Shown piece by piece: positions 1 through 64,000 of a stretch of 64,000 nt of DNA. The notes under the pieces were generated by a model. That model had not been told where the DNA came from. It was given only the letters and a program-made list of their open reading frames with translations, and searched no databases. The position numbers and the translations under genes are program-made. The stretch is from the NCBI GenBank assembly GCA_964036195.1, contig OZ038452.1:10410704-10474703 (forward strand), written 5' to 3'. The stretch's first letter is position 1; every line of letters begins with the position of its first letter. The stretch is from Sphaerolaimus hirsutus (taxonomy: Eukaryota > Nematoda > Chromadorea > Monhysterida > Sphaerolaimidae).

Positions 1-120
1 GGCATTATTCAAGGCCAACTTTATAGAGGAGTTATTTGAGGGAGGTTATTCAATGTTCAGTTTTTCAAGTGGGGGTGGGGGTATTCAAAGTGGAATTTAT
101 TGAGGGCTCAATTGAGTAGC
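1..120. repeat. Remnant of a TA-flanked inverted-repeat element
   Basis: The stretch repeats degenerate versions of TTATTYGAGGG, the motif that fills the intact elements at 61376-61803 and 36226-36370. No CCGTA end is visible, so this is a decayed or edge-truncated copy. No gene is seen here. Confidence 0.4.
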
Positions 121-710
121 TGTTTCAATTTTGACAAAGAAACATGTAGGTTAGAGTTTTCTGCACTTTGTAAAAGTACCATGCAGAAACCATGTGCCTA
201 GTGATGGAAAAAGCGCCAGGTTTTAAGCGCCAAGCGCCAAAGGCGCCATGGCGCTTTTCCTGACCATGGCGCCAAGCGCCAATGGAGCCAGAGCATTTTA
301 GCGCCAAGCGCCAAATGCGCCAAGCGCCAATGGCGCCAGGAGGGTATGGCGCCAAGCACCAATGGTGCCAGTGCCAAAGTCAAAATGTGGTTTTATTAAG
401 TGGCACAATGTCCCAAACAGTATTTTCAGCTATCAATCCCTGGGAGGAGTGATGTGCTATCTACCGAACCCCTGAGAGGAACAAAATCCTGGATACCCCT
501 GACTCAGACGATAACCATAATGTAAAGATAAGTGTCCAAATACATATAAAATATAGATCACATAATAATCCTTGTCCTAATGTAACTCAGTCATTTTTTA
601 CATGTGTTCTGCATAACACAGATCACAAAATACAGTTAATTTACATCCTCTTTACACTCATTTTGGATGGGGGTATTTCCAGAGGGTATTATTTCCCCAG
701 CTTACTCAGA

Positions 711-1044
711 CCTGGTGGCAGTCCCAAGCCTTGTTAAGTAAAGTGTCAAATGTAAAATCAGTCAAATGCAAGGTAAAGTGTCAATTGTCATGAAAAGTAT
801 CAGATGTAAAGTCAAATCTAAAGTCAAGTCTCAACTGTGTATCAAAATCTTACTTTTGTATCCAAATCTTATTTTCCATATAAATACATGAATTATTATT
901 TGGATACAGAAAATAAGATTTGAATACTCAATTGACCCTTTACTTTACATTTGACACTTTGCATGACAATGGACACTTTACTTTGCATTTGACTTTACAT
1001 ATGACACTTTACATTATACTTTACAGGGTTTGGGACCACCCCTC
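711..1044. repeat. Palindromic CAGACCC-type repeat, copy 1
   Basis: The ends are imperfect inverted repeats (GGCAGTCCCAAGCC on the left, GGGTTTGGGACCACC on the right). The interior repeats AAAGTGTCAAATG-type units and their complements, with an inner palindrome built from GTATCCAAATCTTA. It belongs to the family that forms the introner-like intron at 18144-18329. Confidence 0.6.
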
Positions 1045-2266
1045 AGTATTTTTCATGTTGCCCCCTGGATGTGTTTCATATTTCATATATGGTGTATTCC
1101 CCCTTGAATAGCCCCGCCCCCTCAGAAACATCTGACAGAAAACATTCCCGGGGAATTGCTCGCCTATATATGATATTTATGAAATTATGTTGAGTATACC
1201 ATAATTCAGCAAAATTAATTCCGTTTTCTTGAAAATTCATGAATTAGATTGTTGATTTATCTGCATTATTGAATTTTGTATAATCATGGCTGGCGCTTTT
1301 TTGGTGCCATTTGTGATGAAGCCACTGAAGTTAGCGACCTCTGCCACCGATTCCAGCAACTCCAAGACCGTATTGAGTGACGGTCTTTAGAGTGGTTGGA
1401 TTTTCCTTGTAGCCAAACGTTCACAAACCTTGAACTCTCCTCTAAAAATTATTGTAAACCAGCAGTTCAAGTGTCTAATAAGAAAGTTGTAAAAAGTGAT
1501 TTTTCGTCAGCCACTGGAGGGATGGGTACATGTGGTAGGCGGTTTTTGGTGGGATACTATATTTATAGAGGATATTTCATGCTTATTTGACATTATAAAT
1601 CACTTTAGTGTTGAAACAACACAAAAGTGCTTATTTTTTAAAATTCAATTGGGTGCTGGACCTGTGTGGGACAGTAATGTTTTGATAAATTTTGGATGCT
1701 GCACCCCACACTGTGGTGAGCTGCCAAAAACCGCCTGGCCAGTGTAAAGTAGGGTAGCGGTGTTGGTGACACATCCCCAAAATTTTAGATTTATATCTGT
1801 CCCACAGCTGGAGGTACAGCACCCGCAGTGCAAGAAATCAGTGGGGGCTGGACCTGTGTGGGACACTAAAAAAGCGACGAGAATTTTTTGCACTTAGGGT
1901 GACCCACACTGTAGGGGGTCGCCGCGACCCCTCCAATTCAAGCGAAGTAGAGGGGGGTTGCGCCAATATCTACCCCAAGTTTCAGCTTCTGGCATGTCCT
2001 AGAACTGGAGATAGGACGTCAGAAGTAAAATAAATGATGGGGGGCCGGACTTGATCGGGAAGGTGTTTGTAAGCAGAGCAGGGTATGAATTAAGTATAAT
2101 AAACACTTCATAAAAATGTGTATTTGATAGTTGAGCAAATTGGGGTTTAATGAGGTAAATGAATGTCATAGTTGAAATTGGCATGAGATTCCATATATAA
2201 AACATGTCAAATATATATGTGAATAGATTATTGCGAAGTTCATTGAATATGTCTATGCCAAGGGCT

Positions 2267-2419
2267 ATGTAAAGTATATGCTAGTCAAATATGCAGGGCA
2301 CCATTTCTCTATTAGGACGCTCGTTCAAAGAAGGTATGTAAAGTAAAGTATATGCTAGTCAAATATGCAGGGCACCATTTCTCTATTAGGACACTCGTTC
2401 AAAGAAGGTATGTAAAGTA
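2267..2419. repeat. Direct tandem repeat, two ~75-bp units
   Basis: A unit starting ATGTAAAGTATATGCTAG and ending CGTTCAAAGAAGGT occurs twice in succession. The copies differ mainly by an extra AAGTA near the start and one base near the end (GACGCTC against GACACTC). This is a recent local duplication inside the GCGCC element. Confidence 0.85.
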
Positions 2420-3030
2420 AAGTAAAGAAAATATATTATAACAAGGTTTGATGCTTCCATTTTACATGTAACCATACAAATCTATATACATAATAATAAC
2501 CAGAAAATTATGGCGAGTCGAATGAGCCTAATTTTATATCCATAAACCTAATTATAACATAATTGACCTTTTAACCTGAATATTCTCAATAATCCTACAA
2601 TAACTTATAAGATACTTTCTTACTCAAATATTTTCCATGGAGAAATAATATAGTGTATGAAAACTGAAGATTAGTTGTGGTAAAATAATAAAGTGCATGA
2701 ATAGAAATAGTTTGTGCGGATAAATTACACAGTGCATGAAATAAATATGGACAAATTACTCCTAATTGTTACTTCTCTGTATTCTCTATCCATCCATTCC
2801 ACTACGGTCAACACACCATTTTAAATGCTGGTGCCAGGCGCCAATAGCGGCACCAGAAAATGGCGCCAAGCGCCAAAAGCACCATGGCGCTTTCTCAGAT
2901 GCGGGCGCCAAGCGCCAATGGCGCCAGAGCATTTTAGCGCCAAGTGCCAAAAGCGCCATGGCGCTTTTTGCTTTGGTGCTAGCGCCAGGCGCCAAAAGCG
3001 CCATGGCGCTTTTCCATCACTACATGTGCC

Positions 3031-4866
3031 TATTATGTTGGAGCAGAGTAAAACACATGCAAACATCAAATGCTCCACTTGATTAATCGAACATTGACTA
3101 CTCAATCGCATCAATGTGAACTTTTTCAATTTACAAGTGTGTCCCATTGCAAAATACAGTTTATGCCACAATAAATACCCCATTGTAAAAAACAATTGTA
3201 AGAATAATCTGTCACTTACATAGCCATTCAAAGTAATTATTGCTGTGCACCACAGATCATCATAAATCACAATCTCAATCATTTGGAGATCAAAAAATGT
3301 TTCTGCAGGCCATATGCAAAATAATAATAGTGTGTAAACTAGAAATGGGCATAGACCACATGCTGGGGGCACTCCCAGACCCTTTAAAAGACCCTGTAAA
3401 GTGTCAAAGACCCTGTAAAATGTCATGTGTCATGTAAAACCCTGTAAAGCGTCATGTGTCATGTAAAAGACCCAGTTAGTTGTCAAATGTCATGTAAGAG
3501 ACCCTGTAAAGTACTATGTGTATCCAAATCTTTTGTTTTTGTATCCAAATCTTATGTTTTTGCATCCAAATCTTATGTAAACGGTAAGATTTGGATACAA
3601 AAACATAAGATTTGGATATGATAAGAAAATATTTGGATACACATGACACTTTACAGGGTATTTTACATGACACATGACATTTTACAGGGTCTTTGAAATT
3701 TTTCAGGGTCTTTTACAGGGTCTAGGAATGGCAGCTGAGAATCAGAACATAAATATGGAAGCTCCAGGTGATTATGATCATTTTAAGTGTTTATTGGTGA
3801 AAATCGGTTGAGAAATGGCTGAGATATTGAGTTCTGAAATTGCATGCATTTTCATTCAACTGGATCAAATCAGCATATGAAATTTACAAATCACTAATCC
3901 AACCACAAAAATTGAATCTGCACGCTGTCCTGGTGATTTTAAGTGTTGACCAATCCAAAACAGCCCATAAATGACCAACTTTTTAAGCTTCAAAATCAAT
4001 GTCCAGATTAGGCATACAAAATGAACACCTTTGTATAGACCCCCCTTATCTCAGGACTGGGGGATTATTTGAGCAAACAATAATTTTTGGTCATAGCCCA
4101 GACCCCAAACCCCAACATACTTTAATGACATCAAAATCGGCCAATGTACAACAGCATGTAAAAAGTCCCTGGACAGTGTTTGCCGTTCGCTATGGTCATA
4201 AAATCGTAACACGTTGATATATAAGGTGTTTTGAATTTTCATCCAAAATTTCACCCATCTAGCTCCACCCACTGCGGAACTGTGGGGGTTACAATTTCGG
4301 TCATTTTGTACTGATGAACACATGGTGCTCTAGCTCAACGCTGCTTTAAGTTGTGATCATGAAACTTTGGCTAGTGTAAGCCACCAGTGTTGGCAATGTG
4401 CCAGCACTAAAAAACATTATCTATGATATCATCAGCCTATATCATCATTTTGCATGCACACTGCTGTTGAACACAGGTAATGTGTCCAGTACAGATTAGT
4501 AATGAAACACAAATGAAATTCAATTGACATAATTATTTACTGCACACTTCAAAACAACATTAAAATCACTGCAATAGAATATGATCTCAGATGATTACCA
4601 AAACATCCATCACAGTTCCCACGTTTCTTGCACATCACCCTGATTTGCATATTAATTTTAATAAACTTATCCATAAGTTTTCCATAACTTATTTGTGTGC
4701 GGATTCAAAGGTGATCCACCTGTTGATCACATTTTTTCATTCGAATGACGATCATGACAAATGGACCTTGTAATGTCCAAAAATTCTCTTTGTACCGAAA
4801 AAATAACTGATAAAAATACTGACAAAAACCACAAAGCATCAAAAAGTGCCATAAATATTTGTGTGG
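3031..4866. other. Intergenic, one palindromic repeat, no gene seen
   Basis: Apart from the palindromic CAGACCC-type repeat at 3362-3737, I see no coding signal, RNA gene or transposon end. Open frames are short and look random. Confidence 0.5.
3362..3737. repeat. Palindromic CAGACCC-type repeat, copy 2
   Basis: The left end reads GGGCACTCCCAGACCC and the right end GGGTCTAGGAATGGCAG, an imperfect inverted pair. Between them, ACCCTGTAAAGTGTCA units run inwards on both sides. The centre is a palindrome of GTATCCAAATCTTATG units. It is a hairpin-forming sequence without coding content. Confidence 0.65.
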
Positions 4867-4874
4867 TACTGGGG

Positions 4875-5970
4875 TAGTGATGTAAAAAGCGCCGGAGTTT
4901 TGGCGCCAAGCGCCAAAAGCGCCATGGCGCTTTTCCATGTCCGGCGCCAAGCGCCAATGGCGCCAGACGATTTTAGCACCAAGCGCCAAAAGCGCCATGG
5001 CGCTTTTCCAGACCGTAGCGCCAAACGCCAATGGCGCCAGAGAGCAATGGCGCCAAGCGCCAATAGCGCCAGCGCCAAGAATTTGTCGGCCGATTGCTGA
5101 TTATGTATTTACATGTATTTTGTATATGGATTGAACTGGATGCTAAACACACAAAGCTGTTCCTCCATTTGTTGAACGATACATGCAAATTTGTGCACCA
5201 ACTTTACCCGCAGTGAGGGATAAAAGCAAAGTAAAAAAGTATACCGTGAAGGACATTTTGGTTTTTGCCCAGTTCTGATAAGCATCCCAAAAATGAGCAC
5301 CTTTCAGAAGATATAATTTATGAAAATTGTGAAAATCTCTGAAAAGCTCCAAAAATGTTATTTACCTATCTGGAAAAACCCACAACATTTATGAGTAGCG
5401 AAATTCGGGAATTTTATTTTTCTTATAATTGAAACATATAAATCTCCAACATTTTTTACATTCCTTAATGTGATAAGCATTGATTTTTTGAGCAGTATAG
5501 GATTTTTTATTTTTAAATTTTGGCCAGTATTTTCCAGAGACATTGAATTATAGTTTCTATTTGAGAGACTTTCGGGGTGAATTACCTAAGTTTCAATGGA
5601 TGAAATCTGCTATTTATTTATCAATGGAAAACGGATATGTGATGAACCATAACTGTTAGGTGAATCCGAATATATTGGATTGAACAAAAAACAACAATTA
5701 TTTCATATTTTGATGGCATATTTGATGCCATCCGTTGAAAATGTACATAGATAGTATGGCGCTTTTCTGGCGCTTTTAAAAGTGTTAGCGCCAAAGCGCC
5801 AATGGCGCCACGGAATTATAGCGCCAAGCGCCAAAAGTGCCATGGCGCTATTGAAGGTCTTGGCGCCAAGCGTTAATGGCGCCACGGCAAAAAGGCGCCA
5901 AAAGCGCCATGGCGCTTTTTGGTTTGGCGCTAGCGCCAGGCGCCAGCGCCATGGCGCTTTTACATCACTA
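4875..5970. mobile_element. GCGCC-type hAT-like element 2
   Basis: The left end is TAGTGATGTAAAAAGCGCC and the right end GGCGCTTTTACATCACTA, with an 8-bp duplication TACTGGGG at 4867-4874 and 5971-5978. The left array (4890-5080) and right array (5756-5955) consist of GCGCCAAGCGCCAA and AAGCGCCATGGCGCTT units. The ~670-bp middle is AT-rich and has no recognisable gene. Confidence 0.93.
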
Positions 5971-6379
5971 TACTGGGGCCAAACGACCCCGGTCGGGGAC
6001 CAAAATTTGTTGTATACCGAAAAAAAAATTTCTCACCGGGGTCGTTTGGCCCCGACCGGGGACAATAACCACAAAGCATCAAAAAGTGCCATAAATTTTT
6101 GTGTGGTACCGGGGCCAAACGACCCCGGTCGGGGACCAAAATTTGATGTATACTGAAAAAAAAATTTTCTCACCGGGGTCGTTTGGCCCCGACCGGGGAC
6201 ATTTCAATATTGCCGGGGACCGGACCCCGGCAAGATTACATGCACTATAGAAAAATACAGTGATAACCAAAAAAAATAGCGTTAAAAATTCTCTTTGTAC
6301 CGAAAAAATAACTGATAAAAATACTGACAAAAACCACAAAGCATCAAAAAGTGCCATAAATATTTGTGTGGTACTGGGG

Positions 6380-7466
6380 TAGTGATGTAAAAAGCGCCGG
6401 AGTTTTGGCGCCAAGCGCCAAAAGCGCCATGGCGCTTTTCCATGTCCGGCGCCAAGCGCCAATGGCGCCAGACGATTTTAGCGCCAAGCGCCATGGCGCT
6501 TTTCCAGACCGTAGCGCCAAACGCCAATGGCGCCAGAGAGCAATGGCGCCAAGCGCCAATAGCGCCAGCGCCAAGAATTTGTCAGCCGATTGCTGATTAT
6601 GTATTTACATGTATTTTGTATATGGATTGAACTGGATGCTAAACACACAAAGCTGTTCCTCCATTTGTTGAACAATACATGAAAATTTGTGCACCAAATT
6701 TACCCGCAGTGAGGGATAAAAGCAAAGTATAAAAGTATACCATGAAGGACATTTTGGTTTTTGCCCAGTTCTGATAAGCATCCCAAAAATGAGCACCTTT
6801 CAGAAGATATAATTTATGAAAATTGTGAAAATCTCTGAAAAGCTCCAAAAATGTTATTTACCTATCTGGAAAAACCCACAACATTTATGAGTAGCGAAAT
6901 TCGGGAATTTTATTTTTCTTATAATTGAAACATATAAATCTCCAACATTTTTTACATTCCTTAATGTGATAAGCATTGATTTTTTGAGCAGTATAGGATT
7001 TTTTATTTTTAAACTTTGGCCAGTATTTTAAGGAGACATTGAATTATAGTTTCTATTTGAGAGACTTTCGGGGTGAATTACCTAAGTTTCAATGGATGAA
7101 ATCTGCTATTTATTTATCAATGGAAAACGGATATGTGATGAAGCATAACTGTTAGGTGAATCCGAATATATTGGATTGAACAAAAAACAACAATTATTTC
7201 ATATTTTGATGGCATATTTGATGCCATCCGTTGAAAATGTACATAGATGGTATGGCGCTTTTCTGGCGCTTTTAAAAGTGTTAGCGCCAAAGCGCCAATG
7301 GCGCCACGGAATTATAGCGCCAAGCGCCAAAAGCGCCATGGCGCTATTGAAGGTCTTGGCGCCAAGCGCCAATGGCGCCACGGCAAAAAGGCGCCAAAAG
7401 CACCATGGCGCTTTTTGGTTTGGCGCTAGCGCCAGGCGCCAGCGCCATGGCGCTTTTACATCACTA
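6380..7466. mobile_element. GCGCC-type hAT-like element 3 (duplicate of element 2)
   Basis: It has the same ends, the same TACTGGGG flanks (6372-6379, 7467-7474) and the same interior as element 2. It is slightly shorter through loss of array units. It arose by duplication of the whole block, not by a new insertion. Confidence 0.92.
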
Positions 7467-8068
7467 TACTGGGGCCAAACGACCCTGGTCGTTTGGCCAA
7501 AATTTTGTTGTATAACGAAAAAAAAATTTCTCACCGGGGTCGTTTGGCCCCGACCGGGGACAATAACCACAAAGCATCAAAAAGTGCCATAAATTTTCGT
7601 GTGGTACCGGGGCCAAACGACCCCGGTCGGGGACCAAAATTTTTTGTATACTGAAAAAAAATTTTTCTCACCGGGGTCGTTTGGCCCCGACTGGGGACAT
7701 TTCGATATTGCCGGGGACCGGACCCCGGCAAGATTACATGCACTATAGAAAAATACAGTGATAACCAAAAAAAATAGCATTAAAAAAATAAGAACCGCTT
7801 ATCGCCCTGAGCTGAAATTTTGCATGCACACTCACTACATGCAGGAGTACATGCATGCAAAAATTCAGACAAATCGAACAAAAATTTGACACTCCACCAA
7901 CGAAAATACATCAGAGCATGTAACCATCTTGCGAAAATTTTGTGCATGCTAATTTGGTGATAACACCTAATTAACATGCAAATAACACATAGACACCAAT
8001 TATCAACTTTTGAAAAAATTTATTTTTTGCCGGGTCCCAGTCCCCGGCCGGGACCTGTGTAAATAGCC

Positions 8069-8330
8069 AAAATAAAATACAATTTTAATAAAAATAAAAT
8101 ACAATTTTAATAAAAATAAAATACAATTTTAGTAAAAAGAATTTTACTTAAATCAATCCTGGTCACGAACTAAAATAAAAAATAAAAATAAAATAAAAAT
8201 AAAATGAAAAATTGAAGAATAAAATAAAAATAAAATGGAAAATTGAAGAATAAAATAAAAATAAAATACAATTTTCATAAAAATAAAATAAAATTTTAGT
8301 AAAATAAATTTTACTAAAACCAACCCTGCC
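8069..8330. repeat. Degenerate CAGGGTTGG-family element
   Basis: The stretch is made of AAAATAAAATACAATTTT units and ends ACCAACCCTG, the right terminus of the intact elements at 11503-12534 and 36876-37941. No left terminus is recognisable. Confidence 0.55.
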
Positions 8331-8344
8331 CACAACTTTATACT

Positions 8345-9535
8345 GGCTGGGGAAGGTCGGCGACCCACCTGAGTGTGGGCCGCCGTATACATGAACTTTT
8401 GTTTTTGAAAAAATCGCCGTTCACGCGAGGTCCGGCACCCCGTGTTTTTACAGTGTAACGAACTGCCAATCTAAATTGGGGGAAATTGATCAAAACTTTG
8501 AAGGGGTGTACACGACACCCCCACTACTTTTCACCGAAGGTTGAGCCCCCTGGCGACCCCCTTAAGAGTGGACTGCTGGAAAATAGAATGATATTTTTGA
8601 AAATTCACTGACCAGGTTTGGCACTGGATGGCAAAAATAAAAATTACATAAGAATGTCCCTTAGAGGACAATGTATACCACTGTAAAAAGTGTGTATTCA
8701 AAAAGCAAAGTTTAAAACAAAAATTTGATCTGGTACAAAAGTGTATTCGACACCCATACACAAGTTCCAAATTAAAATTCGATTTAAGTCAAATATTTAA
8801 TACACACTTTTAAAGCTGGTTTACAATGTCCTCTAGGAGATGATTTAGGGTAAAACTTTGTGTAAACAACATTGCCCCAAAAATCAACCATATAGGTGAT
8901 TTGATCGGGGTCAACACAAAATCTGTCCCACAAGGCAAATTTTGTTCCTGGAATGATGTCATCGATGACATCATTACAGCGACCCCCATTGGAACTCCTC
9001 CATGGTTGATTTTTGGGGCAATGTTATTTTATGGGCAATTTTTACCTTAAATTATCTCCTAGAGGACATTGTAAACCAGCTTTAAAAGTGTGTACGAAAT
9101 ATTTGACTTAAATCAAAATTTAATCTGGTACTTGTGTATGGGTGTATGTTGAATACACTTTTGTACCAGATCAAATTTTCATTTTAAAATTAGCTTTTTG
9201 AATACACACTTTTTACAGTGGTATACATTGTCCTCTAAGGCACATTCTAATGCAATTTTTATTTTTGCTGTCCAGTGCCAAACATGGACAGCGAATTCCC
9301 AAAAATATCATTTTATTTTCCAGTAATCAACTCTTAACGGGGGTCGCCAGGGAGCTCAACCTTCCGTGAAAAGTAGTGGGGGTGTCGGGTACACCCCCTC
9401 AAAATTTCGATCAATTTCCCCCAACGGTTTTAGATTGGCAGCCCGTTAGACTGTAAAAACACGGCGTGAACGGCGATTTTTGCAAAAAAATATTCATGTA
9501 TACGGCGGCCCACACTCAGGTGGGTCGCCGGGGCC
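8345..9535. repeat. Large fold-back (inverted) repeat, arms about 550 bp
   Basis: The left arm (about 8356-8935) and right arm (about 9003-9534) are reverse complements with scattered mismatches. For example, GACCCACCTGAGTGTGGGCC near the left edge mirrors GGCCCACACTCAGGTGGGTC near the right edge. The centre, at 8952-8975, is a perfect 24-base palindrome containing TGATGTCATCGATGACATCA. No coding capacity was recognised. It resembles a fold-back transposon or an inverted duplication; no target duplication was identified. Confidence 0.9.
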
Positions 9536-10534
9536 CCCCTGCCGTGTATAGTCGAAGGGGGGTTTAGAGTATATTCCCTCAAAATTTCAAATTTTTACCC
9601 CCCTAGAACCGGAGTTATAGGCTCCGGAACCGACTCAACTTTTGGTTGCCGGACCTGGCGTGTCCCCTGTTTATATCTATGCTTGCATTCATATTTATGT
9701 ACTTCGTATGTACTTCTTTATTAAAATGCGAGTCGAAAGAGGGAGCCATGTAGCCAAAAAAATTTATTGTAAATATACACCCATGACGAAAAATACTCAA
9801 TTTACTCGAAAATACTCAAAAATACATATATTTTTACACAATTTTACCCAAGTACTGGGTAAAAACGATGTAGGTATTTTACCCAGGTATTTTTTGAACA
9901 TGGGAAAAAATGAAAGTATTTACCGGTACCGGTACTTTTGAAAAAGTTCGGTACTTATATTTAACAACTCTGGCGGTGGTAAAATGGTGCATAAATACTC
10001 TCCATCCACCCCACGGGTCTGTCCTGCTGTGTGAATGTGTTCCACGAGTTTCTAACAAATGCTAACATCTCCATCATGCTAACCTGTACAGATATATTTT
10101 AGTCATGTGAGTCATGTACTTATAGAAGTTGATAAAATGAGTCCCAAAAATCAATTCAGAGAAAACCGCGTTTTTAATATCATTTCGAATTTTCAATCAC
10201 ATTTCAATTCGATGGCGATATAAAAATCGATACAAAATTGATGGATGCAAAAAATTACCAGACGGAGTTCAGTAAAGTGTAAACAACTTCATGTTTTGTC
10301 CGGGCACTATCCGGATCGGTTATGCAACATTTGCATGAAAAGTGTGCAGCCAGCAGACTATAACTGTATCATTTTGCAAGAATGTTTACCAGATCTCTCA
10401 CGGCAGCAGACTTAAGAGCGTCGAAACTCTTGCATAAATAGCGCAAATAACGACAAAAAAATGTCGCTGAGCAAGTGGCAAAGCAAAGCACTTTGGCTTT
10501 ACCGCTAATGGGAAGCGATAGGCGCTCTTAAATA
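9536..10534. other. Intergenic, no gene seen; one hAT-like right end
   Basis: The sequence near 9830-9972 contains TTACCCAAGTACTGGGTAAA and ends TTAACAACTCTG, the right terminus of the CAGAGTTG family (44004-44789). Its left end was not found. The remainder shows no gene or RNA. Confidence 0.4.
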
Positions 10535-11065
10535 CCGTATTACCTCGAATTGACCCCCCCTTAAATAAACCCCCCTCGAAGTACCCCCGCCCTAAAATTT
10601 CGCTGAGGAAATAATAACCCCCCATCCCCTCGAAATACCCCCACCCAAGTTGATTGTAAAGAGAATGTACACAACAAATACTGCAGTTTGTGATCTGTAT
10701 GATGCACAACACACGTTGAAACCAATGACTGAGTGAGTGACGTTAGGGCAGGGTTTATGTTTATATACGGTTGTATACATCTATAAACACATAAACATCT
10801 ATGTACGTATTTCCTCGAAATAACCCCCCCCCCCCCTCCTTTAACCCCGCTCAAAATTTCCACTCTGAAAAAATACCCCCCCCCCCCGGGTGGTAATTCG
10901 AGGAAATACGGTTATTGTTTTTTCCTATGTCTCAGTACGTGGAATTTCACAAAATTTCTGGCGAAATATTAGACCCCCTAAATAAGCCCCCCTCGAATAA
11001 ACCCCGCCCCCTGAAAATTTGCTTGCTAAATAATACATCCCTGGGGGTATTTCGGGGTGATACGG
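10535..11065. mobile_element. CCGTATT-type (TA-flanked) element cluster
   Basis: It begins TA-CCGTATTACCTCGAATTG and ends GGTGATACGG-TA. Both sides hold many CGAAATACCCCC or CGAATTAACCCC units. A second, inner pair of ends (about 10805-10912) suggests one element inserted in another. TA flanks and this size fit mariner/Tc1-type MITEs. No transposase is present. Confidence 0.75.
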
Positions 11066-11109
11066 TATACATAAACGCTGCGCAAAACAACGCTAAGCGC
11101 AAGAGCACA

Positions 11110-11343
11110 ATGGAGCCTTTTCTAAGCAAACCGCCACATCTAAATGACGACAAAATTGCCGCGTTTACATCACTATTAATCGCGGTTACAATCAATCTCT
11201 CCGCAGCGTCGGATTTTCAAAGTGGCCTCTTGGAAAAAGAAGAATTTTCGGTTGTGCGCAAAACATTAGTGGTGAATAGGCCGCGCGACCGCCTCGCGAC
11301 TGTAATCTTTTTGCGTTCGTACCATGCCGTGTTGCAGATGTAA
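11110..11343 (+). CDS. Unrecognised 77-codon open frame
   Basis: I do not recognise this protein. The frame starts ATGGAGCCTTTTCTAAGC, lies in less repetitive and more GC-rich sequence than its surroundings, and ends at a TAA. It has a mildly hydrophobic stretch (FTSLLIAVTINLS) and a basic C-terminal half. It sits between two MITEs and could be a lone exon, a remnant of a transposon interior, or chance. No splice partners were identified. Confidence 0.2.
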   Translation: MEPFLSKPPHLNDDKIAAFTSLLIAVTINLSAASDFQSGLLEKEEFSVVRKTLVVNRPRDRLATVIFLRSYHAVLQM

Positions 11344-11502
11344 ATTTAAATTGGGGATGTAAATTTTCGTTCCACGGTCATACATCAACCAAAGGAACGA
11401 TATTAATACTGCCGCTGGTTGTACGCACTACGCACTACAAAAGTTCGACGCCAGAAACATCACTCAGATTAAGGTTTATGTGATGTGGTAATTCCTCACG
11501 GC

Positions 11503-12534
11503 CAGGGTTGGCAAAATCTCAGAAAAAAATAAAAATAAAATAAAAATAAAATGGAATATTCAAGAATAAAATAAAATAAAATAAAATGGAAAATTTAAGA
11601 ATAAAAATAAAAATTGTATAAAAATTCGAATTTTTGTAAAATTTTTGTAAAATTGTATAAAAATTCATATTTTTGTAAAATTGTATAAAAATTCATATTT
11701 TTTTGTAAAATTTTGTCTCATTGCTTGAGTTTCTACCTGTTTATTCATGGATCTGGGTCCCAAGTGTAAAGTGTCAAATGTCATGTAAAATGTCATGCAA
11801 AGTGTCAATTGTCATGACAAATGTAAGGTTAAGTGTAAATTGTCATGACATGTAAAAAAATAAAGTATCAATTGTCAAGCAAATTGTGTCCAAATCTTAT
11901 GTTTTATATCTAAATATTATGTTTTGTATCCAAATTATGTTGTTGTTGAATCCAAATCTTATGTGAACATTTGGATACAAAACCATAAGATTTGGATACA
12001 AAACATACTATGCAGACAAAAACACAAGATTTGGATACACAATTGCCACTTTGCTTGAAATTTGACATGACACTAGACATTTTGCATGACAATTGACACT
12101 TTACTTTACATTTGTCATGACAATTGACAAATTGCATTACATTTTACAAATGTGCCCAGCACACTCCACTAGTCCTTCTACTGAAAATGCAAACCATTCT
12201 TATCAATAATTGTAACTTTACACTTGCAGCTAGCTAACAATACATACTGCATGCAACTTTTGAAAAGTAAGGGAAAAATTTGTCACAGGTTTTTCATGTA
12301 TAGGTCTAATTATAACATTTTTCTGGCCTTGCATGCATGATTCTGATTTTTTGTAAAATTTTTGTACAATTTTTGTACAATTTTTGTAAAATGTGTCATT
12401 TTATTTTATTAATGACTTTTGGGAATAAAATAAAATAAAATAAAATGAAACAAGAATAAAATAAAAATAAAATAAAATTTTTATACAATTTTTATACAAT
12501 TTTACTAAAATGAATTTTTATAAAACCAACCCTG
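11503..12534. mobile_element. CAGGGTTGG-family hAT-like element 1
   Basis: The ends are CAGGGTTGGCAAAATC and ACCAACCCTG, with an 8-bp duplication CTCACGGC (11495-11502, 12535-12542). Beneath the ends lie AATAAAATAAAAT and ATTTTTGTAAAATTG arrays. The middle (about 11751-12165) is a palindromic TGTCATGACA/GTATCCAAATC repeat of the CAGACCC family. The same composite occurs in opposite orientation at 36876-37941, so the palindrome travels inside the element. Confidence 0.93.
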
Positions 12535-12542
12535 CTCACGGC

Positions 12543-13380
12543 TGATGAACTTTTCTAAAAATAATAGTTCATATTTATTTGTGTAGGCTGTAAATATTTA
12601 GTAGGAATGAATCACATGTTGACGGCGCATTTCTTTCTCACCTAAATAACTGGCCTCTCGTTTTGAGTGCGCCCGTCAAAAAAGTTGCATTCGGTGGCCG
12701 CAAATGGTGAGACAAAATGTGCCGTTGGAGATTCCCACTTAAATATAAAAATGGGGCGTTATGTGGGTATCACACGCCGCCGATTCGCGAAATTGGAGTT
12801 ACACGTTCGGAAAAGAATTCTTCCTTCAGTCATTGTAAATACTTAGTATTGCTGTATCCATATGTGCAGTTGCGATTTATATCAACGTTTCATTTTGCTT
12901 GTTAAGTTCCAAATGATAATTTCGAATCCAACGGAATACAGATTTATTTTTGTCCAGATGTGGTGCTAGTAAACAAGAGAAGTTTGGTTTGATCAAAAAC
13001 GCCATCATTGTGTGGGGGTTCTGAGGGTTATAAAAGTTGCACATACTTACAATCTACCAATATCAAAAAACTTTTTGGTCTCAAATGCCCAGAAAAAATG
13101 TGTTAAACATTTAATTTTCATTGCGCAGAAAAATTTGTCTGGAATCCCTCATTCATTTTTTCCAAACAAAATGTTAATCTCATTAAAAATGGCTAAAGCC
13201 AACAAAAAGTGGACCCTGCACCGATGTTTTGCAGTCAGGTGTATGCATTTGAATGCAGAAAAGAAATATATAACTTTCCCACAGTGTGTTTGTCAGTTTG
13301 AGCTCTGAAGTATATCACTTTATGTTACACAGTGAGGTTGAGCTCTTAAAAGAAGTAAATATATCAAAGGTACAATTTCA
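12543..13380. other. Intergenic, no gene seen
   Basis: Several short open frames occur (longest about 98 codons, 13012-13308), without recognisable domains or splice context. No transposon ends are visible. Confidence 0.4.
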
Positions 13381-13468
13381 CCCAACTTTCTCACACCAGC
13401 GTGAGCTGTGTGGAAGTTATGTATACTTCAGACAGACAAAAAGCTCACGCTGGTGTGATAAAGTTGGG
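13381..13468. repeat. Inverted repeat with 27-bp arms
   Basis: Arms at 13381-13407 and 13442-13468 are reverse complements with one mismatch. The arm begins CCCAACTTTCTCACACCAGC and its last seven bases are GTGAGCT. The 34-bp loop includes GTATACTTC. It may be the centre of a larger decayed inverted element starting near 13285. Confidence 0.85.
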
Positions 13469-13610
13469 TGATATACCGTAAATTCTCTAATAATACAACA
13501 GTCGTATTATTATTTTCAGCACATTTTTAGGTGTCGTACTATTGGAGATGTCGCATTTATAGAGAGTGTCGTATCATATTTTTCATCAAATCAACAACGT
13601 CACTGTCCAC

Positions 13611-14441
13611 TAACGATGGCAAAAAAAGATTCGAAAATTCGAAAACATTTTCGAATTTTCGAATTTTTTCATAATTTTCGAATTTTTATTCCACCCCCGG
13701 AAAAAACACTTAAAAATCGATTTATTTTTCAAAAAATTCGAAAATTCGAAAATTCAAAAATTCGAAAATAGTTTTCGAATTTTTCAGGGAATTCAAGGCG
13801 ACAAAACACACTCTTAAGTTCAGCGTGCAAAATAAAGCGACAATTGATGTGTGGTGGGTCTGAAAAAGACTGATGTAATAGAAAAAATACATAAAACATT
13901 GAAATGGGGTGCGCGGCAACAGCAGCGGACCCGACACATATATTGAGGAATGCACTGAGCCGTGCCGTGAACAATAAGAACCGCGGCGCAGAAACGGGGA
14001 CGCAGGTCCATCAAAAAGTCCGAGGGGCAGTTACCGTATTTCTTCGATTTTATTGACTGTCAATGTATTCTTCAGATGCCCTCCAAACCCGTCAAAGTAA
14101 TCGAGCATGGCCATGTAAATGAACAGTCAATAAAATCGAAGAAATATGGTATATACACAAGCGTTTTTTTTGGAAGGCGTTCAGAAATGGTGCAAAATCA
14201 CAGTGAAATTAAGGTTAAAAGGGGTTCCAAACATGAAAACAGTCCAAATACTGTGTTTTAAGCTCAAAAGTCAACATTTTGTGAAAAAGATTCGAAAATT
14301 GATAAAAAAGATTCGAAAATTCGAAAATTAAATTCGAAATTCGAAAATTCATCTGGGAAAAAATTCGAAAATTCGAAAATTCATTTAGGAAAAAACACTT
14401 AAAAATTTAAATACTTTTTTTCGGGGGGTTTGCCATCGTTA
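13611..14441. mobile_element. TAACGATGGC-family hAT-like element 1
   Basis: The ends are TAACGATGGC and GCCATCGTTA, perfect complements, flanked by the 8-bp duplication CTGTCCAC (13603-13610, 14442-14449). Subterminal sequence repeats ATTCGAAAATTCG on both sides. A TA-flanked MITE (14034-14150) lies inside. No transposase is seen. Confidence 0.95.
14034..14150. mobile_element. CCGTATTT-type MITE nested in a hAT-like element
   Basis: The 27-base terminal inverted repeats begin CCGTATTTCTTCGATTTT and differ by one base between the two ends. TA flanks both sides, as in mariner/Tc1-type insertions. At 117 bp it can only be a non-autonomous copy. Confidence 0.85.
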
Positions 14442-14449
14442 CTGTCCAC

Positions 14450-15786
14450 ATAACTCAAACGTGAGCATGAAATGACAGCATGACATAGTAAAGCAATAAA
14501 CATGGTCAATAGTGGCGGTTGTGACGTGGCTGGCGCTCTTGCGAACTGCCCAGCAACTCGACAGTGATCAGTGACAATTTGCACTTTGATTACTTAATTT
14601 TGATTGAGCAATTTTTGCACTCTTAAGTATCACGGGCAACAACAACAACAACAACAAGAATGCCACATCAGAAAGAAAATCTTTAATAACTTTTGTCTAA
14701 CTCAACCAATCAATCTGAAAATTGGAGTCAGGGTACTCTCCAACACGGGCGGCTTTCCAGCGGTGTTTAGTTTCTATATAGCTTTTGACGTTCTAGAGTT
14801 ATTCGAGTTTCAATTGTCGAATTTCCGCATTTTGCTGTCTCTGACCATATTATGGGTGGGTCGCTTGCGCCCTCCCTCTGCAGCGAGGGATGGCGCTGGC
14901 GCGCCCACCCGATTTTTTTCTGCACCAAAGGTGGCCTGAGAGGGGTGCCCCAAGGGTATATATAAATAGTACATAGGTACTTTGGGACACCCTGACACAA
15001 GATGAAAGCCTAACAGCTTAAATGTGGGATTTATAATATAAAATCAAGGGATTTCTAAAATTTAAATTTTCCACCAGTTTAAATATTTACATTAACAAGG
15101 TGTCATTCATTACAGGGTTTGTTTAAAGCCTTGAAAAAATCTGGTTTTTACTGGCATTTTACCTGACACTTGACATTTGTCTGACATTTGACCAACGATG
15201 GAAAAAAACACAGAGATTGAACACAGAAACTCATTGAGTTTCTGTGTTTTTGTTTTACACAGAAACACGGAAACTCATAAATTTTGAAAAACTCAAAACT
15301 CAAATGAGTTTTTTTCCGGAGAACACAGAAACACAGAAACACGGAAACACACAAAAGTTTTTTGAGTTTTTGTTTTTTTCAGCAAGCAGTTGAATGCACA
15401 TTAAAAACAAAACGTGGGGTTAAAACATGTGCAAAACCAATATTTTATAAGAAAACCACTGTTCCAGATCGAAATGCTGTAAATCAAAATTTTTTGGGGG
15501 AAAACTCGAATTTTTTGGAAAAAACTCGAGTTTTATAGAAAAAATCTGAAAAAAAACTCGAGTTTTTACAAACAAAAAAAAAACAGAAATAAACACAGAG
15601 TTACTCAAGTTTTTTTTCGAGAAAAAAACTCAAAACACAGGTATTCATTTTTGAAAAACTCTAAACTCAGAAAGCGTTTTTTTTGGAGAACTTACCCATC
15701 GTTGCATTTGACAGGTCCCTTCCCCGACTACCACATATGGGGATGGCGCTATTATTGCTTGTTAAATATTGAATAATTTTAATATA
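14450..15786. other. Non-coding; start of duplication unit and repeat arrays
   Basis: Homology to copy B starts near 14740. A short inverted pair, GGGGTGCCCCAAGG and CTTTGGGACACCC, brackets TATATATAAATAGTACATAG at 14941-14993 and is also present at 50380-50433. From 15195 to 15700, AACTCAAAA, CACAGAAAC and CTCGAGTTTT arrays fill a block that copy B lacks, bounded by ACGATGG (15194) and CCATCGTT (15696). That suggests another hAT-like element. No gene is seen. Confidence 0.5.
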
Positions 15787-16127
15787 CCGTATTACCTCGA
15801 AATACCCCCATGGGGGTTTATTATTTCGCCAGCAAAATTTGAGGGGGGGTTAATTCGAGGGGGGGTTTATTCGAGGGTTTTTTTATTATTTTGTCAGAAA
15901 TTTTCGCAAGGATCGTAGTAAATAGTAGGCATTTGCGTACCCAAAATAGGTAATAAATGTGTCCAAACAGGATGATTTTGGACATAAAAACGTAGATAGC
16001 TACACAAACTAGTCTATGTGTAGCTGCAATGCAAATTAACAGTAATATACATCATGTACATTGCGTACATGACATATTCATTGTGGGGGTGGTTAATTCA
16101 AGGGGGGGATAATTCGGAGTAATACGG
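15787..16127. mobile_element. CCGTATT-type MITE, insertion proven by empty site
   Basis: The element starts CCGTATTACCTCGAAATACC and ends GGAGTAATACGG, with TA on both sides (15785-15786, 16128-16129). Copy B reads TTTTAATATATGCTTTGC at the matching place (near 50700), which is the uninterrupted site with a single TA. The interior is CGAAATACCCCC/GGGGGTTTATTCG units. Confidence 0.95.
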
Positions 16128-16324
16128 TATGCTTTGCACGATTTTCACTAAGCTTTAGCTGTGGGTTTCCGATCACAACAAATCAGTATTAATTTTATCA
16201 CAGAAATTATAGATGCCCCCAACCACAGTCCAAACTGTCCACCAACATTCCCAATAAATGTGGAAGTTGTCATAGAGTGTTTCTGTGGAAAATGATCAGT
16301 TGGTCACTGGTGGAGCGATAGAAC

Positions 16325-16416
16325 TAGCGATGGAAATGCGCCAGAAATGACTGGCATAGCGATCGCCGTTTTCTCAAATGGAACCAAAAATGTGGCCCTA
16401 TCACATTCCATCGCTA
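16325..16416. repeat. Small TAGCGATGG inverted-repeat element (shared)
   Basis: The terminal repeats TAGCGATGGAA and TTCCATCGCTA enclose about 70 bp. The same element is in copy B (50895-50987), so it predates the duplication. It lies just downstream of channel exon 15. No clear target duplication is left. Confidence 0.6.
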
Positions 16417-16471
16417 ATTTTAATTTTTTTTTTACATTTCGAAACGCCGAAGTTGAACTTTGCCACTTTAC

Positions 16472-16686
16472 CTGTTGTATGTCCACATACTGCAAGTCAC
16501 TGTACGCAATGTCCAAGACAATTATGTCATCCCTATACTTGTAGCTGATCTGGCTTGGTTCAGTGTGACGCCCATTGCTCCACCACTCAAATTGGTTCGC
16601 AAAATCGATCTCTGACATGATTTGCAGTTCTTTCAAAATGCGGTTCAGATCAGAATTGAACGTCTCTTGAGAATGGGGACACAGCA
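16472..16686 (-). CDS. Channel copy A exon 15 (pre-TM2 segment)
   Basis: The acceptor is CACGCAG and the donor CAACAG|GTAAAG. The segment encodes VLCPHSQETFNSDL through DIIVLDIAYSDLQYVDIQQ. The IAYSDLQYVDI stretch matches the conserved beta-strand that precedes the second membrane helix in DEG/ENaC proteins. The intron that follows should lead to the TM2 exon, which I could not find downstream. Confidence 0.85.
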
Positions 16687-19600
16687 CTGCGTGAATTGTG
16701 GCTCATTTGATGAAATTTGATCAAGCTTATTCAAGTTAGGTAGGTGTGTTGAAGCAGGTATAAATACTGTAGACTACAAAAATAGATAACCCCTTATAGC
16801 CACTACTTAGTGGGATTTCCTCTTGCACGAGAACGGTGTTTGCAAGATCAGTTTGACCTTAAATAAATAGTATATACCGTATTACCTCGAAATACCCCCA
16901 GGGGGTTTATTATTTCGCCAGCAAAATTTGAGGGGGGGTTTATTCGAGGGGGGGGTCTATTATTTCGCCAGAAATTTTCGGAAATTCCCCATACGCAGAC
17001 GTAGAAAAATCGAACAATCACAGATTTATACCTATGTGTTTATAGGCATATATTACTGTATATACACAAAAACCTTTCCGTAACGTCACTTAATCATCAG
17101 TTTTAACGTGTGTTCTGCATAGTACAGATCACAAACTGCGGTATTTGTCATGTACGTTCACGTTACACTCAATTTTAGGGGGGGGGGGGTATTTCGAGGG
17201 GGGGTTTATTTTTTCCTCAGCCGAAATTTAGGGGGGGTATTTCAAGGGGCAGTTAATTCAAGGGGGGGGGGGATAATTCGAGGTAATACGGTAGCTTAAT
17301 AGCTATGAAAAATGGCCTCATTTGTTTTTCAGTTCTTAATCTATAGCTATTTGCCTGGCTGTGAATACCAGAGTTGTTAGAATTACTGAACTTTTTTTAA
17401 AAGTATATGTAAATGTAAGTATTTATTTTTTTTACTCACCAAAAAGTATAGAAAATGTAAAATACTTTTTATTTACTCGTACTCATGCGTAAATGTGAGT
17501 AAAATACTTTTTCCCCTGGGAAAATGTAAAAGCGAGTATTTTTTCCCCGGAAAACGTAAAAGCTACTACTTTTTTACATGTGAGAGTGAGTTTTACACTG
17601 GAAGACATAATGGATCTCATTCTTTAGTGATTATTTAGTCTTTTTTACAAATATTATATGATTTCTTCAAAATTTTCGTATTTTAGCAACAGAGAATAGT
17701 GATTTAGCAACAAAAAATACATTTTCTCTGTACGCGAGTACTTTTAAAATGTCATAAATCACACAGCACACATGTTAGAAAACGAGAGATGATGCGCTAA
17801 GGTGTTTATTGAGTTTTAAAAGTTTTTTAGTCAAGTTCTACAGTAGGTTCTACTGAGTAGGTATGTAAAATCAATGACTTTGCCATGGCTTTAATGGAAT
17901 TGCTGATGACATGAAATCGAATAGAAATAAGCCCCACCCCATTCTGCTGCCGAACCATCTGTGGTATCGCGTGGAAATACGGTATACGGAAAATTGAAAA
18001 TAATGGCGCCAACCAGTCTCCAGCTGTTCATAATCGTAATATTCAAGCCAGCAATTCATCTTGTCAAAAAATTCATCGCTGTTTGTCCCACCGCACCCCT
18101 TGTGTTTGCATCTTATTTCCCTCTCATTCGGTAGCAGATCCTCCTGGGGGCAGTCCCAGACCCTGTAAAGTGTCAAATGTCATGCAAAGTGTCAAAAGTC
18201 GTGTAAACTGCCCGGTAAAATGGCAAACGTGCGTTTGCCGTTTTACCGGGCATTTTACATGACTTTTGACACTTTGCACGACATTTGACATTTTACAGGG
18301 CATTTTACAGGGTTTGGGATTGGCGGCACCTGAGTGAAGCCAAATTCTGCCAAAGTCATGTTCAGCCATTGTTCCCCTGGTCTTTGTGCCGGTTCAACAT
18401 GCCTCCTAAGTCTCTGGGATACCTCCGGCAGTGGTCTTATCAGTGGCATCAGCGCCACTGATGTCACCGATGTCCTGGATGGTTCGATTTTTTTAATGTT
18501 GTTTTTATGAATGTGTATCATGCAAAAATACTGAGTGGTTTTTTTTATAATTCCTCAACCGGAAGTTGTTGTATTCGCATGGGGGCAGGCATTCGTTTGT
18601 GCATTCCGTGATTTTCTGCCTTACATCTGGCTGCAACAGTCTACTCTGATTCAAAGCACATTCTTGCATCTGCAAAGGTTTCGCAATGAACGATGGCAAA
18701 AAAAGATTCGAAAATTCAAAAATGTTTTCGAATTTTCGAATTTTTTCAGAATTTTCGAATTTTTAATTCACCCCTGGAAAAAAACACTTAAAAATCGATT
18801 TTTCGAAATAATTTTCGAATTTTTCAGGGAATTGGAGGCCACAAAACACATTCTTACGTTAAATGTGATAATTCAATCAACAATTGATATGAGGTGAGTC
18901 TGAAAAACAGTAATGTAAAGAAGAAAAACATCAAAAAAGTGTTGAAATGGTGTCTGCAGTCGACCCAACAAATCCGTTGAGGAATGCACCCAGCATACTC
19001 TTACTGAGTGGTTGAGCTACTTCTGCTAAAACAGACACCACTCCATCAAAAAAATTGGCCTTGAGTTGTTGTTGCAAGTTGTTGAACAGAGCGCTGTCTG
19101 ACAAGTCCATCAGTTGCCACTTTCAGTTCCAGATTCTGTAAAATGCCCTGTAGAATGTCAAATGTCATGCAATATGCAAAGTGTCGACAGTCATGTAAAA
19201 TGTCAAACTTGTTTGTGCAAAATTTACACAACCATACGAAATTACAGTGAAAATACTGTATTTCCTCAAAATACCCACTCAATTTTTTTCAGAGTGACGC
19301 TCAGACCTGGGGGGTATTTTGAGGGAAAGGGGCTAATTCAAGGAGGGGTGGGGGTATTTCCAACAAATACAGTGAGTTAAAAAAAGTTATCCAAACATGA
19401 AAACAGTCCAAATACGGTTTTTAGCTTCAATTTCAATACTTTCCCAAAAAAATTCAAAAATTATTTGAAAAAATTTGAAAACTAGCCAAAAAAATTCTAA
19501 ATTGTCCAAAAAGATTCGAAAATTCAAAAATTTGAAAATTAAATTTGGAATTCGAAAATTAATTTGATGAAAAATTCGAAAATTCAAAAATTCTGTTTGG

Positions 19601-22600
19601 AAAAAACACTTAAAAATTTAAATACTTTTTTTCGGAGGGTTTGCCATCGTTAATCGCAATTGATGATTATCCAGCACGGCAGAAACAAAGGTTTCATGGA
19701 TATTGGATAACTTGTTGGATGTTGCAAAATGGCTTTTCAGCATATTTATCAAGCAAGAACTGGGATGAGATCGGTCTCATACAGTTGCAACTGGTGTAAA
19801 CATCGTCCAGTGCACATTGCAGCCTGCATATCCCCACTGAATAGTCCAAGTTCAACATCTGAAGGGAATGAGAATCATTAATCATCATTAATCTGGTAAT
19901 CCCCAACAACTTATGATGGCAAACCGGAAAATGTTTAATTTTTTAAGCATTTTTCTAAAATTGTAGGTGGAAATATGGCTAGCCAATCATGCGTAAAAAC
20001 GTAATGACAATTTTGTGCAGACACTCCGACGACTCGAGAACGACCATGTGTGACCGAATGACGGCCCGCGGTGCACAGGGAAGTCACAGTGAACGCGAGG
20101 TTTGCTGTGCACTGCAAATCCGCCAAGTATTTTTTCTTTCCGTTAATTACGTAACTATTCCTGTGTGATTTTAATTGTTTCATTTCCTGTTTCATTTAAT
20201 TAAGCTAATTAAGTTACCCGCATTTTAAGTTAATTAAGTGATTACTTTCGTTTTTTTGAATGTACTTTTGGACATGTAATTTCGAATTTTAATTTTTAAG
20301 GTTTCTATTAAGTTTACATAGTTGATCAAAAGGGTGCAGTGTCTGGGAATGGGTTAGAAAAGCTTTGAAGTTTCTTGTTAAGCTAAAGGTGTCGACTCTG
20401 TTAAACACCTTGGCGCCCCAATAGATAACATTCAGAAATTTCCCCGACCAAGTGCATTTTTATTTAGGACTAGGTAATGGGTGGAAAAGTGGCAAAACGG
20501 CAATTATTGTCGACATGCGACTGCAAGACACATGCAGAGCACAGTCTAAAGTGAAGAGCACAGCAGTGCCAATTAATTATTCCCATCACCCAGGGTGATT
20601 GGTGAACTCACAAGTGCTAGTGTCTTTGTAGCGCGTGTTCATGCCCGAAGTTCCAACCCTTACCCGGCAATGCAATAACCTTGAGTAAACCCCCGCAAAT
20701 GAGCGTTCTTTCTGTGGCCTTGGTCGGGCGCGCTATAAAATATTTCACCTAAAGGGGCGCAGGGTGATAACACGTGTCACACCACCTGTTCTAAATTGTA
20801 CCGTAACCTCTGAATAAAAACCCAGTTTATGACACTCACCTCTGAGATATTTTTATTTTAATTACGTCAGATTAATCACAGTTACCTTATTTTTGGTTTA
20901 ATTCACGTTTGCATTTTTATCATTTTTCCCGCATTCACTTAATTTTTCCCGTGCCTTGTACGCTATATTATTCGTTTTCCAGTGATCATTGTTTTTGCTT
21001 TGTAATCTTCTAATTACAGTTAATTGTTGTGTCTCAGATTAAGTATTCAGTAATGATATGGTAGACTTTTTGTGATTATAAAACGCGCTGATTTTACGTT
21101 TTTTCACCCACTAGAGGCTTTACGACTCACTTGTGCTATTGTGAAATTGACTCTGATTGCTAAATAAAGTTCCCGTGAAATCCAACTTGGTCCCCCTGAA
21201 GCATACTAACTGCTTTGTATTTTAATTTGATTTTATTAATTACGGCTTTATTTTATTTACGGCTTATTAACAGTTAATCGAAGTAAACCGCCGGCTGCAG
21301 TTACGAAAGGGATTGGTAAGTTGCCATGTCCGTCCTCGGGAACTTGTCAGGACCCCAAGGGGTACTGGCGCTGTTCCTGATTTGCGTGTAAAATCCCTGT
21401 ACCATAAAAACAAACATTTGTTTAATTACGCACGCAATTAAAAGCGCAAAGGGACCGGAATTTACAATTCTCTGCCGCGGTAATTCGACGAGTGGCGTAT
21501 TTTTGTGGTAAAAACGGAAACTAGTAAAATTAGTAAAAATGTAAAATATCTGACAAAATGATTTTTCGAATTTCCATCTTTTTCATAAATAGTTTTTGAA
21601 TTTTCTTATTTTTTGAGTACTTTTCGATATTTCCACTATATTTTTTCATTTGCAAATTTTTCTGGTCAATTTCCAACACATCTTTGTGTTTTGCAGCTTC
21701 CCAGCTGCTGCCACATACGCATTTATGCATTTTTGTTGTTCTGCCCATGAGATCCATGGGAATTTCAACATTTGAACTTCGTTTACGCACTTTAGGCCCA
21801 CTGTTTCTCTTTTGAATGTAAATACATATGAATATAATCATAGAATGAAAACTGACGTGCATTTGTTCCATGGCCTCGTTCTGCTCGTAGCAAAGTAAAG
21901 TCGGGTGAAAAAGTTCGCTCTTCTTACTCAGCATTGTCATCTTTGTGAGCTCCAATAAAATTGACGTCCTTTTGCCCGTCTCCGCCTATGACAGCGATTC
22001 AACTAGATTCACGCGGTTTTACAGTTAGGTAAAGTCGGCAGACGTATCGCCCTACAAACATTTGCGTCAATCTCTCCAGTGGAGAGTGCATGACGGCATT
22101 AGGTATTGTGACGCAATATTTTAACCATTGGAATAGATTGGGTCACGTATGAAAACTTGGCCCTTATCCCAGTTTCCAGTTGCGTATTATACAAATGAGA
22201 GTGAAAACTGAAAGTTAGCTAAAAATCATTAAAATTTGCTGCGCTTTGCCGATTTCCCCCTTCATAATCGCTATTTTTGTTTATATACATGTTTATATAG
22301 TTATTGTGAGCCTATTTTATTCATATTAATAGCGGATTTCGAAATTTTGGCCGGCTGCCAAGTTCTCTTCTGTTGGAACGGAGCCAATGAATGAAAAATA
22401 AAGTAAAAACAAAAACGGTAGTTTGAACTGTAAAACGGTAAAACGGTAGTTTGAACGGTCAAATTCTTTACGAGCAATGTTGAAAATGTAGATAACTAGG
22501 GCGTGGAACGCACCGACGCAGCGAAACGTCCATTTTTCTTTTAATATGATTTTCTTTTTCAATTTCTAGCGTCCGCGTGGGACACAAGTTTCGTTGTTCG

Positions 22601-25600
22601 CTCTATTCACGAGCGTATTCTAACTCTCCGATTTTGTAGGGTGAAATGTCCGCCGACTTTATACAAAAACTATTCAAAAGCTCACATATATCGACTCCTT
22701 TTTTGTCGGATCATGTGGTGCATTGATTCTGATCAGTGCACCGTCAAAGTTCACTTTATCATCGCTTCCATTTTGCCCACAGTAGTTTATATCAAAGTCG
22801 GGAAAAGATAGTACCGTGTTCGTTCTGCATATTGCGCCAATCGGCATTTTACGAAAGTCGCATGATCGAAATTGAGGTCTGATAAAGTGGTAATCGAATT
22901 TTGTTATTGGACGTGGACATTCAGGTTGTTCTTGGAATGGGAATCCATTGTCATTTTGCCAATGCTTGTTTTCTGCATTTAGATTCAGAATGTGTTTGTA
23001 TTTCAAGATTTCAAATGAGGAAGTTTGACAAAAAGAAATGACTTCTTTGAGTGTGCATTTTCAAATTGCTGTGTTCATAATTCAGGTCCAGCACAATGCT
23101 GACACCCCTGCCAGGGACCGTCTGTCTGACGCCCTGCCTGTGCAGTTCTAACACAAAGCATTTTCCATATTCCGGGTCAAATACCTGCAAACAGACATTC
23201 TGAACTATAAAATACCAATATCTCAAGTCATTTAAAATTTTGAATATGAAATAATTAAAAAAACTTTTTTAAACAAAACAAAATGACTTAAAAATATGTT
23301 ATTTACCTCTGTGACATATTTTTTGCAGTCTCTTTCACCGCTGCCAGTATCTGGTGCACCGATGTGACACTCCCTAATAAACTGCTCCACTCTAAAGCCG
23401 GCCTGGAATTTTAAATCGAAAACAAAAAAGTAGAGTGGTGTAAAGATAAAATGAATTTTCCAGTTCAATGGCATGTCCTCTGGAACCTTAAGATAAAATT
23501 GGCCTGCATTTTTAGGTGTCCAAATCTTGTAGGGTGGCGGTCTTTGTGGGCAGGTCATCGGTGGGCACAACAATGTGAAATTCTCTCTGTGTATCTGGGA
23601 TTCTAAGAACACAGCCTGTGTTGGAATTGATGGGATTAGGAACTATGTTTTTGAACATTTGCAGGTGCCAATCCCAGACCATGTAAGATGCCCTGTAAAA
23701 TGTCAAATGTCATTCAAAGTGTTAAGTAAAATGCTATTGACATTTGCCGTTTTACAGAGCATTTTGCATGACTTTGACACTTTGCTTGACATTTGACATT
23801 TCACACGTCATTTTACAGGGTCTGGGGTAGTGATGGAAAATGCGCCATGATGTTGGCGCCAAGCGCCAAAAGCGCCATGGCGCTTTTTGGACCACTGCGC
23901 AAAGCGCCAATGGCGCCAGGACATTTTAGCGCCAAGCGCCAAAAGCGCCATGGCGTATTTCTGAACCACGGCGCCAAGCGCCAATGGCGCCAGCGACAAA
24001 ATGATTCCGCTTCTTATTGTTCACACACAATTCTCGGTGCCGTATACCGTATTTCCTCGAAATACCCCCCCCTCGAAATACCCCCCCCCTCGAAATACCC
24101 CCCCTCAAAATGGACACTATGAACTTATAAACCCCCCCCCTCGAAATACCCCCCCCCAAATTTAGTGTAAAGAGAACGTAAATGACAAACGCTGCGGTTT
24201 GTCATCCCGGCAATGCAGAACACACGTTAAAAACGATGACTCTGTTATGTGAGAACAGTGTTTGTACGTCTACACACTTATAAATGTCTTTAGAGTCGTA
24301 TAAATGGCGATTTTTGTTGCATTTTTCGACGTCTGCGTACGTTTCAGACGACATTTTAGTACTGGGATTTCAAAAAATTTCTGGCGAAATAATAAACCCC
24401 CCCCCTCGAAATACCCCCCCCCTCGTTTAACCCCCCCTCAAAATTCTCACTCTGAAACAATAAACCCCCCGGGGGTATTTCGAGGAAATACGGTATTTGT
24501 AATTATTGCTTTGTGTAAGCTGTATCAGCTCTGAAACCAATAGCATCATCATATCCTTATTGTAACCGAAAAGCATTCCTATTAAACATTGTAAAAACCT
24601 TTGATGTACCTGTAAAAACTGAATTCAGGGTGAAAACTAGTGTGTGTAGGCATTTAGTACCAGCTTCCAACGCGAGAGTCTACTCCTTTTCACACCAGGT
24701 ACATCTTCAGTCAAACCTATTTACTAAACACTGTCTCTATATGACAAGTGAATGTGGAGTACTTTTGGGAAATATAGGCAACAGTTCTATTGTTAAAGGC
24801 TGCTCACAGAATACCAATGCAGACATCCATTTTTAATTTCATCATCATTTAACAGTCATCTTTTTACTTTTTGTATCAAGACACTATTTACTTTTCACTA
24901 CCTATTCACTAGGTATTTTACAATTTTTTGAGCATTAGTGTACAATTTCACACACAGATAGACATTGGTGGTTGTTTAAATTAGTTTTGTGTTTTTTTAA
25001 TGTAAATTAAACCCTCTATTTGTTCACGCTAGTGTGTAAGTAAACTGGTGGACAATATAAATGGAAAATTCACAAAATAACATTTTAAAAATCACACAAG
25101 CAAGCCATCAGGCTGTCACTTAGTGTGAGGGTGCCCCAAACTATATACTATATATAACCAAAGTGGCACCCCCTCAGGCCACCCTTGTTGCTGAAAATAT
25201 TTTTTTTCCACTTTTTTCTGGTCAATATAAATGGAAAATCCATACAAATTTTTGTTCAGGCCAGAATTTGATTTATTTATAAAATGGGTTGGGGATGGTT
25301 TAGACCACTGATTTTTTGGGACATATGAGATGGTAACTTCCTGCAACTATTCCACCCCCTCACAACCGACGCAATCCCTACAACAAAATTTTGCTGAAGA
25401 TCAAACCTGCAATATTTTTTTGAACAAAACATATATTGGAACTAATGTTTTGGTCAGAAGGTCAGAAACCAAACATTCGGAAGTGGCCAGCGGAGGAGCG
25501 CGAAACTACCGAGACCAGTGAGACTAAGACACGGGAGGGTTTTAGGGTTCTAAGCTCATATTGCAACCTGATAGGACTGGCTGTAGGAGTATACTTATTA

Positions 25601-28600
25601 GTGCATGGATTGAACAAATGCGCAATGACAATAGATGATAGTATCCGCCACTGGTTTCCCGCCCTTGCCCTTTCGTGGCAAAAGGGCAGGAAAACACTGG
25701 TGCATAATACACTATGGGATATTCTTCTGATGGTTTCTGAGAACAAACACCATTTTTCGCAGTTATGGCGGCGGGAACCAGCAGGGAGGTGGTCGAGGTG
25801 CATACAGACGCGGGGAATTTTCCCAATATCGAGGCGTGGGCGGCGGGCGCGGCCACCCATACGGCGACTCTCGGCGCTAGCTCATCACGCCAGCAGCATT
25901 GGTATGTTGCTAGGACTGCTTGCGATAGGGGGATTCTGGATTTTACAACTGCACTTAGCAAAACCACAAAAAACGCTTGGATCAGAAAGGGGTTGGCGTA
26001 AGATGGGATATCTGTTACGGGGTAATTACTATGTAATATCACTGTGCAGAGTGGCTATCGGGCGGAGTGCGGAGGCACGTGTGACATGGAGTAGGCGGTT
26101 GACAAAAATGTGGCGGCAGTTCTCATCTGGCGTTTGTGATATTAGGGAACGGATAGGGGTATGTCTCTCAATATTATGGGTGATATGGAAAAGGGCACTT
26201 TACACGTACCGTGGTAGGTCCCAAAAAAACCATATTCTAAGACCAACAATGTTGACAAATCACACCAACCAACAACACAGCACAGACACAGTAGGAATGC
26301 AATCAGGTGAGGACACCGTTGCTCATGGTCCGAGAACTAAAAAACAGAGGGCTATAGGCAGGATAACGGGGATCCTACGGAAAAAGAAACCGGACGTGAA
26401 GCTAGGCAACAATAACAAAGAACTGAAAAACAAAAAGGGGGTGACATGACAAAACGTGAGATCGGCGAGAAATAAGCACGAACAAATACGAGAAATGCTG
26501 AGAAGTGAACGCTGTGATATTGTCATTTTGGGAGAAGCTAATGTAAGAACGCGACTTGAGACAACGGAGATGTCTGGGTATGATCTCACACTCATACCCA
26601 AGCCCGAAAACAACAACGGGGGTTTCCTTGTATACATAAAGAGATCTATCTCGGCATACATGCAGGGATCCATCACAGAGGGGGGCTTAGAGAGTAATAC
26701 AGTTTCAATGACAATATCAACACTGGCAGGGAAAGTGGATATTGTAGGACTGTATTTACTAGATCAAGGGAGGCTACAAAGAGACAAAGAGCAAAAGGAA
26801 TCAAATGCCAAAATCCTGGAGGCAATATCAGAGCAAATAATAGGCAACCGAAGCTCGGGTAGAGATACCATTGTTGTTGGTGATTTCACTGCGTTGCTAG
26901 GACCTGAACTATTAGGAAGAGGTAGGTGCAGTGAGACTGTTAACAGCACCGGGAGATTAGTGAAAGGATGGCTGGGCGCTAGACATGTCGGTTCTAGATG
27001 ACGCTAACAGACAATGGTGGACCTTTGGAGTCAGGCAGGATGAAAACAAGGCTCAATTACTGCATGATCGATAATCAGGCCACGACAGTGTCTGCAGATA
27101 TGAAAAATCTTGGACATGGGTGAAGTCCCCTGATATCGGATCATAGTGCACTGGACATCGATATCAAGATAGAATCAAGCGGTGGGGTATTAAGGGAGAA
27201 TCAAAGGCAGTCACGAAGGTGGTCTGTCAGGAGAAAAGATAAATCGACCAAATTTCTATCAGAGATCGAGAAAATTCTGGAACACAAAACAGCTCCGGAC
27301 AGCTGCTCTGCCCTGCTTGATTTCCTGCAGCAATGGGCGTAGCAGTGGTTCGGAGTAAGGCACGGAAACATGAAAGAGTCGAAGCACATCAAACAGATAA
27401 GAGAGACAAAATGGATTTTGACCAGGAAACGCAGAGCGCTGCACGAGGGGAGATTAGGGTTGACTGTAGGGCTCGAAACTCAATTTTTTTTAACTCGAGT
27501 TTGAGTCGCAACCCCAAATTTTTTCCGGTCGAGTCGGCGAGTCGAGTCAGCTGAGCCAGTGAAAGGTCGAGTCGAGTCAGGGAAAAATCTCAAGTCTCGA
27601 GTCGAGTTGGATGCGTTACTTTTTGGTATGACCCTTGCAGTAATTTTTGATACTGGTTTCTCTACCAATGTTTTCACACACACTTAATGAAGTCTAAATG
27701 CCAACAGTTCATTTAAATATCAAGATAAAGCAAAAACAGAACTTTTTATCACTCATGTTTAGGGTGTCAACTTTCCGTTTTCCGTTTTCCGTTTCCGCTT
27801 TCCGCAGGCAAATTTTTTTTCCGTTTCCGTTTCCGTTTTCCGGCTGCTAATTTTTTTTCCGTTTCCGTTTCCGTTTTTCCGGTTCATTTTCCATTTTCCG
27901 GCAATTTTTTTCAATTTTTCCGCCTTTTTCCGTTTTCCGGTTCAATTGTCTGTTTTTCCAACTTTTTTCAACTTTCCAGCTCAATTTTCTGCTTTCTGTT
28001 TCAGCCAAACTCGTAAAAATGCATAGAGGTTCTCAATGAAGTGAATTGTTCCTATTTCTAGTGAGATTTCTGCAAATTTTTTAATTCAGGATAAATTTCT
28101 GCAAATTTTTTTCCGTTTCCGGCAAAATTTCAGCAAATTTTTTCCGTTTCCGGCATAATTTCAGCAAATTTTTCCGTTTCCGTTTCCGTTTTCCGGCCTT
28201 CCATTTTTCCGTTTTCCGTTTTCCGGCAAGTGCAAAATTTTTTCCGTTTCCGTTTCCGTTTTCCGGCATGTGCAAAAATTTTTCCGTTTCCGTTTCCGTT
28301 TTCCGCCAAAAAGTTTTTGTTGACACCCTACTCATGTTGCTACAAATAAATTTGCAAATATAAAATCAGCCTAGGGATGGAAAATCTTTTACAACATTTT
28401 TTGGATGACTGTCAACATTGTGCAATGCATTTGAGGTGGTGTGTGTTTCGCATGTGGCGCTGCACATGCTAGTTTACTGCCAGATTTTGGTAAACTCATA
28501 AATTGGCTTTGAATGCATTTGAATTTACCATAATGATGTATCTGTCAACTGCAGTTGATGGCAGGTGTCTCGAATGGGGGGGGGGGGTTGGGGGGGTTAC

Positions 28601-31600
28601 CCCCCCCCCCCCAAACCGCCCAGCTATCTATCTATCCCGGAGGCCGCTCAGCTATCTATCTATCTATCTATCCCGGAGGCAAAATTTTGGGCTACTACCC
28701 CCTAAACCCCCCCCCCCCCCAAACCGCCCAGCTATCTATCTATCCCGGAGGCCACTCAGCTATCTACCTATCCCGGAGGCAAAATTTTGGGCTACTACCC
28801 CCTAACCCCCCCCCCAAAATCGCCCAGCTATCTACCTATCTGGAGCGATTTTTTAGAAACTATACCCCAATTTTCACTCAAAATCGCTATTTTTCACACC
28901 TATATATAGATTTTCACCTCCAAAATCACTAGTTCATGCATCTAACTGCCTATTTTCAGCTATTTTAAGTACTATATGCTCTTGTATACTCATTTTGAGC
29001 TATTTTACGCCTACTTTTAGCGATTTTTCTCCCTTTTCCTCTTTCTATGCCCTGAAAAAGCCTATATATCGAACCACCACAACCCCCCCCCCAACCCCCC
29101 CCAGAAAATTTTTCAGCTATCTATCCCTCCGGAGGAGCGATTTGCTATCTATCCAACCACTTGGAGGGTCAAAATTCAAGATACCCCTGGTTGATGGGGA
29201 TTAAGAATAACTCATTTCAGTAAACTCAAATGCGTTTTATCAAAGCTGATTAATGAGTTTACCAAAATCTGGCGCTAAACTAGCATGCACATGCACATTA
29301 TGTAGAATTGTATGGTAATAAGACATTTGAGTTTTAACACCATTCAATGCATATGCCAAGCCAATCCACAATATATAACGCATGTGGTGTGGAAATGCGC
29401 GCTCGCGCGCAAGATTTTTGAAAAATATGTTTAAAATTTCATATAAAAATTGATATTTTAGGACATTATTCAATGGAAACCCTGACTCGAAATTTGCCAA
29501 AATTTCGAGTCAAGTCGGGCAAAAACCTCGAGTCTCGAGTTTGGGCCATATTTTTCCGGTCGAGGCAGACGAGTCCAGTCGGTACCCTGCTTTACCCTCG
29601 AGTCACAGGTCGAGTCGAGTCGAGTTGAGTCGAGTTCGAGCCCTAGTTGACTGAGTACAGAAATGCACAGAAAGCTGGATTGCAGAATATCAGACAGATC
29701 GAAAGATCTGCGAGAGAAGAACAGAAGGATAGGGTAATAGAGAATGAGCTGAAATACAGAATTGAAAACACAAATCTGTATAAGTTGGCAGCGAAACTAT
29801 GCGATTCAGATGTCAAATATCCTATGCTAAAGAATGGGTCAAGAGTGTGCAAGGACGACGAGGAATTAAAACAAGTGTTAGTGGATTTCTGGCAATGAAT
29901 ACAATCTCCAAATATAGAAAAAACCTGCTTCGACACAGACCACGGGATGAAAGGGGTAATAGATAGAAATCTATCTGAACAAATGGACATGGAAATATCA
30001 CAGCTCGAGACATTGGAGGCGTGCAGGAAAATGAAGCTGGGGAAGTCGGCAGGCACAACGGGGATATCACATGAGATGATATGAATGCCTGGGAGACACC
30101 TACTGGCAGCCCTGACAAATCAACTGAATCGGTGGTTCGACGGTCAGGAGGCTATCCCGAACAAAGTGAAAACATGCAAACTAGTCCTACTGCATAAAAA
30201 GGGATCGAAGTCAGATGTGAACAACTATCGGACGGTGGGAATTCAGTGCAATATACTCAAGCTATATTGCTCAATCTTGAATAAGCGGCTGATGAATGCA
30301 TTTGAAGTAAGCAATGCTTTTGGCGATATGCAGGCCGGTTTTAGAGCAAACAGAAGAACGATGGACAACCATGTGATACTACAGGGATGCCTAGCAGAGA
30401 CAAACAAACTGTCAGCCTGCTTCGTGGATGCAGTCAAAGCCTTCGATAGAGTGAACAGGGATCGCTTGTGGGTCAAACTGAGGGACTATGGGTACGGCAA
30501 GAAGCTATGTACGGCTGTAAAAGGCACGTACACAGGTCAGCAATGCTATTTACAATACAATGATGTTAGCACAGAAAACTTAGACTATCCACTAGGGGTA
30601 TGCCAGGGGTGCTGCCTAAGTCCGACGCTATACGTCCTGTATATGGCGGACTTACGGACCAAACTGGAACGGCTAGGGATAGGAGCAAAATTAGGGGGGA
30701 GAAAAATACCAGCAGGCTTCTTTGTGGATGACGTCGTACTGATGGCAAACACCAATCAAGATCTGCAATGCGTAATGGACACATTCACGGACTGGAGTTA
30801 CAAGTGGGGAGTTGGAATAAGTGAACAGAAAAGTATGGTGATGCACTTCAGAAGAAAAGCAGATCCATACAGGAACTGGGAATTGGGGATTGATCACGAT
30901 GGGAACCGACAAGTTATCAAAGAAAGTGATGAAACAAAATATTTGGGGATAAAGCTGAGTAGCGGACGAGACCCTTTTCAGGCGCAAAAAAACGGCTACA
31001 TGGACAAGCTCACAAAAGGTAGGTTCCTGGCTAAGGAAGTTGGAAAACACAGCAGACAGCAAATTTGGGCGTTGAACATGCTCTGGGGGGCATATGTTGC
31101 AAGTACAGTTATGTACGGCAGTGAAATAACGGGAATATCAAAAACAGCGCTGAAACAAATGACAGCCTTACAATTAGGGCTGTACCGACAATTGGGCAGG
31201 GTGGGGAGAAATATTTCAAATAAGCTGCTAGGGATGGATTGGGATATCAGAACGATGGAATGCTGGTATAAGTATAATGTGATCAGATATAATGATTATC
31301 TGGAATCGAACAAAGCTTCGGAGACAACCAAATTAGCAGCATAAATATGGGGCGTACAAAGTTAAAGGGGGAACGCGGGTTCAATGAGGAAAAACTCACC
31401 ACGGGGCTGTGCAACGGGAGCAAAGAGAGAGGTAGGGTTAGAAAACTCACAAAATTGTCACAAATATGAAATACTAACATAATGCAAACACTACGGCTGG
31501 GAAGTTGGTTTGAAATCTAGGACAACAGGACAATGAAGTGTGCAAAAAGAAAATCAAGTTTTAGAGGAGATAACACCACTAATACCAGAAACACTGCAAA

Positions 31601-34600
31601 CAAATGAACACGCTTGGTTCGGGGGAAGACATGGGTGGCTTCCGAAAATACAACAATTACACTTTAGGCACAACAAAACTAGGCAATGGATTAACTGTCC
31701 ATTATGCGAAGCACTAGGGTGGTCATTTTGGATGACACTTTCCCATTATTTGGGACAGTGCTAACATCCGACGGTGACACTCTGGCACAAAGCTTGGGTG
31801 AGGTCGCTTAGTGAAAACTGCTGCAGCCGACGGTGTGGAGAGGTGCTCTCCACACCCAAGGCAGCGGCGGCTTTGAATTCACGACAAAAACCCCATAATA
31901 TTGAGAGACAGATTCCTAGTAATGTGTTTGATGCCGCAGTGTGCCACAAAATGTGTATCCAAGCATTGGAACATCTGGAGATACTGTCTGGTGTCCTCGC
32001 TGGGGAGGCAGAACGCTGTGACGGTTTATCGTTCACGAGTGGGACGCCGAACCAGTGAGGATAAGCCAGCGGGTCTCAGCCACCACGGAAATGTACAAAG
32101 ATGTAAGAATATTCTGTAGATACACTTAGGAGGATACGAGTTTTGTGACACAATTCCATGATTTGATCAATGATGTTATGATGTGGTTGGAAACAGACAA
32201 TGACAGGTAAATTTAGGAGATCTCCTGTAAATGATGTTCAATGAGTGTGTATAAAGTCTGCAAACCGTGGAAATCGGATTTGTTTAGGCAAATTTTGGAA
32301 ACTTTGGATAGACTCAAACCAGCAATAATGCAAACAAATCAAGGAAAACAATCTTTTACAATACTTTGTGTGGACAGATGACCTTCTTTCCTTTTTTATG
32401 GACATTCCAAGTACACAAAATTCTGGTAAAGTAGTGAATGTATCGGAAAATGGAAAGAACAAAGGTTCAGGAGTTTGCGGACACGGTTCAATTTTCGTGT
32501 ATGATTCATCTCTTGTGAATGTATCTCACTTTTTACTTTTTCGTGTTTTAAAACATGCAATCGTTCTGTTAGTCAACGCTTTTTCTGAGCAGTTCAAACC
32601 CGGGTCGTGGGGTTCTAGAGTGTTTATTTCGGTGCTACTGGCAATGTTGTCTGCCGCGTTCCTTTCTTTTACTTAGGATGTTTTTAGACTCTTACAGTTT
32701 TCAACTTTCCTCTCCACCGTTCTCAAGTTCAATTTAAGTTACTTCAGATATCGCCTGGATGTTGGTAAACAAATGTTTATGCGTTGTACAAAACTCACCT
32801 GTGTAAGGCTGCAATTTAGGAGTAATCGATGGGTGTGCAATGTGTGTTGTTTATTTACTTGCATTAGACTCTAGAGGTCCGAGCCGAGTAAACTTTATTT
32901 GATTTGATTGATTAATGTGTCTTACACAGCCCCAGGCTTATGATACAGCACATGGTGGCCAGGACTGGCTTCCTAAGTGTCATGAACAACATGTGGCTGG
33001 TCCTGCACCACATTGTTGCACGAAGATTGCATTTATGGTGATCAGTGGAAATACCACTGTTCAAAGACAGCATTTCAGTAAAAGCGTGACCGACCTCTGC
33101 AGCATCTGCATGGAAATCATTTAATGCTAGTGCCCATTGAATTCAGGCAGCAATTATATGTTAAACATATACCAGGGGACAACTGGAAATGTGTCCTGTA
33201 TTTTGTGTAAATGGGCCAGACAGATGAAGAGGTCATTCCCAGAAAGTGTATATTTGTGGTTTTTCCAATCACAATCAAAATGTTTGCACTTATAAAGTTC
33301 TTAATATGTTTGAATGTCATGAAGTGGCTGATATCTGCAATTTAGGATGGTATAGTGTGAGGCAGCAGCAGTGTGGGGACAGCAGCGGGTAAAAATCACC
33401 CTGCAACCTATGTGCAGCTCTGAGCGAGCCATTAGTGATTTTTTTTCCATCAAAAAACTGCCAGCACAAGCGTATCCAATGCTTGTGTTGGCAGCATGCC
33501 AAAAATGGCAGCGCGCTTTCCCGCAGCAATATTCTGTGTGGGATTCCAAAATTTTCCAATTATATTGGCCAGAAAAAAAATCAGAAAAAATATATAGAAG
33601 GCTGTCACGGCTAACCAGGGGGGTGCTGGGGGTGCCATTTGGGGACAATGGAAAGAATTGTTGGCCCCACATTCACACAAAATTTTAGCTAGATTGGGCT
33701 GATCATTTGCACATGAGAATATTTCGAAAATTTATGTAGTCAATTTTCCATTTAAATTGTCCACCAGTTTATACCCCCCCCCCCCACCTTCCTACTGAAC
33801 CCCTGTCCCACATACTTACAAAGTGTGAAACGCTCCCAACGTACCCTTCTCTTATAACCTTATTTAAGCACTATTCCATGCCCAAATTAACTTGAAATCA
33901 CAAATGGTAAACAAAAGAAAATATGTGATGAGTCAAAATATAAATGGATTTTTTTGGCAGAAATCACCACTTATAAGTCTGTAACATTGGCTCCATAGCC
34001 ATTATTTTGCTATATGTAACATCACAAAGTACTGCCACAGGTCTGGTATAGATGTAAATTTATAAAAATGCTAATTCTATGCATTTTTCGCTGTCTGGTG
34101 GTGGCGCTTTTTTGGCGCTTTTTTAAATTGATTGATAGCGATTGATTGATTGATACCACCGATTGATAGCGCCAAGCGCTATGAGCGCCATGGCGCTTTT
34201 CGCAACAGCGACGCCAAGCGCCAAAAGCCCCATGGCGCTGTAGGTGGAAATATGACTAGCCAATCATGCGTAAAAACGTAACGACATTTTTGTGCAGACA
34301 CTCCGACGACTCGAAAACGACCATGTGCAACCGAATGACGGCCCGCGGTGCACAGGGAAGTCACAGTGAACGCGAGGTTCACTGTGCACTGCAATTCGCC
34401 AACTAGGCTGCAGCCCCAGGACGGTTGGCCTGAATGGAAACTACTGCGGCCATGAAATTAATCAAGTATTTTTCTTTCCGTTAATTACGTTATTATCCCC
34501 ATGTGATTTAAATTGTTTCACTTTTTCTTTTCTCTGCTTAATTAAATTGATTTTACCCGCATTTAAATTAAGTGATTACTTCCGTTTTTTTTGCTTAAAT

Positions 34601-37600
34601 GTACTTTTAGACAGATTATTCCATTTTTCATTTTTTTGATTAGTTTACATAGCTGGTCAAAAGGGTGTAGTGTCTGAGAATGGGTTAGAAAGGCTTTGAA
34701 ATTTCTTGCTAAGTTAAAGGTGTCCACTTTGTTAAACACCCCAGCGCCCCGACAGATAACATTCAGAAATTTCCCCGACCAAGTGCATTTTTATTTAGGA
34801 CTAGGTAAGGGGCGGCAGAGCGGCAAAACGGCAATTATTGTCGACATGCGACTGCAAGACACATGCAGAGCACAGTATGAAGTGAAGAGCACAGCAGTGC
34901 CAATTAATTATTCCTATCACCCAGGGTGATTGGTGAACTCAAAAGTGCTAGTGTCTTTGTAGCGTGTGTTCATGGCTGAAGTTCCAACCCCTTACCCGGC
35001 AATGAAACAACCTTTAATAAACCCCCGCAATGAGCATTCTTTCAGTGGCCTTGGTCGGGCGCGCTATAAAATATTTCACCTAAAGTGGCGCGGGGTGATA
35101 ACATAGTGTCACACCACCTGTTCTGAATTGTACCGTAACCGTTGAATAAAAGCCCAGTTTATGACACTCACCTCTGAGATATTTTAATTATATTTTAATT
35201 ACGCTAGATTAATCACAGTTATCTTTATTAATTAGTTCATTTTACTTTTGCATTTTGTCACTTTTCCCGTATTTACTTATATTTTCCCGCGCCTTGTACG
35301 TTATATTATTCGTTTTCAAGTGATCATTGCTTTTGCCTTATACTCTTTTAATTACGGTTAACTGTTGTGTCTCAAAAGTAGTATTCAGTGATGATATGGT
35401 AGATTTTTGGTGATTATAAAACGCGCTGATTTTACATTTTTTCACCCACTAGAGGCTTTACGACTCACTTGTGCTATTGTGAAATTGACTCTGACTAAAT
35501 TGCTAAATAAAGTTCCCGTGAAATTCAACTTGGTCACCCTGAAGCATACTAACTGCTTTGAATTTTAATTTGATTTTATTAATTACGGTTTTATCAACGA
35601 CTAATTGAAGTAAGACGCCGGCTGCAATTACAAAAGGGAGTGGTAAGTTGCCGTGTCCGTCCTCGGGAACTTGCCAGGACCCCAAGGGGTACTGGTGCTG
35701 TTCCTGATTTGCGTGTCAAATCCCCGTACCATTAAAACAACCATTTATTTAATTACGCACGCACTTAGCGCAAAGGGACCGGAATTTACAATTCTCCGCC
35801 GCAGCGACTGATGAGTGGCGTTTTTTGTGGTAAAAAACAGAAACTAGTAAAATTAGTAAAAACGTAAAATATCTGACAGTGCTTTTTGCTTTGGCGCTAG
35901 CGCCAGACGCCAGCGCCATGGCGCTTTTCCATCACTAGTCTGGGGCTCTACCCTGGACTCACCCCGGTTGGCGGTGGATATGGTATGGCATTGTCTCTGT
36001 CATAGCTAGTTGACAGTGCACTGTATTTTATAAGAACACTGTGAGCTGGCCAGATGGCTTTATCAAAAACCAACACCTACCCAAAAAGCCCAACAAAGTC
36101 TTCCTTCCCGACATCAAGAATATCGAATGCATTCTGCTCCAGCCACGTTTCATTTATTAGTGACTTATCGCCAATCGTTTCCCTGTGTGTGAGGAATTCC
36201 GTACTTGCTTGGAAATTAATACATACCGTAATTACTCGAATAATTCCACTGGGGAATATTTTTCGTCAGACTTTTTTGAATGCAGCCTTTTCGAGGGGGG
36301 AATTATTCGAGGGATGAATTATTCAAAAGGGGGGGGGGGCGGGGGGGGGGGGGTATTTTAGTAAATACGGTATTTATATGTTGCATCTTTGGGTGTGTCT
36401 GTGTTACTGATGTAAAAAGCGCCAGAACTTTGGCGCCAAGCGCCAATGGCGCCACAGCAAAATAGCGCCAAGCGCCAAAAGCGCCATGGCGCTTTTCTAG
36501 ATCAAGGCGCCAAGCGCCAATAGCGCCAGCGCCAAAAAAATTTGCTGCTCACATATGCAGTGCCATTTATTCGTTTTTTTTTCGCAGAGTATCAGTCAAT
36601 GACAGTCAAATTTTGTTCTATTTGTGGTGTTATTTTACAGTGGGAGTTTGGTCTAATGATGGCAAACCATCTGGGAGAAGTGCTTAGATTTTAAGGTGTT
36701 ATTAATGAAATTTTTTCAAAAATCGTTTTACAATTTTCAATATAAGTTTAAAGATTTTTGGGAGTACTTTTCGATTCCTCTGGGATATTGAATTTTCTAA
36801 TTTTGCTTTTCAGTTTTGAACAGATCGCGGCTAGACATTTGTGCGTCATTTTTCCCGCTACAAAAAGATCATGTCCAGGGTTGGTTTTATAAAAATTCAT
36901 TTTAGTAAAATTGTATAAAAATTGTATAAAAATTTTATTTTATTTTAATTTTATTTTTGTTTCATTTTATTTTATTTTATTTTATTCATTTAAGTCATTA
37001 ATAAAATAAAATGACACATTTTACAAAATTTTTACAAAAATTGTACAAAAATTTTACAAAAAATCAGAAACATGCATGCAAGGCCAGAAAAATGTTATAA
37101 TTAGACCTATACAAGAAAAACCTGTGACAAATTTTTCCCTTACTTTTCAAAAGTTGCATGCAGTATGTATTGTTAGCTAGCTGCAAGTGTAAAGTTACAA
37201 TTATTGATAAGAATGGTTAGCATTTTCAGTAGAAGGACTACTGGAGTGTGCTGGGCACATTTGTAAAATGTCACGCAGTGTCAATTGTCATGACAAATGT
37301 AAAGTAAAGTACCAATTATCATGCAAAATGTCAAGTGTCATGTAAAATTTCAAGCAAAGTGGCAATTGTCATGACAAATGTCATGCAAAGTGTAAATTGT
37401 GTATCCAAATCTTGTGTTTTTGTATCCATAGTATGTTTTATATCCAAATCTTATGTTTTTGTATCCAAATGTTCACATAAGATTTGGAGTCAACAACAAC
37501 ATAATTTGGATACAAAACATAAGATTTCGAAATAAAACATGAAATTTGAACACAATTTGCTCGACAATTGATACTTTAATTTTTACATGTCACAACAATT

Positions 37601-39075
37601 TACACTTTACTTTACATTTGTCATGACAATTGACACTTTGCATGACATTTTACATGACATTTGACACCTTACAATGATTGGGACTGCCCCCAGATCCATG
37701 AATAAACAGGTAGAGACTCAAGCAATGAGATAAAAGTTTACAAAAAATATGAATTTTTATACAATTTTACAAAAATGCGAATTTTTATACAATTTTACAA
37801 AAATTTTACAAAAATTTGAATTTTTATACAATTTTTATTTTTATTCTTAAATTTTCCATTTTATTTTATTTTATTTTATTCTTGAATATTCCATTTAATT
37901 TTTATTTTATTTTTATTTTTTCTGAGATTTTGCCAACCCTGATCATGTCAAATAGAAATTTTCAAATTGTGCTTGACATGGAAAACTTACACCTTGCAGA
38001 CTGAATAAACCCTACTTAAACATAACACCTGGGTTTCCAAAATTCTTTTTTCGAGTTTTGCGTGTCAGTTTGGCAAAGCCGCCATGGCGCTTTTTGGTGC
38101 TTTTTAAAAAACGAGCGCCAAGCGCCAATGGCGCCACGGCGTCATAGCGCCAAGCGCCAAAAGCGCCACGGCGCTTTTCCATGGCATAGCGCCAAGCGCC
38201 AATGGCGCCACAGCAAAAAGGCGCCAAGCGCCAATGGCGCCACAGCAAAAAGGCGCCAAGCGCCAAAAGCGCCATGGCGCTTTTTGCTTTGGCGCTAGCG
38301 CCGAGCGCCAGCGCCATGGCGCTTTTACATCACTAGTCTGTGTAGTACCTGTAATAAGTGTATATAGCATCATTCATCTCACTGTAGCCATTTTCTATGT
38401 AAGACAGGTAAGGATGTTGTAATTCTGCCAAATTTCTTTGGTGAAACTTCATCGGCGGGCAAATGTACACATCTGGCAGGAACATATATGCCTCATTTCT
38501 AAGGCTGAAATGTTGAAATTGTCTTAGACCAAGACTTTTTTGAAGACAGTTTTCACGCACTTGTACTCTGAAAGGATGGGCTCCTGTATGAAATCGGTCA
38601 ATGTTTCCTTCAGTTGCCAGATGAGTGCAGCAATCGCCAGCACCACGATTGACGTCCAGATTATTATATCGAAGTATTTTCTCTTCGAGATTGCCTCTCC
38701 CCTGTAAATTATGAATCACTTCAATTAGAATATCTTGTTTAACGAAAACAATAAATGCTACGACCACACCACATGTATGAAAATGCGTAAAAATCGTGTC
38801 GTCATTTAGTAAAATATGCATCAACATGAGAGTAAAATGTGAAAAATCGACACCACTCACCAGTCATGGAATCCATGCAGCTCAGTCTTCTCGCAGAAAA
38901 ACTGGAACCACGACCCCCTCTTCACCTTGTTTTTGCCCTTTCCTTGATTATTCCTTTCAGATTTGTCGATGTAAGATTTGACATTTGCTTTTATTTTCGG
39001 CAATTTTATTACCTTCGTATTTGGTTGACGTTCGGTCATAGTGGTAGTTGACGTGTTGTATTTTGATGTGCTCAT
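16472..39075 (-). CDS. DEG/ENaC-type cation channel subunit, copy A (3' end not found)
   Basis: Fifteen exons, listed 5' to 3': 39075-38861, 38701-38561, 38504-38349, 36182-36081, 36038-35963, 23615-23487, 23402-23307, 23184-23043, 22972-22686, 21985-21857, 19858-19712, 18669-18560, 18474-18330, 18143-18014, 16686-16472. All junctions are GT-AG and phases agree throughout, giving 740 codons. Visible family marks are the N-terminal His-Gly motif (ELHGF), a first membrane helix (IIIWTSIVVLAIAALIW), FLPDVYICPP after it, GKCF followed by GRGVSIVLDL, a cysteine-rich extracellular region, and LDIAYSDLQY just before the expected second helix. DEG/ENaC subunits are trimeric sodium-permeable channels of the plasma membrane; the gating stimulus cannot be inferred. 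No exon with the second helix and its GxS filter was found. Exon 5 has Tyr where copy B has Cys. Introns 3 and 5 are swollen by transposons. Start chosen: first ATG of the open frame in exon 1 (MSTSKYN); MTERQ 12 codons later is possible. Confidence 0.85.
16877..17291. mobile_element. CCGTATT-type MITE, insertion proven by empty site
   Basis: Ends CCGTATTACCTCGAAATACC and GAGGTAATACGG are flanked by TA (16875-16876, 17292-17293). Copy B has the uninterrupted AGTATATAGCTTAAT near 51428. The filling repeats GGGGTTTATTCGAGG and its complement. The element lies in intron 14 of the channel gene, so it inserted after the duplication. Confidence 0.95.
17369..17747. mobile_element. CAGAGTTG-family hAT-like element, right end deleted
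   Basis: The left end CAGAGTTGTTAGAATT follows GTGAATAC, as in the complete copy at 51509-51978. In copy A the sequence jumps from AAAATGT to CATAAATCACACAGC. The right terminus and about 290 bp of flank still present in copy B (51987-52275) have been lost. Interior units are GTAAATGTAAGTA and AAAAGTGAGTA. Confidence 0.8.
18014..18669 (-). CDS. Channel copy A exons 12-14 (cysteine-rich region)
   Basis: Exon 12 (18669-18560) carries ECTNECLPPCEYNNF, the cysteine cluster typical of the DEG/ENaC thumb and palm. Its donor TTCCG|GTTGAG is phase 2 and joins exon 13 (18474-18330, RTSVTSVALMPL to LAEFGFTQ). Exon 14 (18143-18014) encodes EDLLPNEREIRCKHKGCGG and more cysteines. The exon 14 donor ACTG|GTTGGC was chosen because phase 1 is needed for exon 15. 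The intron between exons 13 and 14 is a complete palindromic repeat. Confidence 0.8.
18144..18329 (-). mobile_element. Introner-like element forming all of channel intron 13
   Basis: On the coding strand the intron begins GTGCCGCCAATCCCAAACCC and ends GGGTCTGGGACTGCCCCCAG, and these ends are imperfect inverted repeats of each other. The 186 nt between exons 13 and 14 are nothing but this repeat, with AATGTCAAATGTC units and a central GCAAACGCACGTTTGC palindrome. The splice donor and acceptor lie at the very ends. Related copies sit outside introns (711, 3362, 11751, 37240), so this is a mobile family. Copy B has the same element (55112-55278), so it predates the duplication. Confidence 0.75.
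18688..19652. mobile_element. TAACGATGGC-family hAT-like element 2, empty site in copy B
   Basis: It ends GCCATCGTTA; the left end is GAACGATGGC, with one change. The flanking octamers are TTCGCAAT and ATCGCAAT. Copy B reads GATTTCGCAATTGAGG without interruption (near 55626). ATTCGAAAATTC units fill both flanks. Near 19130-19240 it carries a piece of the CAGACCC palindromic repeat, and at about 19250-19380 CCAAAATACCCCC-like sequence. It lies in intron 11 and is specific to copy A. Confidence 0.9.
19712..19858 (-). CDS. Channel copy A exon 11
   Basis: Acceptor CCCTTCAG|ATG, donor CAACAA|GTTATC, phase 0 on both sides. It encodes MLNLDYSVGICRLQCALDDV and then YTSCNCMRPIS, the CxxxC...CxC pattern of the DEG/ENaC extracellular domain, followed by EKPFCNIQQ. 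Copy B exon 11 encodes the same residues. Confidence 0.87.
19962..21555. mobile_element. Solo LTR 1 of an LTR retrotransposon
   Basis: The sequence starts TGTAGGTGGAAATATG and ends AAAATATCTGACA (TG...CA), flanked by the 4-bp duplication AAAT (19958-19961, 21556-21559). It contains a TATA-like CGCTATAAAATATT near 20731 and an AATAAA signal near 20813, in the order expected in an LTR. A near-identical LTR is at 34239-35878. No gag or pol lies next to either, and each has its own flanking duplication, so both are solo LTRs. It is absent from copy B. Confidence 0.85.
21857..21985 (-). CDS. Channel copy A exon 10
   Basis: Acceptor GTCATAG, donor ATGCAC|GTCAGT, 43 codons in phase 0. It encodes AETGKRTSILLELTKMTMLS and then KKSELFHPTLLCYEQ. 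It corresponds to the conserved strand following the finger domain, where the family has a T-x-I-x-L-x-K-T pattern ending in a cysteine. Confidence 0.8.
22021..22665. other. Copy-A-specific insertion, possible inverted-repeat element
   Basis: Copy B goes directly from TTCACGCGGTTTT to CAAAAAAACTATTCAAAAGC, whereas copy A has about 640 extra bases. Near the ends are TAAAGTCGGCAGACG and CCGCCGACTTTATAC, an inverted pair. Exact ends and target duplication are unclear. No transposase was recognised. A 78-codon minus-strand frame (22326-22562) is not a known protein. Confidence 0.55.
22686..23615 (-). CDS. Channel copy A exons 6-9
   Basis: Exon 6 (23615-23487) encodes AVFLESQIHRENFTLLCPP with a weak donor AAG|GTTCCA. 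Exon 7 (23402-23307) has AGFRVEQFIRECHIGAPD and a cysteine pair. Exon 8 (23184-23043) has VFDPEYGKCFVLELHRQ then GRGVSIVLDL, the best family signature in the gene. Exon 9 (22972-22686) carries NKHWQNDNGFPFQEQPECPR through GALIRINAPHDP. A 70-nt intron separates exons 8 and 9, and 84 nt separate 6 and 7. Exon 6 is the least certain; in copy B the same exon is four codons longer but in frame. Confidence 0.82.
23664..23819. repeat. Palindromic CAGACCC-type repeat in channel intron 5
   Basis: It reads AGGTGCCAATCCCAGACC at one end and TTTTACAGGGTCTGGGG at the other, with AAATGTCAAATGTCATTC units inside. Copy B has the homologous repeat at 57340-57508, so it predates the duplication. The giant GCGCC element inserted in its right terminus. 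Confidence 0.75.
24047..24493. mobile_element. CCGTATTT-type MITE inside the giant element
   Basis: It begins CCGTATTTCCTCGAAATACC and ends GAGGAAATACGG, with TA on both sides (24045-24046, 24494-24495). The interior repeats CCCCCTCGAAATACC on both halves around an AT-rich middle. Confidence 0.9.
24494..25435. other. Unassigned interior of the giant element
   Basis: No protein or transposon end is clear. GAGGGTGCCCCAAACTATAT at 25127 and AAAGTGGCACCCCCTCAGG at 25160 form a short inverted pair like that at 14941-14993, so this may be a small SINE- or MITE-like copy. Confidence 0.35.
25436..26446 (+). pseudogene. LINE upstream frame, unrecognised
   Basis: The 337-codon open frame is in the same frame as the endonuclease and is separated from it only by TGA at 26447-26449. 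Its basic C-terminal part (RITGILRKKKPDVKLGNNNK) could be a nucleic-acid-binding or linker region. No gag-like or zinc motif is seen, and another frame over 25765-26001 is also open, so the coding frame in the first half is uncertain. Confidence 0.4.
26450..27342 (+). pseudogene. LINE endonuclease domain, disrupted
   Basis: It starts QNVRSARNKHEQIREML, like the N-terminal LxxNVRS motif of APE-type LINE endonucleases. The catalytic glutamate motif is ILGEANVRTR, and VVGDFTALLG stands for the usual GDFN. After TGA at 26999-27001 the reading continues in two other frames: WWTFGVRQDE, then RLNYCMIDNQ and SDHSALDIDI (the SDHxxL motif). A further TGA (27121) and TAG (27340) follow. The domain cut target DNA for target-primed reverse transcription in the ancestral element. 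Confidence 0.8.
27760..28330. mobile_element. TAGGGTGTCAAC-family hAT-like element 1 (CCGTTTCC-filled)
   Basis: The ends TAGGGTGTCAAC and GTTGACACCCTA are perfect complements, flanked by CTCATGTT (27752-27759, 28331-28338). The body is almost entirely TTTCCGTTTTCCGG units with GCAAATTTTT spacers. It is nested inside the TAGGGCTCGAA element, which is itself inside the LINE inside the giant element. Confidence 0.95.
28575..28860. repeat. ~105-bp tandem repeat with TATC runs and C tracts
   Basis: Units of the form C-tract, AAACCGCCCAGCTATCTATC, then CCCGGAGGC and AAAATTTTGGGCTACTACCC are repeated nearly three times. Related single-copy sequence (TATCTATCC...GGAGGAGC) lies at 29115-29190 and a diverged version at 430-510, so the unit belongs to a dispersed family. 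No coding role is apparent. Confidence 0.7.
29647..31344 (+). pseudogene. LINE reverse transcriptase domain
   Basis: One frame, interrupted by TGA at 29896-29898 and 30082-30084, encodes a linker (29647 on) and then the RT. Motifs seen are NNYRTVGIQCNILKLY, AGFRANRRTMDN, FVDAVKAFDRVN (first catalytic Asp), GVCQGCCLSPTLY and FVDDVVLM (catalytic Asp pair). The usual GxPQGxxLSP and F/YADD boxes are replaced by GVCQGCCLSP and FVDD. Catalytic aspartates are intact, so only the stops and upstream damage inactivate it. Confidence 0.88.
31540..31764 (+). pseudogene. LINE C-terminal zinc-finger remnant
   Basis: The frame encodes RQWINCPLCEALGWSFW followed by MTLSHYLGQC, a CX2CX12HX4C pattern like the cysteine-histidine finger at the C-terminus of many LINE proteins. 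It is out of frame with the RT stop at 31342-31344, so another lesion separates them. Confidence 0.6.
32913..34234. other. Unassigned sequence and right GCGCC array of the giant element
   Basis: 32913-34085 has no recognised gene. From about 34098, GCGCTTTTTTGGCGCTTTTT leads into a short TTGATTGATTGAT run, then GCGCCAAGCGC units. This is the inner part of the right terminal array before solo LTR 2. Confidence 0.5.
34239..35878. mobile_element. Solo LTR 2, inserted in the GCGCC array
   Basis: It begins TGTAGGTGGAAATATG and ends AAAATATCTGACA, like LTR 1 and in the same orientation. The flanks are GCGC (34235-34238) and GTGC (35879-35882), a 4-bp duplication with one change. TATA-like CGCTATAAAATATT is near 35063 and AATAAA near 35145. 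It splits the right array of the giant element, so it is younger than that element. Confidence 0.88.
35963..36182 (-). CDS. Channel copy A exons 4-5
   Basis: Exon 4 (36182-36081) encodes ETIGDKSLINETWLEQ then FDILDVGKEDFVGLFG. A 42-nt intron (36080-36039) with GTAGGT donor and CTCACAG acceptor separates it from exon 5 (36038-35963), GVLIKYSALSTSYDRDNA then IPYPPPTG. Copy B has LIKC, so copy A has exchanged a cysteine for tyrosine. The exon 5 donor GGG|GTGAGT lies 17 nt from the duplicated target site of the giant element. Confidence 0.85.
36226..36370. mobile_element. CCGTAATT-type MITE in intron 3, shared with copy B
   Basis: It starts CCGTAATTACTCGAATAATT and ends AGTAAATACGG, flanked by TA. 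The homologue in copy B is 57772-57905, so it inserted before the duplication. The copy A version has longer G runs (GGGGGGGGGGCGGG). Confidence 0.8.
36405..38335. mobile_element. GCGCC-type hAT-like element in channel intron 3
   Basis: The left end is TACTGATGTAAAAAGCGCC (one change) and the right end GGCGCTTTTACATCACTA, with the 8-bp duplication GTCTGTGT (36397-36404, 38336-38343). Copy B has the empty site TGTGTCTGTGTAGTACC near 57930. The inserted end stops 12 nt from the exon 3 splice donor, leaving GTACTACACAGAC as the 5' end of the intron. Arrays lie at 36420-36535 and 38080-38325. A CAGGGTTGG element is nested at 36876-37941. Confidence 0.95.
36876..37941. mobile_element. CAGGGTTGG-family hAT-like element 2 (inverted)
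   Basis: Ends CAGGGTTGGTTTTATAAAAA and GATTTTGCCAACCCTG are flanked by ATCATGTC (36868-36875, 37942-37949). The order of parts is the reverse of the copy at 11503-12534, and the contents are very similar: TAAAATAAAAT arrays outside and a TGTCATGACA/GTATCCAAATC palindrome within. Confidence 0.95.
38349..39075 (-). CDS. Channel copy A exons 1-3 (N-terminus, TM1, FLPDV)
   Basis: Exon 1 (39075-38861) encodes a Lys-rich cytoplasmic N-terminus ending FFCEKTELHGFHDW, with the His-Gly gating motif. Exon 2 (38701-38561) completes that Trp and adds KRKYFDIIIWTSIVVLAIAA, the first membrane helix. Exon 3 (38504-38349) begins LRNEAYMFLPDVYICPP, the counterpart of the FPAVTICN motif. A 56-nt intron (38560-38505) lies between exons 2 and 3; read through it, the frame appears broken. 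Upstream of the ATG the frame stays open for about 50 codons in both copies, so a more upstream start or exon cannot be excluded. Confidence 0.88.
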
Positions 39076-39695
39076 TTCGTGAACTGATGAAGCGTTAATA
39101 ACAAACACCCAGTGCCCTGTCCACCGGAATTTGTAAACATACTTGGAGTCTTGGATACGCCATTCACCACTGCTTATTATCGTTGTGTGGCAGGCGTAAC
39201 ACCTTAATTACCTTGGGTATGGTACTTTGGTTACTAGGTTACCTACATGATGTGGCTCCGAATGCTTTTTTGTTCAAGTTACTGATTTTTGCGTCGCGTT
39301 AAATATATTTTTACTTAACACCGTATTTATTCGAATTCTCTTCAATTTTTTTGCGTCAACTTTTTACCTGCTATTCTATTGGATGTTCTGTTCTATTGAA
39401 AGCCGACCTTCTTTCTTTCTCCATTTTTTTTCCAAACAAGACAAGACAAAAACATTTTCTCCTTCTATTTGAACAAAAACGGTAATACCCAATTTTCACC
39501 GTTTTTTTGAAAACTGATGCAGAACTCGGTTGGTGGACACCATTAGGTAAGCCACAAATGAACTGCAATTTATTTTTCTGAAGTGGCATTAAATATAGGT
39601 AATTCACCACACTAGATATTTACTTCATTTCATTTCATTTCAAGTACCAAACCGCGATTGATGTCCCGCATCGTGGGCTCCATAAAACATAAATA
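39076..39695. other. Upstream flank of channel copy A, no other gene seen
   Basis: Similar to 58680-59630 in copy B. A possible CCGTATTTATTCGAATTC element starts near 39320 and its matching ACGGTAATACC lies near 39479. Its copy B relative is 58927-59515. No promoter motif could be assigned with confidence. Confidence 0.4.
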
Positions 39696-39950
39696 CCGTA
39701 TTACCTCTAATTATCCCCCCTTGAATCAACCCCCAATCGAGTTAACCCCCCCCCCCTCAAAATGGGCTGGGAAATAATAACCCCCCCCCCTCGAAATACC
39801 CCCCGGAATGACGTACATCATGTATGCAATGTACATGATATGTATTTATTACTGCTAATTTGCGTTGCAGCTACACGTACACCAAATATATCCTGTTAAT
39901 TTTGCTGGTGAAATAATAAACCCCCATGGGGGTATTTCGAGGTAATACGG
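39696..39950. mobile_element. CCGTATT-type MITE
   Basis: It begins CCGTATTACCTCTAATTATC and ends GAGGTAATACGG, flanked by TA. The centre repeats CGAAATACCCCC and AATCAACCCCC. Copy B lacks it; its sequence passes from CACGTTAGATAC straight into CTGTAGC. Confidence 0.85.
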
Positions 39951-39952
39951 TA

Positions 39953-40098
39953 GATACTGTAGCTTAATTTAAATATAGTGTTTATGATTAGAGATGTAAA
40001 AAGTGCCAGGACTTTGGCGCCGAGCGATACTGTAGCTTAATTTAAATATAGTGCTTATGATTAATGATGTAAAAAGTGCCAGGACTAGTGATGTGAAA
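39953..40098. repeat. 73-bp direct repeat of flank plus transposon end
   Basis: GATACTGTAGCTTAATTTAA through GGCGCCGAGC occurs at 39953-40025 and again from 40026. The second copy is interrupted after GCCAGGAC by the element at 40086-43658. The duplicated unit includes host flank and the first 40 bp of a GCGCC element. Confidence 0.85.
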
Positions 40099-43000
40099 AG
40101 CGCCAGAATTTTGGCGCCACGCGCCAAAAGCGCCATGGCGCTTTTGCCATGCATAGCGCCAAGCAGGCTGTCTGTGAAAGTATACCCCGTGGTATACAAG
40201 CGGGGTAAACGAGGCGGGAACAGCATTTTGTTTAGCGCGCAGTAGTAATTATTTGCGCGGTTTTGTTTACATTGAGTTACACAAACGCGACACATTACGA
40301 GTAATGCGGGGTGCGCGCAACAGGGGTCAATTCACTAAGCGGGGTACTTCTGTTCATTAACACGCATCATTTGGAACAAATCGTGCAACATAAATTTGGC
40401 ATACCACGATGAAAATAATTTTTCGGGATAAGCGTGGTATAACTTGACAGAACCAGAGTAAAATTATGGGCGGCAGAAGCGGTATTTTGTAAATGTTAGT
40501 TTATGTATGCAACACTTACTTTCAAAATATGACAAGATAACACAAACTCCAGGCATAGAAATAATTGTTTAACATCAAAACTGTCAACTGGAAAATGTGG
40601 CGCTAAATGTAACATCCCATTCCCACATCTGTGCAGCCCAGATGAACTTTACACTGATTCACACTAGTGTTGGGAATTTCAAAATTTTCCGTTGTGGTCC
40701 ACAGTTCTCTATTTAAAAAATACAGTTAGGGTATTGGTTGTTCTAAGTTCAATACAGTTGAGACTAGGGTTAGGAATTTCAAAATTTTTGGGTATCGGGT
40801 TTTGGTTCCAAAAGGTTTGCGGGTACCAGGTAACAATGGCAAACCCTCTGGAAAAAAGTATTTAAATTTTTAAGTGTTTTTTAAAACAACTTTTCAAATT
40901 TTGATGTTTTTCTGAAAATAGTTTTCAAATTTTTGAATTTAGTTTTTGAATTATTAAATATTTTTGAATTTTTTAATTTTTTGCATCAAATTAGTGTATT
41001 TTCGAATTTTTCTGGTGTATTTTGAATACACATTCATGTTTTTCAGCTCTCCGAGCTGTTCCACAGTCACATCTGTACATCTTTTGTTCTGTGGTGACAA
41101 ACAATATCAAGGTTGGGTTGGGTTCCCAAACCTAGTTGAGACTATTTTGGTTCCAAGATATAGGGTTTTGGGTTGGAGATTCAGGTCCAATTTGTGGTTC
41201 TCATTTCCAAAATGTGAGTATTTCCGCAGTTTGGTCTGATCGGGTCGCCTTTCCAACCCTAGTACACAGTCTGGTATTTTACAGCTGAATATTTAAAGTG
41301 CTTGCATGGTGCCCCAGACAGATAGAGGGACATTTCGAATACAGTGTGATTCACCTGTATTGTTCCCTGTTTTTTTTCAGTGCACTCAATATTCAGTGTG
41401 GATCTTTACACATACTCAATAATCAATGTTAGCTGAATTTTCTGTATGTTTTTTTCTCTTGAATTTTTGAATTTTTGTAATGACTGTTTGTTCATTATAC
41501 TCGCGGACATCTTAGTATGAAAACCTACCATAACCCATCTGAATACTGGACCAAAAATAATACAGTTTTTTATCATTATAATATTCCGTTTTTTACTATG
41601 GAAGATATTATTATGAAATTTATCACAAGATTTTATTCATTAAATTAAGGTAGGTTTCCATACTAGGTGTACTGTCCTCTAGTATAATGTAGATTTTGTG
41701 GACCATCCTGTATTTAAGTGTAGTGTCCATTTTTGACACTGGTACCCTTACCAGCTGGCCCACTGATTTATTCCATAAGTTCTGCAGCTTTTTGAGTGAA
41801 TGAATATGCAAATATTAAAAACTATTTTAGATAAATATTCAAAAGAAAAACAGTTTTGGACAATAAATGGTACCAGAATTTCAAAATTTCCTAGAATTCA
41901 ATTTATTGAATCAAATTTCTATGGAATTGAGCCACCTATGCTCAAGGCTGCAGAGTTCTCAAAGTGGAAATAGCAGTGGTTTTTTGTGGCACCCTTCAAA
42001 TTGGATACCATTATTATATTTTTTTAATTAGGTATCTTCTATTTTTTCATTTTGATTTTGAAGCCCAAGCGACTTAAAACACTTATTTCTTAAATATCAC
42101 AAGGACACAATATCCTTAACGCATTTCAGGGGTGCAAGCGCTCAGCTGTTTTGTGCCCGCGCAAAAATTAAGCAAAAATTAACGCGGTATATAACCTTGG
42201 TTTCACCCGTTCTGGCAGTTTTTTGTCAAATCAGTCCGCGGGATACAGTTTTGTTGCGCGCGCATCAAATATTGCCTTGACTTATAAAGAGGTAAACAGA
42301 TAGGTATCCCCCGCCTGTTACGTGTTATTGAAACATTGATTTTTTTTGTGCGCGCTCATTTGCGCGTAAGACGGGTTAGGTATCGATTCCACGTGACCTC
42401 TTATAATGTAATTAACCAAAAGTCGTGTTATGCACGGGGTACAGATGCCATTATAAGCGTGGTACGTGGTGTACCTAAAAGTGCCGTTTCTCACGGACAG
42501 CCTGGCGCCAAGCGCCAATGGCGCCACAGCAATTTAGCGCCAAGCGCCATGGCGCTTTTCTAGACCACGGCGCCAAGCGCCAATGGCGCCAGAGGATGTT
42601 AGCGCCAAGCGCCAATAGCGCCAGCGCCAAAAAAAATTTGCTGCTCATACATGCTAATACAGAGTTATTTATTCGTTTAACTTGCAAGATAAATGTAAGT
42701 CAACTGCTGTGCCCCAGTAAAGTTTTGTTATGTATTTTTGTCATATGATTTAACAGGGACTGGGATGGGCTAATGATGGCAAACCATCCGTAAAAAAGTG
42801 CTTTTTTAGTGTTTTCTTCCTAATTATTTTTCGAATTTAGAATTTTTCCAAAAAAATAGGTTTGCTTGGAATATTTTTGGAGTATTTTCCGAATTTTTCC
42901 ACTAGGTTGTTGCATTTTCGAGTTTTGCTGTTCAGTTTTGAGCAGTGACCACACGGACTGCCGAGCTGTTGCCACTGAACACTTGCACAAAAACTTTTTT

Positions 43001-43658
43001 GCTGTTTTACAACAATCAGATATGAAATTGAAGTTAAAAAATTGTGGTCTCGAATTTTACATGCAAGCAAAAAGTGCAGCATTTTACATTCACAACCAAA
43101 GATACCAAAAAATTAAAAAAACACTCCATATTTTTTTTCTAAAAAATCGCGTTGAAGTGTTTTTCTCGTGGTGGGATCAAAATTTGTATATGCTTTCCAA
43201 CTTTCAAATTTTGGATTGGTTTGAATTGTTAGTTTGGACTAGTCTCAGAGTGCAGTCTGCACGCTGTTAGGTCAAGTGTCATTCAAAAAATGTAAAATGT
43301 CAATAGGAATAAGTAATAAAACATTTTATCGTTGAAATTTTGACACTTTGCATGACATTCGACAAAGTCACAGGACTTTTTACTGTTACACATTGACTTT
43401 TTGCTTCAAATAACGATGTATTTATATTTTTGAGTCCTTGGCGCTTTTTTGGCGCTTTTAAAATCACAAGCGCCAAGCGCCAATGGCGCCACAGCATCAT
43501 TGCGCCAAGCGCCAAAAGCGCCATGGCGCTTTTGCATAGCACAGCGCCAAGCGCCAATGGCGCCACAGCAAAAAGGCGCCAAGCGCCAAAAGCGCCATGG
43601 CGCTTTTTGCTTTGGCGCTAGCGCCAGGCGCCAGCGCCATGGGTCTTTTACATCACTA
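40086..43658. mobile_element. Second-level GCGCC-type hAT-like element
   Basis: Left end TAGTGATGTGAAAAGCGCC, right end GGTCTTTTACATCACTA, 8-bp duplication GCCAGGAC (40078-40085, 43659-43666). Its left array is cut by the CAGGCTGTC element. Between 42640 and 43440 lies the interior sequence TTTGCTGCTCA followed by TAATGATGGCAAACC, shared with the element at 36405-38335. Confidence 0.93.
40164..42504. mobile_element. Third-level CAGGCTGTC-family hAT-like element
   Basis: Ends CAGGCTGTCTGTGA and TCACGGACAGCCTG are inverted repeats with one mismatch, flanked by GCGCCAAG (40156-40163, 42505-42512). That octamer is also an array unit, so the duplication is weaker evidence here, but excision would rebuild a regular array. 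The interior has GGTATAC-type motifs near both ends, GGGTTGGGAATTTC/TTCCAACCCTAG repeats (40669-41265) and no recognised gene. Confidence 0.8.
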
Positions 43659-44003
43659 GCCAGGACTTTGGCGCCGAGCGCATTTTGCCGACCTCTAGCG
43701 CCAAACGCCAATGGTGCCAGAGCAAAATGGCGCCAAGCACCAGAAGCGCCATGGCGCTTTTCGCTTTGGCGCTAGCGCCAAGCGCCAGGCATTTTGTTCC
43801 TGGCACCTGGTAAAGATAGCGCCAAGCGAAAAAAACCTTGTACATGGCGCCGAGTGCCAATGGCGCCACAGCAAGCTAGCGCCATTGCGATTTTACATAA
43901 CTACTTATGATGCCCTTGAACGGAAAAAGGAAATATGTAATTAAAATATGGCCCGCCACCCCACAGTGAAGTTTCACGAAGTTACCTATGTAAGACAATT
44001 AAC

Positions 44004-44789
44004 CAGAGTTGCGAAAGTGTATTTACACTTACCCGAAATACCCGGGTAAATGGGTATTTATATTTACACTTACACTTACACTTCCATAAAATATCCATAC
44101 ACTTTTTTTTACACTTTCCTGAGCAAAATACCCGGGTACAGAAAGTGTATTTTTTTTCTTTCAGATGGCCCTGTTTTATGCTTTTGGGAAAGCATAAAAT
44201 AGGGTCATGTACAAAAAATAACTGCACAGTGCACACATGCATTGAATGTACAAAATATGGCACATGTACAAACTGGCCTTTGATCTCCAATCTTTGATCA
44301 GTACTCATGGTATTCTACAGTTTCATCATACTTTTGTAAAAAGGACAAGATCAATGGAAATTCACCAGCTGGATACAAAGTCAACTGGCTTTTGCATTGA
44401 CATTTGCTGCATGTCCAATCTTGCATTTAAGCAGTGTGTATCGCATTGCTTAATCAGTAAATATCAACACTGAAAAAGTGCCATTATTAGTGAACTTGAT
44501 ACCACTACAGTATTTGCTACAGTCTGAAATGTTTCATAAAAATCAGAGAAATGTTAAATGATGCATAAAAATGACAAATATATTGATCTAAAGGTGAAAA
44601 CAGTGGTGTATTCTAATGATCAACAGTGAGAGCTCTTTCTAAAAAAAAATTTTACACTTACACTTTTTTTACACTTTCCTAGGAATTTTTAAAATACCTT
44701 ACACTTTTGGTATGCATACTCAAAATTTGGAAAGTGTATTTACACTTACACTTACACTTTACAAAAATACCGGTATTTTAACAACTCTG
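44004..44789. mobile_element. CAGAGTTG-family hAT-like element, copy A site
   Basis: Ends CAGAGTTGCGAAAGTG and TTTTAACAACTCTG, 8-bp duplication CAATTAAC (43996-44003, 44790-44797). Both flanks are filled with TTTACACTTACACTT units. Copy B carries a relative at a different nearby site and none at this one. No transposase is present. Confidence 0.95.
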
Positions 44790-45112
44790 CAATTAACACA
44801 CTTTCCCATTTACCCACAGTCACAAAGCTGCAGTAAAATAAAGGATATCTGTCTTACATGAACAATTTAATGTCAGTCCACGGCTTTATGTTAACCGTTT
44901 TCGTTATTATAATGTCAAAAACCAGGGTTGGGAATTTAAATGTTTTCCGATCTAAAAAGTTCGAACTGGTTATGAGGTATCGATTCTAAAAGTTTTGAGA
45001 TTATTTGAGTTCGAGTATTGATGTGAGATATTGGGTTGGGTTGTCAGCTCGTAGTGTCACATTTTGGCAATAGAATTGTTTGGGATTGGGTTATAAAATC
45101 ATCAGATATTGG

Positions 45113-45256
45113 ATAAAAACAAAAAATACAGCATCACATTACACTATACTGTATTTTTTCTACACCTAGTGTGTAGAATGTGTCACATTATACGATACGG
45201 TATAATCAGCTATCACTAGGTGTAGAACCATGGGTTAATAGAAATACGCAAATGGA
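45113..45256. other. ~145-bp insertion specific to copy A
   Basis: Copy B reads ATCATCAGAATGCAGCAG without it. The insert contains ATACTGTATTTTTTCTACACC and CTAGGTGTAGAA, an inverted pair, and two GTGTAGAATGTG-like motifs. It is probably a small MITE remnant; the ends are not clear. Confidence 0.5.
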
Positions 45257-45444
45257 AATGCAGCAGTTTTTCCAAAAAAAAATTCGTATTGCTTGAGAAA
45301 AGAGCATGATCATTGAATTGTGACACAATAAGAATGTTAAATATTCACAATAAGAATGTTAAATATCCTTATTACCAAATCAAGTGTACCTAGGTATTTG
45401 AAATCAATCTAGGTACTTCAGCGCTTTTTACGGAAAAATGACTA

Positions 45445-46941
45445 CCGTGTTTCTTCTAATAGAAGAACTCTGTTATATTTTTCGTCAACTTTTTTACCTG
45501 TCAGTCTATTGGAGGTGCCGATTAGCATTGAAAAAATCCCTGGGAGATTTATATTTAAAAAATCTCAGAAAATCTCAGAAAATATAAGATTTTCTGAGAT
45601 TTATATTTTTTCCATGATTTTTCAGAGAGATTTAATTATATTTTCTCCTGATTGAGAAAATCTCTCTATATTTGCCTATTTTCACCTTCAAATTCACTAG
45701 CTTTTTTACAAATTTTCATCTTATTTAAACAATATATTTGCTTATATACCCATTTTTAGCTATTTTCCCGCTATTTGTAGTTTTTCTTCCCCTTTTTTCT
45801 GTTCTATGGCATGAAAGAACCAATAAAAAAGTTATTTGAAAAATATTTTCTGTACACAAGTACTTTCAAGAAGTATACATAAAATAGAGTACCGGTACTT
45901 TTTCAGGGTAAATTTATATGTATTTACTTAATACTCAAGTATATGTATTTTTGAGTAAATGTAAATATGTTTTAACCCCTGAACCATACTGAACCTTGCA
46001 GTCACATGAAGACTCAGTGCTCAAGTACGGGGTTGAACTTAACCACTGGGTCTACATTGGCACTGGATGTTGCTACTTGTGCAACGGGTAAACTTATGCA
46101 CTGGGTTCTAGCCGTTTTGACAACTAAAGAGTTGACAGCATGCTTTAGAAATATTGTTACCAAATTTTGGTGAAAAAGTCATCTGATAAATTCTGTGGGG
46201 ATCATCACATGTGAAAGTAATGTATTCTACTATGAGGAAAAATGTGCCTAAACCATATTTTTGTTCATTATTCAGATACTAAATACAGGGTAGTAAAAAG
46301 TGTGCCATCAGTATATAATATGCTGTTATCATACATATGAAATTGTGAATGAAAAAGTTAAACAACGCATAGTGTGCTTACTATCTACTCTCAATGGTTC
46401 AAACATCTTGAAATATCAATGAAATCATACTTAAAGTTGAGAGATTTTATGAGATTTTTTTTGAACTGCAAGAGATTTTCTCAGAGATTTTATTATATTT
46501 TCAAAAATTACCCAAGAGATTTAATTATATTTTTTTCTCGGGAGATTTTCTGAGATAATATTTAATTATATTTTCTCAAAATCAGTCGTTTTTTTCAATG
46601 CTAGTGCCGATCTATTGGAGGCTTCCATTCTTTTTTTCACCAATTTCTTCACACATTTTTTATTTGGACACTGTTTTATTTTTAATGAAACTTGATCAAC
46701 ACTTTAATATCTAAGCATCAATTTGTAATTTAATATCAATATTTGAATGCCTTGAACGTTCTAGCCATCCATTTCTATGTTTGTATGTGTTCTGGCACCC
46801 TTCTAATGTAATATCTACCTGCCGTTCTTTTGGAGGCTGTCGTTCTATTGTTTTTGTGAGTACAAAAATGGGCCAAAACCTGCCGTTCTATTAGAGGTGC
46901 CATTCTACTGGAGGTATGCCATTCTATTAGAAGAAATACAA
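45445..46941. mobile_element. CCGTGTT-type (TA-flanked) element with nested hAT-like element
   Basis: The left end is CCGTGTTTCTTCTAATAGAA and the right end TTCTATTAGAAGAAATACAA, an imperfect complement, with TA at 45443-45444 and 46942-46943. Copy B has AAAATGACTAGGTATCTAAC uninterrupted (near 61130). CTATTGGAGGTGCCGATC-like units recur. The element at 45523-46603 is inserted in it. Confidence 0.85.
45523..46603. mobile_element. TAGCATTGAA-family hAT-like element
   Basis: Ends TAGCATTGAAAAAA and TTTTTTCAATGCTA are flanked by GTGCCGAT (45515-45522, 46604-46611). Both flanks are built of AGATTTTCTGAGATTTTATT units. The middle is unrelated AT-rich sequence, including an ATGTATTTACTTAATACTCA region. 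Confidence 0.93.
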
Positions 46942-47587
46942 TATCTAAATACCTACATTTTCTAGCTTCAGATTGGGCCCCCTTTTTATCATACACAAAA
47001 CCAGTACAATTGAATGCACATCAGAGGGAAATTGGAAGCAAGCGCACACAGACACTTGGCAGCTTGACACTTGGCACTATTTTGGACAAGGACAAGCCAT
47101 TATAAGCATCATTATGCGTAAAGTTGAATTGATTTTTTCAAACATGGATGGAAGAATGCATAAAATCTGATCTGAACATATTGAGTACACCTAAGTATTT
47201 ATTTACTGTTGATTATTGCCCACATATGGACATACCCTCCTAAATAAATATTTACAAAGGATTTAATGAATGGACCAATTGTCTAGTGCCCAAAATTTTA
47301 ATTAGCCATTTGCTTCTTTGTCGGTGAACGTCATGAGTTAACAATTAAAGCAAAATGGCTGAATTCCAGCTGCACAACATTTGCATTTACAACACTTGAA
47401 TGATTCAATGGTTTAACTGTGGACACTTTTTGCGGGTATTTTTGGGTATTGAGTTACATTAGGGTATTTGTGTCGTGTATCGATTTTGGGTTCAACTTGA
47501 TACATATTTGATTTGGGTATTTGGTTCCTGTTCCAAAAATGTGCATTTATCGCGATTGGCTCGGGTTCCAAACCCAATCAGGTACAA

Positions 47588-50178
47588 GTACTGTTACCTG
47601 CATACTTGTGCTCACCCAGTGCCAGTGTACACACGTAAATACTTGCATACCGATATTCAGCGGTTTGCTCTCGGTTTGCCGCGTAGCATATCGCTGAGCG
47701 TACTTAGGTCGCGTGCTCATGCGTCGCAGTGTCATTTCGTCGCAGCGGCTATTAGTCTTTGAGGATTTTTGGCTTGGGGAATCATTGGATACATGTGATT
47801 TGCAATTTTTGTCTCACATACAATTTTTGAGTATTCATGGATTTATTGAGTAAAAATTTTACTCAAAGATGGTATTTATGTAAGTATATGTAACACATGT
47901 GTGACAAAATATATGTAAATTGTCATGGTACTGATATTTTAATCAAGAATTATCAGCGCTGCGTGTAATTTTGGGGCATATGAAATGGAGACGTGATGAA
48001 TTCTGACAATCTGACAGTAAGTCATACTGGGACTGCGACGAAATGGCACGCGGCGGATCAGCCCGCGTCATACTACCCGGCGACAAACTAAATCCACACC
48101 TATTCAGCAGCCAAATTCGCTTTCCTACACTAGCATATGAGAGTTGTGCATTTCCGGTAAATAAAACTCACCAAATCATGCGCCTAAACGTCCCAAAACA
48201 GCTGTGTGCAGGGACGTATTTTATAAATGCCACCTAAAACAAACACCTAAATGTGTAAAGATACACCAGCTGCATGCAGCAGTGCACTCGCGGCTTACTA
48301 GCAAACCTAATAGTGTTGGAAAAAAACACCAAAAATGGTGTTAGCTGCTCCTATAAATGGAATTGTGCGCGCGCCTAAATATTGCCAAGTGATTGCTGCT
48401 GATGCTATGAGATGGAGCGCAATGTGAATAATATAAAATGCAGCGAAATATTATGGAGCTTGCCCAACACTATGTAAAAGGGAATGCTAGATCTTGCTTG
48501 GAATGGTTTAAGCCATTTGGCGCACTACAGTAAGCCAATTGGCTTGGTGCCAACAAGGTTGGCTTGTCTTGAAATTTGAAAATTCAAATTTGAGGTTCCA
48601 AATTTGAAAAGAGCTTGCATTTTCACCTGTCAGCTGTCAAGGAGAAGCTTAAATAAGATCTAAGCTAAAATGATTGATGGTGCTGACTTCAAAGGTAAAA
48701 ACTGGAACCCAAAAATGATTGACAGTAATTTTGGCGCACTACTGTAATCTGGGCTTGGCGCCATGCCAAATCGATGGTTTGTCTAGACATTTGAAGCAAA
48801 AACCTAGATAAGATCTAAAAACTGAAGCAAAAAGACCAAGATAACAATCTAGAGCTGTCAATCATAATGCATAACTGACAGAAAGTGCACACATGTTGCA
48901 AAATGTTGAGCATTTGTTGACAAACAAGTGCAGGTGTTGTTGTGCAACAGTGCAAATAGTCCCCCACAGAGAGCATTGGTGGGGAAGTTGCTATGGAATC
49001 ATGACAGAAAGTATACCCAGTTTTGTGTTGATGCAAAAGTCACCAATTAAGGTGAAACTTCGGTCGTACACTAGGGTGTGTCTGTCTTACACACATGCCT
49101 AGTGAAATTACTTGCATCAAGCGTTGTATGAATATCACTTACCTGCCTATGTTAAACTCTGCCCACTCAGGTAACAAAACTGGAGCTGTCATGTCAAACG
49201 GAAAAGCAAAAATGGGTTTTGGAACTGCAACTTTTTTGCTTGGAAAAATCAGTCTGACTTCCATGGAGAAATACTCTGTTTCTGTGCTGAACCTATTTTT
49301 AGCTCTGTGCTATTTTTGGCTTTGTGCCAATTATGGCCACTGGGTGGGCGTAGCTGCGGAGCGCTGCTTAGCTTATTCGCGGCCGGGAGCTTGAGAGAAG
49401 CTCTCACACTCTGCTTGCAGTGATAAGTGATCCCTGCAATTTGCATATTTCACATTTTACTTTGCTTTTATTCGCATTTATTCACTTAATTTGCTTGTTT
49501 TACCCTACTTACTGCTAAATTGCAATTAATCCTAATTTTTGCTGTGATTTATCCCCATTTTGCAAACTTACCATTTATTGCTGCCTAAGTTAGGTAGAAA
49601 CCTATTTTCCATCACTAGAACTACTTATTTATTAGAGCATTTGCTAGTTGTTCAATTTTCTTTTCACAACTGCCTACCATTTATCATTTTTACACCATTT
49701 ACACCTAGTAAAGTTATTTAAACTACCGATCTAAAGAATACAATTTTGCTTGCACTCATGTGCCTAGGCTTAAACGTTACATTTAGAGACATTTGCATTT
49801 GCAGTACAGCCATTTCCGTCTGCATTCAACTCTTCATTCTCTATAATTGGCTGGCTTCCAAATATTGGAATTTCTTACTTTGTCCCAACGTGCCATTTTA
49901 GTAGGAATCGCGCAGCGTATATTTACCGCACTAGGTACCGAATTTCCACCGAATTTTTGCAGTAAAAAAGCATAACAAGTAAAAACATTTAACTAAGCAC
50001 TTTAATCAACTAAATAGTGCAAGGCTATCTCCTTGCTGGCGAGCGCACCCACCCAACTTAATTTTCCCTACCTATTCACATTTTAACTAGAGTACCTGTC
50101 ACTGTGTATTTACGAAGTCCCGATAGCCACCGCCCAACACTTTACAACGTAAATAGAGTAGCCGCATACATGGTCACA
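47588..50178. other. Spacer between duplication copies, no confident gene
   Basis: It contains a 64-codon plus-strand frame (48043-48237, MARGGSARVILPGDK...) and a 99-codon frame (49095-49394), neither recognisable. TTGGCGCACTACTGTAA-like sequence occurs twice (near 48517 and 48732). 49380-50170 is AT-rich with many TTTGCATTT motifs, resembling the 3' part of an LTR, but no TG...CA pair could be fixed. If copy B has a TM2 exon it should be here; I did not find one. Confidence 0.4.
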
Positions 50179-51041
50179 CCAACACGGGCTTTCCAGCGGT
50201 GTTAACAGTTTCTATATAGCTTTTGACGTTCTAGAGTTATTCAAGTTTCAATTGTTGAATTTCCGCATTTTGCTGTCTCTGACCATATTATGGGTGGGTC
50301 GCTTGCGCCCTCCCTCTGCAGCGAGGGATGGCGCTGGCGCGCCCACCCGATTTTTTTCTGCACCAAAGGTGGCCTGAGAGGGGTGCCCCAAGGGTATATA
50401 TAAATAGTACATAGGTACTTTGGGGCACCCTAACACAAGATGAAAGCCTAACAGCTTAAATGTGGGATTTATATAATACAAAATCAAGTGATTTTTGAAA
50501 TTTAAATTTTCCACCAGTTTAAATATTTACATTAACAAAATGTCATTACAGGGTTTGTTTAAAGCCTTGAAAAAATCTAGTTTTTACTGGTATTTTACTT
50601 GACACTTGACATTTGTCTGACATTTGACAGGTCCCTTCCCCGACTACCACATGGGGATGGCGCTATTATTGCTTGTTAAATATTGAATAATTTTAATATA
50701 TGCTTTGCACGATTTTCACTAAGCTTTAGCTGTGGGTTTCCGATCACAACAAATCAGTATTAATTTTATCACAGAAATTATAGATGCCCCCAACCACAGT
50801 CCAAACTGTCCACCAACATTCCCAATAAATGTGGAAGTTGTCATAGAGTGTTTCTGTAGAAAATGATCAGTTGGTCACTGGTGGAGCGATAGAACTAGCG
50901 ATGGAAATGCGCCAGAAATGACTGGCATAGCGATTGCCGTTGTCTCAAATGGAACTAAAAATGTGGCCCTATCACATTCCATCGCTAATTTTAATTCAAA
51001 AAAACATTTCGAAACGCCGAAGTTGAACTTTGCTACTTTAC

Positions 51042-51256
51042 CTGTTGTATGTCCACATACTGCAAGTCACTGTACGCAATGTCCAAGACAATTATGTCCT
51101 CCCTATACTTGTAGCTGATCTGGCTTGGTTCAGTGTGACGCCCATTGCTCCACCACTCAAATTGGTTCGCAAAATCCATCTCCGACATTATTTGCAGTTC
51201 TGTCAAAGTACGGTTCAGATCAGAATAGAATGTCCCTTGAGAATGGGGACAAAGCA
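51042..51256 (-). CDS. Channel copy B exon 15 (pre-TM2 segment)
   Basis: Acceptor CACGCAG, donor CAACAG|GTAAAG. It encodes VLCPHSQGTFYSDL to IAYSDLQYVDIQQ. Differences from copy A are a handful of conservative or single-residue changes, for example GTFYSDLNRTLTEL where A has ETFNSDLNRILKEL. Confidence 0.85.
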
Positions 51257-54200
51257 CTGCGTGAATTGTGGCTCATTTGATGACATTTGATCTAGCTTAT
51301 TCAAGTTAGGTTGTTGTTATAGCCGGTATAAATACTGTAGACTACAAAAATAGATAGCCCCCTTATAGCCACTACTTAGTGGGATTTCAACGGTGTTTGC
51401 AAGATTAGTTTGCCCTTAAATAAATAGTATATAGCTTAATAGCTATGAAAAATGGCCTCATTTGTTTTTCAGTTCTTAATCTATAGCTGTTTGCCTGGCT
51501 GTGAATACCAGAGTTGTTAGAATTACTGAACTTTTTTAAAAAGTATATGTAAATGTAAGTATTTATTTTTTACTCACCAAAAAGTATAGAAACTCGTACT
51601 CATGCGTAAATGTGAGTAAAATACTTTTTCCCCTGGGAAAATGTAAAAGCGAGTAGTTTTTCCCCGGAAAACGTAAAAGCTACTACTTTTTACATGTGAG
51701 AGTGAGTTTTACACTGGAAGACATAATGGATGTCATTCTTTAGTGAATATTTAGTCTTTTTACAAATATTATATGATTTCATCAAAACTTTCATATTTTA
51801 GCAACAGAAAATAGTGATTTAGCAACAAAAAATACATTTTCTGTGTACGCGAGTACTTTTAAAATGTACGCGTAAAAGTGAGTACATTACTGTTTTGAAA
51901 AGTATTTGTAAATATATTTACCGCGTACTCGCGTACGCGTATTTTTCGAGTAAATGTACGTACATTTTAACAACTGTGGTGAATACATGCACATGTGAAG
52001 AAATGTTGCACATGGTAAAAGCATTTTTTGCATCGAAAATCCGAAGAATCACTTTCATAAATAGCATTTATTCTGAGAGATTTTCGATCAACACTCGCCG
52101 CCTTGCGAAAGGAAATCTCACCAGTCAGATTTGTGTGGGATTCTCGTTTACCGTATTTCCAAGAATAAACCAATACGGAATACCCACCCACACCCACTGT
52201 GAAATTATATGTAGCATTTAATTGACAAAAACTGTGTGTAGTGGAATTCGGTACATAAATACCTATAATACAAAGTAGGGTATCAAATTTCCGTTTCCGC
52301 CTTTCCGCAGAAAAATTTTTTACCTTTCCGTTTTCCGTTTTCCGGCAGCCAAAAAATTATTACCTTTCCGTTTTCCGGCAGCCGAAAAATTTTTACCTTT
52401 CCGTTTTCCGTTTTCCGGTAGCTGAAAATTTTTTACCTTTCCGTTTCCGTTTTTCCGGCCCATTTTTCCGTTTTCTGGCTGAAAATTTTTTACCTTTCCG
52501 TTTCCGTTTTACCAGGCCATTTTTCCATTTTCTGGCTCGATTTTCAGTTTTCTGGCATTTTTCCATTGTTTTTCCAATCTGTATTTATCTTCAATTGGCT
52601 CATCCCATTGTGTTGTTTTTGTCTCTTGGAGCAGCATTGACAACTGGGATTTCAGGGTCAGTGAAACAGGTGCTGTGAACCCAATTGGGTCATATGCTGA
52701 CACCAATAATTTATTCATGTTTCGTCTGGTTGGTGTTGTGATGCTGTCAATTTGCAATTTTGGTGTTGATATTGCCGACAATTTTATTCACTTTTGGACT
52801 CCTGTCGTTTTCTGCTATTTCATTCATGACTGATCTGGAGTTTGACAGCCATTCCCTCATGTTCATAGAACATTGGTTAAATAAAGCTTTGACTTTGTAA
52901 TATAGTTCTAAAGCTTCAACTTCATTCGTGACACTCATGGTGAAGTTATCGACGTAAATGTTGTTTATTATCATCGCCAACTGGTTTCGTTCCCCTTCAT
53001 TTTCTTCATATTCATTCATGTTGTTTATTGTCACATTTAAATGGTATTTTATGACTGCTCCCAAAATTGCTGGGCTGCAGACAAGTCCAAACAGTACGTG
53101 TTTAAAACGAAGTACTATTAAATTATTTTCAGTTACTGGTTTTGAGGCATCTTTCAGCCAGAAAAATTGTGTGTAGTCTCTAGCTTGGCCATGCAATCCT
53201 ATTTGCAAAAATGCCTTTTCAATATCAGCAATTAATGCTAGATTGCCTGCCCTGAACCTCAGGAGTAGGCTAATGGTGTTGTAATTGGTCCTCTAAAAAG
53301 GCACTCGTTGAAACTGGGGTTACCTGCCGACCCATCGTACACGATTCTGCATGATGTCGATTTGCCCGGCGTGATTACTGGCTGGTGTGGCAGGTAATGA
53401 ATCCCCTTGTTGTCTGTTTTGTCATCACAGATCTCAATTATTCCCTTTTCTAGTTGGTCATCCAAAACTTTCCGGTATTGTTCAAATAAGTTTGGATCTT
53501 TGTTGAATCTTCTTATCAGTGATTTGAACCGCACCAAGGCTTCTGCTTTTCCTGTGGGCAGGTCACTGATACTCTTTTTATACGGCCAGTCAATATAGTA
53601 TCGTTTGTTGTTGTCGTTGAATTTGATGCTATTTATTATCATCTCCTCTGCAATGTTGTCATCAATTGCATAGGGGTCATCAGTGATTCCCACCGCTTCT
53701 AGACTGTGAAATTGTCATAGTGTTTCCTTTCCTATGGCCACTATGGCTACTTTTTGATGATTTTTTGTTGGTTCAGTTAAGCTTGAACTACAAGTGAAGT
53801 TACAGGCATGATCCATAGTTGCAGAATGTACAGCTACCACAATCAAAGCCAAACAGGCAAACCTGCATGCTGGTTTTCCTTCTGCAAATTTGTCTATTAC
53901 CGTGCTAATTTCACTTTATTTTTTTCCGTTTCCGTGAAAATTTTGCTTTCCGTTTTCCATTTTCCGGCATTTCATTTTTCTGTTTTCCGTTTTCCGGCCG
54001 ACAATTTTTTTTTACCTTTCCGTTTTCCGTTTTCCGCTGAGTGAAATTTTTTTACCTTTCCGTTTTTCGTTTTCCAGCAGAAATTTTTTTTTACCTTTCT
54101 GTTTTCCGTTTTCCGTAAAGTGAAAAAATTTTACCTTTCCAATTTCCGTTTTCTGTAAAAAAAATTTTTTGACACCCTAATACAAAGCATAAATCACACA

Positions 54201-57200
54201 GCACTAGGGTGACAACTTTCCGTTTTCCATTTTCCGTTTCCACTTTCCGCAGGCAAATTTTTTTCCATTTCCGGCTGCTAAATTTTTTTTCCGTTTCTGT
54301 TTCCGTTTTTCCGGCTCATTTTCCATTTTCCGGCTAAATTTTTCGTTTTTCTGCCTTTTTTCCGTTTTCCGGTTCAATTATCTGTTTTCCAACTTTTTTT
54401 ACTTTCCAGCTCATTTTTTTGTTTTCTGTTTCAGCCAAACTGGTAAACATGCATGCAGGCTCTCAATTATCTGATTTTTTCTCATTTAGCAAAATTTCTG
54501 CAAATTTTTTTATTTCTGGATAAATTTCTGCAAATTTTTTTCCGTTTCCGGCAACATTTCAGCAATTTTTTTCCGTTTCCGGCATATATTTGGCAAATTT
54601 TTCCGTTTCCATTTCCGTTTTCCGGCCTTTCATTTTTCCGTTTTCCGTTCTCTGGCAAGTGCAAAAATTTTTCCGTTTCCGTTTCCGTTTTCCGCCAAAA
54701 AGTTTTTGTTGACACCCTACACAGCACACATGTTAGAAAACGAGAGATGATGCGCTAAGGTGTTTATTGAGTTTTAAAAGTTTTTTAGTCAAGTTCTACA
54801 GTAGAGGAATGAGTACTACTGAGTACGTATGTAAAATCAATGACTTTGCCATGGCTCTAATGGAATTGCTGATGACATGAAATCGAATAGAAATAAGCCC
54901 CCCCCCCACCCATTCTGCTGCCGAACCATCTGTGGTATCGCGTGGAAATACGGTATACAGAAAATTGAAAATAATGGCGCCAACCATTCTCCAGCTGTTC
55001 ATAATCGTAATATTCAAGCCAGCAATTCATATTGTCAAAAAATTCATCGCTGTTTGTCCCACCGCACCCCTTGTGTTTGCATCTTATTTCTCTTTCATTC
55101 GGTAGCAGATCCTCCAGGGGGCAGTCCCAGACCCTGTAAAATGTCAAATGTCATGCAAAGTGTCAAAAGTCATGTAAACTGCCCGGTAAAATGGCAAACG
55201 TGCATTTTACATGACTTTTGACACTTTGGATGACATTTGACATTTTACAGGACATTTTACAGGGTCTGGCATTGGCACCTGAGTGAAGCCAAATTCTGCC
55301 AAAGTCGTGTTCAGCCATTGTTCCCCTGGTCTTTGTGCCGGTTCAACATGCCACCTAAGTCTCTGGGATACCTCCAGCAGTGGTCTTATCAGTGGCATCA
55401 GCGCCACTGACGTCACCGATGTCCTGGATGGTTCGATTTTTTTGATGTTGTTTTTATGAATGTGGATCATGCAAAAATACTGAGTGTTTTTTTATAGTTC
55501 CTCAACCGGAAGTTGCTGTATTCGCATGGGGGCAGGCATTCGTTTGTGCATTCTGTGATTTTCTGCCTTACATCTGGCTGCAACAGTCTACTCTGATTCA
55601 AGGCACATTCTTGCATCTGCAAAGATTTCGCAATTGAGGATTTTTCAGCATGGCAGGAACAAAGGTTTCATGGATATTGGATAACTTGTTGGATGTTGCA
55701 AAATGGCTTTTCAGCATATTTATCAAGCAAGAACTGGGATGAGATCGGTCTCATACAATTGCAACTGGTGTAAACATCGTCCAGTGCACATTGCAGCCTG
55801 CATATCCCCACTGAATAGTCCAAGTTCAACATCTGAAGGGAATGAGAATCATTAATCATCATTAATCTGGTAATCCCCAACAACCTATGATGGCAAACGA
55901 TTTTCGAATTTCCATCTTTTTCATAAATAGTTTTGAAAATTTTGTATTTTTTGTATACTTTTCGATATTTCCACTAGGTATATTTTTGCATTTGCAAATT
56001 TTTCTGGTCAATTGCGAACACATCTTTGTGTTTTGCAGCTTCCCAGCTGCTGCCACAGACGCATTTATGCATTTTTGTTGTTCTACTCATGAGATCCTTG
56101 TTAATTTCAAGCTTTGAACTTCGTTTACGCACTTTAGGCTCACTGTTTCTCTTTTGAATGTAAATACATATGAATATAATCATAGAATGAAAACTGACGT
56201 GCATTTGTTCCATGGCCTCGTTCTGCTCGTAGCAAAGTACAGTCGGGTGAAAAAGTTCGCTCTTCTTACTCAGCATTGTCATCTTTGTGAGCTCCAATAA
56301 AATTGACGTCCTTTTGCCCGTCTCCGCCTATGACAGCGATTCAACTAGATTCACGCGGTTTTCACATGTCCAAAAAAACTATTCAAAAGCTCACATATAT
56401 CGACTCCTTTTTTGTCGGATCATGTGGTGCATTGATTCTGATCAGTGCACCGTCAAAGTTCACTTTATCATCGCTTCCATTTTGCCCACAGTAGTTTATA
56501 TCAAAGTCGGGAAAAAGTGGCACCGTGTTCGTTCTGCATATTGCGCCGATCGGCATCTTATGAAAGTCGCATGATCGAAATTGAGGTCTGATAAAGTAGT
56601 AATCGAATTTTGTTATTGGACGTGGACATTCAGGTTGTTCTTGGAATGGGAATCCATTGTCATTTTGCCAATGCTTGTTTTCTGCATTTAGATTCAGAAT
56701 GTGTTTGTATTTCAAGATTTCAAATGAGGAAGTTTAACAAAAAGAAATGACTTCTTTGAGTGTGCATTTTCAAATTGCTGTGTTCATAATTCAGGTCCAG
56801 CACAATGCTGACACCCCTGCCAGGGACCGTCTGTCTGACGCCCTGCCTGTGCAGTTCTAACACAAAGCATTTTCCATATTCCGGGTCAAATACCTGCAAA
56901 CAGACATTCTGAACTATAAAATACCAATATCTCAAGTCATTAAAATACAAAATGACTTAAAAATATGTTATTTACCTCTGTGACATATTTTTTGCAGTCT
57001 CTTTCACCGCTGCCAGTATCTGGTGCACCGATGTGACACTCCCTAATAAACTGCTCCACTCTAAAGCCGGCCTGGAATTTTAAATGGAAAACAAAACAGT
57101 AGAGTGGTGTAAAGATAAAATGAATTTTTCAGTTCAATGGCATATCCACTGGACCTTAAGATAGAATTGGCCTGCATTTTTTGGTGTCCAAATCTTGTAG

Positions 57201-58679
57201 GGTGGCGGTCTTTGTGGGCAGGTCTTCTGTGGGCACAACAATGTGAAATTCTCTCTGTATTCCGGCTTTTGTATCTCGGATGGTAGGAACACACCCTATG
57301 TTACAATCAATGGAATTAGTGCCCTGTTATTGAACATTTCAGACCCTGCAAAATGATCACTAAAATGCGAAATGTCATTCAAAGTGTCAAGTAAAATGCT
57401 ATTGACTTTTGCCGTTTTACAGTACAGTTTACATGACTTTGACACTTTGCTTGACATTTCACATTTTACATGGCATTTTACAGGGTCTGGGCTCTCCCCT
57501 GGACTCACCCCGGTTGGCGGTGGATATGGTATGGCATTGTCTCTGTCAAAGCTAGTTGACAGTGCACTGCATTTTATAAGAACACTGTGAATCGGCCCGA
57601 TGGCTTTATCAACAACCAGCACTTACCCCAAAAGCCCAACAAAGTCTTCCTTCCCGACATCTAGAATATCGAATGCATTCTGCTCCAACCACGTTTCATT
57701 TATTAGTGACTTATCGCCAATCGTTTCCCTATATGTGACGATTTCTGTACTTGCTTGGAATTTTATACATACCGTAATTACTCGAATTCCGTAATTTCCA
57801 TGGGGAATATTTTTTCGTCAGACTGTTTTGAATGCGGCCTATTCGAGGGCGGAACTTTTCGAGGGATTAATTATTCAAGAGGGGGGATTATTTTAATAAA
57901 TACGGTATTTATATGTTGCATCTTGGGGTGTGTCTGTGTAGTACCTGTAATAAGTGTATATAGCATCATTCATCTCACTGTAGCCATTTTCTATGTAAGA
58001 CAGGTAAGGATGTTGTAATTCTGCCAAATTTCTTTGGTGAAACTTCATCGGCGGGCAAATGTACACATCTGGCAGGAACATATATGCCTCATTTCTAAGG
58101 CTGAAATGTTGAATTTGTTTTAGACCAAGACTTTTTTGAAGAAAGTTTTCACACACTTGTACTCTGAAAGGATGGGCTCCTGTATGAAATCGGTCAATGT
58201 TTCCTTCAGTTGCCAGATGAGTGCAGAAATCGCCAGCACCACGATTGACGTCCAGATTATTATATCGAAGTATTTTCTCTTCGAGATTGCTTCTTCCCTG
58301 TGAGTTATGAATCGCTTCAATTAGAATTTCTTGTTCTTCAATCATTAACGAAAACAATAGAGGCTACGGGCACACCACATGTATGAAAATGCGTAAAAAT
58401 CGTGCCAAGTCATTTAGGTAAAATATGCATCCACATGAGAGTAATCGACACCACTCACCAGTCATGGAATCCATGCAGCTCAGTCTTCTCGCAGAAAAAC
58501 TGGAACCACGATCCCCTCTTCACCTTGTTTTTGCCCTTCCCTTGATTTTTCCTTTCAGATTTGTTAATGTCAGATTTGACATTTGCTTTAATTTTCGGCA
58601 AGGTATCTTTTACTATTTTCGTATTTGGTTGACGTTCGGTCATAGTGGTAGTTGACGTATTGTATTTTGATGTGTTCAT
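51042..58679 (-). CDS. DEG/ENaC-type cation channel subunit, copy B (3' end not found)
   Basis: Exons 5' to 3': 58679-58459, 58297-58157, 58100-57945, 57728-57627, 57584-57509, 57295-57155, 57071-56976, 56893-56752, 56681-56395, 56327-56199, 55832-55686, 55616-55507, 55423-55279, 55111-54985, 51256-51042. All are in phase with GT-AG borders. The predicted protein is nearly the same as copy A, with the His-Gly motif, a first membrane helix (IIIWTSIVVLAISALIW), FLPDVYICPP, GKCF, cysteine clusters and IAYSDLQY. It likely makes a subunit of a trimeric plasma-membrane sodium channel. Copy B has shorter introns, keeps LIKC in exon 5, has four extra codons in exon 6, and its exon 14 acceptor is moved 3 nt (CAG changed to CTG, next AG used). 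The TM2 exon is missing from the visible sequence. Confidence 0.85.
51509..51978. mobile_element. CAGAGTTG-family hAT-like element, complete copy
   Basis: Ends CAGAGTTGTTAGAATT and TTTTAACAACTGTG, flanked by GTGAATAC (51501-51508, 51979-51986). GTAAATGTAAGTA/TACTCGCGTACGCG units fill it. The relative in copy A (17369-17747) has the same left flank, so the insertion predates the duplication. Confidence 0.9.
51987..52267. other. Single-copy intron 14 sequence lost from copy A
   Basis: This stretch has no counterpart in copy A. Its minus strand is open across most of its length (GGYSVLVYSWKYGKRESH...). It is unique sequence, possibly an intronic remnant or an alternative exon, with no recognisable motif. 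Confidence 0.3.
52276..54179. mobile_element. CCGTTTTCC-filled hAT-like element carrying a BEL/Pao fragment
   Basis: Ends TAGGGTATCAAA and TTTGACACCCTA (one mismatch) with the 8-bp duplication ATACAAAG (52268-52275, 54180-54187). TTTCCGTTTTCCGGC units occupy 52290-52560 and 53930-54165. Between them lies a piece of BEL/Pao polymerase without LTRs, gag or integrase. Either the fragment was captured or a BEL copy landed here and was trimmed. Confidence 0.92.
52509..53693 (-). pseudogene. BEL/Pao retrotransposon reverse transcriptase fragment
   Basis: Read in several frames, it encodes RYYIDWPYKKSISDLPTGKA, then GIIEICDD, IHYLPHQPVITPGKSTSCRI and YDGSAGNPSFNECLFRGP. Next come LIADIEKAFLQIGLHG (first catalytic Asp), FGLVCSPAILGAVIKYHL and NIYVDNFTMSV, where YVDN replaces YVDD as in many BEL elements. 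It ends MNKLLVSAYDPIGFTAPVSL. Frame changes occur near 53.25 kb and near 52.76 kb. Protease, RNase H, integrase and LTRs are absent. Confidence 0.9.
54205..54719. mobile_element. TAGGGTGACAAC-family hAT-like element, empty site in copy A
   Basis: Ends TAGGGTGACAAC and GTTGACACCCTA, 8-bp duplication CACAGCAC (54197-54204, 54720-54727). Copy A has the uninterrupted ATCACACAGCACACATG at about 17758. CCGTTTCCGTTTTCC and GCAAATTTTTT units make up the body. It is closely related to 27760-28330. Confidence 0.95.
54985..55832 (-). CDS. Channel copy B exons 11-14
   Basis: Exon 11 (55832-55686) has YSVGICRLQCALDDVYTSC. Exon 12 (55616-55507) has ECTNECLPPCEYSNF. Exon 13 (55423-55279) has RTSVTSVALMPLIRPLLE and WLNTTLAEFGFTQ. 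Exon 14 (55111-54985) has DLLPNEREIRCKHKGCGG. Intron 13 is a complete palindromic repeat, as in copy A. The short A run after exon 12 differs in length between copies but lies in the intron when the TTCCG|GTTGAG donor is used. Confidence 0.82.
55112..55278 (-). mobile_element. Introner-like element forming channel intron 13, copy B
   Basis: The coding strand begins GTGCCAATGCCAGACCCTG and ends CAGACCCTGTAAA's complement followed by CTGGGACTGCCCCCTGGAG. It is 167 nt and lacks the central palindrome found in copy A. The CAG acceptor of copy A reads CTG here, and the next AG is 3 nt further, which keeps the frame and drops one codon. Confidence 0.72.
56199..57295 (-). CDS. Channel copy B exons 6-10
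   Basis: Exon 6 (57295-57155) GVFLPSEIQKPEYRENF; exon 7 (57071-56976) AGFRVEQFIRECHIGAPD; exon 8 (56893-56752) VFDPEYGKCFVLELHRQ; exon 9 (56681-56395) NKHWQNDNGFPFQEQPECPR; exon 10 (56327-56199) AETGKRTSILLELTKMTMLS. Introns are 58 to 83 nt apart from the usual longer ones. If exons 8 and 9 were read through, TAA near 56733 would stop the frame in this copy but not in copy A, which supports the 70-nt intron. Confidence 0.82.
57340..57508. repeat. Palindromic CAGACCC-type repeat in channel intron 5, copy B
   Basis: One end is flush with the exon 5 splice donor (coding strand GTGAGTCCAGGGGAGAGCCC then AGACCCTGTAAAATG). The other end is near 57340, 44 nt short of the exon 6 acceptor. TTGACACTTTG and AATGTCATTC units are inside. 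This 213-nt intron is the pre-insertion state of the 12.3-kb copy A intron. Confidence 0.75.
57509..58679 (-). CDS. Channel copy B exons 1-5
   Basis: Exon 1 (58679-58459) begins MNTSKYNTSTTTMTERQPN and ends ELHGFHDW. Exon 2 (58297-58157) holds the first helix IIIWTSIVVLAISALIW. Exon 3 (58100-57945) starts LRNEAYMFLPDVYICPP. Exon 4 (57728-57627) has ETIGDKSLINETWLEQ. Exon 5 (57584-57509) has GVLIKCSALSTSFDRDNA. Introns 2 and 4 are 56 and 42 nt, the same lengths as in copy A. Confidence 0.88.
57772..57905. mobile_element. CCGTAATT-type MITE in intron 3, copy B
   Basis: Ends CCGTAATTACTCGAATTCC and AATAAATACGG, flanked by TA. It is the homologue of 36226-36370, in the same intron and at the same place. 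Confidence 0.8.
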
Positions 58680-58926
58680 TTCGTGAACTGATGAAGCGTT
58701 AATAACAAACACCCAGTGCCCTGTCCACCGGAATTTGTAAACATACTTGGAGTCTTGGATACGCCATTCACCACTGCTTATTATCGTTGTGTGTCAGACA
58801 GGCGTAACACGTTAATTACTCTGGTATGGTACTTTGGTTACTAGGTTACGTACATGATGTGGCGCCGAATGCTTTTTTCTCAAGTTGCTGATTTTTTTTC
58901 GTCGTGTTAAATTTATTTTTAGTGAT

Positions 58927-59515
58927 CACCGTATTTTTTCTAATAGAAAGCGCCCTTCTATTTTTTCGCTAACGTTTTACCTAACATTCTATTGTAGGTG
59001 CTGTTTTATTGAAAGCCGCTCTTCTTACTTTCTTCATTTTTTCAGACAAGTTCTGCCAGCGTTTTACAGACTGTTACTTAACAACATAGCAAACAGACTT
59101 AACTAAGTACCTAAGTATCATTTGAAAAAATGATTCATATAATTATAGATCTTAATAATCAACTTACAAAATAAGCTACCGTATTCTTCTAATAGAATGG
59201 CCTACCTCCTATAGAACGGCACCACTAATAAAACGGCAGGTTTTGGCACGTTTTTGCGCTCACTACTTATCATTGGGCACAATGATGGAACTGTCTGACA
59301 GTCATCATTTTTAACCTTTGTCGTTTTGCATCGTTTTCCGGTCATCGTTTTGCATCTCAGAATCATGGTTTTGAACACTGACAACGTCCGTCGCAATTTT
59401 TCTAGCATTTGGGAAATTTAATGACCCTTCTATTTACATGTTGTGGCCAAAAAGTTGCACGAGTATTGGGGACGCCTCTCTAATGTACTTCTATTTGAAG
59501 AAAAACGGTAATATC
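58927..59515. repeat. CCGTATTTTTTCTAATAG inverted-repeat element(s)
   Basis: It begins CCGTATTTTTTCTAATAGAA and ends GAAGAAAAACGG. A second start, CCGTATTCTTCTAATAGAAT, occurs at 59179. CTTCTATT/AATAGAA units recur across it. It is probably one element inside another; the flanking dinucleotides are not clean. Confidence 0.55.
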
Positions 59516-59649
59516 CGATTTTCACCATTTTTTGGAAACTGAAGCAGCGCTTGGTGGAAACTATAAAGCCACAATAAACATTAATTTTTTTTGAAGTGGC
59601 ATAAAATATAATTCACCACGTTAGATACTGTAGCTTTATCTAAATACCC

Positions 59650-59847
59650 CCTCAAAATGGCCACTATGATGAATTGATAAACCCGCATCGAAATACCCCC
59701 CAAGTTGTTACAGCATACTGGGATTTCAAAAAATTTCTGGCGAAATTATAAAGCCCCCTCGAAATATCCTTCCTCGTTTACCCCCCCCTCGAAATTTCCG
59801 CTCCGAAAAAATAAACCCCCCAGGGTGTAATTCGAGGAAATACGGTA
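59650..59847. repeat. CCGTATT-type element, left end lost
   Basis: CCCCTCGAAATATCC-like units run to a clear right end, GAGGAAATACGG followed by TA (59846-59849). The left side begins AAATACCCCCTCAAAATGG without a CCGTA terminus. Confidence 0.6.
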
Positions 59848-59991
59848 TGTAATAAAAATATGGCCCGCCACCTGACAGTGAAGTTTCGTGAAGTGATGTT
59901 AGACTCGACCATGAACACACTTTCCCATTTACTCACCGTCACGAAGCGGCAGTAAAATAAAGAATATCTGTCTTACATGAACAATTTAATG

Positions 59992-60691
59992 CAGAGTTGC
60001 GAAAGCGTATTTACGCTTACCCGAAATACCCGGGTAAATGGGTATTTATACTTACGCTTACGCTTACGATTTCATAACATACCCATACACTTTTTTACGC
60101 TTTCCCGGCCAAAATACCCGGGTACTAAAAGCGTAAAAAATCTTTTCACAGTTCAGTTTTACACTTTTGAAAAAGCGTAAATACACAAAAAAGAGGGTGA
60201 ACGAGGCTGCGTACCAAAAAATGACTGCGTGTGTGCAGTAATGCACTGGAAATAGTGGCACATGTACAAATTGTGTCGCAATATGAATGTCTTGTAAAAA
60301 TGTACTGTGTCATCGAGCTAAATTGTGGCTTCAGGTGAGAAAAATTTGTTGCTGACAATGGATCCCGACGACGATTTTATCGCCCTTGACAGCACTAACT
60401 CCACATTAGAAGATGAGGATGACTTAAGTGTTGCTGCCGATGAATAACCAAACAAAATATGAGGGCAGTCTATGCTAAACGGACATCCGAAAAATGTCAC
60501 CGAGATCTTGATTTGGAAAGAATTCACTGAGCAAAAAGCCTCTAAAAGATTTTTACGCTTACGCTTTTATTTACGCTTTCCTGGGTATTTTAAAAATACT
60601 TTACGCTTTTAGTATCCATACTCAAAATTTTGAAAGTGTATTTACGCTTACGCTTACGCTTTCCAAAAATATGGGTATTTTAACAACTCTG
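59992..60691. mobile_element. CAGAGTTG-family hAT-like element, copy B site
   Basis: Ends CAGAGTTGCGAAAGCG and TTTTAACAACTCTG, 8-bp duplication ATTTAATG (59984-59991, 60692-60699). Copy A has the empty site AACAATTTAATGTCAGTCC at 44860. Units are TTTACGCTTACGCTT, against TTTACACTTACACTT in the copy A element. The middle has an acidic 29-codon plus-strand frame (60358-60447, MDPDDDFIALDSTNS...), perhaps a leftover of an autonomous parent. Confidence 0.95.
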
Positions 60692-61375
60692 ATTTAATGT
60701 CAGTCCACGGCTTTATGTTATTTCGTTATTATAATGTCAAAAACAAGGGTTGGGAATTTAAATGTTTGCCGGTCTAAAAAGTTCGAGCTAGTTATCAGGT
60801 ATAGATTCTAATTTTTTTTGAGGTTATTGAGTACAAGACACAAGTATTGATGTCAGACATTGGGTTGGGCTTTCATCACGAAGTGCCAGATTTTGGCAAT
60901 AGAATTCTTTGGGGTTGGGTTATAAAATCATCAGAATGCAGCAGTTTTTCCCAGAAAAATTCATTTTGCTTGAGAAAAGAGTAAATATGATCATTGAATT
61001 GTGACACAATAAGAATGTTAAATATTCACAATAAGAATGTTAAATATTCACAATCGGAATGTTAAATATCCTTATTACCAAATCAATATGAAGTGTATTT
61101 GAAATCAATCTACTTCAGTGCCTTTTGCAGAAAAATGACTAGGTATCTAACTTTCTAGCTTCAGATTAGGCCCCCTTTTTGTCCTACACAAAACCTGTAC
61201 AACTAAATGCACATCGGAGTGAAATTGGGATCAGGTGCACCAGACATTTGGTAGCTATTTTAGACAAGGACAAGGCATTAAGCATCATTGTGCATAAAGT
61301 TAAATTGATTTTTTCAAACATGGATGGAAGAATGCAACAAAATCTGATCTGAACATATTGAGTACATACAACTTA

Positions 61376-61803
61376 CCGTAAATCCTCGAATAAGTCCCCG
61401 GGGGAGTTATTTTTTCCTCAGATTTTTTTGAGGGGGGACTTATTCGAGGGGGGGAAGTTATTCGAGGGGGGGAGTTATTTCTTTGTCGGAATATTGAGTA
61501 AAATACTTGATCAGTATATCATCTGAATGGGGTTAAATAGGCTGCATAAATGTGTGAGCCAGAATAGAAATCCCGTAATTCATGCAATAAAATCAATGCT
61601 AGTGTCCATAAACTGCAAAATAATGAATGCTTTTAATGATCATATACATACATACGTTTTTTTACGTGGACTTTGTTCCCACCCATAAAAGAGGGGGGAG
61701 TTATTCGAGGGGGAGAGTTATTTTTTCCTCAGTCAGTTTACATGGGGGAGTTATTCGAGGGGGGGAGTTATTCGAGGGGGGGGACTTATTCGAGGATTTA
61801 CGG
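61376..61803. mobile_element. CCGTAAATCC-type MITE specific to copy B
   Basis: Terminal repeats CCGTAAATCCTCGAATAAGT and ACTTATTCGAGGATTTACGG are perfect complements, flanked by TA (61374-61375, 61804-61805). GGGGGGAGTTATTCGAGG units repeat throughout. Copy A lacks it near 47188. Confidence 0.93.
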
Positions 61804-62215
61804 TACCTAGTATTTATTTACTGTTGATTATTGCTTACATAGGGACATACCCTCCTAAGTAAATATTGACAAAGAATTCAATGAATAGACCAATTGTCTA
61901 GTGCCAAAAATTTTAATTAGCAGTTTGCTTCTTTGTCAGTGAATGTCATGACTCATGAGTTACCAATTAGTACAAAATGGTTGAATTCCAGCTGCACAAC
62001 ATTTGTATTTATCATACAACACTTGAATGATTTAATGGTTCAACTGTGGACACTTTTTTGCGGGTACTCTTGGGTATTGAGAGTACTTTAGGGTATTTGT
62101 GTCGTGTATCGATTTTGGGTTCAAGTTAATACGTATTAGATTTGGGTATTTGGTTCCTGTTCCAAAAATATGCGTTTATCGCGATCGGCTCGGATTCCAA
62201 ACCCTATCAAGTACT

Positions 62216-62860
62216 AAATATTAAAAACTCTGGTGGGATAGGCTATAACGCAGAATAAGAATGCATCATCAGCTGCCGGCGACAGGTGGCTCCATTTGTT
62301 TTAACAACGGACACGCATATTCAAATACTGAACAGAATATATTACATATACATCGATGTTCAATGGAACACACATAAAGACAAATTGCGCATTGGGTTAG
62401 GTAGTCCCAAAAACATCTTATTATGGCTTTAAAAATTGGACCTGACGTCAGCCACTTCAGTCGAATGAGTTTCTTCGGTTCGGTAATTGGCTTTTCCACG
62501 CTTAAAACGTTCAAAATATCTGACAAGCTTAGATGCACTGAAAAGCTGCTTTGTGACGAAATGCATAAAATATGTAGGTACATGTTCATACAGGAAAGAA
62601 GTATACCTACTTTAGGTCAGGACATTATACTCCGCTTCCAAAGCATACGTTTCTTTGACGTGAAATGTCAGAAACAAATACTTTTGATCCTCATTGAATT
62701 TCATCCTTCAAATGTTTCAAAGAAAAAAATCGTCTGTTGTAAATGAACGCGTATTCTGTTAATTTCAATCAATTTTCTTCAATCGTTTGTCAAGAACTTC
62801 GCTTTTGCAATTTAGTAGACAAAACGATTTTCTTAGTCATTAAATTGACGACAGATTATA
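62216..62860. other. Non-coding flank after the duplication, no confident gene
   Basis: A 107-codon plus-strand frame (62423-62746, MALKIGPDVSHFSRMS...) and an overlapping minus-strand frame lie in this less repetitive DNA. Neither is recognisable, and no splice context was found. Confidence 0.35.
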
Positions 62861-63359
62861 CCGTATTACCTCCAATATAAGGCATCCCTCTAATATAAGG
62901 TACCCTCTAATATAAGGTATAACTTTTGGCTATTTTGAACGCGACGGAATAAATATAAGGTACCCTCTAATATAAGGCATATCTCTAATATAAGAAACAG
63001 CTGGATGTGTGCCAAAACGTGGAAAATTATAAAAACGGTTACTTAACATGGCGGAAAATATGAAAATGGTGCTGAATGGCACTGCGATAACTCTTTGTCG
63101 ACTTCCGCCGCTGAAAAATGTTGTCTCAAATACGGATCTGGTCGTTTTGTATTGATGCTGTTCGGTCTTATTGTTACATTCCAATTTGAAAATATGAATT
63201 TCGTTGCTGTTGACTGATTGTTCAATTTATGCAAAATGTGGCGATAAAAATTGAAGGTACCCTCTAATATAAGGTACCCTCTAATATAAGGTATAACTTT
63301 TGGCTCTAAAAATCTGACGAAAACAATATAAGGTATACCTTATATTAGAGGTAATACGG
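62861..63359. mobile_element. CCGTATTACCTC-type MITE filled with CTAATATAAGG
   Basis: Ends CCGTATTACCTCCAATATAA and TATATTAGAGGTAATACGG, flanked by TA (62859-62860, 63360-63361). CTCTAATATAAGGTACC units occur at least eight times in two clusters. A 63-codon minus-strand frame crosses the middle, without recognisable motif. Confidence 0.92.
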
Positions 63360-63472
63360 TAAATCACTAAGTTTTCATTTCCTAGCGGCATTAAGCCACC
63401 TGCTGAGTCCCGAAACGCACCGTTTAAATGGTGAGAAAAAATCGCAAGAATATTATGTTATAAAATCACATT

Positions 63473-64000
63473 GGTGATGGAAAAGCGCCAGGAATAAGCA
63501 CAGTTGTTAATACGTATTTACTTTTACTCGATAAATACGTATACTCGCGTACAGAGTAAATACGTCTACATTTCCTCCGAAAAAAGTTCCTGTACTCGCT
63601 TTTACGTATACTTTTTCAAAGTACTCGAGTACAGAAAACGTATTTCAGATAGTCTTTTATGGTGATTTTTGTAGGCATAGAAAGGAAAAAGGAAGAGAGT
63701 GTGCGAAAAACACTTGAAAATCGTCAAAAATGGATATATACCTAGGTACATATATAGCCAAAAAGTGCTTAAAATCGGCAAAAATTTATAAAAATGGGTG
63801 GTTTGGGTCGAACATTGGGGTGGCTTTTCTCAAAAATACTCACATTTACGTTTTTGGAGTTGTTCAAGATGGCGGAGTTATTCAAGGGAGGGACTTATTC
63901 AACGAGGGTGTTATTCGAGGATATATTCACGGTAAATATGTAGTTACTTCGAAAACCAAGGCTGCGTCAAGCTAAGCCGAATGAAGCATAGACTCAACAG
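63473..64000. repeat. Truncated GCGCC end and other repeat fragments
   Basis: TGGTGATGGAAAAGCGCCAGG at 63473 is a single left terminus of the GCGCC family, cut off after 21 bases. CAGTTGTTAATACGTATTTA at 63501 looks like a CAGAGTTG-family end with ACGTATACTCGCG units. 63870-63940 has TTATTCGAGG units ending in ATATTCACGGTA. The partners lie outside the window. Confidence 0.45.

Follow-up and report, generated by a model that had tools for sequence, protein, structure and literature searches.

In at least one hAT transposon family of the nematode Sphaerolaimus hirsutus, the CAGAGTTG family, and probably in others, a near-complete set of putative transposase-binding sites may have been rewritten singly, in register and at both ends to a word shifted by one base. 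One ancestor possibly gave rise to two such switches (TTACGCTT to TTACACTT and TTACGCTT to TTACGTTT), resulting in coexisting sister families with largely orthogonal recognition, a scenario that we propose tentatively. The short words repeated near the element ends are probably binding sites that co-evolve with the specificity of the transposase. Subterminal transposase-binding repeats are established for hAT elements (PMC3143072, PMC3260210), and what is new here is their switching in register; a search of open-access titles and abstract beginnings showed none on such switching of hAT sites, with subscription journals and Repbase reports outside the scope of this search.

hAT elements and transposase remnants

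The elements in the window, which is the whole stretch of 64,000 nucleotides analysed here, are hAT transposons, mostly non-autonomous (Table 1). The hAT superfamily has short terminal inverted repeats (TIRs) starting with YA, and those of Ac have YAGGG-like letters. The assignment is made because of short inverted YA.. ends, perfect 8-bp target site duplications (TSDs) and transposase remnants in several families. The earlier sequence-only reading of the window had missed the hAT nature of the elements.

Table 1. Positions, repeated words and TSDs of the elements in the window.
Element	Position	Strand	Arrays or words	TSD	Remark
TAGTGATGG, hAT-type	199..3022	+	GCGCC arrays, both ends	CATGTGCC	Top interior 7-mer is another word
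TAGTGATGT	4875..5970	+	AGCGCCA-type arrays	TACTGGGG	
TAGTGATGT, second copy of 4875..5970	6380..7466	+		Identical	Tandem duplication taking in flank
CAGGGTTGG	11503..12534	+	TAAAATAAAAT arrays near both ends	CTCACGGC	
TAACGATGGC	13611..14441	+	ATTCGAA arrays	CTGTCCAC	
CAACGATGG	15193..15704	+	AAAACTC / CTCGAG motifs	CATTTGAC	
TAACGATGGC	18688..19652	+	ATTCGAA arrays	Perfect TSD not found	Left end with one mismatch
TAGGGCTCGAA	27467..29645	+	ACTCGA words near ends	GTTGACTG	Host of 27760..28330
TAGGGTGTCAAC	27760..28330	+	TTTCCGTTTTCC (AAACGGAA) arrays	CTCATGTT	Nested in 27467..29645
CAGGGTTGG	36876..37941	-	TAAAATAAAAT arrays	ATCATGTC	
TAGTGATGT	40086..43658	+	GCGCC arrays	GCCAGGAC	Split by CAGGCTGTC element at 40164-42504
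CAGAGTTG, class AC	44004..44789	+	TTACACTT	CAATTAAC	
TAGCATTGAA	45523..46603	+	GAGATTT / AGATTTTCTG words	GTGCCGAT	
CAGAGTTG, class GC	59992..60691	+	TTACGCTT	ATTTAATG	Sister of 44004

A scan of 214 kb, comprising the window and fifteen 10-kb stretches at chosen places, required YA-starting inverted ends of at least 8 bp, not more than 4 kb apart, and an identical 8-bp TSD with at least three letters. It found 30 places, one of which covers two tandem copies, compared with 0-2 places when the comparison was shifted by 1-13 bp (8 shifts). The end types were TAGGG.., CAGGG.., TAACG.., CAGAG.. and TAGTG.., their YA start being partly by construction. All six families named in the sequence-only reading are present, each with a perfect 8-bp TSD on at least one copy.

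The hAT C-terminal dimerisation domain (PF05699) occurs at no fewer than 28 loci genome-wide, of which 21 were fetched for inspection. At 18 of these 21, a family end and the array of the same family lie within 1.6 kb downstream of the domain (end exact in 16, one mismatch in 2; five families represented). The others are a TAGGGTGTCAA-like protein with a one-mismatch end far off and no array seen (L056), a locus with an exact CAGAGTTG end that lacks an adjoining TTACNNTT array (L043), and L057. Families with hAT-transposase coding relatives are TAGGGTGTCAA, TAACGATGG, TAGGGTTCAAA, CAGAGTTG class GT and CAGGGTTGG, five in total. Both ends and a perfect TSD enclose the remnant in only four loci, namely within a TAACGATGGC copy (L039) and within TAGGGTGTCAAC copies (L040-L042); at L058, the remnant adjoins a CAGGGTTGG-family end and a TAAAATAAAAT array, as in the element at 11503. 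Pfam confirmed a hAT domain in 5/5 submitted remnants (four of the 18 tied loci and L043). The L041 remnant matches Hermes chains in the PDB, and a homologue search with it returned five short hits, none of them named. In the 21 of 28 loci inspected, no remnant had a TAGTGATG, TAGGGCTCGAA, TAGCATTGAA or CAACGATGG end as its closest clear end; at four of these loci, TAGTGATG ends occur at a greater distance. No intact transposase was encountered in a look that was not systematic.

Family words near the element ends

According to the sequence-only reading, many inverted-repeat families share one pattern, each element being filled with its own end motif. The family word is indeed shared with the ends, but it does not fill the elements: with words chosen by the analyst, 95-100% of the motif copies are located within 250 bp of an end in 27 elements, and the middle of most elements is other sequence. 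The named words, likewise chosen by the analyst, form subterminal clusters in all six families. The coding remnants of L040-L042 contain zero motif matches, the matches hugging the ends. Some hAT-like elements lack an array, e.g. CAGGCTGTC at 40164-42504.

The pattern as such was borne out by a blind test, which compared the top interior 7-mer of each element with its ends. Of 33 elements, 25 had the word in one end or more and 19 had it in both. Ends from other families gave means of 0.54 (one end) and 0.00 (both), with maxima of 4 and 0 in 2000 draws, and random windows gave means of 3.97 and 0.65, with maxima of 9 and 3 in 300 draws. Chance was set aside by the shifted-TSD comparison and by these two controls. 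Per family, 11 of 15 had a positive member and 7 of 15 a member positive at both ends, and four of the six named families were among the positives (TAGGGTGTCAA, TAACGATGGC, CAGAGTTG and TAGCATTGAA). TAGGGCTCGAA was negative, its motif ranking second and being present in one end; CAGGGTTGG was not positive in a test whose filter removes most AT-only words, its motif among them; CAGGCTGTC and CATAGGCGGC were likewise negative for interior 7-mers. The tested set comprised 31 scan rows minus two (window 4875-7466, spanning two copies, and L020 3742-6044, an artefact of an array), with the addition of four copies obtained via BLAST or word search (L022 3990-5028, L022 5036-5827, L023 4795-7018 and window 18688-19652). 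The words are subterminal and family-specific.

Site classes in the CAGAGTTG family and in a second family

The CAGAGTTG elements form three classes by their word, AC (TTACACTT), GC (TTACGCTT) and GT (TTACGTTT). Genome-wide pattern counts yielded 2445 left and 3659 right ends, with 0 for a reversed-pattern control. Among the matches listed, 94/100 left and 90/100 right ends have a uniform class, and 33 of 35 left/right pairs agree in class, the pairs being formed by distance and strand, not by TSD, from those 58 of 100 listed left ends that fall in the region covered by the right-end list. Common descent accounts for part of the uniformity within a class, and the independent evidence consists of two transitions over about 17 sites and a second family, not of thousands of copies. 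For the sister pair at 44004 and 59992, the sequence-only reading had described a change of the whole array. This holds for most sites: the former has AC at 8/8 left and 8/8 right scored sites, and the latter has GC at 6/9 left sites (the rest GA, AC and AC) and 7/8 right sites. The joint change of array and end motif is supported by the genome-wide pattern counts in two families, CAGAGTTG and AGCGCC/GGCGCC.

Sites correspond one to one across all three CAGAGTTG classes, their layout being conserved, with in-register point changes at both ends. Between the AC and GC classes, 14 of 17 homologous sites differ, every one as AC versus GC, and 7 of 223 non-motif columns differ in the conserved end regions; further inward, non-motif differences are many. 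In these regions, which were delimited post hoc with the alignment already viewed, 14 core columns changed and 20 stayed the same between AC and GC, against 7 and 216 of the other columns (p = 2e-9); the corresponding values between GC and GT are 15 and 18 against 19 and 206 (p = 6e-7). With the 165-bp rows taken in full, the values are p = 1e-6 and 6e-6, respectively. One right end in these tests and in the distance and tree comparison (L027) is an internal copy. The excess of core changes between classes shows that subfamily descent alone is insufficient and explains within-class uniformity only.

A few sites retain the old state. One right-end site is GTG in the AC and GC classes alike, two left sites remain GC in 5/7 GT copies, and 11 of the 14 sites changed between GC and GT arrive at the GT word. 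Outside the motif, the distance is 0.082 for AC-GC and 0.090 for GC-GC, and in a small tree with weak support the AC copies are not one clade. Since the GC copies are the most diverse, the direction would be from GC to AC and from GC to GT. In its middle, L038 belongs to the AC lineage (69% across about 800 bp), and its sites are mostly GC, as would be expected if it were intermediate or predated the switch. Over 512 bp, a short copy of class GT matches the 3' portion of a coding GT copy.

In the AGCGCC/GGCGCC family, the genome-wide pattern counts also indicate a joint change, less complete than in CAGAGTTG. Multi-hit clusters in TAGTGATG-type arrays are uniform in 26 of 27 cases (shuffled maximum 20), and A is retained at one core in 22 of 56 G-type rows. 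The consensus comparison is weak (p = 0.19 and 0.04), its 12 rows representing 9 distinct elements (7 A-type, 2 G-type); L005-L007 are one element thrice and one row covers two copies. As a separate observation, a candidate third switch lies behind a shared TAGGGTTCAAAC end, CGGGAT (L012) versus CGATAT (L048-L050), with spacing one base apart and hence not strictly in register. The CGGGAT-spacing pattern has 3243 matches, and most of the 100 matches listed have CGGGAT at all three sites; this list is silent on the copy number of CGATAT, because CGATAT copies lack that spacing.

If the arrays were ordinary satellites inside MITEs, produced by replication slippage or unequal exchange, a new end motif would spread by re-expansion and the arrays would mirror the end. 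Tandem units of 74 bp in TAGTGATG arrays (4901-5071) and of 40 bp in TAGGGTGTCAAC arrays (28206-28309), together with spacings of 73-74 bp in A-type and G-type arrays alike, are in line with this explanation, and arrays outside the CAGAGTTG family seem to have been enlarged by tandem duplication. In CAGAGTTG, however, homologous sites are recoded in place at both ends, BLAST links AC and GC copies chiefly at the ends, and motif copies remain near the ends, which renders the satellite explanation rather unlikely. Slippage re-growth is disfavoured for CAGAGTTG because slippage would move or duplicate sites and not recode them in place, and it was set aside, the sites being in register and the changes concentrated at the cores. 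Gene conversion is disfavoured because its tracts would need a length of only a few bases. The two causes that the sequence-only reading had suggested for the switch are therefore not supported by the in-register point changes at both ends.

Interpretation and known systems

In our preferred explanation, the end word of each family is the predicted binding site of its own transposase; the TIR would be the cleavage end, and the subterminal array would provide affinity and family identity. The word preferred by the transposase of a lineage would shift by one base, mobilisation would be best for those elements in which the sites kept pace, and sites would change singly until, at both ends, the majority agreed with the new word, after which the derivative would amplify. 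We infer that the transposase may bind the word and that selection for mobilisation may have driven the switch; a motif-directed rewriting process would have the same expected appearance as selection site by site. The predicted protein change between CAGAGTTG classes was not seen, because there was no coding copy of class AC or GC among the 21 of 28 PF05699 loci.

Alternatively, the words could be targets of another TE-encoded protein or of a host protein, for instance a regulator of the host or an anti-silencing factor comparable to VANC of Arabidopsis. VANDAL elements are Mutator-like. VANC proteins bind short motifs that have accumulated in tandem within VANDAL elements and vary from one sister family to another (PMC5735166), but the described motifs sit in introns and upstream regions, whereas the sites here hug both ends of mostly short elements, with one site beside the TIR, so that a binder other than the transposase appears quite improbable. 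Decay of a methylated TTACGCTT array to TTACACTT throughout is very improbable: the switch from GC to AC turns CpG into CpA, CA and TG products are seen in mixed copies (L037, L038), two non-motif columns that are mostly CG in the GC class (4/7 each) have CA (5/5) or TG (4/5) in AC copies, and one TTATGCTT occurs in the outer 180 bp of three of five AC copies, but four other non-motif CpG columns keep CG in AC copies (5/5, 3/5, 5/5, 4/4), neither GC to GT nor AGCGCC to GGCGCC is a loss of CpG, and 14/14 changed sites are CA and none TG, a lack of TG at aligned AC-class sites that rules out decay as the sole cause.

Co-evolution of the words with the transposase would offer a reading of its binding word from sequence alone and could explain how many hAT families coexist in one genome without mutual mobilisation. 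Matched site sets in discrete states occur naturally in thousands of copies in this genome, and the joint change of a protein and its scattered DNA sites becomes directly testable with hAT transposases.

Short repeats are bound by the transposases of Herves, Ac, Tol2 and Tag1, with a difference in binding when a single base is varied (PMC3143072, PMC3260210). Maize Ac/Ds has an 8-bp TSD, an 11-bp TIR and, within the terminal 200 bp, multiple hexamers (AAACGG) to which the transposase binds, and its non-autonomous Ds elements are heterogeneous, containing filler or transposase fragments (PMC3260210). The elements described here share the 8-bp TSD, short TIR, repeated short words near the ends and heterogeneous non-autonomous copies, and the TAGGGTGTCAAC motif AAACGGAA includes AAACGG. 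Unlike in Ac/Ds as described, sites here are densely placed and uniform, with 7-13 exact copies at each end of five TAGGGTGTCAA elements; many families of arrays occur side by side, and the site sets of sister subfamilies are recoded. In Tol2 and Kat1, repeated short subterminal sequences similarly matter for activity (PMC4763223; for Tol2 also PMC3143072), but these are single elements for which the cited account of both (PMC4763223) describes no switched sister sets, in contrast to the sister classes here. In Herves of Anopheles gambiae, also a hAT element, the motif CG/AATTCAT recurs at both ends; binding of the transposase requires this motif and needs no more than it, and one-base variants are bound more weakly (PMC3143072). 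The short motif at both ends is common to both systems, whereas the present elements differ from Herves as described there in having arrays with tens of copies and sister classes whose motifs have switched. The VANDAL/VANC system of Arabidopsis is similar in its arrayed, protein-bound short motifs that change together between sister families; it differs in using an anti-silencing protein instead of a transposase and in the intronic and upstream position of its motifs, and its motif change is ascribed to tandem repeat formation (PMC5735166), in contrast to the in-register recoding seen here.

Subterminal arrays of hAT elements

The genome comprises 348 Mb in 762 contigs, and the 64-kb window contains few long ORFs; together with a reverse transcriptase ORF, these features point to a eukaryote. 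A scan of the window and fifteen 10-kb stretches for inverted ends beginning with YA and identical 8-bp flanking repeats returned 30 places, against a background of 0 to 2 from offset flanks, and the families named in the sequence-only reading are present among the elements found. The 8-bp target duplications (TSDs), together with remnants of the hAT C-terminal domain beside the ends of five families, identify the array-bearing elements as hAT transposons. This domain has at least 28 matches in the genome. Among the 21 fetched remnants, 18 (L043, L056 and L057 were left out) have the end of one of five families and its array downstream, at most 1.6 kb away; two of these ends carry one mismatch. 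They divide into TAGGGTGTCAA (8), TAACGATGG (3), TAGGGTTCAAA with CGATAT words (3), CAGAGTTG class GT (3) and CAGGGTTGG with TAAAATAAAAT (1). Four remnants (L039-L042) are enclosed by two family ends with a perfect TSD. By inspection, the aligned remnants of the five families differ in appearance, and that of L041, the sole remnant compared with solved structures, matches Hermes.

The relation between interior words and element ends was analyzed in 33 elements from 15 end-defined families, using the interior 7-mer with the highest enrichment, once low-complexity words and the majority of AT-only words had been dropped, and the outer 50 bp of each end, minus the terminal 8. The word occurred in at least one own end in 25 of the 33 elements and in both ends in 19, well above the maxima obtained with ends swapped in from other families (4 and 0; 2000 draws) and with random windows (9 and 3; 300 draws). 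The sequence-only reading had described the elements as filled with their end motif; the arrays of own motif are borne out, but for most elements the filling is not, because the arrays are subterminal. Of 27 elements, 25 have every match to the family word, which was picked by the analyst, no more than 250 bp from an end (95% and 97% of matches in the other two), a count that carries little information for elements below about 700 bp, where 250 bp per end covers most of the element. Despite the inverted ends (TIRs), left and right arrays share one word orientation in TAGGGTGTCAA (5/5 elements), TAGGGTGGCAG (1/1 element) and CAGAGTTG (12/12, 11/13 and 8/9 matches); direction is mixed in some families, such as TAGTGATG, where both orientations are present.

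The array-free CAGGCTGTC element is a counter-example to the array rule. Among other repeats, the shared TSD of the TAGTGATGT copies probably reflects tandem duplication of segment plus flank, the middle of CAGGGTTGG elements is a palindrome similar to the CCTGTAAAATGTCAAATGTCATG-word stretches, and the CCTCGAAATACCCCCC units constitute another dispersed array family.

Coordinates of features in the window and of one CAGAGTTG copy elsewhere
Feature	Position	Details
Reverse transcriptase ORF	30085-31344	PF00078, 9e-29
TAGTGATGT copies	4875-5970; 6380-7466	TSD TACTGGGG on both
CAGGCTGTC element	40164-42504	TSD GCGCCAAG; inside GCGCC array
Palindromic stretches of words like CCTGTAAAATGTCAAATGTCATG	3370-3730; 23673-23826; 55115-55281	
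CCTCGAAATACCCCCC and complement	24055-24104; 61432-61479; 61744-61795	tandem units of ~17 bp; also in fetched stretch L023
AAACGGAA motif	27760-28330	also in L040-L042
L038, CAGAGTTG copy	G000:C1:2411510-2412829	AC-lineage middle; sites mostly GC, plus AC and TG

In-register site changes in the CAGAGTTG family

This family comprises the classes AC, GC and GT, named by the two-base state of the repeated subterminal word. The left-end pattern CAGAGTTGCGAAANNGTATTTACNNTTACC has 2445 exact matches in the genome (reversed control 0) and the right-end pattern 3659. Among 100 left-end matches listed, 94 carry a second pair that is reverse-complementary to the first one, with three states only; three equal sites occur in 90 among 100 right-end matches listed, where about 13 are expected under independence. 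Pairing listed matches by distance and strand gave 37 pairs: the left end is uniform in 35, and in 33 of those the right end is entirely of the same class, whereas shuffling these 33 both-ends-uniform pairs produced a mean of 14.6 and a maximum of 25 agreements. Fifteen copies were fetched, and the 12 with a right end within 1.3 kb have a perfect TSD (10) or one mismatch (2).

In the class consensus rows of both ends, the sites align in the same order and layout. Between AC and GC, 14 of 17 sites changed, every one with AC in the first class and GC in the second (the change probably ran from GC to AC), and the joint change reported earlier for one sister pair is recovered between subfamilies. 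Between GC and GT, the state differs at 14 of 16 scored sites and is GT in 11 of these. With end regions delimited after the alignment was inspected, the core columns of the sites differ in 14/34 vs 7/223 other columns for AC and GC (p 2e-9), and in 15/33 vs 19/225 for GC and GT (p 6e-7); over whole 165-bp rows the values are 15/36 vs 23/276 (p 1e-6) and 16/35 vs 32/269 (p 6e-6). In non-motif columns the AC-GC distance (0.082) is about that within GC (0.090), and GT is further away (0.136). A few sites kept the old state, which fits piecemeal change. L038 may predate the switch or have been caught within it, as a possible intermediate, because its middle is common to AC copies (69% over ~800 bp).

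CpG decay could produce such replacements, and two non-motif CpG columns that are mixed in the GC class read CA or TG in AC copies. As the sole cause it is rejected, since four other non-motif CpG columns are largely kept in AC (5/5, 3/5, 5/5 and 4/4). On the side of decay, one TTATGCTT occurs in the outer 180 bp of 3/5 AC copies, and the mixed copies L037 and L038 contain CA as well as TG products. The AGCGCC to GGCGCC change of a second family is not a CpG loss.

Candidate switches in further families

This second family, TAGTGATG, has AGCGCC-rich (7 distinct elements) and GGCGCC-rich (2) arrays. A 33-letter pattern spanning three cores, element end not included, has 8573 genome matches (control 0). 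Among 100 matches listed, the palindrome cores match in 93 (43 A..T, 50 G..C), and the neighbouring core is G in 0/44 A-type vs only 34/56 G-type rows; multi-hit clusters of listed matches are uniform in 26/27 (after shuffling, 10.4 on average and at most 20). Comparing the consensuses of both types directly gives a weak result (p 0.19 left, 0.04 right) because the types differ elsewhere as well. CGGGAT and CGATAT words behind a common TAGGGTTCAAAC end are a possible third case, in which the register is not strict among fetched copies.

Proposed mechanism and relation to known systems

As class members share descent, the case draws its strength from two CAGAGTTG transitions of about 17 sites each and from the second family, rather than from copy numbers in the thousands. 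The array words are most naturally read as putative transposase-binding sites, given their subterminal position, the agreement of both ends and the different transposase remnants with which they are associated. If each lineage has one transposase, a change in the word it prefers would place selection on the sites one after another.

Repeats near the ends are already established for hAT elements. Ac transposase is described as binding the short repeated word AAACGG near the ends (PMC3260210), Herves as having CG/AATTCAT bound near its ends, with weaker binding of one-base variants (PMC3143072), and repeats are reported to matter in Kat1 (PMC4763223). The AAACGGAA motif includes the maize Ac hexamer, which may reflect either shared specificity or coincidence. 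We are not aware of any description in the open-access literature, consulted mostly at listing level, of complete hAT site sets being switched in register. Joint change is known from VANDAL/VANC, where it affects the motif arrays of sister elements; the explanation put forward there is tandem repeat formation (PMC5735166), in contrast to the in-register switching of hAT sites described here.
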